Shown here: positions 1 through 64,000 of the stretch, piece after piece
How the letters are laid out: each line of letters begins with the position of its first letter
How positions within the stretch are numbered: position 1 is the first letter of the stretch
From: Chitinophaga sp. MM2321
Lineage (GTDB): Bacteria; Bacteroidota; Bacteroidia; Chitinophagales; Chitinophagaceae
Assembly (NCBI RefSeq): GCF_964033635.1
Contig: NZ_OZ035533.1
Span: forward strand, 1,240,001-1,304,000
Reading direction: 5' to 3'
Length of the DNA stretch: 64,000 bases
Translations under genes and position numbers: made by a program
The notes under the pieces: generated by a model
Seen by the model: only the letters and a program-made list of their open reading frames with translations
Told to the model about the DNA's origin: nothing
Database searches by the model: none

Positions 1-975
1 GATGTACCGCTGGTATTGCAGGAAGTAAAAACAGAAGCCGAAGCGTATACTTATCTCCGGGAAACGTCTGATAAAATTTATGCGCAGATAGAAACCGATC
101 TGTTGGACGCCATAGCTGGACTGCCGGCCACCTACACGGGTGCTGATATCGGAAGGGCGGCAAAAGGTGCGGCGCAGGGGCTTTTAGGAAAAGTATATGT
201 TACGCATAAAAAATTCGATAAAGCTATTCCGGTACTGGAAGATGTGATCGGATCGGGTAATTATAAATTAGAGGACAGTTATGAAGGTCTGTTTAAAGTA
301 GAGAACCGCAACAACAAAGAGATGCTTTTTTCTGTACAGTATCTTGGCAATGGAAACGGTGAAGGAAGTAATTTCTGTATCACTTTTGCACCCTTTGGCT
401 CCGGCACGGAAATTACAACAGGTGGTAATCCGGCGGGTGCCAACCAGGGAACGCTTGATCTGTTCAATGCATTTGAAGCAGGCGATCTTCGTAAAAGTGT
501 GGCGATTGCGGAATACCCGCTTACAAAAGCATTGTACACCCGCAAGTTTATGGATAGGCCCATTGCTGCCAATGAAGGGAATAATAACTGGCCGGTGCTG
601 CGCTATGCAGATGTGTTGCTTTTATATGCGGAAGCATTAAATGAAAACGGCGCTACCGATGACGCTTTTGGACCACTGAATGAAGTGCGGGAACGTGCGG
701 ATCTGGGAGATTTGTCGGGCCTGGACAAGATAGCATTACGCGCCGCTATCCAGCAGGAACGTAGGGTGGAATTGTGTTTTGAAGGACATCGCTGGTTTGA
801 TCTGCTGCGTACAGGGAACATGGTATCGGTGATGACGGCATACAAAGAAAAATACAAAGGAATAGCCTACCTGGTAGAGTATTATGATGTGAATGCAAAC
901 AAGGCGCTGTTTCCTGTTCCATTCAGGGAAAGGAATTTAAACCCGAACCTGACACAGAATCCAGGATATAACTAA
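1..975 (+). CDS. RagB/SusD family nutrient-uptake outer membrane protein, C-terminal part
   Basis: This is the last 324 residues of a SusD-like surface glycan-binding lipoprotein; the reading frame is open from base 1, so the N-terminus and lipobox lie outside the window. The visible start begins DVPLVLQEV, matching the 'GGVPLV' strand that follows the first TPR helices of SusD proteins. Further family signs are LRYADVLLLYAEALNE, the helix LRAAIQQERRVELCFEGHRW with FDLLRTG, and the terminal LFPVPFRERNLNPNLTQNPGYN, the usual SusD ending. SusD proteins sit on a SusC transporter and pass it oligosaccharides or other ligands. A SusC gene is expected just upstream of the window. A TTG at base 16 would be a spurious start. 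Confidence 0.93.
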   Translation, partial: DVPLVLQEVKTEAEAYTYLRETSDKIYAQIETDLLDAIAGLPATYTGADIGRAAKGAAQGLLGKVYVTHKKFDKAIPVLEDVIGSGNYKLEDSYEGLFKVENRNNKEMLFSVQYLGNGNGEGSNFCITFAPFGSGTEITTGGNPAGANQGTLDLFNAFEAGDLRKSVAIAEYPLTKALYTRKFMDRPIAANEGNNNWPVLRYADVLLLYAEALNENGATDDAFGPLNEVRERADLGDLSGLDKIALRAAIQQERRVELCFEGHRWFDLLRTGNMVSVMTAYKEKYKGIAYLVEYYDVNANKALFPVPFRERNLNPNLTQNPGYN

Positions 976-1006
976 ATTTTTTACGTGCGTAATAATTTCA
1001 ACTGAT

Positions 1007-2140
1007 ATGCGGATAATAGTAATGCTTTCATTTTTGATGTGGTGCATGCCGGCGATGGTCATTGCCGGTACGGTGATCACTCCGAATGATTTTAAGAAAG
1101 GTACGGACAGCGACAGGATTGAAGCGGCCATTAGTGAAGCGATAAGAACGGGCGCCAATTCAATTGAAATTCCCCGGATCAATCAACAACGGAAAACAGC
1201 TATCTGGCTTATAGACCGTGCCATCCTCGTGCCTTCAGATTTCACCCTTATACTGAATGATTGCCTGATCCGCTTGTCGCCAGGTACCGGTGATAATATT
1301 ATTACCAATGCCGGTGCGCGCACCAAACCTTTATCAGGAAATCAACATATCCGGATAATAGGCAAAGGCAACGCAGTTTTAAGTGGTGGGCTGGAAGCAC
1401 ATTTTAATCCTGCCGGCGACAGAAGCGGCTATCGTACCATCGGCATACTGTTGTATGATACAAAGCATTTTACCATCGAAGGATTTACGATGGAAGAAAC
1501 CCAGGCATGGGCCATCTCCGTTGAAAACGGCTGTGCTGACGGCAGAATTGCCAACATCCATTTTGCTAACACCAACAAATTCCCTAACCAGGATGGTGTG
1601 GATATCCGGAAGGGCTGTCATGATATTGTGATCGAAAATATTACCGGTGTAACCGGTGATGATGTGATTGCATTAACAGGACTGAGAACTGCCAACGATA
1701 CCGCTAGAACAACGATGCAGGTAGGTGGCCGCGAACCACGTGAGAACGATGATATTTACAACATAACCATTAGGAATATCCAGGCCAAGTGTATAGGCGG
1801 GCATGCGATTGTAAGATTGCTGAACCAGGATGGTATTAAGCTGTATAATATTTTTGTGTCGGATGTGATGGAAACATCTACCGCCGATGAAATAAGACCG
1901 GCAGCTGCTATCCGGATCGGTGAGGAAAGGTATTGGTCATCCAGGATGAATGTGTTGGGCGAAACGTATAATATTATAGTGAATAACGTGCTTTCCAGGG
2001 CGAAGACTACCGTGAAGATTGTAGGAACGCTCAAAAATTCAACTTTCAATAACATCACCGGATATGGTGGTAATTCACAAATTATTGAGTATGGGAATCA
2101 GCCGGTAGAAGGGCTGCAGATTAATGCTTCCCAGCTTTAA
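1007..2140 (+). CDS. Secreted GH28-like right-handed beta-helix protein
   Basis: A 377-residue protein with a signal peptide (about residues 1-20, ending MVIAG) and a right-handed beta-helix of the pectate-lyase/polygalacturonase type. NQDGVD (194-199) and GDD (217-219) match the catalytic NTD and DD motifs of glycoside hydrolase family 28. The third motif is altered: GGHAIVRLL (264-272) lacks the usual His-Gly, and I see no clear RIK motif, so activity on polygalacturonate is uncertain. It follows the partial SusD gene by 31 bp in the same direction and probably belongs to that locus, acting on a galacturonan-like or other uronic polysaccharide. A bidirectional terminator follows. Confidence 0.8.
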   Translation: MRIIVMLSFLMWCMPAMVIAGTVITPNDFKKGTDSDRIEAAISEAIRTGANSIEIPRINQQRKTAIWLIDRAILVPSDFTLILNDCLIRLSPGTGDNIITNAGARTKPLSGNQHIRIIGKGNAVLSGGLEAHFNPAGDRSGYRTIGILLYDTKHFTIEGFTMEETQAWAISVENGCADGRIANIHFANTNKFPNQDGVDIRKGCHDIVIENITGVTGDDVIALTGLRTANDTARTTMQVGGREPRENDDIYNITIRNIQAKCIGGHAIVRLLNQDGIKLYNIFVSDVMETSTADEIRPAAAIRIGEERYWSSRMNVLGETYNIIVNNVLSRAKTTVKIVGTLKNSTFNNITGYGGNSQIIEYGNQPVEGLQINASQL

Positions 2141-2151
2141 ACTTAGCGACT

Positions 2152-2186
2152 AAAATAAACCGGTCATGCTGTGGCCGGTTTATTTT
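2152..2186. terminator. Bidirectional intrinsic terminator
   Basis: A perfect 12-bp inverted repeat (arms 2152-2163 and 2175-2186, AAAATAAACCGG) has an 11-nt loop and runs into a T tract on the plus strand and an A-rich flank that reads as T on the minus strand. It sits between two convergent genes and contains the stop codon of the minus-strand nucleotidyltransferase at 2180-2182, so it can end both transcripts. Confidence 0.8.
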
Positions 2187-2962
2187 TTCTCTTCAACAGT
2201 TCTTAAATATTCAATTGCTTTCGTCGCTGTTTCAGTCTGTCTTTTTATATCTTCCCCAAAAAGTTGTTTGCTTAATTCATCATACAGTATAATACTATTT
2301 TTCAGTGCTGTTATAATCGCCGCCCTTTCATATACAGGGATGGTTAATATTAATTTTTCGAGATCGGGTTTTACCAGTCCTGTTTCCACTTTACGCACCC
2401 CTCTTGGCAGCTGCCCGTTTTTGATTTGCAGTAACGGACCTAAAATCGTCATGCGTATAAAAGCGAAGAAGTCGAGCGCCTCCATCCATTCACCTCTCCC
2501 GATTTTTAGTGTTGCATAGTGTATCCATATCCAGAAGCGATCTTCCATCCATTGATAATCAGGAAGTTGATAACGGGCTGCTGTTTCCGACAGTATTTTT
2601 TCCAGCTGACCATCTGTATCATGCAAAATAGCGGGGTCTTCTACCCGGGAATAAAATTCAGTTAGTGTCAGGAATTTAATATCCACATGCAATAGCGGAT
2701 CATCATACAAACAGATTAAAAGCCTGGGTTCACCTACGTGTTCACCGGTAAATCCTGATAAAAATTTCCCGAAAGAACGGGCGTACGAAAACATCATTTC
2801 CCTGTTATCAGACACTTTTTCTTTGGTGACCAGGATGAGGTCGAGATCTGAATATTCATCCATTTCATTGGTGAGCCACGAGCCGCCCACCGTTAAACCT
2901 GTTATGGTATCATCTGCTTTAATAACGGTTAAAATATTTCTTATAAAATGTTCCTGTATCAT
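2180..2962 (-). CDS. Nucleotidyltransferase-domain protein
   Basis: A 260-residue soluble protein with the polymerase-beta nucleotidyltransferase signature near the N-terminus: GGS (26-28) followed by the metal-binding pair D39-x-D41 in YSDLDLILV. The remaining helical part resembles the C-terminal region of aminoglycoside adenylyltransferase-like proteins. By family it would transfer a nucleotide to a small molecule or protein; the substrate cannot be told. It starts 20 bp after the stop of the giant PKD gene on the same strand, so it may be co-transcribed, although no functional link is evident. A resistance role is possible, but the close motif set of AadA or Str proteins is not complete enough to claim it. 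Confidence 0.75.
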   Translation of the reverse strand: MIQEHFIRNILTVIKADDTITGLTVGGSWLTNEMDEYSDLDLILVTKEKVSDNREMMFSYARSFGKFLSGFTGEHVGEPRLLICLYDDPLLHVDIKFLTLTEFYSRVEDPAILHDTDGQLEKILSETAARYQLPDYQWMEDRFWIWIHYATLKIGRGEWMEALDFFAFIRMTILGPLLQIKNGQLPRGVRKVETGLVKPDLEKLILTIPVYERAAIITALKNSIILYDELSKQLFGEDIKRQTETATKAIEYLRTVEEKK

Positions 2963-2982
2963 AAGATATTTTTTCTGTTTCC

Positions 2983-5900
2983 CTATCTCACGAGTAATAC
3001 ACTCCCTTTAAATTCATATGTTTCCCCACTTTCGCAGACGGTCTGCATAAAATAAACATAGCTTCCCAGGGCGGCTTCTTTATTATTTTTACTACGGCCA
3101 TTCCAGCCGGCAGACGGTGTATTGACCTGGAAATGTACGTTTTCGAAAACGAGGCTTCCCCAACGGTCATAGATGCGCAGGAAAGCGATTTCTTTTACCC
3201 CTTTTCCTTTCGGGTAGATGTATTCATTTTGCCCATCTTCGTTAGGTGTAAAAGCGTTGGGCATGTATACCGCTCCCTGGTTGCACAGGATATGCACTGT
3301 CATCTGATCCGTAGCCTTACAGCCATAGTTACTCTCTACTTCCAGTGTATACTTTGTAGTGAGGTTAGGAATGGCTTTTACGGTAGGGCAGGTAGGGCAG
3401 TCGAGTCCTTCCACCGGCGACCAGTTATAGTGTACCACATCATTGCTGGCCTTGGCGGTAATGTACAAGGGTGTTCCTGCCATCATTTCACGGTTAGGAC
3501 CTATTTCCACGGTAGGATGCGGATCTACTTTTACCTGGAGGGATGCTTTGTCTGAAAAGCAGCCTTCTTTGTCGTATCCCGTAACGGTGTACGGATAAGT
3601 GCCCAGGCTTGTTAAGTTTGCCGTAGTGGCGTTGGCGTTAGGATTAGTCAGACCGGTACCTTCCCACTGATAAGCATCTGCGCCGGATGCATATAAAGAC
3701 AGCACATCGCCCAAACAAAGCGAAGTATCCGGTGTAGCTTGTATCTTGAGTGGTTGCACTACGCGCAGCGTTACCTGGTCTGTATTGATGCAGCCTTTAT
3801 TATCAGTAACCTTCACCTGGTAGGTGGTGGTGGTTTCAGGATTGGCCTGCGGGTTTGCTGTTTGCGGTGCACTCAGGCCCGTAGCAGGGGTCCATTCGTA
3901 GGAGCTTCCACCTGTTGCCTGCAATACGGTGGTGTTATGCAAACAAATGAATTCACTCAGGGAAGAGGCTTTTGCGGCCGGCAACGGCAGTACATTCAGG
4001 AGGTGGTTGGCAGTATCCGTACAGCCATCCTTATTGGTAATAACCAATGATACATTTGCTGGTCCTGCCTGAGAATAGGACTGCGACGCCGGTTTCTGTA
4101 CATCCGCTATCTGCCCGTTACCCATATTCCATTTCCAGGTAACGTTGCTGCCATTGGCTACCTGGCCACTGAAATCTGCCGGTATGGCTATGCAGGTTTC
4201 GTCCGGACCGGTGATGGCGGCTACGGGTTTGGGATATACCATCGTGCTGGTTGTTACTGTTTGTTCACAACCATAAGCGGTGGTGGTAGTAAGACTAAAA
4301 TCATATTTACCGGGCTTGTCAACATAGAACCCTGGTGTAGCGGTTGTTTCATTGGTTGGTACCAGGGAAGGATCGTAGGTCCATTTGTAAGTAGCTGGTT
4401 TGCCCAGGGAGTCGATAGAATAGCTGTTGAATTCCGGTGCGAAGGTAATGGTTCCTGCTCCGCAAAGTGTGGCCGATACCGGTTCTAATGATACATCCAG
4501 TTTGTCTATAACAATCGGATCAGGAAGCAGTGCACTGCCTTTACAACCCGAAGCATCCTTCAGTACAAGGCGTGGTTTATAAATGCCCGGCGATGTAAAA
4601 GCATGTTTTACTTTAAGGTCTGTTGTCTGCTGAATAATACCATCGGTAAAATCCCAGCTGAAGTCTGTCGCTCCCTGAGGGATAACGGTAAATTCAATTT
4701 CTTTTTGCATACATCCACCGCCGGAACTGGCCTTGATTTCAGCGTAAGGGCCTTTTACTTCTACCGTATCAATGTACGTATCTACTGAATTGGCTTCCCC
4801 GGTGGCGGTCAGGATCACCTGGTAGCGTCCCGATGTGGAATAAGTATGTAAAGGATTTGCTTCATCGGAGGTACCGCCGTCGCCAAAATCCCAATGACTG
4901 GTTTTATAATCCAGCGAAGTGTTGGTAAAGCGGAAAAGTACGGGTGCGCAGTTGCTACCGTTTACAAAGGATGCTTTGTAGGTGAAGGAGGCGCCAACAG
5001 CAGAAACTTTCACCTGGTTTTCCGTAACATCTTTACAACCGTTGTTGTCTGTGACCTGTAGCTTTACTTTATAAAGTCCTTTGTTGGCGTAATTGTTCAT
5101 CACATTACCGGTGGCGGTGGATGATTTACCATCGCCAAAGTCCCAATTAACGCTGGTGATAGTGCCACCGGTTACATTTGACTTGTTGTTGAAATATACA
5201 TCAGTACCGGGTTTGACAATATAGGCGCTGGCGTCAAAAACGGCATTGGGACCGTTCACCAGCAGGGCCTTGCCATTGAAGGTGCTGGTACAGCCTTCTT
5301 TATCTGTTACTTTAACTACGGGCTTATAGCTACCGGACTCGTCGTAAGTATGACGGAATGGCTCGCTGGTAAGGGTTTGTACGGGCGTACCATCACCAAA
5401 ATCCCATTCCCATTGACGGATACCTGCACTATTACTTACATCACTGGCATCTGTAAAAGTGAGCTCACTACCATGGCATTTTGCTGCGGGAGAAATAAAT
5501 TTCGCTACCGGTCCGCGTACATTTGTGGTTACGATATTGCTTTTGTCTACACAACCTTGCGTATTAGTGGCAGACAACTGTATTAATTGTTTGCCCGGCG
5601 CCAGGTTACGATAAACAAAGCTTTCCTGGCTGCCATTTTTATTATAATCAACGCCGTTAGCCATCCACTTATATGCCGAAGGATTGTATATCGCAGGATC
5701 GTAAGTGGTGATGCTGGCATCCAGCGGTTCATTGCTGCATAAGGTTGTTTTATCTGTGCTGATAACGACAGGAGAAGCTGCGATCACCGTTACCTTTAAT
5801 GATTCGTAGGCCGTACATTGCCCGTTTGATACGGTAAGTTTTACAACATAGGTACCACTGGCCGGAAAAATATGCGTCAATGTACCTGTTTGGGTAGTAT

Positions 5901-7866
5901 ACGAAGTATCTGTTCCATCTCCCCAGTTCCATTCCCAACTGGTAGCACCCAGTGAGCGTTCTTCAAAGGTAAAGGTGGTTCTCCGGTCACAATCCACAGG
6001 TTTAACACTGAAGCGGGGGAATGGCGTTACCGCAGTAATATAGTTCTCTTTGGTAATGGTATTAAAACAGGTATGATTACCTACGGTTAGTTGTACGGTA
6101 TAGGTTCCCGGTGCTTTGTAGCTGTGGCCTGTTTTTTCACCGGTGCCGGTGGTGTTGTCACCGAAATCCCATTTCCAGCTGTCGCCCAGGTCAGATTTAT
6201 TGATAAATGCCGCAGCTTTGTTGCCGCATACAGTAGGGATATCCGGTGAATAAAATTCCGGTGTCGGTTTCGTATATACCTCTACGTTATTGGCTGTTTT
6301 GACAGTACCTGTACAACCATTGACAGTAGTATATTTCAGGCTTACCGGGTAACTACCGGCTTTGGCGTACAGGTGGGAAGGTGTGGCTGATGTGGAAGGA
6401 GCAGAGCCATCGCCGAAATCCCATGCATATGTTTGAATGAGGTCAGTGTTGTTGCTGGAAGCACTGAAAGTGGCGGTCAATCCTTCACAACCGCTGATGC
6501 CGGTGCCCACCGCTGTTATTTTTGTGGGGGCAATATTGACCTTGGTACTGCTGGTAACACTGCAACCTGCTGTATTGGTAGCTACCAGGGTGGCGTTGAA
6601 AACGCCTTCAGCCTGATAGGCGTGCGCAGGGTGCTGCGTGGTTGCCGTTTGTCCATCGCCAAAGTCCCATTTCCAGGAAGTGGCAGCAGGTGCATTATCA
6701 TTAAAGGTAGCCGTTGCAGGCAGGTTACAGACAGGCGGCACTGCCACTGTAACATTAGCTTCCGGAGAAGGTTTTACATCAATATTTTTTTCTACCACCT
6801 CCACACATTTACCGTAGGTGGCGGTAAGCTTCACTTTTATAGGCCCTGCTGTTGTTGGCGTATAGGTGGTGGTGTTATCTGCATTAGTGGGTGATGGTTG
6901 CCCGTTAATCTCCCAGGCAACATTGGTCTGGTCCCCGGTGGGAAACACGCCGCTGAAAACAACCGGCGCATTGGTGCAGACCGGCGCCGGAAAAGTAATA
7001 TCTGTCGTATAGCCGGCCACGTTGATGTCACTCATTGTTTTGACCGATGTACACTGACGTTCATTCGTTACCGTTAGTTTGATACTATGCAGGCCCTTGG
7101 TCGTAAAAGTATGGCTACCGGGATCTTTCAGGGTGGAAGTGGTACCATCATCAAATTCCCATTTATAGGTCAGGGTACCGTCTCCGGTGGAGGTATTGGT
7201 AAACTGAACATCAACAGGTGCCTTACAGAGGATCTTTTCGGCTACGGTGAAGTTGGCAACAGGCGCCGGTGTTACGGTCACCATTTTATCCACTAACTTA
7301 TAGCTTGTACAGTTAAAGCTGTTGGTCACTACTAACGTTACTGGATATTGTCCTTCCCTTTTATAGGTATGTTGACTGCTCTTGCCGGTACCGGTGGTAC
7401 CATCGCCGTAATCCCATGTATAGGTGGTTAGTGTGCCATCTACCGGATCTGATTTATCTGTAAAAGTGGTTTGAAAAGGTGCACAACCGGTTATTGAGGA
7501 GGCTGTGAAATCAACTACAGGCTTCGATCTCACAATGATGTAACCGGTTTTGGTAACAACATCTGTTTCTCCCGCTGCATTCTTTACAGTAAGCGTTACC
7601 GTATAGGTGCCTGGTTTAACATAAGATGCACTGGGATGTTGTTCGGTAGAAGAATATCCATTGCCGAAATCCCACCGCCAGGAGACGGGAGTGCCGGTTG
7701 ATTTATCACTAAATGTTGTTAATAACAATTCACAATCACTGGTGGACGACGCACTAAAATCAGCTTTAATCTGTGCTCCGGCTGCCGATGAAATAAAACA
7801 GGCGGATAGCAGAATAAGCAACGATGATATAAGCGATTTATGCTTCGACAGTATAAAAAGGCTCAT
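2983..7866 (-). CDS. Giant PKD-repeat cell-surface protein with T9SS type B sorting domain
   Basis: A 1627-residue exported protein. An N-terminal signal peptide ends near AAGAQ. About a dozen PKD domains follow, marked by WDFGDG-type motifs (WDFGNG, WDYGDG, WEFDDG, WNWGDG, WDFTDG, WNMGNG and others) at roughly 80-90 residue spacing, then Ig-like segments (YEWTPATGL, YNWSPVEGL). The last ~90 residues form the gliding-motility-associated C-terminal domain (MPNAFTPNEDGQNEYIYPKG, then IYDRWGSLVFE, ending GSVLLVR), which directs export through the type IX secretion system as a type B substrate. Many spaced single cysteines suggest disulfides within PKD units. The likely role is adhesion, gliding or extracellular polymer binding. 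No catalytic domain is visible. Confidence 0.93.
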   Translation of the reverse strand: MSLFILSKHKSLISSLLILLSACFISSAAGAQIKADFSASSTSDCELLLTTFSDKSTGTPVSWRWDFGNGYSSTEQHPSASYVKPGTYTVTLTVKNAAGETDVVTKTGYIIVRSKPVVDFTASSITGCAPFQTTFTDKSDPVDGTLTTYTWDYGDGTTGTGKSSQHTYKREGQYPVTLVVTNSFNCTSYKLVDKMVTVTPAPVANFTVAEKILCKAPVDVQFTNTSTGDGTLTYKWEFDDGTTSTLKDPGSHTFTTKGLHSIKLTVTNERQCTSVKTMSDINVAGYTTDITFPAPVCTNAPVVFSGVFPTGDQTNVAWEINGQPSPTNADNTTTYTPTTAGPIKVKLTATYGKCVEVVEKNIDVKPSPEANVTVAVPPVCNLPATATFNDNAPAATSWKWDFGDGQTATTQHPAHAYQAEGVFNATLVATNTAGCSVTSSTKVNIAPTKITAVGTGISGCEGLTATFSASSNNTDLIQTYAWDFGDGSAPSTSATPSHLYAKAGSYPVSLKYTTVNGCTGTVKTANNVEVYTKPTPEFYSPDIPTVCGNKAAAFINKSDLGDSWKWDFGDNTTGTGEKTGHSYKAPGTYTVQLTVGNHTCFNTITKENYITAVTPFPRFSVKPVDCDRRTTFTFEERSLGATSWEWNWGDGTDTSYTTQTGTLTHIFPASGTYVVKLTVSNGQCTAYESLKVTVIAASPVVISTDKTTLCSNEPLDASITTYDPAIYNPSAYKWMANGVDYNKNGSQESFVYRNLAPGKQLIQLSATNTQGCVDKSNIVTTNVRGPVAKFISPAAKCHGSELTFTDASDVSNSAGIRQWEWDFGDGTPVQTLTSEPFRHTYDESGSYKPVVKVTDKEGCTSTFNGKALLVNGPNAVFDASAYIVKPGTDVYFNNKSNVTGGTITSVNWDFGDGKSSTATGNVMNNYANKGLYKVKLQVTDNNGCKDVTENQVKVSAVGASFTYKASFVNGSNCAPVLFRFTNTSLDYKTSHWDFGDGGTSDEANPLHTYSTSGRYQVILTATGEANSVDTYIDTVEVKGPYAEIKASSGGGCMQKEIEFTVIPQGATDFSWDFTDGIIQQTTDLKVKHAFTSPGIYKPRLVLKDASGCKGSALLPDPIVIDKLDVSLEPVSATLCGAGTITFAPEFNSYSIDSLGKPATYKWTYDPSLVPTNETTATPGFYVDKPGKYDFSLTTTTAYGCEQTVTTSTMVYPKPVAAITGPDETCIAIPADFSGQVANGSNVTWKWNMGNGQIADVQKPASQSYSQAGPANVSLVITNKDGCTDTANHLLNVLPLPAAKASSLSEFICLHNTTVLQATGGSSYEWTPATGLSAPQTANPQANPETTTTYQVKVTDNKGCINTDQVTLRVVQPLKIQATPDTSLCLGDVLSLYASGADAYQWEGTGLTNPNANATTANLTSLGTYPYTVTGYDKEGCFSDKASLQVKVDPHPTVEIGPNREMMAGTPLYITAKASNDVVHYNWSPVEGLDCPTCPTVKAIPNLTTKYTLEVESNYGCKATDQMTVHILCNQGAVYMPNAFTPNEDGQNEYIYPKGKGVKEIAFLRIYDRWGSLVFENVHFQVNTPSAGWNGRSKNNKEAALGSYVYFMQTVCESGETYEFKGSVLLVR

Positions 7867-7992
7867 TATAAAGGATATGGTATGCGCCTAAATGTACATG
7901 ATTATCAGCTATTTTTTGCGTTTATCTTATCGAGCACTGCCGTTATGCCTGGTCGTATATGCTTCGTGGTGAGTGCGGTTGAGAATTGAATG

Positions 7993-8361
7993 TTAATAGA
8001 TCTCTTTTCCGAACGGCGTAAAGCACAGTGCCATTAGTTTAAAATGTTGCCGCGCAAAAGGAATCCCTATAATTGTGATGGCGAGCAATATGCCAAATCC
8101 AAGATGTGTAAGGGCAATCCAGATACCACCACAAAAGATCCACAGGATATTAAAAATAGTAGAGAGACAACCCGTAGGCCCCGGCACATCCCTTACATGC
8201 TGCCCAAAAGGCATCAGCGAGAAAAATCCAATTTTAAAACACTGCAATCCGAAAGGAATGCCGATGATGGTAAGACAGAGCAACAAACCACCTATCATAT
8301 ATTCAATGAAAGTGAAGAACCCTCCAAAAATGATCCAGATTATATTTCCTATTAAATTCAT
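7993..8361 (-). CDS. YccF-family inner membrane protein
   Basis: A 122-residue membrane protein made of two similar halves, each with hydrophobic segments ending in a conserved TIIGIPF turn: LTIIGIPFGLQCFK and ITIIGIPFARQHFK. This duplicated pattern is typical of YccF (DUF307), whose function is poorly known. The ATG at 8361 was chosen because the protein then begins MNLIGNIIWIIFGG as in the family; the open frame extends 31 codons further upstream without family-like sequence. It is divergent from the sigma factor gene of locus 1. Confidence 0.88.
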   Translation of the reverse strand: MNLIGNIIWIIFGGFFTFIEYMIGGLLLCLTIIGIPFGLQCFKIGFFSLMPFGQHVRDVPGPTGCLSTIFNILWIFCGGIWIALTHLGFGILLAITIIGIPFARQHFKLMALCFTPFGKEIY

Positions 8362-8502
8362 ATGCAAGTATTGTAGCTTTAAAAATAAGCTATATTGATG
8401 ATTACCGTTATTTTCGGGTGGGAGAAATTCCGGACACGCATTATAACGGATCATAAGATAGTATGCTGTCGCGTTAAATTTATATTAACTTAGTACCTTG
8501 TT

Positions 8503-8534
8503 TTTGATGTAACAACCAATAAATCTAATCTTTG
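8503..8534 (+). promoter_or_regulatory. Candidate Bacteroidota-type promoter of the ECF sigma gene
   Basis: TTTG at 8503-8506 and TAATCTTTG at 8526-8534 are separated by 19 bp, close to the Bacteroidota -33/-7 pattern TTTG-N19-TAnnTTTG, with one extra base inside the -7 box. It lies 59 bp upstream of the preferred ATG at 8594. No transcript data support it. Confidence 0.35.
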
Positions 8535-8593
8535 CCAACTCATCCTTCCGGGAAAACCTATGGATAGTGGACGTACAAAGTATATCAAACAGC

Positions 8594-9193
8594 ATGTCAT
8601 CAACAAATAGCCGACTTACAGAAACAGAACTGATAGAACAGTTACAGCGCGACAGTGTTCCGGCATTCGACGCCCTGTATAATATGTATTTCCAGGCCGT
8701 ATATGCGAATATATTGCGTATCACCCGCGAAACGGCCGCATCAGAGGATATCGTTCAGGAAGTATTTATCCGCTTGTGGGAAAAGAGAAGTACAGTTAAA
8801 AGCGGTCAATCAGTAGGTAACTGGTTGTTTGTGGTAAGCTACAACCGGAGTATGAACTATCTGCGTGCAAGGTTGCGGGAAAAACTGGGCATACAGGAAC
8901 TTACGGCTGTTGTTACAGCGGAAGGGACAGATGATTGGTTGATGACAGAGATGCAGTTGCATGCCCTGGAAGAAGCGATTGACAGCCTGCCGCCTCAACG
9001 CAAAAAAGTATTCCTCTTATGTAAAATGCAGGGCAAATCCTATGCAGAAGCAGCAGAGGATCTGCAAATCTCCAAATACACTGTGAAAGAACATATTGTA
9101 AAAGCGAATGATTTTATCCGGGAGTATGTACGCCTTCATCCGAAAGAGGCGCTGGGACTCGGTATGCCATTGATAGCCTGTCTCCTTTACTGA
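8594..9193 (+). CDS. ECF RNA polymerase sigma factor (FecI-like)
   Basis: A 199-residue sigma-70 family protein. Region 2 contains FDALYNMYFQAVYANI and the acidic helix ASEDIVQEVFIRLWEKR; region 4 contains SLPPQRKKVFLLCKMQGKSY followed by a helix-turn-helix (YAEAAEDLQISKYTVKEHI). It should direct RNA polymerase to locus 1 when released by the FecR-type protein 74 bp downstream, which responds to ligand binding at the STN-bearing SusC. The ATG at 8594 is preferred; a GTG nine codons upstream (8567) is possible but adds no conserved sequence. Confidence 0.93.
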   Translation: MSSTNSRLTETELIEQLQRDSVPAFDALYNMYFQAVYANILRITRETAASEDIVQEVFIRLWEKRSTVKSGQSVGNWLFVVSYNRSMNYLRARLREKLGIQELTAVVTAEGTDDWLMTEMQLHALEEAIDSLPPQRKKVFLLCKMQGKSYAEAAEDLQISKYTVKEHIVKANDFIREYVRLHPKEALGLGMPLIACLLY

Positions 9194-9267
9194 TCTGCAA
9201 AAAAATATTTTTTTATACAACCCCCCTTTTTGCCTGTGCCGGTGTATTTAGTAAAACAGCTTACCTG

Positions 9268-10452
9268 GTGGAATTGGATCAACAAATAAAAATCTTACTG
9301 GAAAAAGATAACTGGACGGACGAAGAGCGCCGTTGGTTATTGACTTACCTGGATAATACGCCGGCGGGAGAACTAAAAAGCTACCTGTTGCAGCGTTTCC
9401 GGGAAGAGGAAGGTATGGCTGCTAACTTTGATCATGCATTGTCGCAAAGGTTACTGGATAATATTCACCGGCAAATTGCACCGGTGGCAGGTCCGCTGGT
9501 GGTGCCATTCTATCGCCGCGCCTGGAAAGGCATAGCAGTGGCGGCTATGATAGTCCTCCTTTTTGGCGCAGGATATTTTATCCTTTCACAACAGCAAACG
9601 CAAAAAAGAGGGCTGGCAGTGCTGCCGGTTTCCCGGTTTGGTACAGAGGTAGCACCGGGTGGAAATAAAGCGAAACTGGTGCTGGGAAATGGCCAGGAAA
9701 TCCTGCTGGAAGAAACGGCAGATGGTACGATCGCTGCACAAGGCAATGAGCATATCCATAAAGAAAATGCGGCGCTGATGTACGACCATACAAGCGGGCA
9801 CACAGCCGGAGCTACTATCAATACCTTGTCTACACCCAATGGCGGACAGTATAAAGTGGTGCTGTCAGACGGCACAAAAGTGTGGTTGAATGCAGCCAGC
9901 GCATTACAATACCCTGCTGTATTCAATGGCGCTGCAAGAGAAGTGCTACTGACCGGAGAAGCTTATTTTGAAGTAGCGAAAGATGCGGATAAGCCATTCC
10001 TTGTAACCGTAAATGATATACAGGTGCAGGTATTAGGAACCCATTTTAACGTGAAGGCATATACGAACGATAGGCAGGTGACCACCCTCCTCGAAGGCGC
10101 CGTGCGGGTGAAAAAAGGCGCGGCCAGCGTGGTATTGGCGCCCGGACAACAGGCCAGCCCTGACAGGCAGGATGGAACCCTGCGGATGACTTCCGGTGAT
10201 CCCGAACTGGCCCTTGCCTGGAAAAACGGGTTGCTGGCATTTAAAAATGATGCATTACAGGATGTGATGCACAGCATCAGCCGCTGGTATGATGTAGACG
10301 TAGTGTATGAAGCAGATGTTGATAAAGAAGCTATACACGTAAGTGGTGCCATGCGTAAGCAGGAGTATCTGTCCAGGGCCCTGGAAATACTGGAGCTTAC
10401 CGCGGGTATTCATTTTAAAGTTACAGGGCGAACAGTGACCGTTTCCAGATAA
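9268..10452 (+). CDS. FecR-family anti-sigma factor
   Basis: A 394-residue single-pass inner membrane protein. Cytoplasmic N-terminal residues 1-85 would bind the sigma factor, a transmembrane helix lies near 89-106 (VAAMIVLLFGAGYFIL), and the periplasmic part holds a FecR domain (VVLSDGTKVWLNAASALQYP, LTGEAYFEVAKD, VQVLGTHFNVKAY) and a C-terminal DUF4974 domain (VMHSISRWYDVDVVYE). It should pass a signal from the STN domain of the downstream SusC to the upstream sigma factor. The start is GTG at 9268, with TTG at 9274 as an alternative; no ATG fits the N-terminus. Confidence 0.93.
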   Translation: MELDQQIKILLEKDNWTDEERRWLLTYLDNTPAGELKSYLLQRFREEEGMAANFDHALSQRLLDNIHRQIAPVAGPLVVPFYRRAWKGIAVAAMIVLLFGAGYFILSQQQTQKRGLAVLPVSRFGTEVAPGGNKAKLVLGNGQEILLEETADGTIAAQGNEHIHKENAALMYDHTSGHTAGATINTLSTPNGGQYKVVLSDGTKVWLNAASALQYPAVFNGAAREVLLTGEAYFEVAKDADKPFLVTVNDIQVQVLGTHFNVKAYTNDRQVTTLLEGAVRVKKGAASVVLAPGQQASPDRQDGTLRMTSGDPELALAWKNGLLAFKNDALQDVMHSISRWYDVDVVYEADVDKEAIHVSGAMRKQEYLSRALEILELTAGIHFKVTGRTVTVSR

Positions 10453-10546
10453 TTTAATTTAATAAGTAACCAGCAATGGTACACTTGCTGTCATGCCACG
10501 CGCATGCCGGTACGGGAACACATTGCTATTCCACAAACATTATAAC

Positions 10547-13500
10547 ATGAAAGGAACTTTATCTAACAAGCGAAGGTATGGCGGAAAGCCTTTTCGCATC
10601 GTTACATCCGCGTGCATGAAGTGCTGGGTGATGCTGATGGCGGGCATTTTCCTGCAGGCTACTGTTGTTGCACGTGCACAGGAACAACCGCTGACCGTGA
10701 AGGTGAATAACGCCAGCCTGGAAACAGTGTTTCGTATTATCCGTCAGCAAAGTGATTACCTCTTTATTTTCAAGGACGAAAATATGTCCAAAGCCAGGAC
10801 CAAAGTAACGTTACAGGTTGAAAAGGCTACTATCCGGCAGGTAATGGATAAATGCCTGGAAGGGTCTGCCCTTGATTACCGCATCGTTGATAAAACGGTG
10901 ATCCTCGTTGCGAAGGAAGAACAACCACAACAACAATCGCAGGTGGCGCAGGTGATCATATCCGGTACCGTAAAGGATGCCGCTAACGGAGAAGCATTGC
11001 CGGGCGTAACCGTGAGTGTAAAAGGTTCTTCCGCAGGTACGATCACAGATGCGAATGGTCATTTTGATATGAAAGGGGTAACGCCACCGGCTACACTGAT
11101 ATTTTCCTATGTAGGATTTACCACACAACAGGTAGCCGTGAGCAGCCAGCAATCATTGTCTGTTTTGCTGCAACGCGAAAGCCGTTCCATGCAGCAGGTA
11201 GTAGTGATTGGTTATGGTACCCAGAAGAAAACAGAGCTTACCGGTGCTATCAGTTCCTTTAAACCCAATGACCTGAATGCCAGGCCGGTACTGGGTCCTG
11301 ATCAGATGCTGCAAGGCAGGATGGCCGGTGTGAGCGTATCTTCCGCTTCCGGTACACCGGGTGGCGCTGTACGTGTAAGCGTGCGCGGTATTGGTTCACT
11401 GAGCGCCAGTAATGAACCATTGTATGTGATAGACGGGGTGCCGGTAATGCCGCATAATGCTGCCATGTTCAACTTTGGGGAGAATATGAACCCACTGGCT
11501 GAACTGAATCCCAATGACATTGAATCTATAGATGTATTGAAAGATGCTGCTTCCGCGGCCATCTATGGCTCCCGCGCTACCAATGGGGTGATACTGATCA
11601 CCACCAAAAGTGGTAAAAAAGGAAAGGGGCAGGTAAGCGTAAATGCTTATACAAGCATGCAGGAAGTGCCGAACATGAAAAAGCTGAAAATGGCCGATCC
11701 CGACCTGTATGTGGAAGCGGCCAATGAAGGGATTGATAATTACAACAATCAATATGGATACGATCCCGGCAACAGCAAATTCATTCCCTATATCTATAAT
11801 CCTTATCCCGGTCTGCCCGCTACCGACTGGATGGACCAGGTACTGCGCAAGGCTTATACCAAAAGTGTGGATGTAGCTGCATCCGGTGGTTCAGAAAAAA
11901 GTACTTACTATATTTCCGGAGGCTATCTCAACCAGCAGGGTACTATTATTACCAACGGTCTGGAAAAATATATGGCCCGTATTAATTTAACGAGCGAACC
12001 GGTGAGCTGGTTACGTATGGGCGTTAACGTTAGCCTTACCTATTCAAAAAATAACCGCGTACCCGGCTCCAACCTGGGCAGCACTATCATGGGACGCAGC
12101 CTGCCACAGCGGCCATTTGACCGTCCTTACAAACCGGATGGCAGTTATTATGTAGGCGGTACCTCCGACCTGGTATATCATAACCCGCTTCAGATCCTGA
12201 ACGAAGAAGTAGCTTACCTGGAAAATTACCGGGTGCTGGGAAATGTATTCGCAGAAGTGAAACTGGCAAAAGGGCTGGCATTTAAAACCTCCGTGGGTAC
12301 AGACCTGATCTACACACATGACTATATTTATTATAACCAGAACCATCCTTATGGTACCGGTAACGGACGTAATATAGATGACCGGCGTTTGCTGAGTAAC
12401 CTGCTGATAGAAAACACCCTGAGTTATGCAAAGGAATTCGGGAAACTGAAAACTGAATGGCTGGCAGGACAATCCTTTCAGCGTAATATGACCTCTACCA
12501 GTGCAATAGATGGTAACGGTTTTCCTGCACCCTCTTTTGATGTGCTGGCCGCAGCTGCCGTGATCAATAATGCCAACACCAACCTGTATGGCAACGCGAT
12601 GGAATCCTATTTTGGCCGTGGTAACTTTTCCTGGGATGGTAAATACCTGCTGGCGGTATCCATGCGTACTGATGGATCTTCCAGGTTTTCCCCCCAGAAC
12701 CGCTATGGCTATTTCCCTTCCGTATCTGCGGGATGGCAGGTGTCAAAAGAAAATTTCTGGCAGGCCAATGCAACAGACCTGAAGTTGCGTATGAGCTACG
12801 GCGCTACGGGTAACCAGGAAGGTGTGAGTAACTATGCCTACCAATCCCTTACAGGCGGCGGTTACAACTACGACGGCAAGAGCGGTATCGCCATTACCGG
12901 TTACGGAAATGACCTGCTTACCTGGGAAAAAGCACGGCAGTTTGATGCGGGTATGGACCTCTCTTTCTTTAGAGGCGGCCTGAATTTTACCATGGATTAT
13001 TTCCGGAAGAATACCACCAACCTGTTGTACAATATGCCCATACAGGGCACCTCCGGCTTTACCAGCATCACCAGCAACATTGGTTCTATGCTGAACAGTG
13101 GTATTGAACTGGGTGTAAATACCAATCTTAATCTGGGTGCAGTAAACTGGAGCACAGATTTTAATATCTCTTTTATAAAAAACCGGATCACTTCCCTGAT
13201 TGGCAATAGTGATCTGCTATCCATCGGTGGTAACCGCGGATTAAAAGTAGGAGAAGATATCGGCAGCTTATGGATATATAAAATGACCGGCATATTCCAG
13301 GATGATAAAGAAGTACCACAACCCTTATATGATATTGGTGTACGCGCGGGTGATGTGAAATATGAAGATGTAAACGGAGATGGTAATATCGATATCAACG
13401 ACCGGCAGATCGTAGGGAGTTCCAATCCCGATTTTTATGGTGGGTGGAATAATACATTCCGGTACCGCAATTTTGATCTCTCCATATTCCTGAATTATGC

Positions 13501-13927
13501 GGTGGGAGCTGATGTATATGCTACCTGGCGTATTAATACAGAAAGGCTGGGACAGAACGGATTCAACACTTTGGAAAAAATAGCCAACAACCGCTGGACG
13601 GGTCCGGGTACCAGCAATACCGTGCCCAGGGCTATTTACAACCAGGGCTATAATATCTATAATTCCAGCAGGTGGATGGAAGATGGTTCCTTCCTGCGCT
13701 TACGCAGTCTTTCTCTGGGATATGAATTACCGGCTACGATACTGGAAAGAGTAAAAGTAAAACGCTTACGGGTATACGCACAAGCCGATAACCTGTGGTT
13801 GCTAACCCGCTACTCCGGCCTGGATCCGGAAGTAAACTCAGATATGGACCCGCGTTTTATGGGAGAGGATAATCTCATTCTGCCGCAGCCACGTTCTTTC
13901 AATATTGGGATTAACCTGAATTTCTAA
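10547..13927 (+). CDS. SusC/RagA TonB-linked outer membrane transporter with STN domain
   Basis: A 1126-residue TonB-dependent transporter. In order it has a signal peptide ending near ARAQE, a secretin/TonB short N-terminal (STN) domain (LTVKVNNASLETVFRIIRQQ), a carboxypeptidase-D-like beta-sandwich (ISGTVKDAANGEALPGVTV), the SusC plug signature (VVVIGYGTQKKTELTGAIS; YVIDGVP; SIDVLKDAASAAIYGSRATN) and a beta-barrel ending in FNIGINLNF. The STN domain suits signalling to the FecR protein encoded 95 bp upstream. The ATG at 10547 was preferred over the upstream ATG at 10493 because the signal peptide then starts at a normal distance. It forms a pair with the SusD gene 18 bp downstream. Confidence 0.94.
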   Translation: MKGTLSNKRRYGGKPFRIVTSACMKCWVMLMAGIFLQATVVARAQEQPLTVKVNNASLETVFRIIRQQSDYLFIFKDENMSKARTKVTLQVEKATIRQVMDKCLEGSALDYRIVDKTVILVAKEEQPQQQSQVAQVIISGTVKDAANGEALPGVTVSVKGSSAGTITDANGHFDMKGVTPPATLIFSYVGFTTQQVAVSSQQSLSVLLQRESRSMQQVVVIGYGTQKKTELTGAISSFKPNDLNARPVLGPDQMLQGRMAGVSVSSASGTPGGAVRVSVRGIGSLSASNEPLYVIDGVPVMPHNAAMFNFGENMNPLAELNPNDIESIDVLKDAASAAIYGSRATNGVILITTKSGKKGKGQVSVNAYTSMQEVPNMKKLKMADPDLYVEAANEGIDNYNNQYGYDPGNSKFIPYIYNPYPGLPATDWMDQVLRKAYTKSVDVAASGGSEKSTYYISGGYLNQQGTIITNGLEKYMARINLTSEPVSWLRMGVNVSLTYSKNNRVPGSNLGSTIMGRSLPQRPFDRPYKPDGSYYVGGTSDLVYHNPLQILNEEVAYLENYRVLGNVFAEVKLAKGLAFKTSVGTDLIYTHDYIYYNQNHPYGTGNGRNIDDRRLLSNLLIENTLSYAKEFGKLKTEWLAGQSFQRNMTSTSAIDGNGFPAPSFDVLAAAAVINNANTNLYGNAMESYFGRGNFSWDGKYLLAVSMRTDGSSRFSPQNRYGYFPSVSAGWQVSKENFWQANATDLKLRMSYGATGNQEGVSNYAYQSLTGGGYNYDGKSGIAITGYGNDLLTWEKARQFDAGMDLSFFRGGLNFTMDYFRKNTTNLLYNMPIQGTSGFTSITSNIGSMLNSGIELGVNTNLNLGAVNWSTDFNISFIKNRITSLIGNSDLLSIGGNRGLKVGEDIGSLWIYKMTGIFQDDKEVPQPLYDIGVRAGDVKYEDVNGDGNIDINDRQIVGSSNPDFYGGWNNTFRYRNFDLSIFLNYAVGADVYATWRINTERLGQNGFNTLEKIANNRWTGPGTSNTVPRAIYNQGYNIYNSSRWMEDGSFLRLRSLSLGYELPATILERVKVKRLRVYAQADNLWLLTRYSGLDPEVNSDMDPRFMGEDNLILPQPRSFNIGINLNF

Positions 13928-13945
13928 ACGGAAAAAAATATTTTT

Positions 13946-15232
13946 ATGAAACATAAAATATTCACGGCATTATTATCAGGCACACTGCTGTTTTCATCCT
14001 GCAGTAAGTTGCTGGATGTGAAATCGCATTCTGCAGTAGCTACCAATACTTTATCTGCGGCAGATGTGGAATCTTTCCTGACGGGCATTTACAACCGTGT
14101 GCAAAATGCACCAGGGGCAGAGTCTTACATTATTTTTGACCTGGTAGGCGGTAACCTCATTAATTCAGGGGCCACTACCGATGGAGGTATCAACACTTTT
14201 ATCAGTAACATCCTGCGGCCGGAAAATGGTTTGATAAGCACTTCCTGGAATGGATATTATGCTGCTTTATACCAGGTTAATAATTTACTGGAAGCCACTA
14301 CGGTATTACCTGAATCTACCCGCAAAAATGAAATCAGGGGAATCGCACATTTCTTCCGCGGATATATTTATTACAACCTGGTTACCCGTTGGGGCGGTGT
14401 TCCCATCCTGGAAAAAAATACCCAGGAAAAAGTATCGCGGAATACAGCAGCGGAAGTATGGTCATTTATTGAAAACGAGTTGCAGGTAGCCATCGAAAAT
14501 GCACCTGCATATGCATCCGGTGGTTACAACTTTGTTTCCGGTATCGCCGCCAAAGCCTTGATGGCAAGGGTGAAGCTGGCACAAGGCAAAGCTGGAGAAG
14601 CAGGGGTACTGGCAGAAGAGGTGATCACTTCCAACCTGTTCGGCCTGGATGATTTTGAAAAGATCTTCCGTTCACAACAAAATGCGGAAACTATCTTTTC
14701 ATTTAAAAATCTCACCATTGAATCCAGTATAAACATCAGCACATTGTTTTATACCTATGCGCATCCGGTGAAAGGCAGTTATGTATACCGGCCTACCAAC
14801 GAAAGCATGAACCTCTTCGATGCCAGTGATAAACGTGGTCCTGTATCAGTAGATACTTACCAGGGATTGAATGTTATCAATAAATATCCCAGTGGTCAAT
14901 CCGGTACTGACCCGTTAATAGTAATCCGCCTGGCGGAAATGTACCTGATCAGTGCAGAAGCGAATGGCCTCAGCGGGTTAGCGCGGCTGAACGAATTGCG
15001 TACCACACGTGGATTAGCAGCCATCAATCCTGGCGGTGAAGCGGATTACCTGAACGCCGTATTACTGGAAAGAAGACGCGAATTTTTAGGAGAAGGTTTC
15101 CGTTGGTACGACCTGGTAAGATTGAAAAGAACAACGACCGATCTGGGCCTGGCTGCCCGTGAAGCGAAATTTCCGCTCCCTATGAACGAGCTGGCACTGA
15201 ATAACCTGTTAACACAGAATGATCTGTATTAG
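13946..15232 (+). CDS. SusD/RagB-like lipoprotein
   Basis: A 428-residue lipoprotein with lipobox LLFSSC (Cys near residue 19), followed by the typical KLLDVKSHSAV start. SusD features are LSAADVESFLTGIYN, RGIAHFFRGYIYYNLVTRWG followed by GVPIL, the late helix LIVIRLAEMYLISAEANG, LLERRREFLGEGFRWYDLVR and a C-terminus ending LLTQNDLY. At 428 residues it is shorter than many SusDs (about 500-600), so the ligand loop may be small. It should cap the SusC channel of locus 1. Confidence 0.93.
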   Translation: MKHKIFTALLSGTLLFSSCSKLLDVKSHSAVATNTLSAADVESFLTGIYNRVQNAPGAESYIIFDLVGGNLINSGATTDGGINTFISNILRPENGLISTSWNGYYAALYQVNNLLEATTVLPESTRKNEIRGIAHFFRGYIYYNLVTRWGGVPILEKNTQEKVSRNTAAEVWSFIENELQVAIENAPAYASGGYNFVSGIAAKALMARVKLAQGKAGEAGVLAEEVITSNLFGLDDFEKIFRSQQNAETIFSFKNLTIESSINISTLFYTYAHPVKGSYVYRPTNESMNLFDASDKRGPVSVDTYQGLNVINKYPSGQSGTDPLIVIRLAEMYLISAEANGLSGLARLNELRTTRGLAAINPGGEADYLNAVLLERRREFLGEGFRWYDLVRLKRTTTDLGLAAREAKFPLPMNELALNNLLTQNDLY

Positions 15233-15268
15233 TAAGCCTCTTTCTTAATAAAGAAAAAAGATAGTGAT

Positions 15269-16180
15269 ATGCAAGCAATAAAATTAACTGCTTATATACT
15301 GACCCTGTTGAGTTTTACAGCTTATGCCTGTAAAAAAGATACCGTGGCGCCGCAGCAGGTGGTCATCAAAAGCCCGCTGACACAACTGATTCTGGATAGC
15401 AGCCAACTGGTGGCTACTGTATTCTCTGATACTGCTTTCACCGTGAGTGAAGGCGTGGAAGAAACAGATATTCATTTCCTGAATAAGAAAGGATATAGCA
15501 CACGGGTATTTATCCTGAAGGTAGATATGAACCATCCGGGTGTGCGGTTACAGGCAGGTACCCCTTACGGGCTGACCGGCTTTGCACTGCAAACTGTTCC
15601 GGACATGGCAAAGTATATCGATTCCAGTGGCAACCGGGTAATGGCGGCCTTAAATGCTGACTTCTTCAGCACTACGGGCGAGCCGCGCGGCGTGGTGATC
15701 AAAGATGGCAAAGTGATGAAAACTACCTGGGCAAATGCTCGTAGTCAGACGTTCCTGGGTGTACTGAATAACGGCAAGGCATATATTGGTGAGCGGGCAG
15801 ATTTCCCGGTAATGCAGCCGCAACTGAAAGATGCCCTGGGCGGTGGTCCGATGCTGGTAAAAGAAAATGAATTGCAAACGCAAACGGATCTGTCAATAGA
15901 ACCACGTACTGCTGTGGGAATAAGTGATAACGGCGTATTGTATTTCGCTGTAGTGGATGGCCGCAGCTTTTATTATTCCAATGGTATGACCCTTCCTGAG
16001 ATGGGCATGTTGTTGAAAGCCTGTGGCGCTACCAAAGCGATCAATCTGGATGGCGGCGGATCCTCCACATTTATGATCCGTCATCCGCTGGCAGATGTTT
16101 GGCAGGTGCGTAACAAACCTTCCGATGGTAATAACAGGGCAGTAGGTAACGGGTGGATGATAATAAACGGGAAGCCTTAA
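15269..16180 (+). CDS. Phosphodiester glycosidase (NAGPA-like) lipoprotein
   Basis: A 303-residue protein with a lipoprotein signal (Cys21 in TAYAC). It matches the phosphodiester glycosidase family (NAGPA domain, formerly DUF2233): NADFF (129-133), GGGPML (191-196), EPRTAVGI and the conserved INLDGGGSSTF (about 259-269). NAGPA, the 'uncovering enzyme', removes a sugar from a phosphodiester, and bacterial relatives are thought to act on phosphodiester-linked or polysaccharide substrates. Here it is the only recognisable hydrolase in locus 1, 36 bp after SusD, so a phosphate-bridged glycan or exopolysaccharide is a reasonable guess for the locus substrate. Confidence 0.87.
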   Translation: MQAIKLTAYILTLLSFTAYACKKDTVAPQQVVIKSPLTQLILDSSQLVATVFSDTAFTVSEGVEETDIHFLNKKGYSTRVFILKVDMNHPGVRLQAGTPYGLTGFALQTVPDMAKYIDSSGNRVMAALNADFFSTTGEPRGVVIKDGKVMKTTWANARSQTFLGVLNNGKAYIGERADFPVMQPQLKDALGGGPMLVKENELQTQTDLSIEPRTAVGISDNGVLYFAVVDGRSFYYSNGMTLPEMGMLLKACGATKAINLDGGGSSTFMIRHPLADVWQVRNKPSDGNNRAVGNGWMIINGKP

Positions 16181-16217
16181 TACCTCATTCATTTACAAAA
16201 AATAAAGATCATTGATA

Positions 16218-17534
16218 ATGAGAAATATTTTATGCTGTTTGTTATTGATGGCAGGGGTAGTCTTATCATCCTGTCAAAAGGATCATGAAACTGCTGCGGT
16301 GAAGGGCCTGGTGATTACATCCATCTGGCCGGCCAGCGGTATTCCTGCTACTATCGTTACCATCAACGGTAAAAACTTTAGTGGCGTACGGGAAAATAAT
16401 ACGGTGAAGTTTAACGGCGTGCAGGCTATTGTTATAGAAGCATCGGCCACACAATTACAGGTAGTAAGTCCGGCGAACGGCACTTCCGGAAATGTTACTG
16501 TAACGGTCAACAGCCAGGAAGCAGTAGGCCCCTCATTTGCTTATACAGCGCCACCGGAAGAATATATGGTGAGCACTTTTGCGGGTGAAGGTACTTCAGG
16601 ATCGGTTGAAGGATCTTTTGCTATGGCACGGTTTAAAAATCCGGAAGGCATTACAATAGATGCACAGGGCAATTTTATTGTAACAGACCGCGGTAATAAC
16701 CGGATCCGTAAACTGGGAACCAATGGTATGGTAAGCGCCATCGCCGGTAAGGATGCCGGTGGTTTTAAAGATGGCGATGCCAGTGTAGCGTTGTTTAAAT
16801 TGCCGTGGAGAGCTGCGGTAGATGCACAGGGAAATATGTATGTAGCTGACCGCGACAATCACCGCATCCGTAAAATAACACCGGCAGGTGTGGTAAGCAC
16901 ATTTGCGGGTACCGGTACTGCGGGGTTTGAAGATGGTCCTGCTGCTACTGCGAAGTTCAATCAGCCCATTGATATCACACTGGATCCAGCAGGCAATCTT
17001 TATGTGGCAGACAACCTGAATCATCGTATCCGTAAAATAGCTACAGACGGCAGTGTGAGCACCGTTGCCGGAGATGGCACTGCCGGTTTCGCTGATGGAA
17101 CAGGTACAGCTGCAAAACTCAGAAACCCCAGCGGTATTGATATGGATAAGGACGGCAACCTGGTAGTAGCCGACCGGACCAATCATCGCATCCGGATGAT
17201 TGCACCGGATGGTGTAGTGACCACAATAGCCGGCGATGGCGTTTCAGGTTATAAGGACGGCGCTGCGGCGGCTGCACGGTTTGCCGATCCATACGGCATT
17301 ACAGTAGATCATGCAGGCAATATTATTGTGGCGGACCTAAGCAACAACAAGATCAGGAAAATAACAGCGGAAGGCATCGTCAGCACGGTAGCAGGTACCA
17401 GTAATGGTTTTGCAAATGGAGCCGGTGGTGGCGCGCAGTTCAGCCAGCCTACTGACGTATGTGTAGATGCAGATGATAATATTTATGTGGCTGATCTGGG
17501 AAATCACCGCATCCGGAAAATATCGCTGAAATAA
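16218..17534 (+). CDS. IPT/TIG and NHL-repeat lipoprotein
   Basis: A 438-residue surface lipoprotein with lipobox VVLSSC near residue 20. An IPT/TIG Ig-like domain (VITSIWPASGIPATIVTING) spans about residues 33-115, followed by a six-bladed NHL propeller. The six blade motifs are NFIVTDRGNNRIRKL, NMYVADRDNHRIRKI, NLYVADNLNHRIRKI, NLVVADRTNHRIRMI, NIIVADLSNNKIRKI and NIYVADLGNHRIRKI. This architecture is common as the last gene of SusCD loci, where such proteins serve as extra surface glycan-binding proteins. The ATG at 16218 was chosen over the TTG two codons upstream. It ends locus 1 just before a strong terminator. Confidence 0.88.
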   Translation: MRNILCCLLLMAGVVLSSCQKDHETAAVKGLVITSIWPASGIPATIVTINGKNFSGVRENNTVKFNGVQAIVIEASATQLQVVSPANGTSGNVTVTVNSQEAVGPSFAYTAPPEEYMVSTFAGEGTSGSVEGSFAMARFKNPEGITIDAQGNFIVTDRGNNRIRKLGTNGMVSAIAGKDAGGFKDGDASVALFKLPWRAAVDAQGNMYVADRDNHRIRKITPAGVVSTFAGTGTAGFEDGPAATAKFNQPIDITLDPAGNLYVADNLNHRIRKIATDGSVSTVAGDGTAGFADGTGTAAKLRNPSGIDMDKDGNLVVADRTNHRIRMIAPDGVVTTIAGDGVSGYKDGAAAAARFADPYGITVDHAGNIIVADLSNNKIRKITAEGIVSTVAGTSNGFANGAGGGAQFSQPTDVCVDADDNIYVADLGNHRIRKISLK

Positions 17535-17541
17535 TAGCTGG

Positions 17542-17599
17542 TTCATTAAAAATAAAACCCGGTTTGCAGGAAGGCAAACCGGGTTTTATTTTTAATGAA
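17542..17599. terminator. Strong bidirectional terminator, perfect 26-bp stem
   Basis: Arms 17542-17567 and 17574-17599 are perfectly complementary over 26 bp around a 6-nt AGGAAG loop. The GC core AACCCGGTTTGC is flanked by AT-rich arms that give a T run in either direction. It lies between convergent genes: the last gene of locus 1 and the FadR-type regulator of locus 2. Confidence 0.92.
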
Positions 17600-17606
17600 A
17601 TACTGC

Positions 17607-18302
17607 TCAGTAACTAAATACAGTACCTGTAAAATAAGGGGAGAGGTGTTTGTAAATAGCCGTTCTGAACTCCTGCGGTGTCCCGTTTTTCAATATGTTC
17701 AAGAGATCTTTATGTGTTATCGGGTCCTGGATTTTGTTTTTCGGATCCTTCGGAATGTTTTTATATACATGATCAAATATCGGGAAAAGCAATATCTGGA
17801 AACGCCGGAGTGTTTCATTACCTGACATTTCGTACAGCTTGCCATGAAATTCTATCTCGTCTTCCTTCGTGAGGGATTTCATTTTTATCTGCCTTTCAAC
17901 AATTTCTTCCAACTCTTTTATTCCTTTTGCCGTTTTGCGTTCAAAGAGCACTTCCGCAAGTCCCATCTCCAGGATCAACCGCAATTCGAAAATATCTTTC
18001 AAGGTGTTTTTCCCAAGTATGTAGGGGTTTAATACCCGTTCTATTCCTCCCAGTATATCCGGCCTGGCCATAATCATGCCTTTGCGCGGACGGGTTTCTA
18101 TCATTCCCAGCATCCGGAGCCTGCTCAATGCTTCCCGCACAACATTCCGGCTAACCTGCATATTCTCCGCAATTTCCATCTCATTCGGAAGTGGATCTCC
18201 CGGCTTAAATGCATGTTCTTCAAAGAATTCCCGCAGTTTATTTTCCACTCTATCTGTTAAAGACAAACTTGGTAGTGGCTTCAATATTGGGCTTGTTTCC
18301 AT
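17607..18302 (-). CDS. FadR/GntR-family transcriptional regulator
   Basis: A 231-residue repressor-like protein. The N-terminal winged helix (FKPGDPLPNEMEIAENMQVS, RNVVREALSRLRMLGMIETR, PRKGMIM) is typical of GntR proteins. The C-terminal FCD domain is all-helical and keeps the metal/effector-site pattern, with EFHGKLYEMSGN, a His in ITHKDLLNIL and another in IYKHL. FadR-subfamily members usually respond to sugar acids, organic acids or related small molecules. It is divergent from the locus 2 SusC gene, and the intergenic region carries a palindrome fitting the FadR-type operator. This makes it the likely local regulator, replacing the sigma/anti-sigma pair seen at loci 1 and 3. Confidence 0.93.
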   Translation of the reverse strand: METSPILKPLPSLSLTDRVENKLREFFEEHAFKPGDPLPNEMEIAENMQVSRNVVREALSRLRMLGMIETRPRKGMIMARPDILGGIERVLNPYILGKNTLKDIFELRLILEMGLAEVLFERKTAKGIKELEEIVERQIKMKSLTKEDEIEFHGKLYEMSGNETLRRFQILLFPIFDHVYKNIPKDPKNKIQDPITHKDLLNILKNGTPQEFRTAIYKHLSPYFTGTVFSY

Positions 18303-18338
18303 AACGAATTGAAAATGAGTGATTAGTGTTTATAAATG

Positions 18339-18346
18339 CAAAAATA
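18339..18346 (-). promoter_or_regulatory. Candidate -7 element of the FadR-type regulator gene
   Basis: On the minus strand this reads TATTTTTG, an exact TAnnTTTG match, 36 bp upstream of the regulator start codon. No good -33 TTTG is seen at 19-21 bp, so support is limited to the -7 box and its position. Confidence 0.35.
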
Positions 18347-18402
18347 GGTCATAATATTAAATGACATGAATAAATTTTTCATTTTTTTTAAAAATAAAAT
18401 AA

Positions 18403-18419
18403 TATGTTTGTCCTACAAA
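18403..18419 (+). promoter_or_regulatory. Candidate locus 2 promoter -7 box overlapped by a FadR-type operator
   Basis: TATGTTTG at 18403-18410 matches the Bacteroidota -7 consensus TAnnTTTG exactly. Overlapping it at 18407-18419 is the palindrome TTTGT-CCT-ACAAA, which fits TnGTnnnACnA, the general operator pattern of the FadR subfamily. A protein bound here would cover the -7 box and the likely start of transcription, so repression released by an effector is the simplest model. The -33 region is only an A/T-rich tract. The rest of the 341-bp gap between the regulator and SusC (18303-18643) is AT-rich, with no further gene or clear structure. Confidence 0.55.
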
Positions 18420-18643
18420 TGAATTTATAGATTTATAGAAAGAATAAATCGCATTCAACCAACATCCGTTTTGACATACTATGGTAACAATCAACCATTA
18501 GATAAGTAAATGAATTTCAGTGAAAAGAGTAGGCCAGGTATCCTCGACAAGTGAATGAACAGATAGCCTATAGCTGGCAGTTAATGAACGCATCGTTTTG
18601 ATCAATGACCAATTATCTTCTTAATCATCAAAAAACTAGAACA

Positions 18644-21600
18644 ATGGGAAAAAGAACTACCCAAATAGTTTCTTGTTTAAGCTCCGGGTGTATTCACCGC
18701 ATGTTCGCCTGGAACAAGCACTATTATCTCTCTCTATTGCTGTTATTATTTTCTTTTAGTACAATGGCTCAAACAACTGTTACCGGAACGGTTTCAGATC
18801 CCGCGGGAGAAAAACTGGTAGGCGTAACCGTTAAAGTAAAAGGATCCAATCAGGGCGTCACTACCGGAAGCAACGGAGCTTTCACCCTGAGTACTCCCGC
18901 TGATGCGGTACTCGTGGTATCCTATATCGGTTTTCAGACACAGGAAGTACCCGTGAGTGGTCAGAGCAAATTAAATATCACCCTGCAAACCGCTGCTTCA
19001 GGATTGAATGAAGTACTGGTAATAGGATTTGGTAAACAATCAAGAGATCTGGTAACCAGCTCGATTTCAAAACTGGATAAAGCTGTACTGGAAAATGTAC
19101 CTTATTCCAACGTGGCCTCTGCACTGGAAGGAACCATCGCCGGTGTACGTGTACAAAGTACTTCCGGACAACCGGGCGCTGCTCCCCGGGTGATCGTTCG
19201 TGGTGGAACATCCATCAATAACCCCGATGGCTCTGCACCTTTATATATTGTGGATGGTGTTACAAGAACAGACATGAATGGCCTGAGCGGCGATGATATT
19301 GAATCTATCCAGGTATTGAAAGATGCGGCTTCCACCGCTATTTATGGCGCCCGTGGTTCCAACGGTGTAGTAGTGGTAACCACAAAATCCGGCAAGGCCG
19401 GCCGCACACAGGTATCCTATAACTATAACCTTACTTTTTCCAATATCGCCAAGAAGTATGACTTCGTTTCTGCCAGGGATTTTATTAACTATATGCGATT
19501 AGGAAATGCGGCGGAAGGAAAGACAATAGCAGATCAACACATTGAAGGACCAGCCAATACCGCAAATGACCTTACCAATCAAACTGCTTTTACGCCCCAA
19601 TATCTGACCCCTGAAAATGAATACAAACTGAATGAAGGCTGGGAGAGTATGCCGGATCCTTTAGATCCATCTAAAACCATTATTTTTAAAAACACCGATT
19701 TCCAGGATGTATTGTTCAGAACCGGCGTTACCCACAATCATAACATCGCTGTTTCCGGTGGTACAGAAAAGGCCACTTTTAACCTGGGCGTAGGATATCT
19801 TACCGATAAAGGGATTGCTTTAACTTCCAAATTCAACCGTCTTTCCCTGAACTTTAACGGCGACCTGAAAGTAAGGGATAACCTGAAATTCTTTGCACGC
19901 CTGATGTATACCAACACAGACAGCAAAGATGTATTTGGTAGTGTGAACAACATGTTCGGAAGATCTATTGCTACACCACCTACCACCAAATATGCATTTG
20001 AAGATGGCTCACTGGCCCCGGGCCAGAACAGCTCAATAGGTAATCCTGCTTATTATTCGAGTACACAGGATGTTAAAAATATCATTGATTACTTCACCAT
20101 AGTAGTGGGTGGTCGCTGGGATCTATTACCCGGCCTGGCATTCGAACCACAGGTGTCCCTGTATAAAGTATCCGGTTACAACCGCTTATTTCAACAGGCA
20201 TATTATAACGGGGTTTCTTCTTACGTAGATTCCCGCGCTGCCAATGCAGGCTACAATGATAACCTCAACAAACAGGTGAATGCTGTATTTTCTTATAACA
20301 AATCATTGCTCAACGGTCATAATATAGACGCCACCGCAGGGTTTTCCTACCTGGGTACCAGGGTGAGCAACTTAGCGGCCAATGGACGCGGAGCCGCCAC
20401 AGATCTGATTCCTACATTGAATGCTTCTGCTGAACCTGTATCTGTTAGTGGCGCTGAAACTGAATTGGTCACCGAAGGATATTTCGCCAGGGTGAACTAT
20501 AATTTCCAACAAAGATACCTGGTATCGCTTAGCAGTCGTTATGACGGTGCTTCCAACCTGGGCGACAATCAGAAGTGGGGCTTGTTTCCCGGTATTTCTG
20601 TAGGATGGAATATGCATAAGGAAAACTTCTGGAAGACCCTTCCCGAAGACCTGTTTCAATTGAAGTTGAGAGCAAGCTACGGGGTGAATGGTAATATCAG
20701 CGGACTAGGACCCTACCAGGCGCAAGGCCAATATAGCGTGGGTTCCCGCTATGCCGGTAATGCAGCGGTGCAGAACACCGTTGTGTCCAATTCCGGACTG
20801 GCATGGGAACAATCCAAAACTTTTGATGCAGGGTTTGACCTGGGTGTTTTTAACAGGAGAGTCAATGTAATGTTTGATTATTATAATCGCATCACCGAGA
20901 ACCTGTTAACCAACTTTTCTTTGCCACATTCAACAGGTTTTGCAAGTGTGCTGACGAACCTGGGATCGCTGCAAAACAGGGGGATAGAAATTGAAGTCAC
21001 TGCGCAGGTGTTACCTGCTGCAAGCGCCCTTCAATGGAATGCATCATTGAATGTAGCCAAAGTGAAAACCACCATACTTAAACTTCCTGAAAATGGTACG
21101 GAGAATAACCGGATAGGCGGTGTGTATGTATGGGATCCGAAAATCGGTGATTACGCCTGGAAAGGCGGTTTGCAGGAAGGCGGTGCAATAGGCGATTTAT
21201 ATGCCTATAAGCAAATGAGTATCTATGCTACCGACAAAGAAGCTGCAACAGCACCATGGGATGTTATCATGACCAGAGCAGATAAATCCAAATCTGGTGG
21301 CGATGTAAACTGGCTGGATGGCGATAGGAATGATACCATTGATACCCGCGACCGCTTTTACATGGGTAACATATATCCTACCTGGACCGGTGGTATCTCC
21401 AACACTTTCAGTTATAAGAACTTTAGTCTTTCTGTACGCCTGGACTATGCTTCCGGTCATACGATCTACAACTACACAGGCGCTACGAGTGTAGGCCAGT
21501 TCCAGGGATCCAACAACCTGTCAACAGAAGTTTTAAGTTCCTGGAAAGAGCAGGGCGATATCACAGATGTTCCCAAATTTTATTGGGCAGACCAGCAATG

Positions 21601-21862
21601 GCATAATAACTTATACAGGGGCAATTCCCGGTATTATGAGAAAGGGGATTTCCTGGCTGTCAGGGAAGTATCACTCTCCTATAGTTTTCCACAACAAATG
21701 CTGAGACGGATGAAACTGGCTAATCTGAGATGTTATGTGTCGGGCCATAACCTGCACTACTTCACAAATTATACGGGCCTGAATCCGGAAGAAGGTGGAA
21801 CCGACAATGGTAGATATCCACTGCCCCGCAATATTATTTTCGGACTAAACGTGACCCTTTAA
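18644..21862 (+). CDS. SusC/RagA TonB-linked transporter without STN domain
   Basis: A 1072-residue transporter with a signal peptide ending STMAQ. It goes straight into the carboxypeptidase-D-like domain (TTVTGTVSDPAGEKLVGVTV) and then the SusC plug (NEVLVIGFGKQSRDLVTSSI; LYIVDGVTR; SIQVLKDAASTAIYGARGSN); the barrel ends IIFGLNVTL. It has no STN signalling domain, and no FecI/FecR genes are nearby, which fits control by the divergent FadR-type regulator. The ATG at 18644 is preferred, giving MGKRTTQ; an in-frame ATG at 18605 would add 13 residues. It heads a long co-oriented cluster and pairs with SusD 21 bp downstream. Confidence 0.93.
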   Translation: MGKRTTQIVSCLSSGCIHRMFAWNKHYYLSLLLLLFSFSTMAQTTVTGTVSDPAGEKLVGVTVKVKGSNQGVTTGSNGAFTLSTPADAVLVVSYIGFQTQEVPVSGQSKLNITLQTAASGLNEVLVIGFGKQSRDLVTSSISKLDKAVLENVPYSNVASALEGTIAGVRVQSTSGQPGAAPRVIVRGGTSINNPDGSAPLYIVDGVTRTDMNGLSGDDIESIQVLKDAASTAIYGARGSNGVVVVTTKSGKAGRTQVSYNYNLTFSNIAKKYDFVSARDFINYMRLGNAAEGKTIADQHIEGPANTANDLTNQTAFTPQYLTPENEYKLNEGWESMPDPLDPSKTIIFKNTDFQDVLFRTGVTHNHNIAVSGGTEKATFNLGVGYLTDKGIALTSKFNRLSLNFNGDLKVRDNLKFFARLMYTNTDSKDVFGSVNNMFGRSIATPPTTKYAFEDGSLAPGQNSSIGNPAYYSSTQDVKNIIDYFTIVVGGRWDLLPGLAFEPQVSLYKVSGYNRLFQQAYYNGVSSYVDSRAANAGYNDNLNKQVNAVFSYNKSLLNGHNIDATAGFSYLGTRVSNLAANGRGAATDLIPTLNASAEPVSVSGAETELVTEGYFARVNYNFQQRYLVSLSSRYDGASNLGDNQKWGLFPGISVGWNMHKENFWKTLPEDLFQLKLRASYGVNGNISGLGPYQAQGQYSVGSRYAGNAAVQNTVVSNSGLAWEQSKTFDAGFDLGVFNRRVNVMFDYYNRITENLLTNFSLPHSTGFASVLTNLGSLQNRGIEIEVTAQVLPAASALQWNASLNVAKVKTTILKLPENGTENNRIGGVYVWDPKIGDYAWKGGLQEGGAIGDLYAYKQMSIYATDKEAATAPWDVIMTRADKSKSGGDVNWLDGDRNDTIDTRDRFYMGNIYPTWTGGISNTFSYKNFSLSVRLDYASGHTIYNYTGATSVGQFQGSNNLSTEVLSSWKEQGDITDVPKFYWADQQWHNNLYRGNSRYYEKGDFLAVREVSLSYSFPQQMLRRMKLANLRCYVSGHNLHYFTNYTGLNPEEGGTDNGRYPLPRNIIFGLNVTL

Positions 21863-21883
21863 CCTGATCATAAATTTTGTATA

Positions 21884-23392
21884 ATGATGAAGAAGATAAA
21901 TCAACTATCGATAAGTCTGGTGATGGTGCTTTTAATCTCATCCTGTACCAGGGATCTCAGGTTGAGTCCAATAAGCCAGATCTCAAACGCTTCTTTCTGG
22001 AAAACAGAAGAAGATGCCAAAGGTGGCTTATATGGTATGTATGTTAAATTAAGAGACGAAACAGCCATGAATTTTTACTTCTGGGGCGAAGCCAGAAGCG
22101 AAATAATGGGGCCCGCAGTAGGCGGTACCGCCGGCTATGAAGTTTATTATAATAACACCCTCAACGCTGTGAATGTGGCTACCCTCTACGGTGGTATATC
22201 ACCGACCTGGCTTGGATTGTATACTTTGGTGCACGACGCAAACCTGATCCTTAAATATGTTCCCGGGATTAATTTCAAATCGGAGGCAGATCAAAACAAT
22301 ATCCTGGCGCAAGCCTATGCTATGCGTGCCTTTGCTTATTTTGTAATGGCCAGAACCTGGGGCGGTGTTCCGCTGGTAACCGAACCTACTGAAGGGTATA
22401 GCCCAACAACCACACAAAAACCAAAAGCAACGGTAGAAGAAATATTTGCCTTTATTAAACAGGATCTGGAAGCAGCCATCAAATTGTATCCGAATGCTAA
22501 TTATCAAACCGGCAGGTATTTATGGACATTGCCTGCAACGAATGCCCTGAAAGCGGATGTGTATTTATGGACCGGCAAAAGATTGGGAGGTGGAAATACA
22601 GATTTTACAGCTGCATTAAATGCGCTGAATGAAGTAGAAAAAAGTGATGTAGCCTTGTTACCAAAATTTGTAGATGTTTTTGATTATACAAATAAGGGGA
22701 ATAAGGAAGTCATCATGGCAGTGCGGTTTCAGGAGCTGGAATCACAACAGACCGTGTATAATACCATGTTCTCCAATAAAATGCCTGCTAACATTACGGA
22801 TGCGTCCAAAGCTGCGTTGGGTGGGGTAGGACTTACCGCTTTCTCTGATTTTTGGTGGATGCCTACCGCTTTGTTACGCAACCAGTTTTCTACGGATGAT
22901 CAGCGTAAAGCCGCTTCTTATGTGGACATCTACACGAAGGAGCCCGGCGGCGGGCCCGACAAGTATGGATACTCTGTGCAGTTCAAACACAAGGGAGTTA
23001 TCAGTGGTGGGGTAAGAGCTTTTTATGATGACTACATATTGTATCGCTATGCGGATATATTATTGATGAAGGCTGAAGCCAAAAATGCATTGAACCAGGA
23101 CCCTTCCACCGAGATCAATAAAGTGAGAGCCAGGGCATATGGATCAAATATGTCCGGTCACACTTTTGTAGGTGGGTCCCCGGCAGATAATGATGCAGCC
23201 ATTCTGAAAGAAAGATTGCTGGAACTGGCATTCGAAGGTAAACGCTGGTGGGATCTGATCCGGTTTGATAAAGCCTTCGACCTGGTGCCTTCACTACAGG
23301 GGAAATCAGCACAGAAGTATCTCATGCTGTTTCCGATTTCTGAAGCTACTTTAAGTCTCGATCCCAAAGTGAAGCAAAATGATGGCTACTGA
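21884..23392 (+). CDS. SusD/RagB-like lipoprotein
   Basis: A 502-residue lipoprotein with lipobox VLLISSC (Cys about residue 21). SusD signs are ISNASFWKTEEDAKGGLYGM, AQAYAMRAFAYFVMARTWGG followed by VPLVTEP, the repeat-like helix LYRYADILLMKAEAKNALNQ, LKERLLELAFEGKRWWDLIR and the final LSLDPKVKQNDGY. It should present the locus 2 ligand to the SusC barrel encoded immediately upstream. Confidence 0.94.
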   Translation: MMKKINQLSISLVMVLLISSCTRDLRLSPISQISNASFWKTEEDAKGGLYGMYVKLRDETAMNFYFWGEARSEIMGPAVGGTAGYEVYYNNTLNAVNVATLYGGISPTWLGLYTLVHDANLILKYVPGINFKSEADQNNILAQAYAMRAFAYFVMARTWGGVPLVTEPTEGYSPTTTQKPKATVEEIFAFIKQDLEAAIKLYPNANYQTGRYLWTLPATNALKADVYLWTGKRLGGGNTDFTAALNALNEVEKSDVALLPKFVDVFDYTNKGNKEVIMAVRFQELESQQTVYNTMFSNKMPANITDASKAALGGVGLTAFSDFWWMPTALLRNQFSTDDQRKAASYVDIYTKEPGGGPDKYGYSVQFKHKGVISGGVRAFYDDYILYRYADILLMKAEAKNALNQDPSTEINKVRARAYGSNMSGHTFVGGSPADNDAAILKERLLELAFEGKRWWDLIRFDKAFDLVPSLQGKSAQKYLMLFPISEATLSLDPKVKQNDGY

Positions 23393-23480
23393 TAACGGTG
23401 TAGCATATACGTAAAGATTATTAACTGTATTCTGATACAAAATGTCCCGGAGGACAATTAATCACTTAAATGCAATCAGT

Positions 23481-24653
23481 ATGAATTTTAGAATCTCATT
23501 AATGCTGCTATTTGTTCTTGCCATTTGTGGGTGCAAAGAAGTAGCAAAGGAAAAAGTTGCCGGTGAAAAAAGTACGGGTGAAGGTACGATCACCTCAACA
23601 GGTTATTGGATACCGGAGCATGTGGAAGAAATAAAAGACATGAAAGGCTGGGGACCTTATGTCCGTCTGGAAGATGGAAACCTGTTGACTGTAAATGCTA
23701 ACAAAAGCATGATCAGCAAGGATGAAGGGAAAACATGGACAGAAGAACATGCCATTTTCACAGACAGCACTAAATACAGTATTGGATCACCGGTAATGAT
23801 CCGGACCACCAAGAACATTATTATCCTTGCTTTCTCAAATGGCGCCGAAATGGCTAACTGGAACTGGAACAATACCACGCATGACTCGCCCGGCGCTACA
23901 TTGCCTACTTACGTGGTGCGCAGCCTGGACGGTGGTAAAACGTGGCAGGATTTGCAGAAACTTCATTCCGAATGGACGGGTATGATTAGGGATATTATAG
24001 AAACGAAAGATGGAAGTGTTGTATTCACTTCTATGAAGATGCTGCATAACCCGGGCCGCCACACGGTGATGACCTATACCTCCAGTAATGGCGGCGTAAA
24101 ATGGGTACCCAGCAATATCATTGATCTGGGTGGCATCGGTAATCACAGCGGTGTAATGGAATCTACATTGGTACAATTGAAAGACGGCACTCTCTGGATG
24201 ATTCTGCGCACCAACTGGGGCAACTTCTGGCAGGCATTTTCCAATGATGAAGGCTGGACCTGGAAAGAATTTGCTCCTACAAATATTGATGCCAGCTCAT
24301 CTCCCGGCATTATTCACCGGCTCAACAGTGGCCGCCTGGTATTTATATGGAATCGCCTCTATCCGGAAGGTAAAAAAGAATATACGATGAGACCGGGTGA
24401 TAATAATCTCGCAGAAGTGCCTGCCAGCTGGCAACGGGAAGAAGTATCCATGATGCTGTCTGATGATGACGGTAATACCTGGACCAAACCGGTAGTCATT
24501 GCCAAGGCTCACGCGGATAAAAAGAAATGGATGTCTTACCCCTACATTTTTGAAGTGAAACCCGGAGAACTGTGGATCACTATGCTGCAGTGTGACCTGA
24601 GAATAAAACTGAATGAAAAGGATTTTGTAACCGCACAAACAGGTACTAAATAA
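23481..24653 (+). CDS. Sialidase-fold (BNR/Asp-box) lipoprotein
   Basis: A 390-residue lipoprotein (signal MNFRISLMLLFVLAICGC, Cys18) with a six-bladed sialidase-type propeller. Asp-box motifs SxDxGxTW are SKDEGKTW (79-86), SLDGGKTW (about 148-155), SSNGGVKW, SNDEGWTW and SDDDGNTW. Exo-alpha-sialidases release terminal sialic acids, but the fold also serves other glycan and uronate enzymes, and I cannot confirm the arginine triad. The ATG at 23481 gives a proper lipoprotein signal; an in-frame ATG at 23442 adds 13 residues. It is the first gene after the locus 2 SusC/SusD pair, and a second, different member of the family lies at 28813. Confidence 0.85.
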   Translation: MNFRISLMLLFVLAICGCKEVAKEKVAGEKSTGEGTITSTGYWIPEHVEEIKDMKGWGPYVRLEDGNLLTVNANKSMISKDEGKTWTEEHAIFTDSTKYSIGSPVMIRTTKNIIILAFSNGAEMANWNWNNTTHDSPGATLPTYVVRSLDGGKTWQDLQKLHSEWTGMIRDIIETKDGSVVFTSMKMLHNPGRHTVMTYTSSNGGVKWVPSNIIDLGGIGNHSGVMESTLVQLKDGTLWMILRTNWGNFWQAFSNDEGWTWKEFAPTNIDASSSPGIIHRLNSGRLVFIWNRLYPEGKKEYTMRPGDNNLAEVPASWQREEVSMMLSDDDGNTWTKPVVIAKAHADKKKWMSYPYIFEVKPGELWITMLQCDLRIKLNEKDFVTAQTGTK

Positions 24654-24763
24654 AAGGGAATATCATGGCTGGAAAATATAAACTCAACACGGCATATACA
24701 TGTATGCGGATCATTCATAAAAGTAGAACGGTGAAACAAACTGAATGGGATTGTTCAAATGTG

Positions 24764-27610
24764 ATGCATATGCAGGTCGGTAGGAGCACATCTTCCTATT
24801 GTAAATTACTGCTGGGTGGTTTTTGTTTTCTGGCCATGACCTTTCTTTCCAACAGGGTGTTGGCACAAACCTGGACACAGGATTCCTATGCCGGTTTTTC
24901 TGCCGGATCAACAGATGCAGCAGGGCAGAACCTGTACATAACAAAACAAGGAGATATCCGGAACATTCACCGCTTCGACCTCAATACGGATGGTTATATT
25001 GATCTGTTGTTCAATAGCACCCATAACTATGACTACTACGTTCCGGCCACTTTAATGAGCATGTCGAAAGACAGGAATATCCAGGTAGGAGACCTGGCGG
25101 TAGACGGAAGTATTTCAGTAGAAATCGCTGATCTGAACCGTGATGGATATCCTGATATGGTGTTCTGTCCCAATTCAAATGGGTTGCAGAGTGACCGCCG
25201 TTTCTTAACCATTATATGGGGCGCTGCTGATGGCTGGTCATCCGCCAGAAGCAACGGCCTCTTGCCGGTGAATGGCGCAAAATCAGTAGTGGTAGCGGAT
25301 CTTAATCAGGACAGCTGGCCTGATATTGTTACGCTTAATTCAGCATCCTGGATGCCCAATCAGCCGGAAGGAAATGTGATCCGCATTTATTGGGGTAGCC
25401 CCAAAGGATATATGCTCACCCGTTATAAAGATGTGGGCGTAGATAAAGGTACGAGCCTGGCCGCCGGCGATTTCGATGCCAATGGATTTGCTGACGTAGC
25501 GGTACTGGCGGATGATGTACTTAAAGTGCTTTGGTCTGCCAAAGCAGGTGAAGAAGAACTAAAGACAACTGCCATGCAGGATCAGCTGAATAGTTCCGGC
25601 ATTAAATTACCGGAAGCAGATAACCTTTGCCTCACCGCTGCTGATACGGATGGTGATGGCGTTTCGGATCTGATTATCGGCACAGCAAAAAAGATTCATA
25701 TCATCGGGTCTGGTAAAAACAAGACCTGGAAAAATATTAAGACGGTCGCTATGCCTGTGAATGCCTCCTCCATCACAGCAGGTGATCTGGATCATGATGG
25801 CAGCCCTGATTTAGTTATTTCCTCCTCACTGCTCAACCCACAGGGTGGTGCAGGCATGGGTGAAAGTAAAACAGTGAAGAGCAACAGTATTGTTATGTGG
25901 GGTAATAAGGGGGAATTTTCAGCTTCCGGTACAACGGAACTGGATGCGCCCTATGCGGTATCTACTGCTATCGCAGACCTGGACAACGATGGCCAGCTGG
26001 ATATTATCTGTGCAGTAGAACATGGCGAAACAACTTATGCGGCCACATCACCCATCTTTTTGGGTAAAGGGAACCGGACATTTGAACAGGATAAATCCGG
26101 TATTCAAACAAAAGGCGCTTATAAAATAGGCATCATCCCTGCAAATAATAAACTGGAAAATAAGTCCGTACATGCGGTTATCTGTAACCGCATGGTAGGT
26201 AATTTATATGAGAACGTACCGCTTTATCTCTATTGGGGCGGCGCAAATGGATTCAGTACAGACCGCCGTACAGATATTCCTTTCACCAGCGGTTACCACT
26301 CTCTTGCAGCCGACTTTAACATGGATGGATATCCGGACCTGGTATCTATGAATTCCATGCATGGCGGCGGCGAGATGGACCCGTCTGCCGGCGCCAATAT
26401 TTTCTGGGGAGGAAAGGATGGATATGATTTTAAAAACAAGCACACCGTACTGAAAGAGGCAAATGCGGCTAACGGCAATGTTGCGGACCTGAACAAGGAT
26501 GGATACCTGGATCTCGTGATCGGATTTTTTGATAAAATGGATGGCAGTACAACGGATCTTGTTATCTACTATGGTTCCAAAGACGGGCTGGAAACAAAGA
26601 ACCGCGTTGCTATCAGCAGTGAGGGCAGGTCTACCAGTCCAACCATCGGCGACTACAATAAGGACGGCTGGCTGGATATTGCCGTAGCTTCCTATAGCAA
26701 AGATCTGTTGCGCATTTTTTACGGTGGTCCAAAAGGATTTGATGCCGGTCATCAGAAAACAGTGGATGTACCATCTATCATAGACCTGGAAACAGCTGAT
26801 CTGAATAATGATGGGTGGCTGGATATCATCGCATGCAGCTACAACGATAGAGTGAATAAACATCACGATACCGGGCTTGAAATTTTATGGGGCAGTGCGG
26901 ATGGTTTTAATTCATCAAATGCACAATGGTTGCCCAGCTTCACACCATTGGGTCCTGTAGCAGCTGATTTTGATAACGATGGTTACCTGGATCTCTTTTG
27001 CCCCGCTTACCTCGGAGATGTAACACGGGAAGATCTGCCCATGAACCTCTATTGGGGCGGTCCCAACGGATTTGACCCCGGCCGCAAAACCGTACTCTTT
27101 GCCAATTCTGGTGCGGATGCCTTGGCAGCCGATTTCAACAAGGATGGCAAAATGGATCTGTTAATTGCCAGTCATACCTCCAACGGCTTTCATAGTAAAG
27201 GCATGGCAAAATTATACTATAACGACGGACAACGCTTCACCAGCCAGTCCATGAAGGTAGACGATATCCCTTCTCCGGGTTGCCACTGGATGTGGAATGT
27301 GGACATGGGGCATGTTTATAACCGGAAATTTGAACAATCTTATACCTCTGCTGTCTTTAACTGGAAACGGAACAATAGTGAAGGGAAAATTGATTACAAA
27401 GCGGATATACCTGCCGGTACAAAACTTGTTTTTGCAGTAAGAAGTGCGGATACTAAAGCCACCCTTGACACAAAAGCTTGGCAGCAGGTAGAATCGGATC
27501 AGTTTAAGGTAGAAAAAGCGCATCGTTTTCTTCAATATAAAGTCAACTTTATTTCTGATAACGGAGATCGTTATCCGGTGTTGGATAGAGTTTCGGTCAC
27601 ACTTAAATAA
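24764..27610 (+). CDS. Secreted FG-GAP/VCBS-repeat protein
   Basis: A 948-residue exported protein made almost wholly of FG-GAP/VCBS propeller repeats. I count thirteen calcium-loop motifs of the type DxDxDGxxD, for example DLNRDGYPD, DLNQDSWPD, DTDGDGVSD, DLDHDGSPD, DFNMDGYPD, DYNKDGWLD and DFNKDGKMD, enough for two seven-bladed propellers. A C-terminal ~100-residue beta-rich tail ends LDRVSVTLK. Such proteins bind glycans or act as scaffolds, and some related lyases use this fold. The ATG at 24764 gives a signal peptide ending RVLAQ. The frame is open to an ATG at 24665, preceded by AAGGGA, which would add 33 unusual residues and cannot be excluded. Confidence 0.82.
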   Translation: MHMQVGRSTSSYCKLLLGGFCFLAMTFLSNRVLAQTWTQDSYAGFSAGSTDAAGQNLYITKQGDIRNIHRFDLNTDGYIDLLFNSTHNYDYYVPATLMSMSKDRNIQVGDLAVDGSISVEIADLNRDGYPDMVFCPNSNGLQSDRRFLTIIWGAADGWSSARSNGLLPVNGAKSVVVADLNQDSWPDIVTLNSASWMPNQPEGNVIRIYWGSPKGYMLTRYKDVGVDKGTSLAAGDFDANGFADVAVLADDVLKVLWSAKAGEEELKTTAMQDQLNSSGIKLPEADNLCLTAADTDGDGVSDLIIGTAKKIHIIGSGKNKTWKNIKTVAMPVNASSITAGDLDHDGSPDLVISSSLLNPQGGAGMGESKTVKSNSIVMWGNKGEFSASGTTELDAPYAVSTAIADLDNDGQLDIICAVEHGETTYAATSPIFLGKGNRTFEQDKSGIQTKGAYKIGIIPANNKLENKSVHAVICNRMVGNLYENVPLYLYWGGANGFSTDRRTDIPFTSGYHSLAADFNMDGYPDLVSMNSMHGGGEMDPSAGANIFWGGKDGYDFKNKHTVLKEANAANGNVADLNKDGYLDLVIGFFDKMDGSTTDLVIYYGSKDGLETKNRVAISSEGRSTSPTIGDYNKDGWLDIAVASYSKDLLRIFYGGPKGFDAGHQKTVDVPSIIDLETADLNNDGWLDIIACSYNDRVNKHHDTGLEILWGSADGFNSSNAQWLPSFTPLGPVAADFDNDGYLDLFCPAYLGDVTREDLPMNLYWGGPNGFDPGRKTVLFANSGADALAADFNKDGKMDLLIASHTSNGFHSKGMAKLYYNDGQRFTSQSMKVDDIPSPGCHWMWNVDMGHVYNRKFEQSYTSAVFNWKRNNSEGKIDYKADIPAGTKLVFAVRSADTKATLDTKAWQQVESDQFKVEKAHRFLQYKVNFISDNGDRYPVLDRVSVTLK

Positions 27611-27622
27611 ACGGATTACTAC

Positions 27623-28738
27623 ATGGTAGCAGACAAAAAAATGCAGACAGGCAGTAAACTGATAAGATCGCAGCTGGAGAGGATCCTGCCGGGTTTGTTA
27701 TTGTTTTTTTTACTATCCATATCGAATGTAATGGGACAAGATAAAATTGAATGGTCGGATTTACCTGCTCTTCCCGGAGAAACCGGTTGGGCGGGGATGT
27801 ATGCAGGCGTTAGTAACAACAGGTTGTTTTGTATGGGTGGCGCAAACTTCCCGGTGGCGCCGCCATGGGAAGGAGGAAAGAAAACATGGTACGACGATAT
27901 TTATATGCTGGAGAAAGGGAAACAGTGGATAAAGATAAAAGAGAAACTCCCGGTACCGTTGGGATACGGGACATCTGTTTCTTATAAACAACAACTGATC
28001 ATTGCAGGTGGAAATAATGCAGATAGCTATTCAGATAAAGTATACAGCTTTCAATGGAATGGTAAAGGATTGCAAACAACTGCATATCCCGACTTGCCGG
28101 TGCCACTGGCTAACATGTCGGGTGCCTTGCTACAGAACCTGTTCATTATTGCAGGCGGCAGTAGTGCGGCTACCGGAACAGCATTAAAAAAATGTTATGC
28201 CCTTGATCTTGAAAATATACAACAGGGATGGTTTGAATTTGATCCCTGGCCGGGACCTGAACGCTTATTGCCATTGGTTACTGCTTTTGATGGAAAATTT
28301 TACGTTTTCAGTGGTGAAAAGGTGGGCCTGAGTGCTGCGCAGGTTAAGTTCAGGGAAATTTTGCAGGATGCCTACCGGCTCACTCCTGTGAAGGTAAATG
28401 GTAAATGGTGCGGCAGCTGGGAAAAGCTGGCGCCTATGCCGGAAGGAATGTCTGCCGGCGCCAGTCCTGTTCCTGTCCTGAAAAGCGATCACTTCTTTTT
28501 CTGGGGTGGTGTAAACGCTTTAACGGCACTGAATACAGATCACAACAATGAGCACGCACTTTCCAAAAATACGTTTTTATACGATCCTGCTACTGATACC
28601 TGGAAATACCTGGGAGCAGAACAAAAGAGCAGATCCCGTGTAACCTTACCAACGGTACATTGGAATAACGAATGGGCATATATCAGTGGAGAAATTCGGG
28701 GAGGTGTAAGAATTAATACAATTGTTACAATTAAATAA
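27623..28738 (+). CDS. Kelch-type cyclically permuted mutarotase, N-acetylneuraminate epimerase (NanM)-like
   Basis: A 371-residue exported kelch propeller. The conserved opening WSDLPALPGETGWAGMYAGV, ANFPVAPPWEGGKKTWYDD and the repeats GYGTSVSYKQQLIIAGG and NLFIIAGGSS match the NanM/cyclically permuted mutarotase family. NanM converts alpha- to beta-anomers of N-acetylneuraminate in the periplasm before uptake. The signal peptide spans LPGLLLFFLLSISNVMGQ. An in-frame Met at residue 7 is an alternative start. Lying between two sialidase-fold genes and upstream of a DapA/NanA-type lyase, it is the strongest local hint that the locus handles a sialic-acid-like sugar. Confidence 0.85.
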   Translation: MVADKKMQTGSKLIRSQLERILPGLLLFFLLSISNVMGQDKIEWSDLPALPGETGWAGMYAGVSNNRLFCMGGANFPVAPPWEGGKKTWYDDIYMLEKGKQWIKIKEKLPVPLGYGTSVSYKQQLIIAGGNNADSYSDKVYSFQWNGKGLQTTAYPDLPVPLANMSGALLQNLFIIAGGSSAATGTALKKCYALDLENIQQGWFEFDPWPGPERLLPLVTAFDGKFYVFSGEKVGLSAAQVKFREILQDAYRLTPVKVNGKWCGSWEKLAPMPEGMSAGASPVPVLKSDHFFFWGGVNALTALNTDHNNEHALSKNTFLYDPATDTWKYLGAEQKSRSRVTLPTVHWNNEWAYISGEIRGGVRINTIVTIK

Positions 28739-28812
28739 AATCAATTAGCATGCGATACCAGAGAAACAAACGGCAGTATAGTGTAATAAATATTTTTTGC
28801 CCGGAGAGAAAG

Positions 28813-29931
28813 ATGTGGAGCATGGCTGTTTTTTTTATAGCTGCATCAACCCTGTTTGGTTGTAATGCCGCAAAAAAGAATACCGGGGCAATATCACCGG
28901 ATACCGCAACTGTATTGCAACTGAATCCCGGACCTGATAACCCCCGCAATAGTGAAGGCGACTTTATTACTTTAAAGAACGGAAATATACTTTTTGTGTA
29001 TACCTATTTTTCCGGAGATAACGGAGATGACCATGGGCATGCTTACCTCGTTAGCAGGTCTTCTTCGGATCAGGGAAAAACATGGAGTAAGGAAGATAAG
29101 CTGGTCGTGAAACAGGAAGGAGATATGAACGTGATGTCGGTATCTCTGCTGCGCTTACAGAATGGTAAAATCGCTTTATTCTATCTGAAGAAAAATTCTA
29201 TGGCTGACTGTATCCCATTGATGCGGATCTCTGATGATGAAGCTAAAACCTGGAGTGAACCCACAACATGTATCACGGATAGGGTAGGCTATTTCGTGTT
29301 GAATAACAATCGGGTTATTCAGTTAAAGAATGGCAGACTGGTGATGGCGGTAGCACTTCATAAGGTACCTACAGATAAAACATGGTCTAATAGTGGAAAG
29401 TTGTATAGCTACTATTCAGATGATAATGGCCGTACCTGGACTAACAGCGCGGAAGTGCCTAATCCCGAAAAGATAGTTACACAGGAACCCGGATTAGTGG
29501 AACTGAAAAACGGGAACCTCCTGATGTATATCCGTGCGGGCGCCGGTGTACAATGCCTCAGCTATTCAAGCGATAAAGGCGCTACCTGGAGTACTATAGA
29601 AAAGAGCACCCTTGTTTCACCACTTTCTCCGGCTACCATAGCAAGGGTACCGGGTACGGGAGATTTACTGGTAGTATGGAATAACAATGGATTGACCAAA
29701 TACAGAACACCTTTAAATATTGCTATTTCCAAAGATGAAGGTAAAACCTGGGGAAATATAAAAACATTGGAAGATGATAAAAGCAGGGGGTATTGTTACA
29801 CCGCCATTCACTTCACCAGCAAACATGTGTTACTGGGATATTGCGCCGGCAGTCAGGCCAGTGGCAGTGGTGCCGGTATCCTGTCGCAAACGGATATAAA
29901 AAGACTAAGCCTGGATTGGATTTATAAATGA
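28813..29931 (+). CDS. Sialidase-fold (BNR/Asp-box) lipoprotein, second copy
   Basis: A 372-residue lipoprotein with signal MWSMAVFFIAASTLFGC (Cys17). It has five Asp boxes: SSDQGKTW, SDDEAKTW, SDDNGRTW, SSDKGATW and SKDEGKTW. The N-terminal NPRNSEGDFITLKNGNILFV resembles exo-alpha-sialidase-like proteins of Bacteroidota and Planctomycetota. It is clearly different in sequence from the copy at 23481, so the two probably do not do the same job. The ATG at 28813, preceded by GGAGAGAA, is preferred; a longer start at 28750 would add 21 residues before the signal. Confidence 0.84.
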   Translation: MWSMAVFFIAASTLFGCNAAKKNTGAISPDTATVLQLNPGPDNPRNSEGDFITLKNGNILFVYTYFSGDNGDDHGHAYLVSRSSSDQGKTWSKEDKLVVKQEGDMNVMSVSLLRLQNGKIALFYLKKNSMADCIPLMRISDDEAKTWSEPTTCITDRVGYFVLNNNRVIQLKNGRLVMAVALHKVPTDKTWSNSGKLYSYYSDDNGRTWTNSAEVPNPEKIVTQEPGLVELKNGNLLMYIRAGAGVQCLSYSSDKGATWSTIEKSTLVSPLSPATIARVPGTGDLLVVWNNNGLTKYRTPLNIAISKDEGKTWGNIKTLEDDKSRGYCYTAIHFTSKHVLLGYCAGSQASGSGAGILSQTDIKRLSLDWIYK

Positions 29932-30008
29932 GCGTAGTAAACGGTTAGCAATTTTTGATCCGGCTGCGTCAACCTGCAGGGCAGCCTATTATGAAGGAGA
30001 ACATTGAG

Positions 30009-30929
30009 ATGAGCAAAACGTATCAAATAACAGGAAAGAAAAGTGGCCCGCGCGTATTGATATCCGCAGGGGTACATGGCGATGAATATGAACCTATGCT
30101 CTCCGTCCTGGAGTTAATTAAATTATTACCGGCCACACTGCAATCCGGCACAGTTACCCTTGTACCGGTAGTGAATACAAGTGCGTTCCGGCAGGGAACC
30201 CGCCGGGGAAAAGATGGACTGGATCTCGCGAGGATTTGTCCGGGCAACCCGCAGGGAACGGAATCGGAGATAGCTGCTGCAGCAATTAGTCAGCTGATCA
30301 GACAGGCGGATTATTATATCGATCTGCATACGGGCGGATGCCTGTATGATATTTTTCCTTTGGCGGGATATATGTTACATGCATCACCCGCTGTACTGGA
30401 AAAGCAACAAGCTATGGCAAAAGCCTTTAACCTGCCGGTGATCTGGGGTACAGATAGCACGCCGGATGGCAGAACGTTATCGGTAGCAAGAGATGCAAAT
30501 GTTCCTGCTATCTATGCAGAGTATGGTGGCAGCGGTGTTCCGCAAAAGAAAATCGTACAGGCTTATACAACGGGATGCATCGGTGTTTTAAAACAATTGC
30601 AGATGATGGGTGATGCAGGTACCGAGGAGCAGGCCACCCCTTACTGGGTGGAAGACTATACACCCGATGGTGGTTATTTACAGGGCAAGATGCCCGCACC
30701 TGTGGAGGGTATCTTTGAACCCTCCGTGGCATTGGGTGCTGAAGTGAAAAAAGGAGAACTATGGGGAACTATCACCCATCCAACGGATAACATACAACAA
30801 CAGGTATACGCAGATACAAATGGCATTGTACTGTTTTTGAGAACGGCTCCTTTTGTTAAAACCGGTGATGCATTAGGCGGCATCTTACCCATTACAAAAC
30901 CCGGAAAACTGGTGATCAATGGAAAGTAA
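30009..30929 (+). CDS. Succinylglutamate desuccinylase/aspartoacylase-family zinc deacylase
   Basis: A 306-residue cytoplasmic protein of the M14-like AstE/AspA family. Zinc ligands are visible in GVHGDEYEP (H23, E26) and DLHTGG (H107); R85 in LDLARICPGN fits the substrate-binding Arg position. Family members remove an acyl group from an N-acyl amino acid. The ATG at 30009 is preceded by AAGGAG with 9-nt spacing, rare in this window and enough to decide the start over the ATG at 29991. The gene overlaps the next by 11 bp, indicating translational coupling. In this cluster it may strip an acyl group from an aminated sugar or amino-acid-like intermediate. Confidence 0.86.
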   Translation: MSKTYQITGKKSGPRVLISAGVHGDEYEPMLSVLELIKLLPATLQSGTVTLVPVVNTSAFRQGTRRGKDGLDLARICPGNPQGTESEIAAAAISQLIRQADYYIDLHTGGCLYDIFPLAGYMLHASPAVLEKQQAMAKAFNLPVIWGTDSTPDGRTLSVARDANVPAIYAEYGGSGVPQKKIVQAYTTGCIGVLKQLQMMGDAGTEEQATPYWVEDYTPDGGYLQGKMPAPVEGIFEPSVALGAEVKKGELWGTITHPTDNIQQQVYADTNGIVLFLRTAPFVKTGDALGGILPITKPGKLVINGK

Positions 30930-31731
30930 AAAAGTAGTGATCATAACAGGTGCTGCCCAGGGCATAGGAAAGGCCCTTGCCTTGAAATATGCGGCCAGTG
31001 GCTACGCGCTTGTTTTAGCAGATATTGACGGGGAAGGATTACATCTGCTTAAAACAGCATTGGATGCATTACATAGCGAATATGTATGTATGCCCGGTGA
31101 TGTGGCAGACAACAGTTTCATCGATCACATGATTACTGAAACCGTGGCAAAGTGGAACCGCATAGATGTACTGATCAACAATGCCGCCTGGAGAACACTG
31201 GAAACCATGCGTACCATCTCGCTGGAAGATTGGGACAAAACGATCCGTATTTGTTTAACAGCGCCCGCATTTTTATCCAGGAATGTTGCCGCCGTGATGG
31301 AAGAAAGAGGACTGCCGGGCGTGATCATTAATATCTCCAGTGTCATGTCGCAAAGAGCGGGTGGCAACAGTCCGGCCTATATCGCCTGTAAAGGTGGTAT
31401 AGAAAGTCTTACTTATGAACTGGCCGTTTTATACGGCCCCCAGGGTATCAGGGTAGTGGCGGTAAATCCCGGTAATATTCAAACCGGTTTAAGCAACGAT
31501 TACAGAAATGTATCCGGAGAAAATATCAGTGAAAAACTGGTAGACTGCGTTAATGATCTTACACCCCTTCAGCGGGCAGGAAGCCCGGAAGAAGTGGCGA
31601 ATGTTTGTTATTGGCTATCCTCTCCCGAAGCTTCTTTTATAACGGGTACGTCTATACTGGTAGATGGTGGCCTGTTACACAATTTCAATCCGTATCAAAT
31701 TAAAAAACTTCAATTCCCAAAAGAATTTTGA
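30919..31731 (+). CDS. Short-chain dehydrogenase/reductase
   Basis: A 270-residue NAD(P)-dependent oxidoreductase. The cofactor motif GAAQGIG is at 11-17, NNAAW follows strand 4, and the catalytic S-Y-K set is S140 (or S141), Y154 and K158. VNPGNIQTGL and the C-terminal LVDGG are also standard. The acidic residue after strand 2 (LADID) favours NAD(H). It overlaps the deacylase gene upstream by 11 bp and shares TTGA with the next gene, so these three proteins are probably made together. The substrate is probably a hydroxyl of the locus-specific sugar acid, which is inference from context only. Confidence 0.9.
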   Translation: MESKKVVIITGAAQGIGKALALKYAASGYALVLADIDGEGLHLLKTALDALHSEYVCMPGDVADNSFIDHMITETVAKWNRIDVLINNAAWRTLETMRTISLEDWDKTIRICLTAPAFLSRNVAAVMEERGLPGVIINISSVMSQRAGGNSPAYIACKGGIESLTYELAVLYGPQGIRVVAVNPGNIQTGLSNDYRNVSGENISEKLVDCVNDLTPLQRAGSPEEVANVCYWLSSPEASFITGTSILVDGGLLHNFNPYQIKKLQFPKEF

Positions 31732-32840
31732 AAGGAATCTGGACATATAGCCATTTGCTTCCGGGCGTGCAGGAGGACTGCAAACTAACGCTGGGAGAAG
31801 GACATACACCATTGGTGAAGTCCAAACGTATAGGGCCTTCCATCGGCCTGGATAACCTGTATTTCAAACTGGAAATATTAAATCCGTCGGGATCTTATAA
31901 AGATCGCTTTGCGGCGGCAGCTGTTTCCCATTTGAAGCAACAGGATGTGTCATTTTGCCTGGCCACTTCAAGCGGCAATACAGGTGCTGCATTGGCGGCT
32001 TATAGCGCGGCGGCGGGTATTCCCTGTTTTCTGGCTATCGTAGATGGCGCGCCTTCCGGTAAATTGCAACAGATGCAGGTATACGGCGCCACCACCATGA
32101 TGATTAAGGACTTTGGAAAAGATCTGCATGTAACCGGCGCCGTATTCTCCGGATTAAATGACCTGGCCGATAAGTACGGCAGTCCTGTTCAGATAAGTGC
32201 TTATTGCTATAGCCCGTTGGGCATGGCCGGTGTACAGACCATTGCTTATGAAATTGCGGAAGAATTGGGCGCTGTAAATGCACATGTATTTTCACCTGCT
32301 GGCGGCGGTGGTCTAACCCTGGCGGTGGCAAAAGGTTTCCAGCTATGGAAAGAACAACACGCACCATACATGCTACCGAAGGTACACTGTGTGCAACCTG
32401 TTGGTAACAATACCATTGCCGGTCCGTTGCATGCGGGAGCAGCAATGGCGCAGGAAGTGGATAAAAGCAGCACTACCATCAGTGGCTTGCAGGTTCCCGG
32501 CGTGATGGATGGCAATGAGGTAATAGCCGCTTGCAGGGCTACGGGTGGCACAGGCTATGCTGTCACCGATGAGTTGATCTATGCTTGTCAAAGTAGCCTG
32601 TCTGCCATGGAAGGTATTTATTGCGAACCTGCGGGAGCTGTTGCATTGGCGGGATTACAACTCGCATTGGAGCGTGGGGAAATAAACCGGGAAGATCATG
32701 TGGTGTGCCTGGTTACCGGTCATGGATTTAAAGATCCGGTGGCAGCACAAAAAATGGCGGATAAATCGGCAGGACTATATTTCAATAATACTGGCGACGC
32801 TTTTTTATATCTGAAATCAACAATAAAAAACAAGAAATAA
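31728..32840 (+). CDS. Threonine synthase-like PLP-dependent enzyme
   Basis: A 370-residue fold-type II PLP enzyme. GEGHTPL (24-30), NPSGSYKDR with the Schiff-base K58 and the phosphate-binding SSGNTGAALA (81-90) identify it as a threonine synthase-like protein. Such enzymes carry out beta- or beta/gamma-elimination or replacement on amino acids. A housekeeping threonine synthase would normally sit with thrA/thrB; here it is inside a sugar-type catabolic cluster next to a RidA gene, suggesting an eliminase or ammonia-lyase role. The start is TTG at 31728, overlapping the previous stop as TTGA; no ATG fits before the conserved N-terminus. Confidence 0.85.
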   Translation: MKGIWTYSHLLPGVQEDCKLTLGEGHTPLVKSKRIGPSIGLDNLYFKLEILNPSGSYKDRFAAAAVSHLKQQDVSFCLATSSGNTGAALAAYSAAAGIPCFLAIVDGAPSGKLQQMQVYGATTMMIKDFGKDLHVTGAVFSGLNDLADKYGSPVQISAYCYSPLGMAGVQTIAYEIAEELGAVNAHVFSPAGGGGLTLAVAKGFQLWKEQHAPYMLPKVHCVQPVGNNTIAGPLHAGAAMAQEVDKSSTTISGLQVPGVMDGNEVIAACRATGGTGYAVTDELIYACQSSLSAMEGIYCEPAGAVALAGLQLALERGEINREDHVVCLVTGHGFKDPVAAQKMADKSAGLYFNNTGDAFLYLKSTIKNKK

Positions 32841-32852
32841 AACTACTATAAG

Positions 32853-33761
32853 ATGAAAGAAAAATTTAAGGGATTATGGCCGGCCATGTTTACCCCGGTA
32901 CATGACAACGGTGAGCCAGCCTTGGATGAGGTGGGAAAGTTGACTGAATTACTGATTTCACAAAAGCTGGATGGGTTGTATATCCTCGGCTCCACGGGGC
33001 AGGGCGTTCTTTTTACCGAAGCGGAAAGAAGAAAGGTGACGGAAGTGGTATGCGATATTGCAAAGAAGCGGGTTCCCGTGATTGTACAGGTAGGCGCATT
33101 AACAACAGACGAATCTGTGAGATTGGCCCGGCATGCGGAAAAGTGCGGTGCAGATGGTATCTCTTCTGTCGGTCCTATTTATTTTTCCGGATCAGCGGAT
33201 ATGGCATTGCAACATTACAGCTCTATTGCCCGTGCAACAGAACTACCTTTCTTTCCTTACCAATTGGGAAATAATTCCATCCCCGGTGATACGATTAGTT
33301 TCGTCCGGAAGCTAATGGAGATCCCTCATGTTACCGGTATGAAACTAACCACCAACAACCTGTTGGAAATTAGTGCGATTCATAATTATGCCGGCGACAA
33401 ATTAAAATTGTTCAGTGGCTCGGATGAACTGGTGTGTCATGCATCTCTTTGCGGTACCGTAGGCGCTATCGGAACCATGTACAATCTCTGGGGAGAAGCT
33501 TGTAAACATATCCTGACAGAATTTACGAATGGCGATTACGAACAAACCAAACAGTTCATGCTTTCCTTCCAAACCGTGATACAGCAGATCTTACCCAATC
33601 TCTGGACTTTTCTCAGGCAGGCAATGTTATTGAAATATAAGATTGATATAGGTCAGGCTAAAGCGCCATTGGGAAATACAAACCAGCCATGGAATGACAA
33701 AGATGTACTGGCACTTATAGAAAAGATAGACGTGTTTAATGAATCGGTAGTAAAAAGCTGA
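32853..33761 (+). CDS. Dihydrodipicolinate synthase / N-acetylneuraminate lyase-family protein
   Basis: A 302-residue class I aldolase-type TIM barrel. GSTGQG (46-51) is the carboxylate-binding loop, Y136 (in FFPYQLGNN) is the catalytic Tyr and K164 (in VTGMKLTT) forms the Schiff base with a 2-oxo acid. The usual Glu after GSTG is Gln here. The family includes N-acetylneuraminate lyase, dihydrodipicolinate synthase and 2-keto-3-deoxy sugar acid aldolases/dehydratases. The NanM-like and sialidase-fold neighbours point to a lyase on a nonulosonic or 2-keto-3-deoxy acid rather than lysine synthesis, but specificity cannot be fixed. Confidence 0.88.
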   Translation: MKEKFKGLWPAMFTPVHDNGEPALDEVGKLTELLISQKLDGLYILGSTGQGVLFTEAERRKVTEVVCDIAKKRVPVIVQVGALTTDESVRLARHAEKCGADGISSVGPIYFSGSADMALQHYSSIARATELPFFPYQLGNNSIPGDTISFVRKLMEIPHVTGMKLTTNNLLEISAIHNYAGDKLKLFSGSDELVCHASLCGTVGAIGTMYNLWGEACKHILTEFTNGDYEQTKQFMLSFQTVIQQILPNLWTFLRQAMLLKYKIDIGQAKAPLGNTNQPWNDKDVLALIEKIDVFNESVVKS

Positions 33762-33780
33762 GTGGTAACTTATTAAAAAT

Positions 33781-34161
33781 ATGATGACAGATAAAAAAGT
33801 TATAACAGGAAAAAATGTTCCTGCCAGTCACCTCCCTTTTTCACCGGGGATACGGTCAGGGGAGTATCTTTTTATCTCCGGACAGGCTTCTGTTGATGCC
33901 GGGGGAAATATTGTAAAAGGAACTTTTGAAGAAGAATGCAGACGTTCTTTTGATAACCTGAAAGCTATACTGGAAGCAGCCGGTCTCGGGTTTAAGGATG
34001 TTGTGCAGGTGCGTAATTATGTGGGCAGGCAGGAAGACCTGGCCGCCTTTAATCAGATCTACAGGGAATATTTCAGCGAACCATTTCCTGCCAGAACTAC
34101 GCTGATAGGTTGTTTGGGCGATTTGCTCAAATTTGAAGTGGATGCAGTAGCATCTTATTAA
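33781..34161 (+). CDS. RidA-family enamine/imine deaminase
   Basis: A 126-residue RidA/YjgF/UK114 protein. The key R105 (PARTTL) and E119 (FEVDAVA) sit at almost the same numbers as in E. coli RidA, where they bind the carboxylate and activate water. RidA hydrolyses 2-imino or enamine acids released by PLP-dependent lyases. This is a close functional fit to the threonine-synthase-like enzyme two genes upstream. Two Met codons start the frame; the second (33784) is equally plausible. Confidence 0.9.
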   Translation: MMTDKKVITGKNVPASHLPFSPGIRSGEYLFISGQASVDAGGNIVKGTFEEECRRSFDNLKAILEAAGLGFKDVVQVRNYVGRQEDLAAFNQIYREYFSEPFPARTTLIGCLGDLLKFEVDAVASY

Positions 34162-34171
34162 AATAAAAATC

Positions 34172-35635
34172 ATGTCGCATAGGGTTGCTTTATTAGGGAT
34201 TTATCATGAGTCAAATACCTTCCTGGACAAGCCGACAACACTATCGGATTTCAGGAAGGGGCATTGGCTGAAAGGAGAGGCTATCAGGAAGGAATACCAG
34301 GATGCTTTTCATGAGATCGGCGGCATGCTGGAAATACTGGACCGCGAAGGTATTGAAGTGATCCCTGTCATGTACGCGGAAGCTACGCCGGGAGGAATGA
34401 TCACAGCGGAAACATATGCTGTTCTGTTACAGGAAATGATGGACCTGTTGGAAGAAATATTACCGGTAGATGGCTGCCTGGTGGTGCCGCATGGGGCAGG
34501 TGTGAGCGAAGCTTTTGCAGATATGGACGGACATTGGTTAAGCCAGTTGAGAGCGCGTGTGGGTACAAAAATTCCAATCATCGGTACGTTGGATCCGCAT
34601 TGCAATATCAGTCAAAGTATGGTGGCTGCCACCGATGCACTGGTTACCTATAAAACAAATCCGCATGTTGATCAGCGGCAGACCGGGAAAGAAGCAGCGT
34701 TGCTAATGGTCAATCATTTAAAGGGAAAGATACAGCCACAGCAGATCTTGCAGGCATTGCCTTTAGCCATCAGTATTGAACAACAACATACGGAGAGTGA
34801 ACCCTGTCTGAGCTTATACGCATACGCGCATCAGTTGCGTGAGCAGGAAGGAATCCTGTCACTCAGCATTTCACTTGGATTTCCGTATGCAGATGTAACC
34901 GAAATGGGATCGTCTGTGATCGTGATAGCGGATCAGGATATAGCACTGGCCTTGTCAACAGGACAAAAAATAGAAGCCTATATCCGGGAGCATCTCAAAG
35001 ATTTTAGTGGCAGGAAAATAGACGTGGCCCACGCATTAGCTTTATTGGAAGATAGTCCGAAACCAGTACTGATGCTGGATATGGGAGATAATATCGGCGG
35101 TGGATCACCGGGAAACAGTACCTGCTTATTGGAAGCATTGGAAGCGCATGGGAAATGCAGTTACTTTATTTGTTTGTGTGATCCTGAAGCGGTTGCATCG
35201 GCATCGGCATACAAAATCGGGGAGACTTATCAGCTGATCATAACAGCCGATGATACCAATGCCAAGAAACTGGAGATTGATGTTACGTTGCTTCAACTCG
35301 CCGATGGAAAGTTTATGGAGTCGAATCCCAGGCATGGGGGACAAGTGAACTTTGACATGGGAAATATTGCCATCGTTTCAACGGCACAGGGAAGTATCAT
35401 CATGTTTACTTCCCTTCGCATGCCACCATTTAGCCTGCAACAATTACTTGCCTTTAATATTAACCCGGAAGATGTGGATGTGCTGGTAGCAAAAGGGGTG
35501 AATGCACCCATTGCGGCGTATGCGCCGGTTTGTGCTACTATCATACAAGTGGATACACCTGGTGTAACCCGGGCCGATATGACACTTTTTACTTATCATA
35601 ACAGGCGTAAACCCTTGTTTCCGTTTGAAAAATGA
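34172..35635 (+). CDS. M81-family metallopeptidase-like protein (MlrC family)
   Basis: A 487-residue protein of the MlrC/M81 family. HESNTF (12-17) replaces the usual HETNTF, LDPHCN (140-145) and TNPHVD (163-168) supply the probable zinc ligands D141, H143 and H165, and MGDNIGGGSPGNST is the conserved C-terminal-half motif. MlrC was described from microcystin degradation, but most relatives occur in clusters for amino-acid-like or amide compounds and probably hydrolyse small amides. It begins 10 bp after RidA. The substrate is unknown; nothing here suggests microcystin. Confidence 0.88.
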   Translation: MSHRVALLGIYHESNTFLDKPTTLSDFRKGHWLKGEAIRKEYQDAFHEIGGMLEILDREGIEVIPVMYAEATPGGMITAETYAVLLQEMMDLLEEILPVDGCLVVPHGAGVSEAFADMDGHWLSQLRARVGTKIPIIGTLDPHCNISQSMVAATDALVTYKTNPHVDQRQTGKEAALLMVNHLKGKIQPQQILQALPLAISIEQQHTESEPCLSLYAYAHQLREQEGILSLSISLGFPYADVTEMGSSVIVIADQDIALALSTGQKIEAYIREHLKDFSGRKIDVAHALALLEDSPKPVLMLDMGDNIGGGSPGNSTCLLEALEAHGKCSYFICLCDPEAVASASAYKIGETYQLIITADDTNAKKLEIDVTLLQLADGKFMESNPRHGGQVNFDMGNIAIVSTAQGSIIMFTSLRMPPFSLQQLLAFNINPEDVDVLVAKGVNAPIAAYAPVCATIIQVDTPGVTRADMTLFTYHNRRKPLFPFEK

Positions 35636-35644
35636 CACTTATTC

Positions 35645-36487
35645 ATGACCATGGGAACCGAAAAAGTGATAAACAGCCGTGTGGAAAAGATCGCAGATTT
35701 CCCGTTCTATACAGAAGGTCCTGCCATTGATAGCCAGGGTAATATTTATTGCACCACCCTCACCGGAGGAAGCATCCTGAAAGTGGATCGTGCGCAAAGG
35801 ATCACCCATTGGGCATCTTCAGACTGTCCCAATGGACAGATTATTTTACCTAATGATGAACACCTGATATGTGATATTGGACAGGCTGCCATCCGGCGGT
35901 TTGATGCCGAGGGGCAGTTTATCCGGAATGATATTGAAAAGTTTTGCGACGATATTCCCATTCATACACCAAACGATCTTGTGGTAGACGCAAGTGGCAA
36001 TATTTATTTTACAGACTCCATCAGAGAAGAAGGGAAGATTTGTTTTGTGGGTATAGATGGAACGCAGCGCATATTGGCTTCGGGCCTGGATTATCCCAAT
36101 GGTCTCGTTGTTTCGCCTGATCAGCAATGGCTTTATATCGCAGAAAGTTATAAGAACAGGATCATCAGGATTGATCTGAAACAGCCTGGTGTAGCCATGA
36201 GTGACATCAAAGTTTTTGCAGCATTGCCCGTTCATCCTGCTGGCAAACCGGAAAATAACCTGCCTGATGGCCTGACCCTGGATGCAGGGGGAAACCTGTG
36301 GGTAGCGCATTACGGCATGCAGGCAGTACATCAGTTATCACCGGATGGACAGCTATTATTATCCATCAACACCGCTATTCCATTAACCAGTAACCTGGTT
36401 TTCGTGGATGAATATACCTTGATTGTTACCGGCGGACATGGAGAACCCGGACCGGGTTCATTACATAAGATCCATTTGTTGCCTTGA
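35645..36487 (+). CDS. SMP-30/gluconolactonase-like protein
   Basis: A 280-residue six-bladed propeller of the SMP-30/gluconolactonase/luciferin-regenerating-enzyme family. The conserved points are FYTEGPAIDSQGNIYCTT (metal-binding Glu), HTPNDLVVDASGNIYFTD (Asn/Asp metal ligands), DYPNGLVVSPDQQWLYIAES and LPDGLTLDAGGNLWVAHYG. The enzymes open sugar lactones after an NAD-dependent dehydrogenase step, which suits the two SDRs and two aldo-keto reductases nearby. No signal peptide is seen, so it is likely cytoplasmic. The start may be at 35645 or the ATG two codons later. Confidence 0.87.
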   Translation: MTMGTEKVINSRVEKIADFPFYTEGPAIDSQGNIYCTTLTGGSILKVDRAQRITHWASSDCPNGQIILPNDEHLICDIGQAAIRRFDAEGQFIRNDIEKFCDDIPIHTPNDLVVDASGNIYFTDSIREEGKICFVGIDGTQRILASGLDYPNGLVVSPDQQWLYIAESYKNRIIRIDLKQPGVAMSDIKVFAALPVHPAGKPENNLPDGLTLDAGGNLWVAHYGMQAVHQLSPDGQLLLSINTAIPLTSNLVFVDEYTLIVTGGHGEPGPGSLHKIHLLP

Positions 36488-36520
36488 ATGAATATTTGTG
36501 CGGTTATCTGAATCAATACT

Positions 36521-37462
36521 ATGGAATATATTAACGTACACGGATATACTATATCCAGGCTTACACTGGGTACGGTTGCTCTCGGACTGGATTACGGCAT
36601 CTCTAACAATAAAGGGAAGCCTGCACCGCAGGAAAGTTTTGAAATTATGTCCTGCGCATTGGCGGCAGGAATCAATACACTGGACACGGCAGGCAGCTAT
36701 GGAAATGCAGAACAGTTGATCGGTAGTTTCCTGGATCAATGGGAGAACAGATCACCGGTGAATGTGGTGACCAAATTCAAAATTAAACCGGAACACCTGC
36801 TTAACCGCAACGAATTAAACCGGGAAATAATACACAGTGTGCGCTCATCTCTTCACCAGCTGAAATTGCAGCGCATATCGGTTTGTTTGCTGCATATGGA
36901 CAGCTCGTTGCCGATGGATCAGGTGGCTGCAATACTGCCTTCGCTTTTACATGATTTAAAAGCGGAGGGCCTGATCGATATTGGTGGCGTTTCTGTGGAT
37001 CATCCTGATGAAGTATCATTTTTTTTAGATCATCCGGAGATACAGGCTTTCCAGGTGCCTGTAAATATATTTGATCACAGGTTGATCAATAACGGCTTGT
37101 TACAACGCATGCAGCAGAAGAATAAAATTGTATTCGCCCGCAGTGTATTTCTACAGGGGCTTTTTTTTATGTCTGCTGATCAATTAACAGGGAACCTGGT
37201 AAAGGCGAAGGCGTATATCAATGCGTTGCATGACCTGGCGGGTCAGGCGGATATGAGTATCGCGCAACTGGCTTTTTCGTATGTGAGAGACCTGCCGGGA
37301 ATTACCAGTATCGTTTTCGGTGCGGTAAGCGTGGGGCAGGTTATGCAGAATGCGGGTCTGTTGCAAGGCGGTACTATCAGTATGGCATTAAGAGAAAATA
37401 TCCGCATCTTGTTTGCGGAGATGCCGGAAGATATATTGATTCCGGCCCTTTGGTCTAAATAA
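36521..37462 (+). CDS. Aldo/keto reductase
   Basis: A 313-residue (beta/alpha)8 oxidoreductase with the AKR catalytic tetrad D55, Y60 (DTAGSYG), K85 (VVTKF) and H125 (LLHMD). It would reduce or oxidise a sugar or aldehyde with NAD(P)H. The C-terminal cofactor segment is weakly conserved (TSIVFGAVSVGQV). It is one of two AKRs in locus 2; the other (40916) shares the fold but not close sequence, so they probably act on different intermediates. Confidence 0.88.
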   Translation: MEYINVHGYTISRLTLGTVALGLDYGISNNKGKPAPQESFEIMSCALAAGINTLDTAGSYGNAEQLIGSFLDQWENRSPVNVVTKFKIKPEHLLNRNELNREIIHSVRSSLHQLKLQRISVCLLHMDSSLPMDQVAAILPSLLHDLKAEGLIDIGGVSVDHPDEVSFFLDHPEIQAFQVPVNIFDHRLINNGLLQRMQQKNKIVFARSVFLQGLFFMSADQLTGNLVKAKAYINALHDLAGQADMSIAQLAFSYVRDLPGITSIVFGAVSVGQVMQNAGLLQGGTISMALRENIRILFAEMPEDILIPALWSK

Positions 37463-37486
37463 ATATTCATTTAAAATAAGGCTATC

Positions 37487-38275
37487 ATGAGTATGTTCAG
37501 ATTAGATGGGAAGATTGCTATTGTTACGGGAGGGGCGGGTTATTTCGGTAAGCCGCTGTCATTGGCATTGGCCGAAGCCGGCGCACAGGTGATCATTGCC
37601 TCCAGGGATGTTGCGAAATGTGACGCTTATGCAGCGAAGCTGAGGGCTGCAGGATGGAAAGCGGAAGGATGGGCGCTTGATCAGGGAGAGGAAGCATCTA
37701 TCGATGCTTTTACAGCAGGGGTAGTAGCGAAATATGGACAGATAGATATCCTGGTAAATAATGCGGTATCCCGCGAAGGGGTAAAAGACCTGGAAGCATT
37801 GAGCAAAGCAGATATTGAAAATGCGCAACTCATTAATACAACCGGTCTTTTTTTATTGACGAAGGCTGTTGTTAAAGTGATGCGTGTGCAGCAATCCGGC
37901 AATATTATCAATATTGGTTCCATTCAGGGCGTTGTTGGGCCTAACTTTCCGGTGTATGGCGATACGGGCATGTCAAGTCCTGTTAATTACACCTATGATA
38001 AATGGGGGATGGTAGGATTTACAAAATGGCTGGCCAATTATTACGGGAAGTTTAATATCAGGGCTAATTGTATCAGTCCTGGCGGTTACGGACCAGGGGT
38101 ACGTGGCAGTGAAGGAAGAGAAGAATTTATAGAGAATTATAAGCGGTTGACCCCCCTGGGAAGATTTGCGGAAGATGATGATATAAAGGGGCCGGTGGTT
38201 TTTCTGGCTTCCCCTGCGGCTGCTTACATAACAGGGCATAACCTGTTGGTAGATGGTGGCTGGACAAACTGGTAA
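37487..38275 (+). CDS. Short-chain dehydrogenase/reductase
   Basis: A 262-residue SDR with GGAGYFG (15-21) as the dinucleotide motif, NNAVS after strand 4, S145 (NIGSIQG) and the catalytic pair Y168-K172 in NYTYDKWGM. An insertion before the active-site Tyr (VVGPNFPVYGDTGMSSPVN) and the substitution of YSASK by YTYDK mark a subfamily often found in sugar-acid and nonulosonate clusters. IASRD after strand 2 is compatible with NADP(H) or NAD(H). It lies between an AKR and the MFS gene. Confidence 0.88.
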   Translation: MSMFRLDGKIAIVTGGAGYFGKPLSLALAEAGAQVIIASRDVAKCDAYAAKLRAAGWKAEGWALDQGEEASIDAFTAGVVAKYGQIDILVNNAVSREGVKDLEALSKADIENAQLINTTGLFLLTKAVVKVMRVQQSGNIINIGSIQGVVGPNFPVYGDTGMSSPVNYTYDKWGMVGFTKWLANYYGKFNIRANCISPGGYGPGVRGSEGREEFIENYKRLTPLGRFAEDDDIKGPVVFLASPAAAYITGHNLLVDGGWTNW

Positions 38276-38304
38276 CGGATTCTAAAAAATAAAAAAATTG
38301 GCGT

Positions 38305-39558
38305 ATGATGGAAACAGCTACTATTCCGGTAAAAACAAAATTGCCGGCACGTGCCTGGCTGGTGGTAGCACTACTCTCCATCGTGGGATGTTTGAATTAC
38401 CTGGACCGCACCATGATCACCACGATGCGGGAATCAATTATAACAGCTATTCCCATGACTGATTCACAGTTTGGGCTGCTTACTTCCAGCTTCCTGTGGG
38501 TGTATGGCTTGTTAAGTCCGTTTGCGGGGTTTCTGGCTGACCGGTTTAACCGCAGCCGTGTGATCATCTGTAGCTTATTTTTGTGGTCTATCGTCACTTG
38601 GATGACTGCTTACACCACTACATTCGAAGGCTTGCTGGCAACACGCATCCTGATGGGTGTAAGTGAAGCCTGTTATATTCCTGCTGCGCTGGCATTGATT
38701 ATGGATTATCACCGCACCAATACCCGCTCGCTGGCTACCGGCATTCATATGGTAGGCATTATGTGTGGATCGGGGATGGGATTTATTGGCGGATGGGTAG
38801 CGGAAAAACACCATTGGAGCACCAGTTTTATCCTGCTGGGAATTGTAGGTGTCATCTATGCCGTGATACTTGTTTATACACTTCGGGATGTACCGAAACA
38901 AACAAACGAATCGACTACCGCACCATTGGAAGAAAAGATCAGTTTCTTTACCGCTCTGAAAGATTTGTTCGGGCTGCGCTCATTTAACCTGATGCTGGCA
39001 GCCTGGGGATTATTGGGCACGGTTACCTGGCTGGTAGTGGGTTGGTTGCCTACTTATCTGCAAGAAAATTTTCACCTCACACAAAGTATGGCCGGGCTTT
39101 ATGCTACCGGGTTTTACTATCCCGCAGCATTCATCGGTTTATTGTTGGGGGGGTATTGGGCAGACAGGTGGAGCCGCACCAATCCGCGTGCGCGTTTACT
39201 CGTTCCCGTTATTGGCCTCAGCATTGGGGCGCCCTGTATTTTTATTGCCAGTTCTACACCTTTTTTAGCCATTGCAGTAGGATGCTTTATGCTTTTCTCG
39301 CTGACCAAAGCATTTATAGATACCAACATGATGCCCATACTTTCTATGGCGGCAAATCCGCGTTACCTGGCTACGGGCTATGGTATACTGAACCTGGTTG
39401 CCTGTATTATCGGTGGTGTGGGGCTATATGCGGGCGGTGTTTTACGCGATGCACAAATCAATCTCAGCAAAATATACCAGGTGGCTGCCTTGGTTATGAT
39501 AGCCAGCATCGTGTTGTTGGCGCTGGTACGACCACATACAAAAACGGGCGATAAATAA
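38305..39558 (+). CDS. MFS transporter (anion:cation symporter-like)
   Basis: A 417-residue inner membrane protein with about 12 transmembrane helices. LNYLDRTMI in TM1 and the loop-2/3 motif GFLADRFNRSRV are hallmarks of the MFS, and the LNYLDR start resembles the anion:cation symporter group that imports sugar acids, including relatives of NanT. In locus 2 it is the only inner membrane carrier, so it should import the product made in the periplasm or at the surface. Specificity is inferred only from its neighbours. Confidence 0.9.
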   Translation: MMETATIPVKTKLPARAWLVVALLSIVGCLNYLDRTMITTMRESIITAIPMTDSQFGLLTSSFLWVYGLLSPFAGFLADRFNRSRVIICSLFLWSIVTWMTAYTTTFEGLLATRILMGVSEACYIPAALALIMDYHRTNTRSLATGIHMVGIMCGSGMGFIGGWVAEKHHWSTSFILLGIVGVIYAVILVYTLRDVPKQTNESTTAPLEEKISFFTALKDLFGLRSFNLMLAAWGLLGTVTWLVVGWLPTYLQENFHLTQSMAGLYATGFYYPAAFIGLLLGGYWADRWSRTNPRARLLVPVIGLSIGAPCIFIASSTPFLAIAVGCFMLFSLTKAFIDTNMMPILSMAANPRYLATGYGILNLVACIIGGVGLYAGGVLRDAQINLSKIYQVAALVMIASIVLLALVRPHTKTGDK

Positions 39559-39592
39559 ATTAATCTGAACAACTGCAAATAACGATACCGGA

Positions 39593-40897
39593 ATGGAAAA
39601 TATAGCATACAAAAAATCGGCACAGCTCCTGGAAAGAGCGAAGAAGGTAATGGCGGGTGGTGTTTCATCCGAATTCAGAAAATATGGCCATCCGCATGCG
39701 CTGTTTTATACGCATGGCGAAGGAGCCCACATTTATGATGTGGATGGAAATGACTACCTGGATTTTACACTGAGCCAGGGACCTTTGATCCTGGGACATT
39801 CCCATCCCGCTGTTATAAAAGCTGTGAATGAATATACGGCTCATGGACAGCTTTTCGCCGGGCAACATTTGCAGGAACTTGAACTGGCGGAGAAGTTGAA
39901 CAACCTCATTCCTTCGGCGGAACTAATGCGGTTTTGCCTGGATGGTTCTGAAGCTGTGCAAACCGCTCTCCGGATTGCCAGGGCCACTACCGGCAGAAAA
40001 AAATTCCTGCGTTTTGAGGGGCATTATCATGGCTGGCTGGACAATGTATGCTGGGGTATCTCTACTCCTTCAGAAGAAGCTCTTGGCAGCAAAGAAGACC
40101 CGCACGTATTTCCCTGGACAGCCGGAATACCGGAACGCGCCCGGGAGGAATTTATCATCCTGCCGTGGAATGATCTGGCATTGCTGGAGAAAACAGTGGC
40201 TACACATTATGAAGATATTGCAGCGATCATTACAGAACCGGTGATGTGCAACAACGGGTGTATTATGCCCGTTGAAGGCTTCCTGGAAGGACTCCGGAAG
40301 GTCTGTGACCAATACGGTATCGCCCTGATATTTGATGAGGTGATTACCGGGTTCAGACTGGGACTGGGCGGCGCCCAGCAATACTTTGGTATTACTCCTG
40401 ATATTTCTGTTTTTGCGAAAGCACTGGCAAGCGGATATCCGATCAGCGCAGTGGTAGGCAAAAGGGAGTGGATGAAAGTAATTGAAGAAGCAACCGTTAT
40501 TCATGCAGGCACAATGAATGCAGGGAATGCCACTGTGGCAGCGGCACTAGCCACTGTTCAGGTACTGGAGGCTGAAATGCCTTACGACCGCTTGTTTCGG
40601 TATGGTAAAAAATTAATGGATGGTTTGAGGAATGCCGCCAAGGAAACCAATCAGAACTTACTGGTGCAAGGCCCTGGTCCCATGGTACATATAGGGTTTA
40701 CGCAACTGGACGCTGTAAAAGATTACAGGGACACCTTACATTACGACCGCGCTAAATTGGGTAAGTTTATGGCCGCTATGCACGACAGGAAAGTAAGGAT
40801 CATCGGAAGAGGGTTATGGTATATCAGCACGGCACATACGGAAGCAAATATTGATCATGCCATTGCAACGGCGAGAGAGGTATTAGGTAATTTGTAA
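39593..40897 (+). CDS. Class III aminotransferase, glutamate-1-semialdehyde aminomutase-like
   Basis: A 434-residue fold-type I PLP enzyme. D248 in LIFDEVITGFRLGLGG contacts the PLP pyridine ring and K276 in FAKALASGYP is the Schiff-base lysine. The N-terminal MAGGVSSEFRKYG and FEGHYHGWLD resemble glutamate-1-semialdehyde 2,1-aminomutase, but the usual GKaiGGGfP around the lysine is changed, so it is more likely a catabolic aminotransferase or aminomutase than hemL. Its place between the MFS gene and an AKR suggests removal or movement of an amino group on the imported compound. Confidence 0.87.
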   Translation: MENIAYKKSAQLLERAKKVMAGGVSSEFRKYGHPHALFYTHGEGAHIYDVDGNDYLDFTLSQGPLILGHSHPAVIKAVNEYTAHGQLFAGQHLQELELAEKLNNLIPSAELMRFCLDGSEAVQTALRIARATTGRKKFLRFEGHYHGWLDNVCWGISTPSEEALGSKEDPHVFPWTAGIPERAREEFIILPWNDLALLEKTVATHYEDIAAIITEPVMCNNGCIMPVEGFLEGLRKVCDQYGIALIFDEVITGFRLGLGGAQQYFGITPDISVFAKALASGYPISAVVGKREWMKVIEEATVIHAGTMNAGNATVAAALATVQVLEAEMPYDRLFRYGKKLMDGLRNAAKETNQNLLVQGPGPMVHIGFTQLDAVKDYRDTLHYDRAKLGKFMAAMHDRKVRIIGRGLWYISTAHTEANIDHAIATAREVLGNL

Positions 40898-40915
40898 CTG
40901 AAACAGCAATATTTT

Positions 40916-41818
40916 ATGAATCATACGCTCATTGATCCACTGACAATACCATTCAGCGCCCTCGGATTGGGGTGTGTAACTTTTGGCCGGGAAATAGATC
41001 AGGGGGCTTCCTTTGTTATGATGGATCATGCACTGGCCCATGGGATTACTTTGTTCGATACGGCTTCCGCCTATGGCGGCGGCGCCTCTGAAACGATTGT
41101 AGGAGCCTGGCTGACTGCACGCCGGCCTGCAAGAGATACACTTATTATCGCCACAAAACTACTGCCACCTTATGAACCGGTGCAAATCATGGCGGCGGTA
41201 GATCAAAGTCTGCAGCGCCTTGGAACCGATACCATCGACCTGTTGTACTTGCATCGCTGGGACCCTTCCATTGAAACAACGGCTGCTCTCGAAACTTTTC
41301 AGGCGCTAATACAAAGTGGAAAAATACGCATGCTTGGCGCCAGTAATTTCAATGCAGCACAAATCAGTGAAACATTGCGCCGACAGGCAGCACTCGGATA
41401 TGCACGTCTCGGGTCATTTCAGAATAACCACAACCTCGCCGTGAGTGATATCGATGAAGCAATATTCAACATTGCTGCGGAACATAACATAGCGTTGGTT
41501 ACTTACAGTCCGCTCGGCGCGGGCTTTCTTACGGGCAAATATCAGCAGGGGATGCCGGGTAGTACCCGTTTCTCTGTGATACCGGGTCACCAGGATATTT
41601 ATTTTCAGGAGGCTGCTTGCCGGCGGTTGGATACCCTTCAGAAAGTGGCGGCAAGTACTGGTCATTCACCGGTGCATCTCGCATTGGCCTGGGCGATGCA
41701 CCAGCCGGGCGTAACGTCTGTACTCGTGGGTGGTCGCAATACAGCGCAGCTGGATCAGGCATTTGCCGCGCAGGCTTTCAATGACTCCGCTATTTTTGCG
41801 GCGCTGGAATCTGCCTGA
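40916..41818 (+). CDS. Aldo/keto reductase
   Basis: A 300-residue AKR with tetrad D48, Y53 (DTASAYGGG), K81 (IATKLL) and H113 (YLHRWDPS), and a good cofactor segment near the end (PGVTSVLVGGRN). It is the last gene of the locus 2 run, 18 bp after the aminotransferase. No strong terminator hairpin follows; a short ACCG/CGGT repeat near 41831 is weak. Confidence 0.88.
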   Translation: MNHTLIDPLTIPFSALGLGCVTFGREIDQGASFVMMDHALAHGITLFDTASAYGGGASETIVGAWLTARRPARDTLIIATKLLPPYEPVQIMAAVDQSLQRLGTDTIDLLYLHRWDPSIETTAALETFQALIQSGKIRMLGASNFNAAQISETLRRQAALGYARLGSFQNNHNLAVSDIDEAIFNIAAEHNIALVTYSPLGAGFLTGKYQQGMPGSTRFSVIPGHQDIYFQEAACRRLDTLQKVAASTGHSPVHLALAWAMHQPGVTSVLVGGRNTAQLDQAFAAQAFNDSAIFAALESA

Positions 41819-41915
41819 TATTTTATTTTACCGTTTCGGTTGTTTTCTCTACAGCAAAATAATGCTTTAGATTTTCGCGGTATTTATTCGGTGGGCGTGT
41901 GTGGCGTTCGCTGAA

Positions 41916-42797
41916 TTATGCCCTTAATATGATCGCTGTAATCTGCTGTCTTGCTTTTTTAGATTCGGGGAAATTTAAAAGCATCCAGGCATGGATCATA
42001 TCTTCATATTCGTAGTAATTAAGTGCAACCCCTTTCGCCTGGGCCATGGATTTTAATTTTCTGGCATCCGCTACCAGGATTTCTTTTGAGCCAACAAAAA
42101 CAGATATTTTACCCAGGCCCTCTAATGTGCCGTTAATTGGACTGAGTAAAGGATTATCCAATGCAGTACCACCTGCATACAATAGGCCGGCCTGTTGTAG
42201 TTTCTTTTTCCCTAAAAAGGGATCTATGGGCTCCGTTTCTTCTATTGCAGGATTTGACAATGTAATGTCCAGCCACGGAGAAAGCAGGATAATCTGATCA
42301 GGCTGGCTTACCTGCTCCAGCTTCATTTGTTGTGCCAGGGCCAGCGCAAAGCCACCACCCGCAGAATCGCCCATCAGTACCAGGTCAGCCGGACTAACCG
42401 TTTCGGTTAGTTGCTTGTAAAGTGGTGTTACCATCGCAAAGGATTCTTTGTATGTGTAAGCAGGAGCAAGCGGATAATCCGGCGCTGTAATGGTGCAATG
42501 GGTTTGCGCTACCAGTTCCGACAGGAACTCCCAGTGGAAGAGCTGGAAATTCTGAGTATAGGCGCCGCCGTGTAAATAAAGGATGTGTTTTCCGCTGTTT
42601 TTATGCTTTGGTTTTAAGGTGAATACATTAAAACCATCGATCTTTGACTGATGAATATCACAAATCTTTGAAATCTTTAAAGGAGGTTCGGGACGATTGT
42701 AAAAATTAAACCTGGAAGCTGCCAATTTCACCGGTAAGGCTTTCTTATTGATCAGCCGGAGAAAGATATTGAATAATCTGCTTTGGGGACTTGCCAA
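41916..42797 (-). CDS. Alpha/beta hydrolase, hormone-sensitive-lipase-type esterase
   Basis: A 293-residue cytoplasmic esterase of the HSL (family IV) type. HGGAY (76-80) forms the oxyanion hole, S145 in GDSAGGG is the nucleophile, the acid is probably the Asp in KEILVADAR and the His is in DMIHAW. It likely cleaves short acyl esters. The only reasonable start is TTG at 42797, as no ATG precedes the conserved domain in frame. It is divergent from an HxxxDG acyltransferase gene; similar trios of esterase, acyltransferase and zinc-ribbon membrane protein occur in other bacteria. Confidence 0.85.
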   Translation of the reverse strand: MASPQSRLFNIFLRLINKKALPVKLAASRFNFYNRPEPPLKISKICDIHQSKIDGFNVFTLKPKHKNSGKHILYLHGGAYTQNFQLFHWEFLSELVAQTHCTITAPDYPLAPAYTYKESFAMVTPLYKQLTETVSPADLVLMGDSAGGGFALALAQQMKLEQVSQPDQIILLSPWLDITLSNPAIEETEPIDPFLGKKKLQQAGLLYAGGTALDNPLLSPINGTLEGLGKISVFVGSKEILVADARKLKSMAQAKGVALNYYEYEDMIHAWMLLNFPESKKARQQITAIILRA

Positions 42798-42952
42798 TAT
42801 GAATGTTTTAGATAATTTCGGTAAATAGCAATCGGGCCAGGCTCTACGGTAGGAAATGATGGCATAAAGGTAGCTATTTAATTGTCAGCAATACCCGGAG
42901 GTTTGCAGTTCGGGTAGAGCGGTATTTTAAAAGCACAAAATATTGCAAAGCT

Positions 42953-44239
42953 ATGGATAGAGATATGCAGGAGAAGGATGATTTCTGGCTTCGGCTTGAT
43001 AATGCTGCGAAGATATATCCCGCCATAAAGGATAAAGAGCTTACTTCTGTATTCAGGATAGGCGTGAAATTAAAACAGCGGGTAAAAGCAAAGCAGTTCC
43101 TGGAGGCGGTGCGTGCTATTGAAGCGCGTTTTCCCTATTATAAAGTGAAACTGAAAACCGGTTTTTTCTGGTACTACCTGGAGCCGCAGGATTTGCCTGT
43201 AACCATATCGCCCGACCAGGAAACCCCTTGCCGCGCTTTTTACCGGGAAGAACTGATGTTCAGGGTGCTCGCTAAAGAAAACAGGATCAGTGTTGAATTC
43301 TCTCATATCCTGACAGATGGAACGGGAGCATTTGAATTTTTAAAAACATTGTTACTGATTTATTTTGAAAAATGCGGCTTGACGATTCCTGTTAACCTTC
43401 CGTTTTATCACCCCGGAGAAGCCCCTGCAAAAGAAGAATATGAAGATGCCTATGGGAGGTATTTTAAAAAGATCGAAGGAGGCCCCGCCAAAATACCAAG
43501 GGCATTCCATGTTCCTTTCCATTTAAAAAAGGCGCCACGTTTTGCGGTATTAACGGCCATTGTACCAACCGGCGCAATCGTCAAAAAGGCGAAAGAATAT
43601 GAAGTCAGTCTCACCGAATTTCTGACGGCGGTTTACATCTATTCACTTCAGCATATCTATAATCACCAGTCAGCCTTTAAAAAGCGAAGCAGCCATAAAA
43701 TAATCCGCATTGAAGTACCGGTAAACCTGCGCAGGATGCTGCCTTCCCGTACCATGAGGAATTTTTCGCTGTATGTGATGCCCGGCATTGACCTGGGACT
43801 GGGTGATTATACCTTTGAAGAGATCGTGAAAGTAGTATATCATCAGATGCAACTGGAAACAGATAAAAAACTGATCAGTAAAATGATTTCCCGCAACGTT
43901 GGCGGGGAGAAGAATCCGTATATAAGAGGTGTGCCGTTATTTGTTAAATCTTTCATTCTTTCCCGGCTCTATGCAGCGGGTACAAGACAATACAGCGGCG
44001 TGGTTACCAATCTTGGAAGAATAGATTTAAGTCCCGGTATAAATAACCTGATCGATACATTCCAGTTTATTCCACCGCCGCCCAACAAGATCTTAAAAGT
44101 TAATTGTGGTGTCGTTGGATTTGATAATAAATTGGTGTTGAGCTTTGGCAATATCACCGTATCGAGGGAGCTGGAAAGACAGTTCCTCACATTCCTGACA
44201 GCCCAGGGCATCCCGGTTAAAATTGTTAATTTCAAGTAA
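42953..44239 (+). CDS. HxxxDG acyltransferase (alcohol acetyltransferase / condensation-like)
   Basis: A 428-residue protein of the CoA-dependent acyltransferase/condensation superfamily. HILTDG (H118 to D122) is the HxxxDG catalytic motif, and the second half carries VNLRRMLPSRTMRNFS and a late LVLSFGNITVS, as in the alcohol acetyltransferase-like group. It would transfer an acyl group to an alcohol or amine; the acceptor is unknown. A stand-alone size of ~430 residues with no carrier domain argues against a nonribosomal synthetase module. The zinc-ribbon gene follows 5 bp later, so the two are almost certainly co-expressed. Confidence 0.78.
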   Translation: MDRDMQEKDDFWLRLDNAAKIYPAIKDKELTSVFRIGVKLKQRVKAKQFLEAVRAIEARFPYYKVKLKTGFFWYYLEPQDLPVTISPDQETPCRAFYREELMFRVLAKENRISVEFSHILTDGTGAFEFLKTLLLIYFEKCGLTIPVNLPFYHPGEAPAKEEYEDAYGRYFKKIEGGPAKIPRAFHVPFHLKKAPRFAVLTAIVPTGAIVKKAKEYEVSLTEFLTAVYIYSLQHIYNHQSAFKKRSSHKIIRIEVPVNLRRMLPSRTMRNFSLYVMPGIDLGLGDYTFEEIVKVVYHQMQLETDKKLISKMISRNVGGEKNPYIRGVPLFVKSFILSRLYAAGTRQYSGVVTNLGRIDLSPGINNLIDTFQFIPPPPNKILKVNCGVVGFDNKLVLSFGNITVSRELERQFLTFLTAQGIPVKIVNFK

Positions 44240-44244
44240 CAGCT

Positions 44245-44961
44245 ATGATCATTTGTAAAAATTGCGGCGTGGAACTGGAGGAGGGAATAGCATTTTGTCC
44301 CTTATGTGGCGTGCCGGTAAACGGACAAGCAGGGAGTGAGCATACCCATTTTCATTTAACTGGAGAGGGACCGCAATTTACGGGTGGTCATGTTAAGATG
44401 AGCCGGCCGCAAAGAAAATTTACATGGGAAATTGCCTCTATCATTCTGCTCTCCGGGGCCATTGCATCTATCGCTATTAATCTTATCATCAGCAAAAAAA
44501 TTACGTGGTCTGAATATCCGCTTGCTATTTCTCTTACTATTTTTTCTTACGTATCTATATTTACATTCTGGAATCAAAAAACCATCCCGAGGATGGCCGC
44601 TGGATTCATTGTATCCTGTTTTTTTTTAGTCATGCTTGATACGCTCACCCGCAATATCAGTTGGGAAGTAAAACTGGGAATCCCCTTGCTGCTGGCCAGT
44701 AATCTGGTGATGGCATTACTGATAGCCGTTATCCGTGTGGCAAAGTATAAGGGCATCAACCTGATCGCATATTCCTTTCTTGGATCGGCTATCTTATGTA
44801 TTTGTATTGAAGGGATCTTATCTTTTTATAGAAATGGCAGCTTTCATCTTGATTGGAGCATCATTGTGGCTGCCTGTACTGTTCCTGTAAGTATTGTATT
44901 GTTCTTTGTGCATTTCAGGTTGAAAAGAGGGCAAAATCTTGAGCGCACTTTTCACATTTAG
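44245..44961 (+). CDS. Zinc-ribbon multi-pass membrane protein (DUF6320-like)
   Basis: A 238-residue protein with an N-terminal zinc ribbon (C4, C7, C18, C21 in CKNCG and CPLCG), a Gly/His-rich linker and about six transmembrane helices from residue ~65 to 230. I associate it with the DUF6320 family from this layout and from the acyltransferase gene next to it, but the family call is from memory. The function is unknown. With the acyltransferase upstream it may place or modify an acylated product at the inner membrane. Confidence 0.65.
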   Translation: MIICKNCGVELEEGIAFCPLCGVPVNGQAGSEHTHFHLTGEGPQFTGGHVKMSRPQRKFTWEIASIILLSGAIASIAINLIISKKITWSEYPLAISLTIFSYVSIFTFWNQKTIPRMAAGFIVSCFFLVMLDTLTRNISWEVKLGIPLLLASNLVMALLIAVIRVAKYKGINLIAYSFLGSAILCICIEGILSFYRNGSFHLDWSIIVAACTVPVSIVLFFVHFRLKRGQNLERTFHI

Positions 44962-45090
44962 TAGCAGCACACCGGCGGGAATTTAGCTTGTAAAATTGCG
45001 CTTTTTTTGATATATTAGTAGTGTAAGAAGTGTTTACTCCAATTCCAGTCCGATCTTAGTACCCCATTGATCACTTTATAGCTATTATTT

Positions 45091-45825
45091 ATGGCGGAAG
45101 TTAGAATCTCGAGTCCCCACCTGGTTTCACAGCTACTTTCCAAAGAGGAGCGGATGAAAAATATCCTGGTACTTGGCCTGGACGGTAAAATTAATGCTGC
45201 CGGTGAATGGACTGCTGATCTGGACCTGATCATCAGGTCGATTAAAGTGAGTGTGCTGGGTTTTTCCCGCACCAAAAAATATTATGTAGGCGCTCCGGGC
45301 GCTACCCTCCGGTTGGATGTTACAGATGGCGCTGTACAGCAATACTCAAAAGGGAAGCCATTGGAGGTAAATCATACAGAGACGAAGAAAAGTATCGGTA
45401 AAATCAGTCTGAAGATTAAACCGGAAATAGAAGCCCACCATGTAAAAGCATCGGTGGCAGAAGTGGAGAAGTCGAGGGATAAAGAGAGTGCCTCAACAAG
45501 TAGCTATCCATTTACAGAGATGTGGATTGAAGCGATTAAATATGAAGATCAGGTGGAGTGGAGAATAGACCTCCCCGAAGGTAATCATGTGGTGCGTGAT
45601 TATTTATTGGGAAACATACCATTTTCGGCTACCATAAAATGGAATATTAAAGAGAAACAGGGAACTTTTTTTGTTGCCCCTTCAGATATCTTTTTTTATA
45701 ACAAAAAGAATAAGAAAATAGACAAAATGAAAACGTTGTTGATGCGGTTTGCGTTGCATCATTTTCAAAAGGAATCAGTAAAAAATCCGGAAGGGTTAAG
45801 GTTTAACTTTGAAATTTATGAGTGA
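45091..45825 (+). CDS. Hypothetical protein, unrecognised
   Basis: A 244-residue protein I do not recognise. It has no signal peptide or transmembrane helix. The first ~60 residues contain KNILVLGLDGKINAAGEW, the middle (about 85-150) is charged with many Lys, Glu and His, and the C-terminal third is rich in aromatic and basic residues (IFFYNKKNKKIDKMKTLLMR). It overlaps the following HU-like gene by 8 bp, so the products are probably made together and may act together, perhaps on nucleic acid. That role is inference from the neighbour only. Confidence 0.7.
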   Translation: MAEVRISSPHLVSQLLSKEERMKNILVLGLDGKINAAGEWTADLDLIIRSIKVSVLGFSRTKKYYVGAPGATLRLDVTDGAVQQYSKGKPLEVNHTETKKSIGKISLKIKPEIEAHHVKASVAEVEKSRDKESASTSSYPFTEMWIEAIKYEDQVEWRIDLPEGNHVVRDYLLGNIPFSATIKWNIKEKQGTFFVAPSDIFFYNKKNKKIDKMKTLLMRFALHHFQKESVKNPEGLRFNFEIYE

Positions 45826-46315
45826 CGAAATTCAGATTTCTGAGAAGACATACGCCATACTTCAGCAAATTGAAGCGGCCAGGGAGGTGGACCTGCATCT
45901 CCTGGAAAGCCTTTTCCCGGATATAACGGTGGATGAGTTCCGGAATTTTCTGCGCTTAAATCATATCCCCGAGGATATAGATACCCAAAAAATAGTAACA
46001 CTTCTTTCGGATAAATCAGTTGTTACCCGAAGTCCTACTTCCACTAATAAAGGCGCCCTGATATTAAAGATGGCAACAGAAGCCGGCATTACAAAGAGCG
46101 CAGCAGCCCTGGTCATTGATGCGGTGGTGAGTGCGGTTGCATCCACCCTAAAGAAGGGTGAAAGCGTTACTTTACCTGGTTTAGGCACCTTCTCCGTTTC
46201 AAAAAGAGCTGCCCGCAATGGCCGGAATCCGCAAACCGGGCAAACGATCAGGATTAAAGCTAAGAAGGTCGCCAGTTTTAAAGCCGGGAAGGTGCTGAGC
46301 GAGAAGATCAGGTGA
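45818..46315 (+). CDS. HU-family DNA-binding protein with extra N-terminal domain
   Basis: A 165-residue protein. Residues ~75-165 form an HU/IHF-type domain: NKGALILKMATEAGITKSAA, LKKGESVTLPGLGTFSVSKR and ARNGRNPQTGQTIRIKAKK, the DNA-bending arm. HU proteins are normally about 90 residues; this one has ~75 added N-terminal residues (EKTYAILQQIEAAREVDLHL, LESLFPDITVDEFRNFLRL) that look helical and are not a domain I know. The ATG at 45818 overlaps the stop of the upstream gene; a TTG at 45809 is less likely. It probably partners the unknown upstream protein. Confidence 0.85.
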   Translation: MSDEIQISEKTYAILQQIEAAREVDLHLLESLFPDITVDEFRNFLRLNHIPEDIDTQKIVTLLSDKSVVTRSPTSTNKGALILKMATEAGITKSAAALVIDAVVSAVASTLKKGESVTLPGLGTFSVSKRAARNGRNPQTGQTIRIKAKKVASFKAGKVLSEKIR

Positions 46316-46331
46316 TTGAGAGCTTAAAAGT

Positions 46332-46386
46332 GTCTAATTTTAATAGGATAATCTGTTTTTATTCGATTATCTTATGGAAATTAGAC
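46332..46386. repeat. 55-nt imperfect inverted repeat, copy A upstream of abiE
   Basis: Left arm 46332-46353 and right arm 46365-46386 pair at 19 of 22 positions around an 11-nt T-rich loop. It begins GTCTAATTTTAATAGGATAATC. It is the first of two related copies, 82 bp apart, before the AbiEi-type gene. AbiEi antitoxins are known to repress their own operon by binding inverted repeats in the promoter, so this is a candidate operator. Confidence 0.8.
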
Positions 46387-46406
46387 AGAAATAATGATTT
46401 TGGTAT

Positions 46407-46414
46407 TATTTTTG
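46407..46414 (+). promoter_or_regulatory. Candidate -7 element of the AbiE-type operon
   Basis: TATTTTTG is an exact TAnnTTTG match and lies between the two 55-nt repeats, with its last base being the first base of copy B. Transcription would then begin inside copy B, so binding there would block it. No clear -33 TTTG is seen upstream at the usual distance. Confidence 0.4.
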
Positions 46415-46468
46415 TCTAATTTTAACAAGATAATTGGTTTTTGTTCGATTATCTTATTAAAATTAGAC
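46414..46468. repeat. 55-nt imperfect inverted repeat, copy B upstream of abiE
   Basis: Arms 46414-46435 and 46447-46468 pair at 20 of 22 positions with the same 11-nt loop length as copy A, ending 8 bp before the AbiEi-type ATG. The two copies share most of their sequence, including GTCTAATTTTAA, TTCGATTATCTTAT and AAATTAGAC. Confidence 0.85.
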
Positions 46469-46476
46469 ATTTTAGT

Positions 46477-47115
46477 ATGACTACAAACCAGGCCATACAA
46501 TCTTATACCGGACAACTTTTGACACATCAGCTATTGATGTCCATATTAAAGGATTACAAAAGGCCTAATGATAAGATTCATGCACTACTTGATGAGGGTG
46601 TTTTAACATCTGTTAAAAGAGGCGTCTATATTGTGGGACCGGCATTACAATCGAAAAAGCCGGAATCATTTCTTTTAGCCAATCATATTTTAGGTCCCAG
46701 CTATGTTTCTTTAGATACTGCATTGTCTTATTACGGATTAATTCCTGAACGTGTATTTGAGATTTCTTCTATGACTACTAAAGCTGCCAGGAAATTTACA
46801 ACACCAGCAGGTATGTTTGCCTATTACCGGTTGTCATTACCCTATTATGCTTTTGGTATCCAGCGGGTAAAATTATCAGACGATCAATACGCACTGGTAG
46901 CATCACCGGAAAAAGCACTGTGTGATAAAATAGTTACAACCCCCGGGGTAAAATTAAGAAGCCGGATCAATGTGCTTAATTATTTACTGGAAGATCTGAG
47001 AATGGAGGAAGATAGTGTCAAAGAACTAAATACAAATAGCATACAGGATTGGTTACCAGATGCTCCTAAAAAGGATAGTTTATTGATGATGATTAAAACA
47101 ATCAACAGCTTATGA
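46477..47115 (+). CDS. abiEi: AbiEi-type antitoxin / transcriptional regulator
   Basis: A 212-residue protein matching the AbiEi antitoxin family of type IV toxin-antitoxin systems. The N-terminal winged helix-turn-helix is followed by VLTSVKRGVYIVGP, the conserved SYVSLDTALSYYGLIPE and the late ASPEKALCDKI typical of AbiEi C-terminal domains. It should repress its own operon and counteract the AbiEii nucleotidyltransferase. The ATG at 46477 is chosen because it follows repeat copy B; a TTG at 46441 lies inside that repeat. It overlaps the toxin gene by 4 bp (ATGA). Confidence 0.88.
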   Translation: MTTNQAIQSYTGQLLTHQLLMSILKDYKRPNDKIHALLDEGVLTSVKRGVYIVGPALQSKKPESFLLANHILGPSYVSLDTALSYYGLIPERVFEISSMTTKAARKFTTPAGMFAYYRLSLPYYAFGIQRVKLSDDQYALVASPEKALCDKIVTTPGVKLRSRINVLNYLLEDLRMEEDSVKELNTNSIQDWLPDAPKKDSLLMMIKTINSL

Positions 47116-47969
47116 TAAAAGAGTGGCTGGAATCATATAAGCCTGCAAACAAAGAAGAAGCTTTGCAGGCCCTGCGTGAAATCATGCAGGAAATTGCCCT
47201 TGCAGGTTTGCAGCGTGCCGGCTTTTTTGAGAAAGCAGCTTTCTATGGGGGAACTGCACTACGTATCTTTTATGGTCTGAATCGTTTTTCAGAAGATCTT
47301 GATTTTTCGCTCCTGGAAGTGAATCCCGGCTTTTCTCTGGATAAATATCTTGATGCCATCGTTATTGAATTTGCAGCTTTAGGGATGAATGTGTCTGTCA
47401 GAGAGAAACAAAAAACAAATCAGCATAATAATATTGAATCGGCATTTTTAAAATCTGAAACCATTTGGAAGGAATTGATTCTGGAAGACATTATTCCTCA
47501 GAACGGGCTTGATCAGAAAGCAAATATCAAAATAAAACTTGAAGTTGATACTGCGCCTCCTTTAGGCTTTGAAACGGAAGAAAGGTTATTGTTGAAACCT
47601 TTCTCTTTTTATGTAAAGTGCTTTACTGTTGCAGATCTTTTTGCCGGTAAAATGCATGCATTGTTATTTCGTAAATGGAAGAACAATGTAAAGGGCCGGG
47701 ACTGGTACGATATGGAATGGTACATCAAAAAAGGTATTTCCTTAAACCTGAAGCACTTTCTGTTAAGAGCAAAGGATAGTGGTGACTGGAATAAGGATAC
47801 GATTACAGAAGAGGAGTTCAGGGAGCTATTAAGTGTTAAAATAGATACGGTTAATCTTAATCGGGTAAAAGCAGATATCAGTCGTTTTATTCCAGATCCG
47901 GAAGTACTGGATATATGGTCAACGCAGTACTTCCATGACCTGGTCACACAACTAAAAATTAATGTATAG
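47112..47969 (+). CDS. abiEii: AbiEii-type nucleotidyltransferase toxin
   Basis: A 285-residue DUF1814/AbiEii nucleotidyltransferase. GGTAL (46-50) and FSEDLDFSL with metal-binding D62 and D64 form the active site, and FAGKMHALLFRKWKNNVKGR followed by DWYD is the family's second conserved block. AbiEii-type toxins stop growth, in studied relatives by transferring nucleotides to tRNA, and can abort phage infection. It is coupled to the antitoxin by a 4-bp overlap. All visible motifs are intact, so the pair looks functional. Confidence 0.9.
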   Translation: MIKEWLESYKPANKEEALQALREIMQEIALAGLQRAGFFEKAAFYGGTALRIFYGLNRFSEDLDFSLLEVNPGFSLDKYLDAIVIEFAALGMNVSVREKQKTNQHNNIESAFLKSETIWKELILEDIIPQNGLDQKANIKIKLEVDTAPPLGFETEERLLLKPFSFYVKCFTVADLFAGKMHALLFRKWKNNVKGRDWYDMEWYIKKGISLNLKHFLLRAKDSGDWNKDTITEEEFRELLSVKIDTVNLNRVKADISRFIPDPEVLDIWSTQYFHDLVTQLKINV

Positions 47970-47973
47970 CACT

Positions 47974-48879
47974 TTATTGCGTTGAGTCCAGGAACGCTTC
48001 AATCATCGCAACAGTCAAGGTGCGTAGCTGACTGTCTTTTTCCGCTACAGTTATTTCACCGATATAAGCACCATGACCACCTGGCAAAATAGCAAGCCGG
48101 CCATGTGGCAGCAATCTGTACATTTCCACGGCGTGTTCCGGGCGGACGATATCCTGATCACCTATGAGTATCATTGTCGGCGCTTTGATGGAGCGGATAT
48201 CACTATCCGGCCAATCCTTAAACGATAACACGCGTTGCCGGTCCTTATCATGCATGGCTGATAAGCCTTTGGTGTCAGGATTAATGCGGAGGTAAGCATC
48301 TTTTAATTGTTGTGGCATATTGTCAAGGGTAGCCTGTTGCATAAACGTCCACAATTGTGGATAAGCTCCATCCCTCTTATAAAAAGCAGATGCTACTACC
48401 AGTTTACGTACAATGTCCGGATGACGAATACCTATTTGCATGGCCGTACTCCCGCCATTACTGAAGCCAAAAAAATCGGCGTTTTTGATATGCAGTTGTT
48501 GTAATAAGGCAGCCACATCATCCGCATCCTGTTCAAAACTCAATGGCCGATCTATGTCGGCGGTATGCCCATGCGCCTGTAGTTCAACTGCAATGACCTG
48601 TCTGCTTTTTGCGAATAAGGGTAATACCTTTCCGAAGGTGGTGGTAATGGTAGAACCGCCACCATGAATGAGTACCAACGGATTGCCTTTGCCATGGATT
48701 TCGTAATACATTTTCAGACCGTTAATCGTCGCATAACCGCTGGTACTATCCGTACTTTCCTGCTTTTTTTGACTGGCTGATTCATTTGGTGCGTTACATC
48801 CCATCATGCAGGTTGCTATGATAAATGAAAAGAATAGCAATAAAACGGTGAGTGTTGTTTTCCCGGATGTTTTTTTCAT
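47974..48879 (-). CDS. Alpha/beta hydrolase lipoprotein
   Basis: A 301-residue exported hydrolase with signal MKKTSGKTTLTVLLLFFSF and a Cys in CMMGC. LVLIHGGGS is the oxyanion region, the nucleophile Ser lies in FGFSNGGS, the acid in IGDQDIV and the His in LPGGHGAY. The substrate is unknown; the family includes proline iminopeptidase-like and haloperoxidase-like esterases. The ATG at 48879 was preferred to the longer frame (48936) because it gives a lipoprotein signal. It lies 2 bp after the SRPBCC gene stop, in an operon with it and an ArsR regulator. Confidence 0.85.
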   Translation of the reverse strand: MKKTSGKTTLTVLLLFFSFIIATCMMGCNAPNESASQKKQESTDSTSGYATINGLKMYYEIHGKGNPLVLIHGGGSTITTTFGKVLPLFAKSRQVIAVELQAHGHTADIDRPLSFEQDADDVAALLQQLHIKNADFFGFSNGGSTAMQIGIRHPDIVRKLVVASAFYKRDGAYPQLWTFMQQATLDNMPQQLKDAYLRINPDTKGLSAMHDKDRQRVLSFKDWPDSDIRSIKAPTMILIGDQDIVRPEHAVEMYRLLPHGRLAILPGGHGAYIGEITVAEKDSQLRTLTVAMIEAFLDSTQ

Positions 48880-48881
48880 TA

Positions 48882-49376
48882 CTATGCTGATTGGTTTGAA
48901 ATGAGTGCTTCCAGCCGGTTTAGCATGAGGAGCCAACCCTGGTAAGCACCTGTTTGTTTTGCATCTTTTTCTGACATGGTCTGATGCAGGGTAAGTTCAG
49001 TTTTATTGCCGTATTCGGTAAACGTGACTGTTAAAATAGTTGCTGCCGGCAACGCAGCACTTTTACCAACATCAACAGGCTCCACGGTGTTGCCTTGTTC
49101 ATCCGTAATAACGATGGTATATACCAGCCGTTCAGGCGCAACAACTTCCAGGTAGACGCCTTTGCACCAGCAATCACCATGTATAGGGGAGTGGATGCAG
49201 GAATGGAAAGTGCCTCCTTTTTGTACATCAATACTTTTAAAAGAGATGGTGCAATCGTCGGGAGCGAACCAACGCAATAATTGCTCGGGTTCTGTCCACG
49301 CTTTGAATACAAGTTCTCTCGGCGCATTGAAAATATGCGTGATGTTTACTTCATTTTTGGTGTTACTTTTTTCCAT
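48882..49376 (-). CDS. SRPBCC (AHSA1-like) domain protein
   Basis: A 164-residue START-like protein of the AHSA1/CalC group: THIFNAPRELVFKAWTEPEQ, LLRWFAPDDCTISF, DVQKGGTFHSCI, ERLVYT and HQTMSEKDAKQTGAYQGW. These small hydrophobic-cavity proteins are commonly paired with ArsR regulators; their ligands are mostly unknown. The start at 49376 overlaps the ArsR gene by 14 bp; an ATG at 49403 is possible. Confidence 0.88.
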   Translation of the reverse strand: MEKSNTKNEVNITHIFNAPRELVFKAWTEPEQLLRWFAPDDCTISFKSIDVQKGGTFHSCIHSPIHGDCWCKGVYLEVVAPERLVYTIVITDEQGNTVEPVDVGKSAALPAATILTVTFTEYGNKTELTLHQTMSEKDAKQTGAYQGWLLMLNRLEALISNQSA

Positions 49377-49704
49377 CTTTTTTGGTTTTGGTTTGTACTT
49401 CATTCAGGTAATTATCAAGCGCATTAAACCTGGATTTCCAATGCTCTGAGTACTGTGCTACCCAGTCGGCCACCTCGTGGAGTTTTTCAAGCTTTGCTTC
49501 ACAATATCTTTCCCTGCCTTTCTGCCTGATAACGATGAGTTCACACTCGGTCAGTATTTTTATATGCCTGGAAACGGCCTGCCGGCTGATGTCAAAGGTT
49601 TCTGCTATCGCATTCAGGTTTAATGGCTGTTGCGCTATCTGCGCTATTATTTCGCGCCTGGTCGGATCGGCAATGGCCTGGTATACGTCTCGTCTTATTA
49701 TCAT
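49363..49704 (-). CDS. ArsR-family transcriptional regulator
   Basis: A 113-residue winged-helix protein: VYQAIADPTRREIIAQIAQQ, LNAIAETFDISRQAVSRHIK and ILTECELIVIRQKGRERYCE. No metal-binding Cys cluster is seen, so it is the ArsR type that accompanies SRPBCC proteins rather than a metal sensor. The ATG at 49704 removes a non-conserved 11-residue extension. It should control its own three-gene operon. Confidence 0.9.
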   Translation of the reverse strand: MIIRRDVYQAIADPTRREIIAQIAQQPLNLNAIAETFDISRQAVSRHIKILTECELIVIRQKGRERYCEAKLEKLHEVADWVAQYSEHWKSRFNALDNYLNEVQTKTKKDGKK

Positions 49705-49934
49705 TATGCAATCATTTCGTTGCAAATATATATGCAATCATCTGGTTGCCCAAATATTTTTTTGAAATGGCTTATTCGAATGGAAGAATATGTGAGGCTG
49801 AATGCTTGTTCAGCAAGATTTTACTTTGGGTGAGAAATTTTACAGAAATGAATAACCCTACCGGAAAACGAATAAATGTATTATTTTAGGAAAGAATTGA
49901 TTTCTTATCGTCATTATTACTAAATATTACTACC

Positions 49935-50852
49935 ATGAATATTTCCAGGAGGAGCTTTTTGATGAAAAGCACATTTGCGCTGGCTGGCACCACCCTTTTG
50001 TCGCGGCAACTTTTTGCTATGGAGCGGAAAAGGGAAGTTATGGGTATCCAGTTGTATTCTATCCGGGACGATATGAGTAAAGCGCCGCTGCCTACCTTAA
50101 AGCTACTGGCAGAGATGGGATATAAAAACGTGGAACATGCCAATTATGTAAACAGGAAGTTTTACGGTTATGGCGCCAAAGATTTTAAAAGAATCCTGAA
50201 TGATCTTGGACTGACCATGCCCAGCGGCCACACCGTCATGGGCAAACAGCACTGGGATGCTGCAAAAAAGGATTTTACGGATGAGTGGAAGTACACTGTT
50301 GAAGATGCGGCCATCATGGGTCAGAAGTTTGTGATCAGCCCCTCGCTGGATGGGAGCATGCGCAAAAATTACGACGACTTTATGGGCTATATGAACGTTT
50401 TCAATAAAAGCGGTGAACTGTGCAAAAAATCGGGGATGAAATTTGGTTATCATAACCATGATTTTGAGTTCAGCGAAGAATTGAACGGGCATAAGCTTTT
50501 TGATCTTATCCTGGAAAATACAGACCCTTCACTGGTAGCCCAGCAGCTGGATATTGGCAATATGTATCATGCCGGCGGTATGGCGCTGGATGTCATGAAG
50601 AAATATCCGGGCAGATTTGAACTGATGCACGTGAAAGATGAAATCAAAGCAGCTACAAAAGGAGAGATGGGAGGAGCATATGAAAGTACGGTGCTGGGCA
50701 AAGGTATCATCCCGGTAAAAGAAATAATAGACCTTGGCAGAAAATCCGGCGGTACGAAATATTTCATTATTGAACAGGAATCTTACCAGGATATAACCCC
50801 ACTGGAATCTGTAAAACAAGACCTGGCCGTTATGAAAAAATGGGGATATTGA
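49935..50852 (+). CDS. Secreted sugar phosphate isomerase/epimerase-like TIM-barrel protein
   Basis: A 305-residue xylose-isomerase-like TIM barrel. The N-terminal SRRSFLMKSTFALAGTTLL is a twin-arginine-type signal. The barrel begins MGIQLYSIRDDM and keeps metal-site residues in KFGYHNHDFEF, QQLDIGNMYHAGG, LMHVKDE and IIEQESY. Exported members are common in Bacteroidota and Planctomycetota; their reactions are largely unknown but probably act on sugars or inositols. It stands alone, with a terminator 37 bp after its stop. Confidence 0.88.
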   Translation: MNISRRSFLMKSTFALAGTTLLSRQLFAMERKREVMGIQLYSIRDDMSKAPLPTLKLLAEMGYKNVEHANYVNRKFYGYGAKDFKRILNDLGLTMPSGHTVMGKQHWDAAKKDFTDEWKYTVEDAAIMGQKFVISPSLDGSMRKNYDDFMGYMNVFNKSGELCKKSGMKFGYHNHDFEFSEELNGHKLFDLILENTDPSLVAQQLDIGNMYHAGGMALDVMKKYPGRFELMHVKDEIKAATKGEMGGAYESTVLGKGIIPVKEIIDLGRKSGGTKYFIIEQESYQDITPLESVKQDLAVMKKWGY

Positions 50853-50886
50853 TATCACATAATTAAAAGATAAACAAGTATTTTTT

Positions 50887-50913
50887 AGAGCCTCAATTTT
50901 ATATTGAGGCTTT
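50887..50913 (+). terminator. Intrinsic terminator
   Basis: GCCTCAAT (50890-50897) pairs perfectly with ATTGAGGC (50903-50910) around a TTTAT loop, extended by A-T pairs and followed by TTTTCGTTT. It sits downstream of the TIM-barrel gene and may also serve the convergent HExxH gene in reverse. Confidence 0.75.
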
Positions 50914-50963
50914 TCGTTTATGGGTAATCGTTAGCGGATATTTTTTATTTGTTTGTACTGTTT

Positions 50964-51479
50964 TTAATCCCGCAACCACTTTACCATATGTGGATAAGCG
51001 GGTACTTTTAAACGTTGTGCCCTTTTCTCGTTGAAGGTGAGTCCAATTCTTTGCAGCATTGCCAGGCCGATATATTCTTTCTTGCTGCAACTTTCTGTGA
51101 TATAGCTGCTACCATCCCTGTACCCCTCTTCATGAAAAACAAAGCCGGGATCTATCTCTAAATAAATGGAAGCTGCATAGGACCAGGCAATGGCCATCAT
51201 TTCCTCGGCTTCTCTATCAGTTCTCTGTATGATGCATTTTTCTGTCAGATTATGACGGTCTCCTGCGGGAACTACCGCAATATGCCCTGCCTCATGTAAA
51301 ATATCTCCCGGATGCTGAAGGCCATCCCTGTCAATGATGATGACGCCATTCTTTATTAAAAGCCCCGGTAGAAAGCCATCATCGCCGATTGTTCTGAAGG
51401 TGGTTTGAATACCAATGGTGTGCAAAAAATCAATACATTTATCGAACTTAATCATTTCCTCATAATCCATATCGTTCAT
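50964..51479 (-). CDS. HExxH zinc-peptidase-like protein, unknown family
   Basis: A 171-residue soluble protein with a zincin-type motif HEAGH (H62, E63, H66) in GDILHEAGHIAVVP, which resembles the ImmA/IrrE type of small metallopeptidase. No signal peptide is seen. A possible third ligand lies further on among several acidic residues (DREAEEMMAIAWSY). The C-terminal half (KKEYIGLAMLQRIGLTFNEK) is not known to me. It stands alone, with no phage or regulator gene beside it, so its target cannot be inferred. Confidence 0.72.
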   Translation of the reverse strand: MNDMDYEEMIKFDKCIDFLHTIGIQTTFRTIGDDGFLPGLLIKNGVIIIDRDGLQHPGDILHEAGHIAVVPAGDRHNLTEKCIIQRTDREAEEMMAIAWSYAASIYLEIDPGFVFHEEGYRDGSSYITESCSKKEYIGLAMLQRIGLTFNEKRAQRLKVPAYPHMVKWLRD

Positions 51480-51686
51480 CTTCTCGTTTTATTTAACTCC
51501 TGTAACGGGTACTGCAGCTGTGCGGAGTAGTGTGATCATATATCTCCTTTGGCTCATTATTGGGTTCCCGAAGCGTTGAGCATGGAGGGTGCGCTAAGGG
51601 ACAAAGGTATCCAATTGTACGCTATGATACCTCATTGGCTTCCTGTTGAAGGGATAGAATAGGCTTAATGCCCCGATGAAAAAGTT

Positions 51687-51724
51687 ATTTATTTGCGATA
51701 TTGTGCGAAATCGCATTTATTTGC
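51687..51724 (+). promoter_or_regulatory. Candidate operator: direct and inverted repeats before the MFS/DeoR genes
   Basis: ATTTATTTGC occurs twice (51687-51696 and 51715-51724). Between them lies TGCGAT-N10-ATCGCA (51694-51715), with a nested GCGA-AA-TCGC (51705-51714). This sits 28 bp before the MFS start and is a plausible binding site for the DeoR-type regulator encoded after it. The rest of 51480-51751 shows nothing recognisable. Confidence 0.45.
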
Positions 51725-51751
51725 ATTGTAATTTATATAAATTATCAGCAA

Positions 51752-52927
51752 ATGGGAATAACGGACAGCACAATAAAAGCAAGTAAAGCAACAAAAGCTA
51801 TTTTCCTGGTATGCGGTCTGGGGATATCCAGCTGGGCGCCTATGGTTCCTTATGCGAAAGACAGGTTGCACCTGAATGATGCCAATTTAGGGCTGCTGCT
51901 CTTGTTATTGGGTGGCGGGGCCATCACCATGATGCCACTCAGTGGTGTGCTTGCACATCGATATGGAAGCCGGGTCGTTATCCTTTTTTCCGCATTGCTC
52001 ATGGCAGTTACACTACCCTTATTATTAATCATGACTTCCGTAGTGTGGATGGGCGTTGTGTTATTTGTTTTTGGTTCCGCTGTTGGTACCGTGGATGTAG
52101 CCATGAATACGCATGGCGTACAGGTACAGAACAGGTACGGCAAGCCTGTTATGTCTTCTCTTCACGGACTTTTCAGTGTTGGCGGATTGTTTGGTTCTTT
52201 AGGGCTGGGTTTCCTGATGAAGCTTGGCCTGGAGCCAATTACAGCAGCTATCAGCATCGCTGTTTTACTGGTTTTAATTGTATCATGGAAATATACTTCC
52301 CTGTTTGATCACGCCACAGAAAAGGCGGTCATCAGCGAATTCTCTTCAGATAATGGCGATACAGCCACTACTTCTTTCTCCTGGTTGACAGGCGGGGTTC
52401 TTTTTTTAGGAGCGATGTGCTTCGCAGTCTTTCTTGCGGAAGGAACGATGCTGGATTGGAGCGCCGTTTTTCTTCGTGAAAACAGGGGCATCGAAGAAGA
52501 GCTGGCGGGTGTTGGTTATGCGGCCTTTTCAATCGCCATGGCTACCATGCGTTTGTTGGGAGATAAACTTGTTGCCCGTTTGGACAGCAGAACGGTAGTT
52601 GTTGCCGGAAGCCTGGTGGCTGCTGCCGGTATGTTTTTGGCTGTTTCTACTCCGTGGATGATAACAGCTTTACTGGGTTTTGTATTACTGGGATTAGGCG
52701 CTGCCAATATAGTTCCTGTTTTTATTAGTGAAGGAGGCCGGTTAAAAGACGTACCGGCGACGGTTGCTATTCCGGCGATTACCACAATAGGCTATGCCGG
52801 CCAATTGGCAGGACCTGCGATACTGGGTTTTATAGCATACCATTTTTCCCTTCCGATAGCACTCAGTTTTAGTGGTCTTTTATTGATAGTAGTAGCCGCT
52901 GCATATGCCTTTAGAAGGAATGTTTAA
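51752..52927 (+). CDS. MFS transporter (YbjJ/sugar permease-like)
   Basis: A 391-residue inner membrane protein with about 12 transmembrane helices. ISSWAPMVPYAKDRL, LNDANLGLLLLLLGGGA, SGVLAHRYGSR, GTVDVAMNTHGVQVQ and SSLHGLFSVGGLFGSLGLG match the YbjJ/fucose-permease-like MFS group. The substrate is unknown. The ATG at 51752 starts a normal cytoplasmic N-terminus; a longer frame from 51701 overlaps the candidate operator. A DeoR regulator starts 23 bp after its stop, suggesting a sugar-related carrier under local control. Confidence 0.87.
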   Translation: MGITDSTIKASKATKAIFLVCGLGISSWAPMVPYAKDRLHLNDANLGLLLLLLGGGAITMMPLSGVLAHRYGSRVVILFSALLMAVTLPLLLIMTSVVWMGVVLFVFGSAVGTVDVAMNTHGVQVQNRYGKPVMSSLHGLFSVGGLFGSLGLGFLMKLGLEPITAAISIAVLLVLIVSWKYTSLFDHATEKAVISEFSSDNGDTATTSFSWLTGGVLFLGAMCFAVFLAEGTMLDWSAVFLRENRGIEEELAGVGYAAFSIAMATMRLLGDKLVARLDSRTVVVAGSLVAAAGMFLAVSTPWMITALLGFVLLGLGAANIVPVFISEGGRLKDVPATVAIPAITTIGYAGQLAGPAILGFIAYHFSLPIALSFSGLLLIVVAAAYAFRRNV

Positions 52928-52950
52928 AATGGTTTAATCTGATTGATATT

Positions 52951-53700
52951 ATGCTAAAGGAAGAACGCTTTGATCATATTCTGGGCCTGCTGAAACAAGA
53001 CGGCAAGGTCACGTATGAATTCCTGGCCAGTGATCTGAAGGTATCAGAAGATACCATCAGGAGGGATATTGAAATTCTTCATAGTAACGGATTGCTGTCG
53101 AAAGTACGCGGAGGTGCTATTCCACGATCCGGCAACCCTTTAAATTTTCAGGACCGTTCTGATTACCTGTCGGCAGGAAAAGAAATCATTGCTTTAAAAG
53201 CACTGCAATTTATAAAGAACGGACAAACCCTGTTTATGGATGGTGGTACCACCGTATGCGCTATTGCGGCTTATTTTTTACCTGATATCAGTATCCGGGT
53301 AGTCACCAACAACCAGGCGCTTATTCCCATTCTTACAAAATATAAACAGGTTGAAATGATTGTTTTAGGCGGGACTTATGACCGCAATACGGAAACAACT
53401 ACCGGTGTCAGAACCTGCGAAGAGGTGAAGAAACATGTCGCTGACCTTTACCTGATGGGTACTTGCGCGGTTGAACGTAAATTCGGTATTACAGCAGCTT
53501 TACAACAGGATGGAGAAGTAAAACAAGCGATGCTGCATGCTTCTATGAAAACAATTGCCCTGAGCAACAGCGAAAAGCTGGGGAGCACAGATCATTTTAA
53601 AGTATGTGGTATCGAAGACATTGATGCACTCATCACAGATCTTCCAAGCGATGACAGCAGACTGGATACTTACAGGAATCTGGGCGTTAAACTAATCTAG
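52951..53700 (+). CDS. DeoR-family transcriptional regulator
   Basis: A 249-residue regulator. The N-terminal helix-turn-helix (EERFDHILGLLKQDGKVTYE, LKVSEDTIRRDIEILHSNG, KVRGGAI) is typical DeoR. The C-terminal sensor domain has the sugar-phosphate isomerase-like loops FMDGGTTVCAIAAYF, VVTNNQALIPILTKY and VLGGTYDRNTETTTG. It should respond to a phosphorylated sugar. It is co-oriented with the MFS gene upstream and the DUF4838 gene downstream; either or both could be its targets. Confidence 0.92.
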   Translation: MLKEERFDHILGLLKQDGKVTYEFLASDLKVSEDTIRRDIEILHSNGLLSKVRGGAIPRSGNPLNFQDRSDYLSAGKEIIALKALQFIKNGQTLFMDGGTTVCAIAAYFLPDISIRVVTNNQALIPILTKYKQVEMIVLGGTYDRNTETTTGVRTCEEVKKHVADLYLMGTCAVERKFGITAALQQDGEVKQAMLHASMKTIALSNSEKLGSTDHFKVCGIEDIDALITDLPSDDSRLDTYRNLGVKLI

Positions 53701-53826
53701 TGTCTTGTTCGCTGTAAATAGTGATCCTGATTCCCTTTCATGCATGTTGATATTATCTTATTTATTTAATGGAATTTTATATCTTGTAAAATAAGGTCAT
53801 TGAATAATTAATTGAAACTATACTGC

Positions 53827-56055
53827 ATGAAGTCGCTGTTTTTAGTTGTTTGTTTGTTCGCAACTAGTTCTCTTTGGGGAAACCCGCCAGGTAAATTAAT
53901 TACTGAAGGTAAAAGTGATTATAAAATCTTTGTTTCGGAAAGCGCCTCAGATCCTGAGCAGCGTGCGGCAAGGGAACTACAAAAGTATCTTCAAAAGGTG
54001 AGTGGTTGTTTTATGGAAATTACCCATGAAACAAAACCGGACGCCAAATTGATCTATATTGGTTTTACAGGTGCGCCGGAAACATTACTTAAAAATCTGC
54101 AACCAAAGGAGTTTGGTAAAGAAGAGTATATCATCCGCTCGGATGGGGACCAGTTGCTGATTGCCGGCGGAGCGCCCCGGGGAACTTTATATGGCGTGAT
54201 TGGTTATTTATCTGATTACCTGGATTGCCGTTGGTATACCCGCGAAGTAATCAAAACACCTAAACAAACAACCATTACCCTATCCCAAATTGAAGACCGT
54301 CAGAAGCCTGTCTTTGTAAACCGCGAAGCCTGGTACCGCGAAGCCTATAATCCTGAATGGGCCATGCATAACCGGCTGAATCCTACCATCGTTCCGCTGC
54401 CCGATTCAATGGGTGGCAGTTACATTGCTTACCCGTTTGCCCATACCTTCAGCCAGTTGGTGCCATCGGAAAAGCATTTTTCCACACACCCGGAATATTT
54501 TGCAGAGGTCAACGGAAAGCGGCTCAATGGCCCGAATCCACAGCTTTGCCTGACTAATCCGGCAGTAGTAAAGATAGCAACCGCACAGGTTTTTGAATGG
54601 ATAAAAGAACATCCGGAAGCCAATATTTTTTCTATCGATCAAAATGACGGAGAAGGAAACTGTACATGTAAAGATTGTAAAAAAATAGACGATGCGGAAG
54701 GAAGTCCATCCGGCTCCTTATTAACTTTTGTAAACCAGATTGCTGATACTGTTGGAAAAGTGTATCCTGCTGTTAATCTCCGCACCTTTGCCTATGCCTA
54801 TACAGAAGTGCCGCCCAGAAATATCCGTCCTGCCGATAACGTGACCATCCGCCTTTGCCATTACCAGTATTGTTCGGCGCATCCACTGACAGGATGTGAT
54901 GATCATAAACCGTTCATTGAGCGGTTTAATGCGTGGAAAAAAATTGCCAAACACATTTCGATCTGGGATTACTATACAGACTTTGCCCAATTCCTGATGC
55001 CCTTTCCCAATTTTGAAAGTTTTAAACACGACATTAAATGGTATGCAGACCATGGCGTGGAAAGCATTTTCGCTCAGGGAAACAACGTTCCCGATAATGG
55101 AGGCGGAGAATTTTCTGAGTTACGCGCCTGGGTCATTTCACAATTATTGTGGAATGCAAACCGTGATCCGCAGGCACTCGTGGATGAATATGTGAACAAT
55201 GTATATGGCGATGCTGCTCCGTTTATATCCGGCTATATCAAGCTGCTACATGATGAGGTTAAAAAAGATAATCTTCATTTCAGTATATGGCTGCGGCCAG
55301 AGGAGGTTAAATATTTAAGCGTACCAGTTATGCAGAAAGCAGATAGCCTGTTCGGGCAGGCGCTGAAAGCAGCTGCCGGCGATACGGATCTGATCAACCG
55401 GGTAGAACTGGCTTACTTGCCTGTTTTATATATCAAACTCTATTTCTATTCCACTGGTGGTACCGCATATCTGAACAAGAAAGAGGTGCCTTATACTTTT
55501 GACCGATTTAAGAAAATTATTGCCCGCCATCAGATTAAGGCGACCAGCGAAGACGAAAAGTCTTATGGAGGCCTGGCTGGATTTATGAAGAATGTGGAGA
55601 GCAGTGCTACATTTTATACAGACTGGTGGTTGATCGGTCCCTTTAATGATACAGATAGCAAAGGGCTGCAAACATCTTTTCTGCCGGAAAACTCCCTGGA
55701 CATCAGGAAGGTCTATCCCGGCAATGGCAGCAAAACGACCTGGATAAAACATGAAAACAAGGCATCGGGATATATTGATTTCACCAGCATATTTACGCCA
55801 ACAGAAAAGGTAGTGGCATATGCACAGCGAACTATTACAACAGCAACAGCGAAACCAATGAAATTCGGTGTGGGAAGTAATGATGGGGTAAGGGTCTGGA
55901 TCAATGGAAAACTGGTGCTGGACCGGCCTGTTGCCCGCAAAGCGAAACCCAATGAGGATATTATCGATGTTAATTTGAAAAAAGGAGAAAATACGATCCT
56001 TGTAAAAGTGAATCAACTTAAAGGTGGCTGGGGCTTTTATTTCGCGGAGTTGTAG
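53827..56055 (+). CDS. DUF4838-type secreted glycoside hydrolase-like protein
   Basis: A 742-residue exported protein with signal MKSLFLVVCLFATSSLWG. Residues ~25-130 resemble the alpha-glucuronidase/GH20 N-terminal domain (RAARELQKYLQKVSG, YIIRSDGDQLLIAGGAPRGT, LYGVIGYL). A DUF4838 TIM-barrel follows (PQLCLTNPAV, FSIDQNDGEGNCTCKDCKK, IRLCHYQYCSAHP, ISIWDYYTDFAQF), then a C-terminal beta-sandwich (WWLIGPFNDTDSKG, VRVWINGKLVLDR) as in carbohydrate-binding modules. The activity of the family is poorly defined; hexosaminide- or uronide-type substrates are plausible. The ATG at 53827 is chosen over a TTG at 53812 because it gives the signal peptide. Confidence 0.85.
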   Translation: MKSLFLVVCLFATSSLWGNPPGKLITEGKSDYKIFVSESASDPEQRAARELQKYLQKVSGCFMEITHETKPDAKLIYIGFTGAPETLLKNLQPKEFGKEEYIIRSDGDQLLIAGGAPRGTLYGVIGYLSDYLDCRWYTREVIKTPKQTTITLSQIEDRQKPVFVNREAWYREAYNPEWAMHNRLNPTIVPLPDSMGGSYIAYPFAHTFSQLVPSEKHFSTHPEYFAEVNGKRLNGPNPQLCLTNPAVVKIATAQVFEWIKEHPEANIFSIDQNDGEGNCTCKDCKKIDDAEGSPSGSLLTFVNQIADTVGKVYPAVNLRTFAYAYTEVPPRNIRPADNVTIRLCHYQYCSAHPLTGCDDHKPFIERFNAWKKIAKHISIWDYYTDFAQFLMPFPNFESFKHDIKWYADHGVESIFAQGNNVPDNGGGEFSELRAWVISQLLWNANRDPQALVDEYVNNVYGDAAPFISGYIKLLHDEVKKDNLHFSIWLRPEEVKYLSVPVMQKADSLFGQALKAAAGDTDLINRVELAYLPVLYIKLYFYSTGGTAYLNKKEVPYTFDRFKKIIARHQIKATSEDEKSYGGLAGFMKNVESSATFYTDWWLIGPFNDTDSKGLQTSFLPENSLDIRKVYPGNGSKTTWIKHENKASGYIDFTSIFTPTEKVVAYAQRTITTATAKPMKFGVGSNDGVRVWINGKLVLDRPVARKAKPNEDIIDVNLKKGENTILVKVNQLKGGWGFYFAEL

Positions 56056-56108
56056 CTTTATTAACTCCTACCTGCGCTTTCTTTGGAAGGATGCTTTCTG
56101 TCTCAGGT

Positions 56109-56738
56109 TTAAGTTACCGGTGGGGCAGGAGTGGTTGCTATATCCAGGTTTTTCCGCAGGGATCTGATGGCTTTATAAATAAATTTACGGGCGGTTTGAT
56201 AGTTGATAGACATGATCGAAGTGATTTCTTCGTATGTTTTTTCTTCATAGAATTTCAGATAGATTGCCTGTTTCTGCCTTGGGGGTAGTTGTTCTATGGC
56301 CAGGGTTAACTTGTCAGTCTTTTCTTTTAGTAACTGCGTTACTATCATATGATTCTCATGAGAAGAAGTATATTGATCATTCAATTCAGCAGTCATTATT
56401 CTATCCTTATCAAGCTGTCTTCTTAATACCACCAGCTTCCGCAGCAATAATCTTCTAAGGGATGTGATCAGGTAATATTTAACGGTATTTACTTCCGGTA
56501 ACGTTTCCCGGTCTTTCCATAATTTCAGAAACAGTTCCTGGATACAGTCTTCAACAACATCCGGCGCATAAAAGAATTTTATGCCGATATGATATAATAC
56601 GGGATTATATTTTTTGAAAATAAATTCAAATGCTTTCTTGTCACCTTGCTTGAATTTTGTCCATGCCCCTTCAACGGAAATGCTTTCAAATTTTTCAGCA
56701 CTAATATATGTATGGTCTGTATTTGCTTTAGACAGCAT
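56109..56738 (-). CDS. ECF RNA polymerase sigma factor (FecI-like)
   Basis: A 209-residue sigma-70 family protein. Region 2 (FEFIFKKYNPVLYHIGIKFF; DVVEDCIQELFLKLWKDRET) and region 4 (IEQLPPRQKQAIYLKFYEEK; YEEITSIMSINYQTARKFIY) are clear. It is transcribed away from the FecR gene at 57276, with 537 bp between them, whereas locus 1 has sigma and FecR in tandem. It is presumed to be the partner of that FecR and to switch on locus 3. Confidence 0.92.
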   Translation of the reverse strand: MLSKANTDHTYISAEKFESISVEGAWTKFKQGDKKAFEFIFKKYNPVLYHIGIKFFYAPDVVEDCIQELFLKLWKDRETLPEVNTVKYYLITSLRRLLLRKLVVLRRQLDKDRIMTAELNDQYTSSHENHMIVTQLLKEKTDKLTLAIEQLPPRQKQAIYLKFYEEKTYEEITSIMSINYQTARKFIYKAIRSLRKNLDIATTPAPPVT

Positions 56739-57275
56739 GTTTAATTTTTTATGTTGCGTTCTTCGTAGTGGATGCTTCGTGGTAAGGATGTTTGTTTCCC
56801 TGGATTTTGGTCAGCTAAAAGCATTATTTTTTATAAGGAACTTTCGAAAGGTGGATTATTCATTTAAAGTTAACGTTCCTGCCAACTTTTAAATGTTCAG
56901 CTTGTGGGGAGCTGACGCGGAATTTTAAACTTCATTTTTAAATAAATCCGGGAGATATTAAAAATGGAAAAAAAGGAACATTCCTCCCAAAATAGTTAAG
57001 TTTTTCTGTTTTTCAAAAATTGTTTACCTGATAATTTTTAATAAAAGTATTTATTCATCTCTCTCTCAAACAAAAACCGGCTGGCACTTTTCCAGTATAG
57101 CGTTAATGCCAGACCCTTCGTCAGCGCCCGCTGATCGGCCCTTCCAGCAAAAAGATCCGGATCTTTTTATTTTCTTTAAATATTTTTTTGACAAGAGGGC
57201 TACAAAACCAGGTTTATGTGTTCTTAATAGGGGGAACAATATTGTTTCTCATTGAAAACTAAGCAGTGCATCCGC
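56739..57275. other. 537-bp divergent intergenic region between sigma factor and FecR
   Basis: No gene is seen. It holds three GGAAC motifs (near 56839, 56979 and 57233), which resemble the -35 core of many ECF-sigma promoters, and a perfect 20-bp palindrome at 57149-57168. TTGACA near 57188 is followed by no convincing -10 or -7 box. It should contain the promoters of both the sigma gene and the FecR/SusC/SusD genes, but I cannot place them reliably. Confidence 0.5.
57149..57168. repeat. Perfect 20-bp palindrome
   Basis: AAAAAGATCCGGATCTTTTT is fully self-complementary and is followed by ATTTTC. It can be a dimeric regulator site, or a hairpin with a CCGG loop acting as a terminator or attenuator 108 bp before the FecR start. 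Confidence 0.7.
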
Positions 57276-58328
57276 ATGAAGCATGATAATAATACAGTAG
57301 AATTTCTTCTTATGAGCGATGATTTCAGGAGATGGGTGTTATCCCCTGACCGGGCAAATCATCTCTTTTGGGAAAAATGGATGGCTGAAAATGATGAAAG
57401 ACCAGGTTTGGTAGCGGAAGCCCGAAACATCATACTGGCCGCGGAATTTGATGATGTAAAAATCTACGAAGAAAAGAATGTTACAGCCTGGGAAAGATTA
57501 AACAATAAAATAAACGAAGACCCGGTTGAGTACGATGATCTGCCGGCTCAGCAAACAACAAAGAAAGACAAATTTTTTAAACGGATTTCCGGCCGTAAAA
57601 TCATATTCAGGGCGGCGGCAATACTTGTGGGAGTATTGTTGTCGGGCGCTGTTTATTATTTTCTCCAGGAAAAAAATACAGTTAAGTATGTAACAAATTA
57701 TGGGGAGATCAAGACTGTTACCTTACCTGATGGCTCTGTTGTAACGCTGAATGCCAATTCTGTTTTAAGTTTTGAAACCAACTGGAGTACCAAAACAAAT
57801 CGCGAGGTCTGGATTAAAGGCCAGGCCTTTTTCGACGTACACAAAGGGGCGAATGCGGCCAGCAAAGTATTTATTGTTCATTCGGACAACCTGGATGTAG
57901 AAGTATTAGGAACCACGTTTGATGTCAACAACCGCCGGAACCGCACCAGGGTGGTTTTAAGCACGGGTAAAGTAAAATTAAAAACACTGCATTCAAATGC
58001 GGATTCATTGATTATGCATCCGGGAGAACTAACAGAATTTGCGGATAAAAAAAGTGGATTTGCTACCAGGGTAGTGAAAACGGATGCTTATACTTCATGG
58101 AGAAATAATGAACTGATATTTAATGGAAATACGATTGGTGAGATTAGCAGATTGCTGGAAGATAATTACGGGTATAAGGTGGTAATAAAAAACGAAGGCA
58201 TTTCCGAAAGAAGGTTCAATGGTAGCTTTCCTGCAAACGATCCGGATATCCTGTTAACGGCTTTATCAGAATCATTCCGTGTGAAAGTGATAAAGAAAGG
58301 TCAACAAATCGTCATTGAGAATTACTAG
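57276..58328 (+). CDS. FecR-family anti-sigma factor
   Basis: A 350-residue single-pass membrane protein. The N-terminal cytoplasmic part includes FLLMSDDFRRWVLSPD, a transmembrane helix lies near IIFRAAAILVGVLLSGAVYY, the FecR domain has VTLPDGSVVTLNANSVLSFE, IKGQAFFDVHKG and VEVLGTTFDVNNR, and the C-terminal DUF4974 domain has EISRLLEDNYGYKVVI. It should couple the STN domain of the SusC at 58369 to the sigma factor at 56109. The ATG at 57276 is preferred over a TTG at 57252. Confidence 0.93.
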   Translation: MKHDNNTVEFLLMSDDFRRWVLSPDRANHLFWEKWMAENDERPGLVAEARNIILAAEFDDVKIYEEKNVTAWERLNNKINEDPVEYDDLPAQQTTKKDKFFKRISGRKIIFRAAAILVGVLLSGAVYYFLQEKNTVKYVTNYGEIKTVTLPDGSVVTLNANSVLSFETNWSTKTNREVWIKGQAFFDVHKGANAASKVFIVHSDNLDVEVLGTTFDVNNRRNRTRVVLSTGKVKLKTLHSNADSLIMHPGELTEFADKKSGFATRVVKTDAYTSWRNNELIFNGNTIGEISRLLEDNYGYKVVIKNEGISERRFNGSFPANDPDILLTALSESFRVKVIKKGQQIVIENY

Positions 58329-58368
58329 CAAATGATCTTATATAACATAGGCTTCTAAATTTATATTT

Positions 58369-61300
58369 ATGAGTTATCCTTTACAATTCCTCTTTTTCAA
58401 AAATGGAAACATGCCGCACCGATCATCATTTTCCATCAATGGAAAGGCGCTGGCGCTGTTTATAACATTGCTCTTCTTCCTGCAGTTTAATTCCATGGCG
58501 CAGGATCTTGCATCTGCAAAAGTACCCGGGGAATTGCAGTATTCAGGTAAGAAAGCAGAGAAGCAAAGGCCGTTGCAAATTGTATTGAATGAACTCGAAT
58601 CTCAATATAAAGTGAGCTTCGCATTCGAATTGAGCGTTGTTGATAAGAAATTGGTAAGTCAAAGCAAGGTTATTCCCAATGATCTTGAAAATACACTGAA
58701 CGCCTTGTTGTCTCCTTTGGGATTGCAGTATAAAAAATTAGACGGGGTCCATTATGTAATACAGCCTGTTGAAAACAAAACGGAAAAGAACAGCAAAACA
58801 CCGGATGCTGATCGTTATTCCGGTTCCGCCGTGAAGCAACCAGTCATTACAGCGGATGTTACAGTAAAGGGAAAAGTTACATCTGCAAAAGATGGTACCC
58901 CTTTAATTGGCGTGAGTGTTTTGGTGAAAGGTACTGTAAAGGGAACGGCCACAGATGTGGAAGGAAACTACACGCTCACATTTCCCGATGCGAACAATAC
59001 CCTGGTATTTTCTTTTATCGGATACAGTGCGCAGGAAGTTGAAATAAACGGTAGAAGTTCCATCAACGTTGCTTTGGCAGAGGGCATTCAGAACCTGGAG
59101 AGAGTAGTTATTACAGGTTATTCTACCCAAAGGAAAAGGGATATCACCGGGTCAGTTACCGTGGTGGATATTGATCAGTTGAAAGCAACGCCTTCTTCCA
59201 ATTTCGGACAGCAGCTACAAGGTAAAGCAGCCGGTGTAACGATTGGTACACAAGGCGCTCCGGGCGCCAGCTCAACGATCCGTATCCGTGGTATCGGAAC
59301 GGTAAACAGTAACGGACCGCTTTATATAATTGATGGCGTATCCACCCGTAACCAGGATTTAAATTCAATCAACCCCAATGATATTGAGTCCATGCAAATT
59401 CTGAAAGATGCTTCTTCCGCTTCTATTTATGGCGCTCAGGCATCCAATGGCGTAATTATCATCACCACCAAAAAAGGAAAACTGGGCCGTCCGCGTATTA
59501 CTTATGACGCCTATTATTCCGTCACTTCCCCGGCTAAATTTCTGGACCTGTTAGATACACGCGACCGCGTTGATCTTATGTGGAAAGGAAAATTAAATGC
59601 CGCACAAATCCGGGGCACTTCAAATGTTCCTTCACATCCGCAATTCGGAACGGGACCTACACCAACCTTCCCCAAATATATCACACCGCAGGCCAGCAAC
59701 GGCCCTTTTACGGCAGCTGACTGGACAGAAAAGAACCGCATCACAGAACTTTCTGATGGAACCGACTGGTACAAAGAATCTACCCAGAACGCACCTACGC
59801 AAAGTCATCAGTTAACATTATCCGGCGCCAGCGAATCAGCCCAGTATTTATTGGGACTAAACTATTTTGATCAGAAAGGTATCTTCCTTAATTCTTATTA
59901 TAAACGTTATTCTGCCCGTATCAACACACAGTTTAATGTGCGGAAATGGTTACGTGTCGGAGAAAATGTAACATTGAACTTCTCCAATGATAACCGCTTC
60001 ACCGATCAGAGCGAGAGTAATCCATTGTCCTGGTCGTACCGTATGGTGCCCTGGGTACCTGTGTATGATATCACCGGAAGGTTTGCCGGCACAAAGGCAA
60101 ATGGTTCGGGCAACGGCCAAAACCCCGTGGCGATACTGAACCGTGGGAAAGACAATTTTAACACCAACCTCCGTATCCTGGGTAATATTTTTGCAGAAGC
60201 AGATATAATTTCCGGTTTGAAATTTCGCACGAGCTTCGGATTGGATCATGGAAGATCCAATTCCTACTCGATGACTAAACTGGACCCTGAATTTTCCGAA
60301 ACAACAAACCGTAACCAGTTTACCGAGAGCGCCAATTATAATTACAGATACGTTTGGAGCAATACATTGAATTATGAAAAGACCATCAACAGCGTTCATA
60401 GCATTAAAGGGCTGGTTGGCGCCGAATTCATTAAAGATGGTATTGGCCGGAACCTGAGTGGCAGCCGTTATGGATATTTATTTGAAGACAATGTGAATAC
60501 CTGGACGCTTAGCAACGGTGGTTCAAAAGATTTAAGTAATCTTTCAGCATGGAATGGTGAAATGGCCTTATTCGGCATCTTCGGCCGTGTGGATTATGAA
60601 TACAATAACCGTTATTTATTTACAGGTATCATTCGCCGCGATGGTTCATCCCGTTTCTCACCATCTAACCGTTACGGGGTTTTCCCATCAGCATCTGTAG
60701 GATGGCGTATCTCCCAGGAAAATTTCATGAAAGAAGTTGATTGGGTGGATGACCTGAAACTCCGCGCAGGATACGGCGTAACAGGCAACTCCGAGATTCC
60801 CCGCGTTACAAACTGGGCGGATGAGTATATCACTAATCCTCCGCAAACAAACTACGATTTTGATGGAACCCAGGGTTCTGCTTTTACAGGGTTTGCATTA
60901 TCCAGGTATGGAAATTCAGATACCAAATGGGAGACAACCAAAATGCTGAATGTGGGTTTCGATGCTACCTTGTTTCATGGTAAACTGGAAGCTAATATCG
61001 AATACTATGTGAAGAAAACATCTGATATGCTGGTAGTGGACAATTACTCTTCATTAGCCGGAACGGCTACACCACCCTATGTGAACCTGGGTAATATGGA
61101 AAACAAAGGTTGGGATATTGCCTTAAATCATAAAGGGAATATGGGTAAAGTAGGCTATAACGTTGGCTTCAATATTTCCACCTATCAGAATAAAGTACTC
61201 AGATTAAACAGGGCTGCCGGTACCCGGATTTTTGGCGGCGCCACCCGTTATGGCAATGTAACCGTTACACAACAGGGAAGCCCCATTTCACAGTTTTATG

Positions 61301-62028
61301 GCTACAACATCAAAGGGTTTTATACCAGTGAAGAAGATGTATTGGCATATAAAGGAACTACCGGCGACAGAAAAGGATTACCGGTACTGCCTATCAGCGT
61401 GGCCGGTGATGGTAACCTGGTTGCAAAGGAATGGGTAGGTAAATACATTTTTGAAGATGTAAATGGTGACGGCAGAATTAATGCAGACGATAAAACCATT
61501 ATCGGTAATCCAAACCCCGATTTCACAGGAGGGGTAAGTCTTGGATTAAATTATAAAAATTTCGACCTGAGTGCTTTTTTGTATGCTTCTGTAGGAAATG
61601 ATATTTACAACCAGGTGAAATGGTGGACTGATTTCCAGTCGCAGGATGGCAACCGCTCCGCCACCATGCGTGATAAATCATGGGAACCTGGAAAGAAAGA
61701 TGCTGTACTGCCCATTCTGGATGAAGGAGATATTTTCTCCAATGGAGATGCCAATTCCTATTTTGTAGAAGATGGTACTTTTCTCCGCATGCAAACATTG
61801 AGTTTAGGATATACACTTCCTAAAACCGTACTAACAAAAATCGGTATTCAAAATTTCCGGCTCTACCTGCAGGCAGTCAATTTATTTACACTCACAAAAT
61901 ATACCGGCCTGGATCCTGAAGTTATGAATAACAGTATGGGTGATACCGGGGATATAACAAAAGGTGTTGATTATGGTCGTTGGCCTCAATCGAGACAGTT
62001 CCTGCTAGGACTTAACGTGACTTTTTAA
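58369..62028 (+). CDS. SusC/RagA TonB-linked transporter with STN domain
   Basis: A 1219-residue transporter. After a signal peptide ending NSMAQ come an STN domain (QIVLNELESQYKVSFAFELS, LSPLGLQYKKLDGVHYVIQP), a carboxypeptidase-D-like domain (VKGKVTSAKDGTPLIGVSVL), the plug (RVVITGYSTQRKRDITGSVT; YIIDGVSTR; SMQILKDASSASIYGAQASN) and a barrel ending FLLGLNVTF. The STN domain fits control by the FecI/FecR set of locus 3. The ATG at 58369 is used; an internal ATG at 58411 would give a more compact signal peptide. Confidence 0.94.
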   Translation: MSYPLQFLFFKNGNMPHRSSFSINGKALALFITLLFFLQFNSMAQDLASAKVPGELQYSGKKAEKQRPLQIVLNELESQYKVSFAFELSVVDKKLVSQSKVIPNDLENTLNALLSPLGLQYKKLDGVHYVIQPVENKTEKNSKTPDADRYSGSAVKQPVITADVTVKGKVTSAKDGTPLIGVSVLVKGTVKGTATDVEGNYTLTFPDANNTLVFSFIGYSAQEVEINGRSSINVALAEGIQNLERVVITGYSTQRKRDITGSVTVVDIDQLKATPSSNFGQQLQGKAAGVTIGTQGAPGASSTIRIRGIGTVNSNGPLYIIDGVSTRNQDLNSINPNDIESMQILKDASSASIYGAQASNGVIIITTKKGKLGRPRITYDAYYSVTSPAKFLDLLDTRDRVDLMWKGKLNAAQIRGTSNVPSHPQFGTGPTPTFPKYITPQASNGPFTAADWTEKNRITELSDGTDWYKESTQNAPTQSHQLTLSGASESAQYLLGLNYFDQKGIFLNSYYKRYSARINTQFNVRKWLRVGENVTLNFSNDNRFTDQSESNPLSWSYRMVPWVPVYDITGRFAGTKANGSGNGQNPVAILNRGKDNFNTNLRILGNIFAEADIISGLKFRTSFGLDHGRSNSYSMTKLDPEFSETTNRNQFTESANYNYRYVWSNTLNYEKTINSVHSIKGLVGAEFIKDGIGRNLSGSRYGYLFEDNVNTWTLSNGGSKDLSNLSAWNGEMALFGIFGRVDYEYNNRYLFTGIIRRDGSSRFSPSNRYGVFPSASVGWRISQENFMKEVDWVDDLKLRAGYGVTGNSEIPRVTNWADEYITNPPQTNYDFDGTQGSAFTGFALSRYGNSDTKWETTKMLNVGFDATLFHGKLEANIEYYVKKTSDMLVVDNYSSLAGTATPPYVNLGNMENKGWDIALNHKGNMGKVGYNVGFNISTYQNKVLRLNRAAGTRIFGGATRYGNVTVTQQGSPISQFYGYNIKGFYTSEEDVLAYKGTTGDRKGLPVLPISVAGDGNLVAKEWVGKYIFEDVNGDGRINADDKTIIGNPNPDFTGGVSLGLNYKNFDLSAFLYASVGNDIYNQVKWWTDFQSQDGNRSATMRDKSWEPGKKDAVLPILDEGDIFSNGDANSYFVEDGTFLRMQTLSLGYTLPKTVLTKIGIQNFRLYLQAVNLFTLTKYTGLDPEVMNNSMGDTGDITKGVDYGRWPQSRQFLLGLNVTF

Positions 62029-62042
62029 TCTCCCTTTTTTTA

Positions 62043-63773
62043 ATGATAAAAAAAATAAAGATGAGAAATACATCATTGATTTTTTCGATCGCCACATGGA
62101 TGCTAATCTTTACTTCATGTAATAAGGCGCTGGATTTACGGCCGCAAGGGAGTATTGATAAAGTAGCATTGTCTGATGCAAATGGTATTGACCTGATAGT
62201 GACCAATGCTTATGCTTCTTTAACCCAGAGCCTGAGAGGAGGTACACCTGCTAACTGGTCTTTTGGTTCCATTTATGGTGGAGATGCCAATAAAGGATCC
62301 ACCCCCGGTGATGGACCTGCCGCAATGATCCAGATTGAATTCTATAATATCCTTTCAAATAATGAATGGTGTCTTGAAAAGTGGAACTTCAATTATCAGC
62401 TGATTAAAAACGCCAATCACGCGATGAATTTTGTTAATTCCGCAGGCGATAATGTGAATGCCGATTTAAAAAAGAAAAGAAAGGGAGAATTATTATTTTT
62501 ACGTGCTTTGGGATATTTTGAATTACGCCGGTTCTTCAAAATGGTGCCTTATGTTGACGATGTGCTGGAAGCTACTGACAATAATCCCAAGGTAAAGAAT
62601 GATACAGACATCTATCCGAAGATAGAAGCGGACCTGGTGGAGGCTATAGGGCTGCTGCCGGAAGTGCAGGATAATGTTGGCCGTGTCAACAAGTGGGCTG
62701 CGCAGGCGCTTTTATGCAAGGTGTATATGTATGAAAACAAGTTCTCTGCCGCAGCACCGTTGTTAAAGGGAATAATAGATCTCGGCATGAATTCCAGGGG
62801 GGTGAAGTATCAGTTAACACCAAAGTATAGCGACAACTTCAATATCGCTACGGAGAATAACAGTGAAACCGTATTTGCTATCCAGCATTCAACCGATGAT
62901 CCGGCTGGTGGTAATGCAGATCCGGGAATGATTGGCAATCAGCCTTATGGCTCTGCAGGTGTTATTGCCGGCTGGGGTTTATTCCAACCCTCTTTCTCAC
63001 TGGTTAATTCATTCCAGGTGGATGCAGCCGGATTGCCAAAACTGGATGGCTCTTATATGAACAGCGTCATCCCGGGCTGCAACGTTGCGGGGGCGAATGG
63101 TGTTACTGATATAGCAGACAAAACGATGCCGGTTGATCCCCGTCTGGATCATACTGTTGGTCGCCGGGGTGTACCCTATTATGATTGGGGCATGATGAAA
63201 GAAGATTGGGTAAGGGATGCGGCGAACGGAGGTTTTTTTCTGCCAAAGAAAAATGTATGGAGAAAAACGGATGTTTATTATACCAGCAAACTTTCGGCGC
63301 TGAATACAAATCTGATCCGTTTCGCAGATGTGTTGTTGTGGTATGCGGAGGCATTAGCTGAAACAGATAAGCCCGCAGATGGGCGTATGTATGTGAATAT
63401 AGTGAGGGCGCGTGCTGCCAATGACCTGGTGATGTTAAACGGACAGCCCGCAGCTAATTACAAAGTGAGTGAGTACCCTGCCAGCTATTTCGACAGCAAG
63501 GAAAAAGCACTGAAAGCAATACGCTTCGAACGTAAACTGGAGTTTGGTATGGAAGGAACACGTTTCTTTGATTTACAACGTTGGGGCTATGCCGTAGCCA
63601 AGGAAGAACTGGGCTACTATATATTGAAAGAAAAGGAGCATCTCAGCAAGTTTGCCGCGGTACCTGCCTTCTCTGAATACAAAATGGTTTTCCCTATTCC
63701 TGAAACACAAATATTAAGTATGGGCAATGCCGAAGACGGACAACCCTATTTAAAACAGAATCCCGGATATTGA
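62043..63773 (+). CDS. SusD/RagB-like lipoprotein
   Basis: A 576-residue lipoprotein with lipobox LIFTSC (Cys near residue 26) and the standard NKALDLRPQGSIDKVALSD start. SusD marks are KKRKGELLFLRALGYFELRR, VNKWAAQALLCKVYMYENKF, LIRFADVLLWYAEALAETDK, IRFERKLEFGMEGTRFFDLQ and the terminal QPYLKQNPGY. It is of full length and pairs with the locus 3 SusC. The ATG at 62061 (MRNTSLIF) is an equally good start. Confidence 0.94.
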   Translation: MIKKIKMRNTSLIFSIATWMLIFTSCNKALDLRPQGSIDKVALSDANGIDLIVTNAYASLTQSLRGGTPANWSFGSIYGGDANKGSTPGDGPAAMIQIEFYNILSNNEWCLEKWNFNYQLIKNANHAMNFVNSAGDNVNADLKKKRKGELLFLRALGYFELRRFFKMVPYVDDVLEATDNNPKVKNDTDIYPKIEADLVEAIGLLPEVQDNVGRVNKWAAQALLCKVYMYENKFSAAAPLLKGIIDLGMNSRGVKYQLTPKYSDNFNIATENNSETVFAIQHSTDDPAGGNADPGMIGNQPYGSAGVIAGWGLFQPSFSLVNSFQVDAAGLPKLDGSYMNSVIPGCNVAGANGVTDIADKTMPVDPRLDHTVGRRGVPYYDWGMMKEDWVRDAANGGFFLPKKNVWRKTDVYYTSKLSALNTNLIRFADVLLWYAEALAETDKPADGRMYVNIVRARAANDLVMLNGQPAANYKVSEYPASYFDSKEKALKAIRFERKLEFGMEGTRFFDLQRWGYAVAKEELGYYILKEKEHLSKFAAVPAFSEYKMVFPIPETQILSMGNAEDGQPYLKQNPGY

Positions 63774-63811
63774 GATGGCATAAAAGACAACTTACTTAAA
63801 AGATATTACCC

Positions 63812-64000
63812 ATGGAAAGGCGTGCAGCTATAAGAAACCTATTAATTATATCAGGAGGAATAACATTGTTGCCCTCCTGCCTGGGAACGCAGAAAAAGCA
63901 GGTTTCTGCCGGATTCAGTAATCTGGATATAAGTGCCGATCAGGAAAAACTGTTGGCTGAAATTGCTGAAACCATTATTCCCGCTACGGATACACCCGGA
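63812..64000 (+). CDS. Gluconate 2-dehydrogenase subunit 3-like protein, N-terminal part
   Basis: The first 63 residues of a gene cut by the window end: MERRAAIRNLLIISGGITLL, a PSC lipobox-like Cys, then ISADQEKLLAEIAETIIP and ATDTPG. This is the standard beginning of gluconate 2-dehydrogenase subunit 3 family proteins of Bacteroidota, which accompany a GMC-type flavin oxidoreductase. A GMC oxidoreductase gene is expected next, outside the window, suggesting that locus 3 includes a periplasmic sugar oxidation step. Confidence 0.82.
   Translation, partial: MERRAAIRNLLIISGGITLLPSCLGTQKKQVSAGFSNLDISADQEKLLAEIAETIIPATDTPG

Follow-up and report, generated by a model that had tools for sequence, protein, structure and literature searches.

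Bacteroidota are described as using sialic acids through NanO/NanU, NanL, NanE-II, and RokA, a route that depends on an epimerase and a kinase, as far as the part of that account available to us goes (PMC10017367). A second relevant system, Ong, serves oxidative chitin use in Pseudoalteromonas prydzensis and, according to the accessible portion of its description, N-deacylates an acylamino-aldonate and deaminates the product with a PLP enzyme to a 2-keto-3-deoxy acid, without prior phosphorylation and with OngD/RidA encoded in the cluster (PMC9537276). Its deacylase, OngB, is presented in an excerpted source as a D-aminoacylase-fold amidohydrolase (PMC12017989). The locus described here shares its outer parts with the former system and the proposed order of its chemistry, as well as a clustered RidA gene, with what is available on the latter.

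The locus lies in a window of 64,000 nt from Chitinophaga sp. MM2321 (GCF_964033635.1, NZ_OZ035533.1, 1,240,001 to 1,304,000), the whole stretch of DNA analyzed, whose numbering is used throughout. Its features are as follows.

17607..18302, minus strand: GntR/FCD regulator (FCD; Pfam GntR and FCD), divergent from SusC
18605..21862, plus strand: SusC-type TonB-dependent transporter (TIGR04056, 788 bits, above cut-off)
21884..23392, plus strand: SusD-type lipoprotein (best curated family NanU, NF033072, 309 bits, below the cut-off of 425)
23442..24653, plus strand: BNR1, sialidase-fold family (PF13088), without the first (RIP) arginine in alignment
24665..27610, plus strand: VCBS/FG-GAP repeat protein (PF13517, 7 significant stretches)
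27623..28738, plus strand: kelch protein, circularly permuted relative of the NanM mutarotase (PF24996 NANM, 131 bits)
28750..29931, plus strand: BNR2, GH33-like sialidase-fold protein
29955..30929, plus strand: AstE/AspA-family N-acyl-amino-acid deacylase (AstE; PF24827)
30919..31731, plus strand: SDR1, candidate sugar 1-dehydrogenase (PRK07231 glucose 1-dehydrogenase, 195 bits, below the cut-off of 215)
31728..32840, plus strand: fold-type-II PLP enzyme with a GGGGL loop, candidate dehydratase/ammonia-lyase (PALP, PF00291)
32853..33761, plus strand: N-acetylneuraminate-lyase-like (NAL-like) class I aldolase
33781..34161, plus strand: RidA-family enamine/imine deaminase (PF01042)
34172..35635, plus strand: M81/MlrC-family metallohydrolase (PF07364 and PF07171; 3iuu, MlrC 7ylq)
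35645..36487, plus strand: SMP-30/gluconolactonase-family lactonase (PF08450; solved gluconolactonases 8djf and 3dr2 among matches)
36521..37462, plus strand: aldo/keto reductase 1 (AKR1; PF00248)
37487..38275, plus strand: SDR2, best family gluconate 5-dehydrogenase subfamily (PRK08213, 191 bits, below the cut-off of 279)
38305..39558, plus strand: MFS transporter, sugar-acid anion type (TIGR00893, 139 bits, below the cut-off of 395)
39593..40897, plus strand: class III aminotransferase, GSAM/GntE type (AT3; PF00202; GntE 410 bits, below the cut-off of 525)
40916..41818, plus strand: aldo/keto reductase 2 (AKR2; PF00248), final gene of the run

The gene inventory of a preliminary description made from the same DNA was recovered in full and in one orientation, with exactly 16 genes after the tandem susC/susD pair that marks polysaccharide utilization loci and the last ending at 41818. 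Its statement that kinase, NagA, NagB, and epimerase are absent also agrees with family profiles, which placed none of the 18 run genes in these families; GlcNAc 2-epimerase and KDPG aldolase families occur elsewhere in the genome. The SusC frame opens at 18605 and the next in-frame ATG is 18644, either of which may be the start. Gaps of -11 to +49 bases between run genes suggest a single operon. Among the matches listed, no catabolic enzyme of the locus reaches a curated NCBIfam cut-off.

The likeness to Bacteroidota nan systems lies in SusC/SusD (NanU being the best curated family), an NAL-fold lyase, a kelch/NanM relative, an MFS carrier, a sialidase-fold surface protein, and the FCD regulator, whose top-scoring curated family is NanR (79 bits; NCBIfam cut-off 260). 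The locus differs in having neither a NanE-II epimerase nor a kinase and instead a deacylase, PLP enzyme, RidA, M81, lactonase, and oxidoreductases, and its SusD stays below the curated NanU cut-off (309 versus 425 bits). The same genome carries a separate, canonical-looking nan cluster with an epimerase-family gene, to which the locus is related by BLAST identities of 43% for the FCD regulator, 38% for SusC, 34% for SusD, 27% for the lyase, 30% for kelch, and 36% for MFS. In relative G237, roughly 3 kb separate the start of the module from a nan cluster of canonical type. This proximity and the shared type of shell would suit a second way for the same cells to use ordinary sialic acids (Neu5Ac or Neu5Gc), but we consider that improbable: 12/12 genomes encode a NanL-type lyase (E<1e-50; at least 59% identical in 7), which would make the module redundant for these sugars, and the extra enzymes and second metallohydrolase would go unexplained. 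Upstream, one perfect TTTGTCCTACAAA lies at 18407-18419 (0.11 expected per window). As an FCD operator this site was rejected, its 14-base form having seven genome matches, equal to the reversed-pattern control; among the relatives' regulator gaps scanned, G123 alone had a site, a weaker one. Scans for promoters and terminators over 17400-35000 found no more sites than in shuffles.

Matches to the PLP gene at E<=1e-60 were found in 9 of 294 family, 5 of 396 order, 2 of 395 phylum, and 2 of 79 genus genomes, samples that overlap and each include the organism's own genome. Seven locus genes recur, at 42 to 79% identity, in all 13 loci located through, and hence containing, the PLP gene, and the locus therefore represents more than a chance arrangement. 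The locus counts leave out the genus-mate G975, metagenome proteins, and L009 (a partial 33% match on a Nitrospinota contig), and absences may reflect distant genes missed by the stretches read, which span 13 to 42 kb per locus. SMP-30, the NAL-like lyase, and RidA are present in 13/13 loci and kelch in 11/13. This conservation, together with the spacing that suggests one operon, speaks against catabolism of amino acid or peptide derivatives with surface genes unrelated to the interior, a reading we find very hard to credit even though AstE, M81, RidA, the PLP enzymes, and AT3 belong to families of the amino-acid type. Some loci deviate in detail: the G211 locus is confined to a contig of 13 kb, on which the AstE and SDR1 reading frames are short and look broken, and that of G123 has six minus-strand genes between the PLP gene and RidA. 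The preliminary description would have been refuted by conserved homologous loci whose substrate is known. This check came out halfway: conserved loci were found, but the literature matches listed name no known substrate for them.

At the cell surface, BNR2 is modeled as a six-bladed sialidase fold with Asp boxes, GH33-like, and retains the catalytic Asp, Glu, and Tyr and the second and third Arg of GH33 sialidases: D94, E246, Y350, R262, and R319 are invariant in 46/46 sequences and were aligned with the genome's own RIP-motif proteins. One of 13 BNR2-type rows aligned (G279_13) has a diverged C terminus without the Tyr. In place of the canonical RIP motif BNR2 has PRNSEGD, with an Arg about 2 to 3 residues early, and for this reason we class it as GH33-like only. 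The earlier assertion that the locus lacks a polysaccharide-cleaving glycoside hydrolase is doubtful in view of the GH33-like sialidase model of BNR2, in which most catalytic residues are retained. The 13 VCBS repeats reported for the neighboring protein were not reproduced (7 significant FG-GAP_3 stretches by Pfam, 11 by a simple motif scan), and lipoprotein status for BNR1 and BNR2 appears plausible by eye only, the lipobox expression having matched SusD alone of nine proteins. The kelch protein matches NanM/YjhT (2uvk) in permuted order with an E value of 5e-11.

The lyase has the DHDPS/NAL fold with the Schiff-base Lys and catalytic Tyr. Across the window lyase and 13 relatives, S47, T48, Y136, K164, T166, G189, E192, G207, and S/T208 agree with E. 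coli NanA and the genome's own NanL in 14/14, and D191 does so in 13/14. The NAL-type pocket is formed by E192, G207, S/T208, and Y/F210, residues with roles in NanA; all 14 module lyases, NanA, and NanL carry them, and YagE, YjhH, and E. coli DapA each deviate at these sites. T48 differs from YagE and YjhH, and T166 from DapA, while D191, N211, and (for YagE/YjhH) T166 are more widely common and do not discriminate an NAL type. In a tree of 24 sequences, a split with support 97 places NanA, NanL, and the module clade on one side and YagE, YjhH, DapA, the genome's own DHDPS, and two further sequences on the other, though the tree is weak in places (support 74 for the split grouping NanA with the module clade), and in structure comparison NALs top the list, with ties. 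We call the enzyme NAL-like only, because it has GSTGQ instead of the GSTGE motif in 14/14 and misses the cut-offs of curated NAL models (169 bits versus 281, 134 versus 382). Gln50 occupies a site that is Glu in NanA, NanL, YagE, YjhH, and DapA. The lyase gene adjoins the PLP gene in 10/13 loci and stands apart, within the stretch read, in G237, G123, and G256.

A 2-keto-3-deoxygluconate (KDG) aldolase role for this enzyme is made less likely by the pocket. Such a role belongs to an oxidative N-acetylhexosamine/hexosaminate pathway, in which GlcNAc/GalNAc or an aldonate would be imported, the DapA-like enzyme would be the terminal aldolase, and no nonulosonate would be involved. The interior would fit an Ong-like route by analogy with what is available on Ong, a second copy of the module in Chitinophaga sp. 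MM2321 has other surface genes, including a GH20 hexosaminidase, with a polysaccharide deacetylase nearby, KDPG aldolase families occur in 12/12 genomes, and T166 and D191 are shared with YagE and YjhH. T48, E192, G207, S/T208, and Y/F210 are, on the other hand, of NAL type, the shell is nan-like with a GH33-like BNR2, and a separate HpaI-family gene is present in the three f18 loci (Pfam on that of G347), so that we judge this pathway unlikely. The HpaI-family genes, together with RraA-like genes in the G347, G474, and G211 loci (Pfam on the G347 pair), a 2-hydroxyacid dehydrogenase within the Niabella locus, and the anion-type MFS, would instead accord with C1 oxidation of an N-acetylhexosaminuronic acid to an aminoaldarate and then formation of a 2-keto-3-deoxyaldarate, which HpaI or RraA aldolases would cleave. 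This appears quite improbable, as it would leave the NAL-type pocket and sialidase-like BNR2 unexplained, and no polysaccharide-lyase or uronidase family was among 20 related-locus proteins scanned with Pfam (5 without any match).

Tetraglycine loops are known to mark dehydratases, and the PLP enzyme has GGGGL in 13/13 rows. The preliminary description called this enzyme threonine-synthase-like; on its loop we reject a threonine synthase role, since the five solved threonine synthases in the alignment carry GNAGN (four) or GNLGN (one). The PARTT motif of RidA is likewise present in 13/13 rows. The deacylase finds its best named family in DoeB of ectoine degradation, an AstE/AspA N-acetyl alpha-amino-acid deacetylase (PDB 3cdx, DoeB 6twm), but scores far below the family cut-off (85 bits versus 403), and the contexts are unrelated. 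An N-acylmannosamine dehydrogenase is known from Flavobacterium; best matches of SDR1 include solved glucose 1-dehydrogenases, and the Flavobacterium enzyme was not among the 60 solved SDRs listed, of 656 and 609 matched for SDR1 and SDR2, an absence that rules nothing out. AT3 was discarded as a core marker, being within the stretch read in only 7/13 loci; copies at least 66% identical occur in 11/12 genomes, and its other genomic sites form a second module. The Ong system differs in that, in the part of its description available, OngC is a fold-type III PLP enzyme, where the locus pairs AstE/AspA (PF24827) with a fold-type-II PALP (PF00291). Ong also has KdgK, GH20, and an SSS carrier, and the accessible text mentions no NAL-type lyase or lactonase (PMC9537276).

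Taken at close to an even chance, our preferred reading is that the locus is a utilization system for a nonulosonate other than ordinary Neu5Ac, with an oxidative, kinase-free interior. BNR2, on its modeled fold and residues, would release a terminal 2-keto-acid sugar, which the kelch protein may mutarotate before import by SusC/SusD and, by homology, the MFS carrier. The lyase, as its pocket suggests, would split the acid into pyruvate and an N-acyl-hexosamine, whose C1 might be oxidized to a lactone by SDR1 or an AKR and opened by SMP-30 to a 2-acylamino-aldonate. AstE, whose family acts on N-acyl alpha-amino acids such as this compound, could remove the acyl group, possibly with M81. By analogy with OngC, the PLP enzyme would then dehydrate the resulting beta-hydroxy alpha-amino acid, and RidA, also clustered in Ong, would clear the enamine/imine to a 2-keto-3-deoxy acid and ammonia; aldolases, such as the HpaI and RraA types encoded in the module of some relatives, and reductases may complete the route. 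The nonphosphorylative oxidative pathways of Weimberg and Dahms likewise use a sugar dehydrogenase, a lactonase, and a DHDPS-superfamily aldolase, whereas here the acid would be N-acylated and the 2-keto-3-deoxy acid would be the product of a PLP enzyme.

We favor this reading because of the seven genes in 13/13 loci, the pocket, tree, and structural ranking of the lyase, the GH33-like fold and residues of BNR2, and the relationship of the shell to the nan cluster, including the position of the G237 module. It is also favored by the GGGGL loop and by the Ong precedent of hexosaminate deacylation, PLP deamination, and RidA, as partially available (PMC9537276). The reading is weakened because BNR2 lacks RIP and occurs at 50% identity or more in only 9/13 loci, the second copy (own2) has different surface genes including GH20, the lyase has Gln50 and is apart from the PLP gene in three loci, a plain Neu5Ac-type product leaves M81, AKR1/2, SDR2, and AT3 without an assigned step, no catabolic enzyme attains a curated cut-off among the matches listed, and the N-acylmannosamine dehydrogenase is not among the listed SDRs. 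The route first proposed, for an N-acylated sugar acid that might be an unusual nonulosonic acid, gains support from the NAL-type pocket, GH33-like BNR2, and nan-like shell beside a separate nan cluster; the aminoacylated-glycan alternative is neither supported nor excluded.

It is conceivable, if somewhat doubtful, that the sugar in question is legionaminic acid, pseudaminic acid, or another bacterial nonulosonate of the di-N-acylated, 9-deoxy kind, and BNR2 a legionaminidase- or pseudaminidase-like enzyme. The locus would then represent a catabolic pathway for these sugars of bacterial surfaces. The lyase product would then be a 2,4-diacylamino-2,4,6-trideoxyhexose, which, having no 6-OH, would be barred from 6-phosphorylation and thus the NagA/NagB route, and this would explain the missing kinase. 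The same substrate would account for the presence of two metallohydrolases (AstE and M81, one for each acyl group), of a pair of PLP enzymes that remove nitrogen (PALP and the GSAM-like aminotransferase), and of the additional reductases.

If our reading is correct, a phylum described, in the material available, with an epimerase/kinase route would also harbor a conserved, phosphorylation-free way of burning sialic-acid-like sugars (PMC10017367). The locus would then point to specific candidate genes that could account for what becomes of nonulosonic acids from bacteria, with a list of enzymes (GH33-like, NAL-like, deacylase, and PLP ammonia-lyase) for testing one by one.

The seven genes that we regard as the core of this locus (AstE, SDR1, the PLP-enzyme gene PALP, a DapA-like lyase gene, RidA, M81 and SMP-30) lie among shell genes for a regulator, SusC/SusD, kelch, MFS and BNR proteins, and two further regions of the same genome bear on their interpretation:

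Window 17607-41818: divergent GntR/FCD regulator and 18 plus-strand genes (SusC, SusD and 16 others)
Own genome, ~574.7-591.8 kb (L049): canonical-looking sialic-acid utilisation (nan) cluster
Own genome, C1:5669434-5675698: module around a paralogue of AT3, the class III aminotransferase

When genes and orientation were re-read in the window, the gene list of the preliminary description proved essentially correct. Intergenic gaps within the 18-gene run are -11 to +49 bases, against 302 bases 5' of SusC and 97 bases 3' of the last gene, and from this spacing the run is likely to be one operon. The perfect palindrome TTTGTCCTACAAA (window 18407-18419) lies between the regulator and SusC and has what we take to be the form that FCD regulators would be expected to bind; no conservation of it was found in the relatives scanned. 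Elsewhere in the window are a separate upstream locus (8567-17534) with a sigma factor, FecR, SusC/SusD, a NAGPA phosphodiester-glycosidase-domain protein and a TIG/NHL protein; a 1627-aa protein (2983-7866) carrying a CHU_C type IX secretion signal domain in addition to at least 12 PKD_4 stretches; an AbiEii-type nucleotidyltransferase gene of a type IV toxin-antitoxin system (47112-47969), with its preceding gene at 46441-47115; and a DUF4838 protein with a GH67 N-terminal-like domain (53812-56055), close to which lie a DeoR regulator, an MFS gene and a xylose-isomerase-like gene.

With the PLP gene as bait (E<=1e-60), nine genomes matched in the family (294 sampled), five in the order (396), two in the phylum (395) and two in the genus (79); these samples overlap, and each counts the own genome. 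A single scan of GTDB contigs returned Niabella aurantiaca together with a partial match at 33%. The rarity of the core within the genus suggests patchy inheritance. Our comparison set comprised 13 loci from 12 genomes, the own genome supplying two (the window and 3.90-3.94 Mb), and all 13 carry AstE (45-61% identity to the window protein), SDR1 (52-68%), DapA-like (53-70%), RidA (63-79%), M81 (47-65%), SMP-30 (42-63%) and PALP (55-65%), the gene by which the loci were chosen. The DapA-like gene adjoins the PLP gene in 10 loci; in the other three (G237, G123 and G256) it lies elsewhere in the stretch examined. Less constant are kelch (11 loci), BNR2 at 50% identity or more (9), SDR2 (9), AKR1 (8), MFS (7), AT3 (7) and AKR2 (5). 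Because the genes flanking the core are mostly unlike from locus to locus, the core is either held together by selection or mobile as one unit. Within or beside it, an HpcH/HpaI-family gene occurs in all three f18 loci, among them G347 (L040, L041) and G450, and an RraA-like gene in G347, G474 and G211, Pfam having been run for both on G347 only.

The second core copy of the own genome (C1 ~3.90-3.94 Mb; L005, L006, L052) has a surface set unlike that of the window: GH20, two GDSL esterases, a kelch-SSS transporter fusion, a polysaccharide deacetylase and a RhaT-like protein, with an FCD gene adjoining SusC in opposite orientation. Two of its proteins, L006:9329-10957 (542 aa) and L006:1997-4984 (995 aa), gave no Pfam match; each has a relative in G028.

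The nan cluster encodes a regulator, SusC, SusD, a NanL-type lyase, kelch, an MFS carrier, two RIP-motif BNR proteins, a GlcNAc 2-epimerase-family protein and, as judged by eye only, an esterase-like protein. Identity of its counterparts in the window is 43% for the regulator, 38% for SusC, 34% for SusD, 27% for the lyase, 30% for kelch and 36% for MFS; a NanL-type lyase (E<1e-50) occurs in all 12 genomes, at 59% identity or more in seven, and in G237 the core starts ~3 kb from a nan cluster, with BNR1-type and FCD genes in between. By these comparisons, the window locus has a sialic-acid-type shell, yet is neither a copy of the nan cluster nor the sole such locus.

Solved threonine synthases read GNAGN (four) or GNLGN (a fifth) where the PLP gene reads GGGGL, in 13/13 rows, and tetraglycine loops are a mark of dehydratases. 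RidA keeps its PARTT motif in 13/13, AstE is closest to DoeB-type N-acetyl-amino-acid deacetylases and SDR1 to glucose 1-dehydrogenases, both with scores below the cut-off, and SMP-30 has gluconolactonases among its matches, with other propellers. Taken together, these features lead us to propose a route in which C1 is oxidised, the lactone is opened, the acyl group is removed and the product undergoes dehydrative deamination. For the last two of these steps a tested precedent exists in the Ong pathway, the oxidative chitin use of Pseudoalteromonas prydzensis: there GlcNAc-1-acid is deacetylated by OngB, the resulting compound is converted to KDG through deamination by OngC, and OngD, a RidA protein, is essential for growth in a role described as unknown (PMC9537276). 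The Ong enzymes have folds other than those of their window counterparts, so the likeness is one of analogy and not of membership.

As for the sugar, the shell and the lyase point to a nonulosonate. M81, AT3, SDR2 and the two AKRs are not obviously needed with a Neu5Ac product. With a di-N-acyl, 6-deoxy product, as from legionaminic or pseudaminic acid, both deacylation and nitrogen removal would have to take place twice, reduction would be required as well, and phosphorylation at C6 would be impossible. The gene list fits such a product, and a sugar of this kind is a tentative and rather unlikely identification.

AT3 is the weaker as substrate evidence because it belongs to a second module as well. 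Of the ten regions that surround further copies of AT3 (L057-L066; Pfam on representatives), 3HCDH-type dehydrogenases occur in nine, an M19 dipeptidase and a ceramidase-like protein in eight each, RidA in six and a D-serine-dehydratase/BhcC-like protein in four. The SusC of 4/10 regions, one a fragment, best matches that of the core loci (window or G123; 53-60%), and the SusD adjoining in G474 and G347 shares 51-54% identity with its G256 counterpart. These matches suggest related sugars as substrates of the two modules.

Searches of titles and abstract openings in the open-licence literature for oxidative routes from amino sugars or sialic acids, legionaminic or pseudaminic catabolism, or M81 in such clusters gave no account of the locus or of a nonulosonate oxidation pathway among the matches listed, which does not prove absence. 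The locus itself is real, conserved and coherent, and it is nearly certain that its core is a genuine catabolic module; that this module is an oxidative pathway for nonulosonates is a proposal about evenly balanced between right and wrong.
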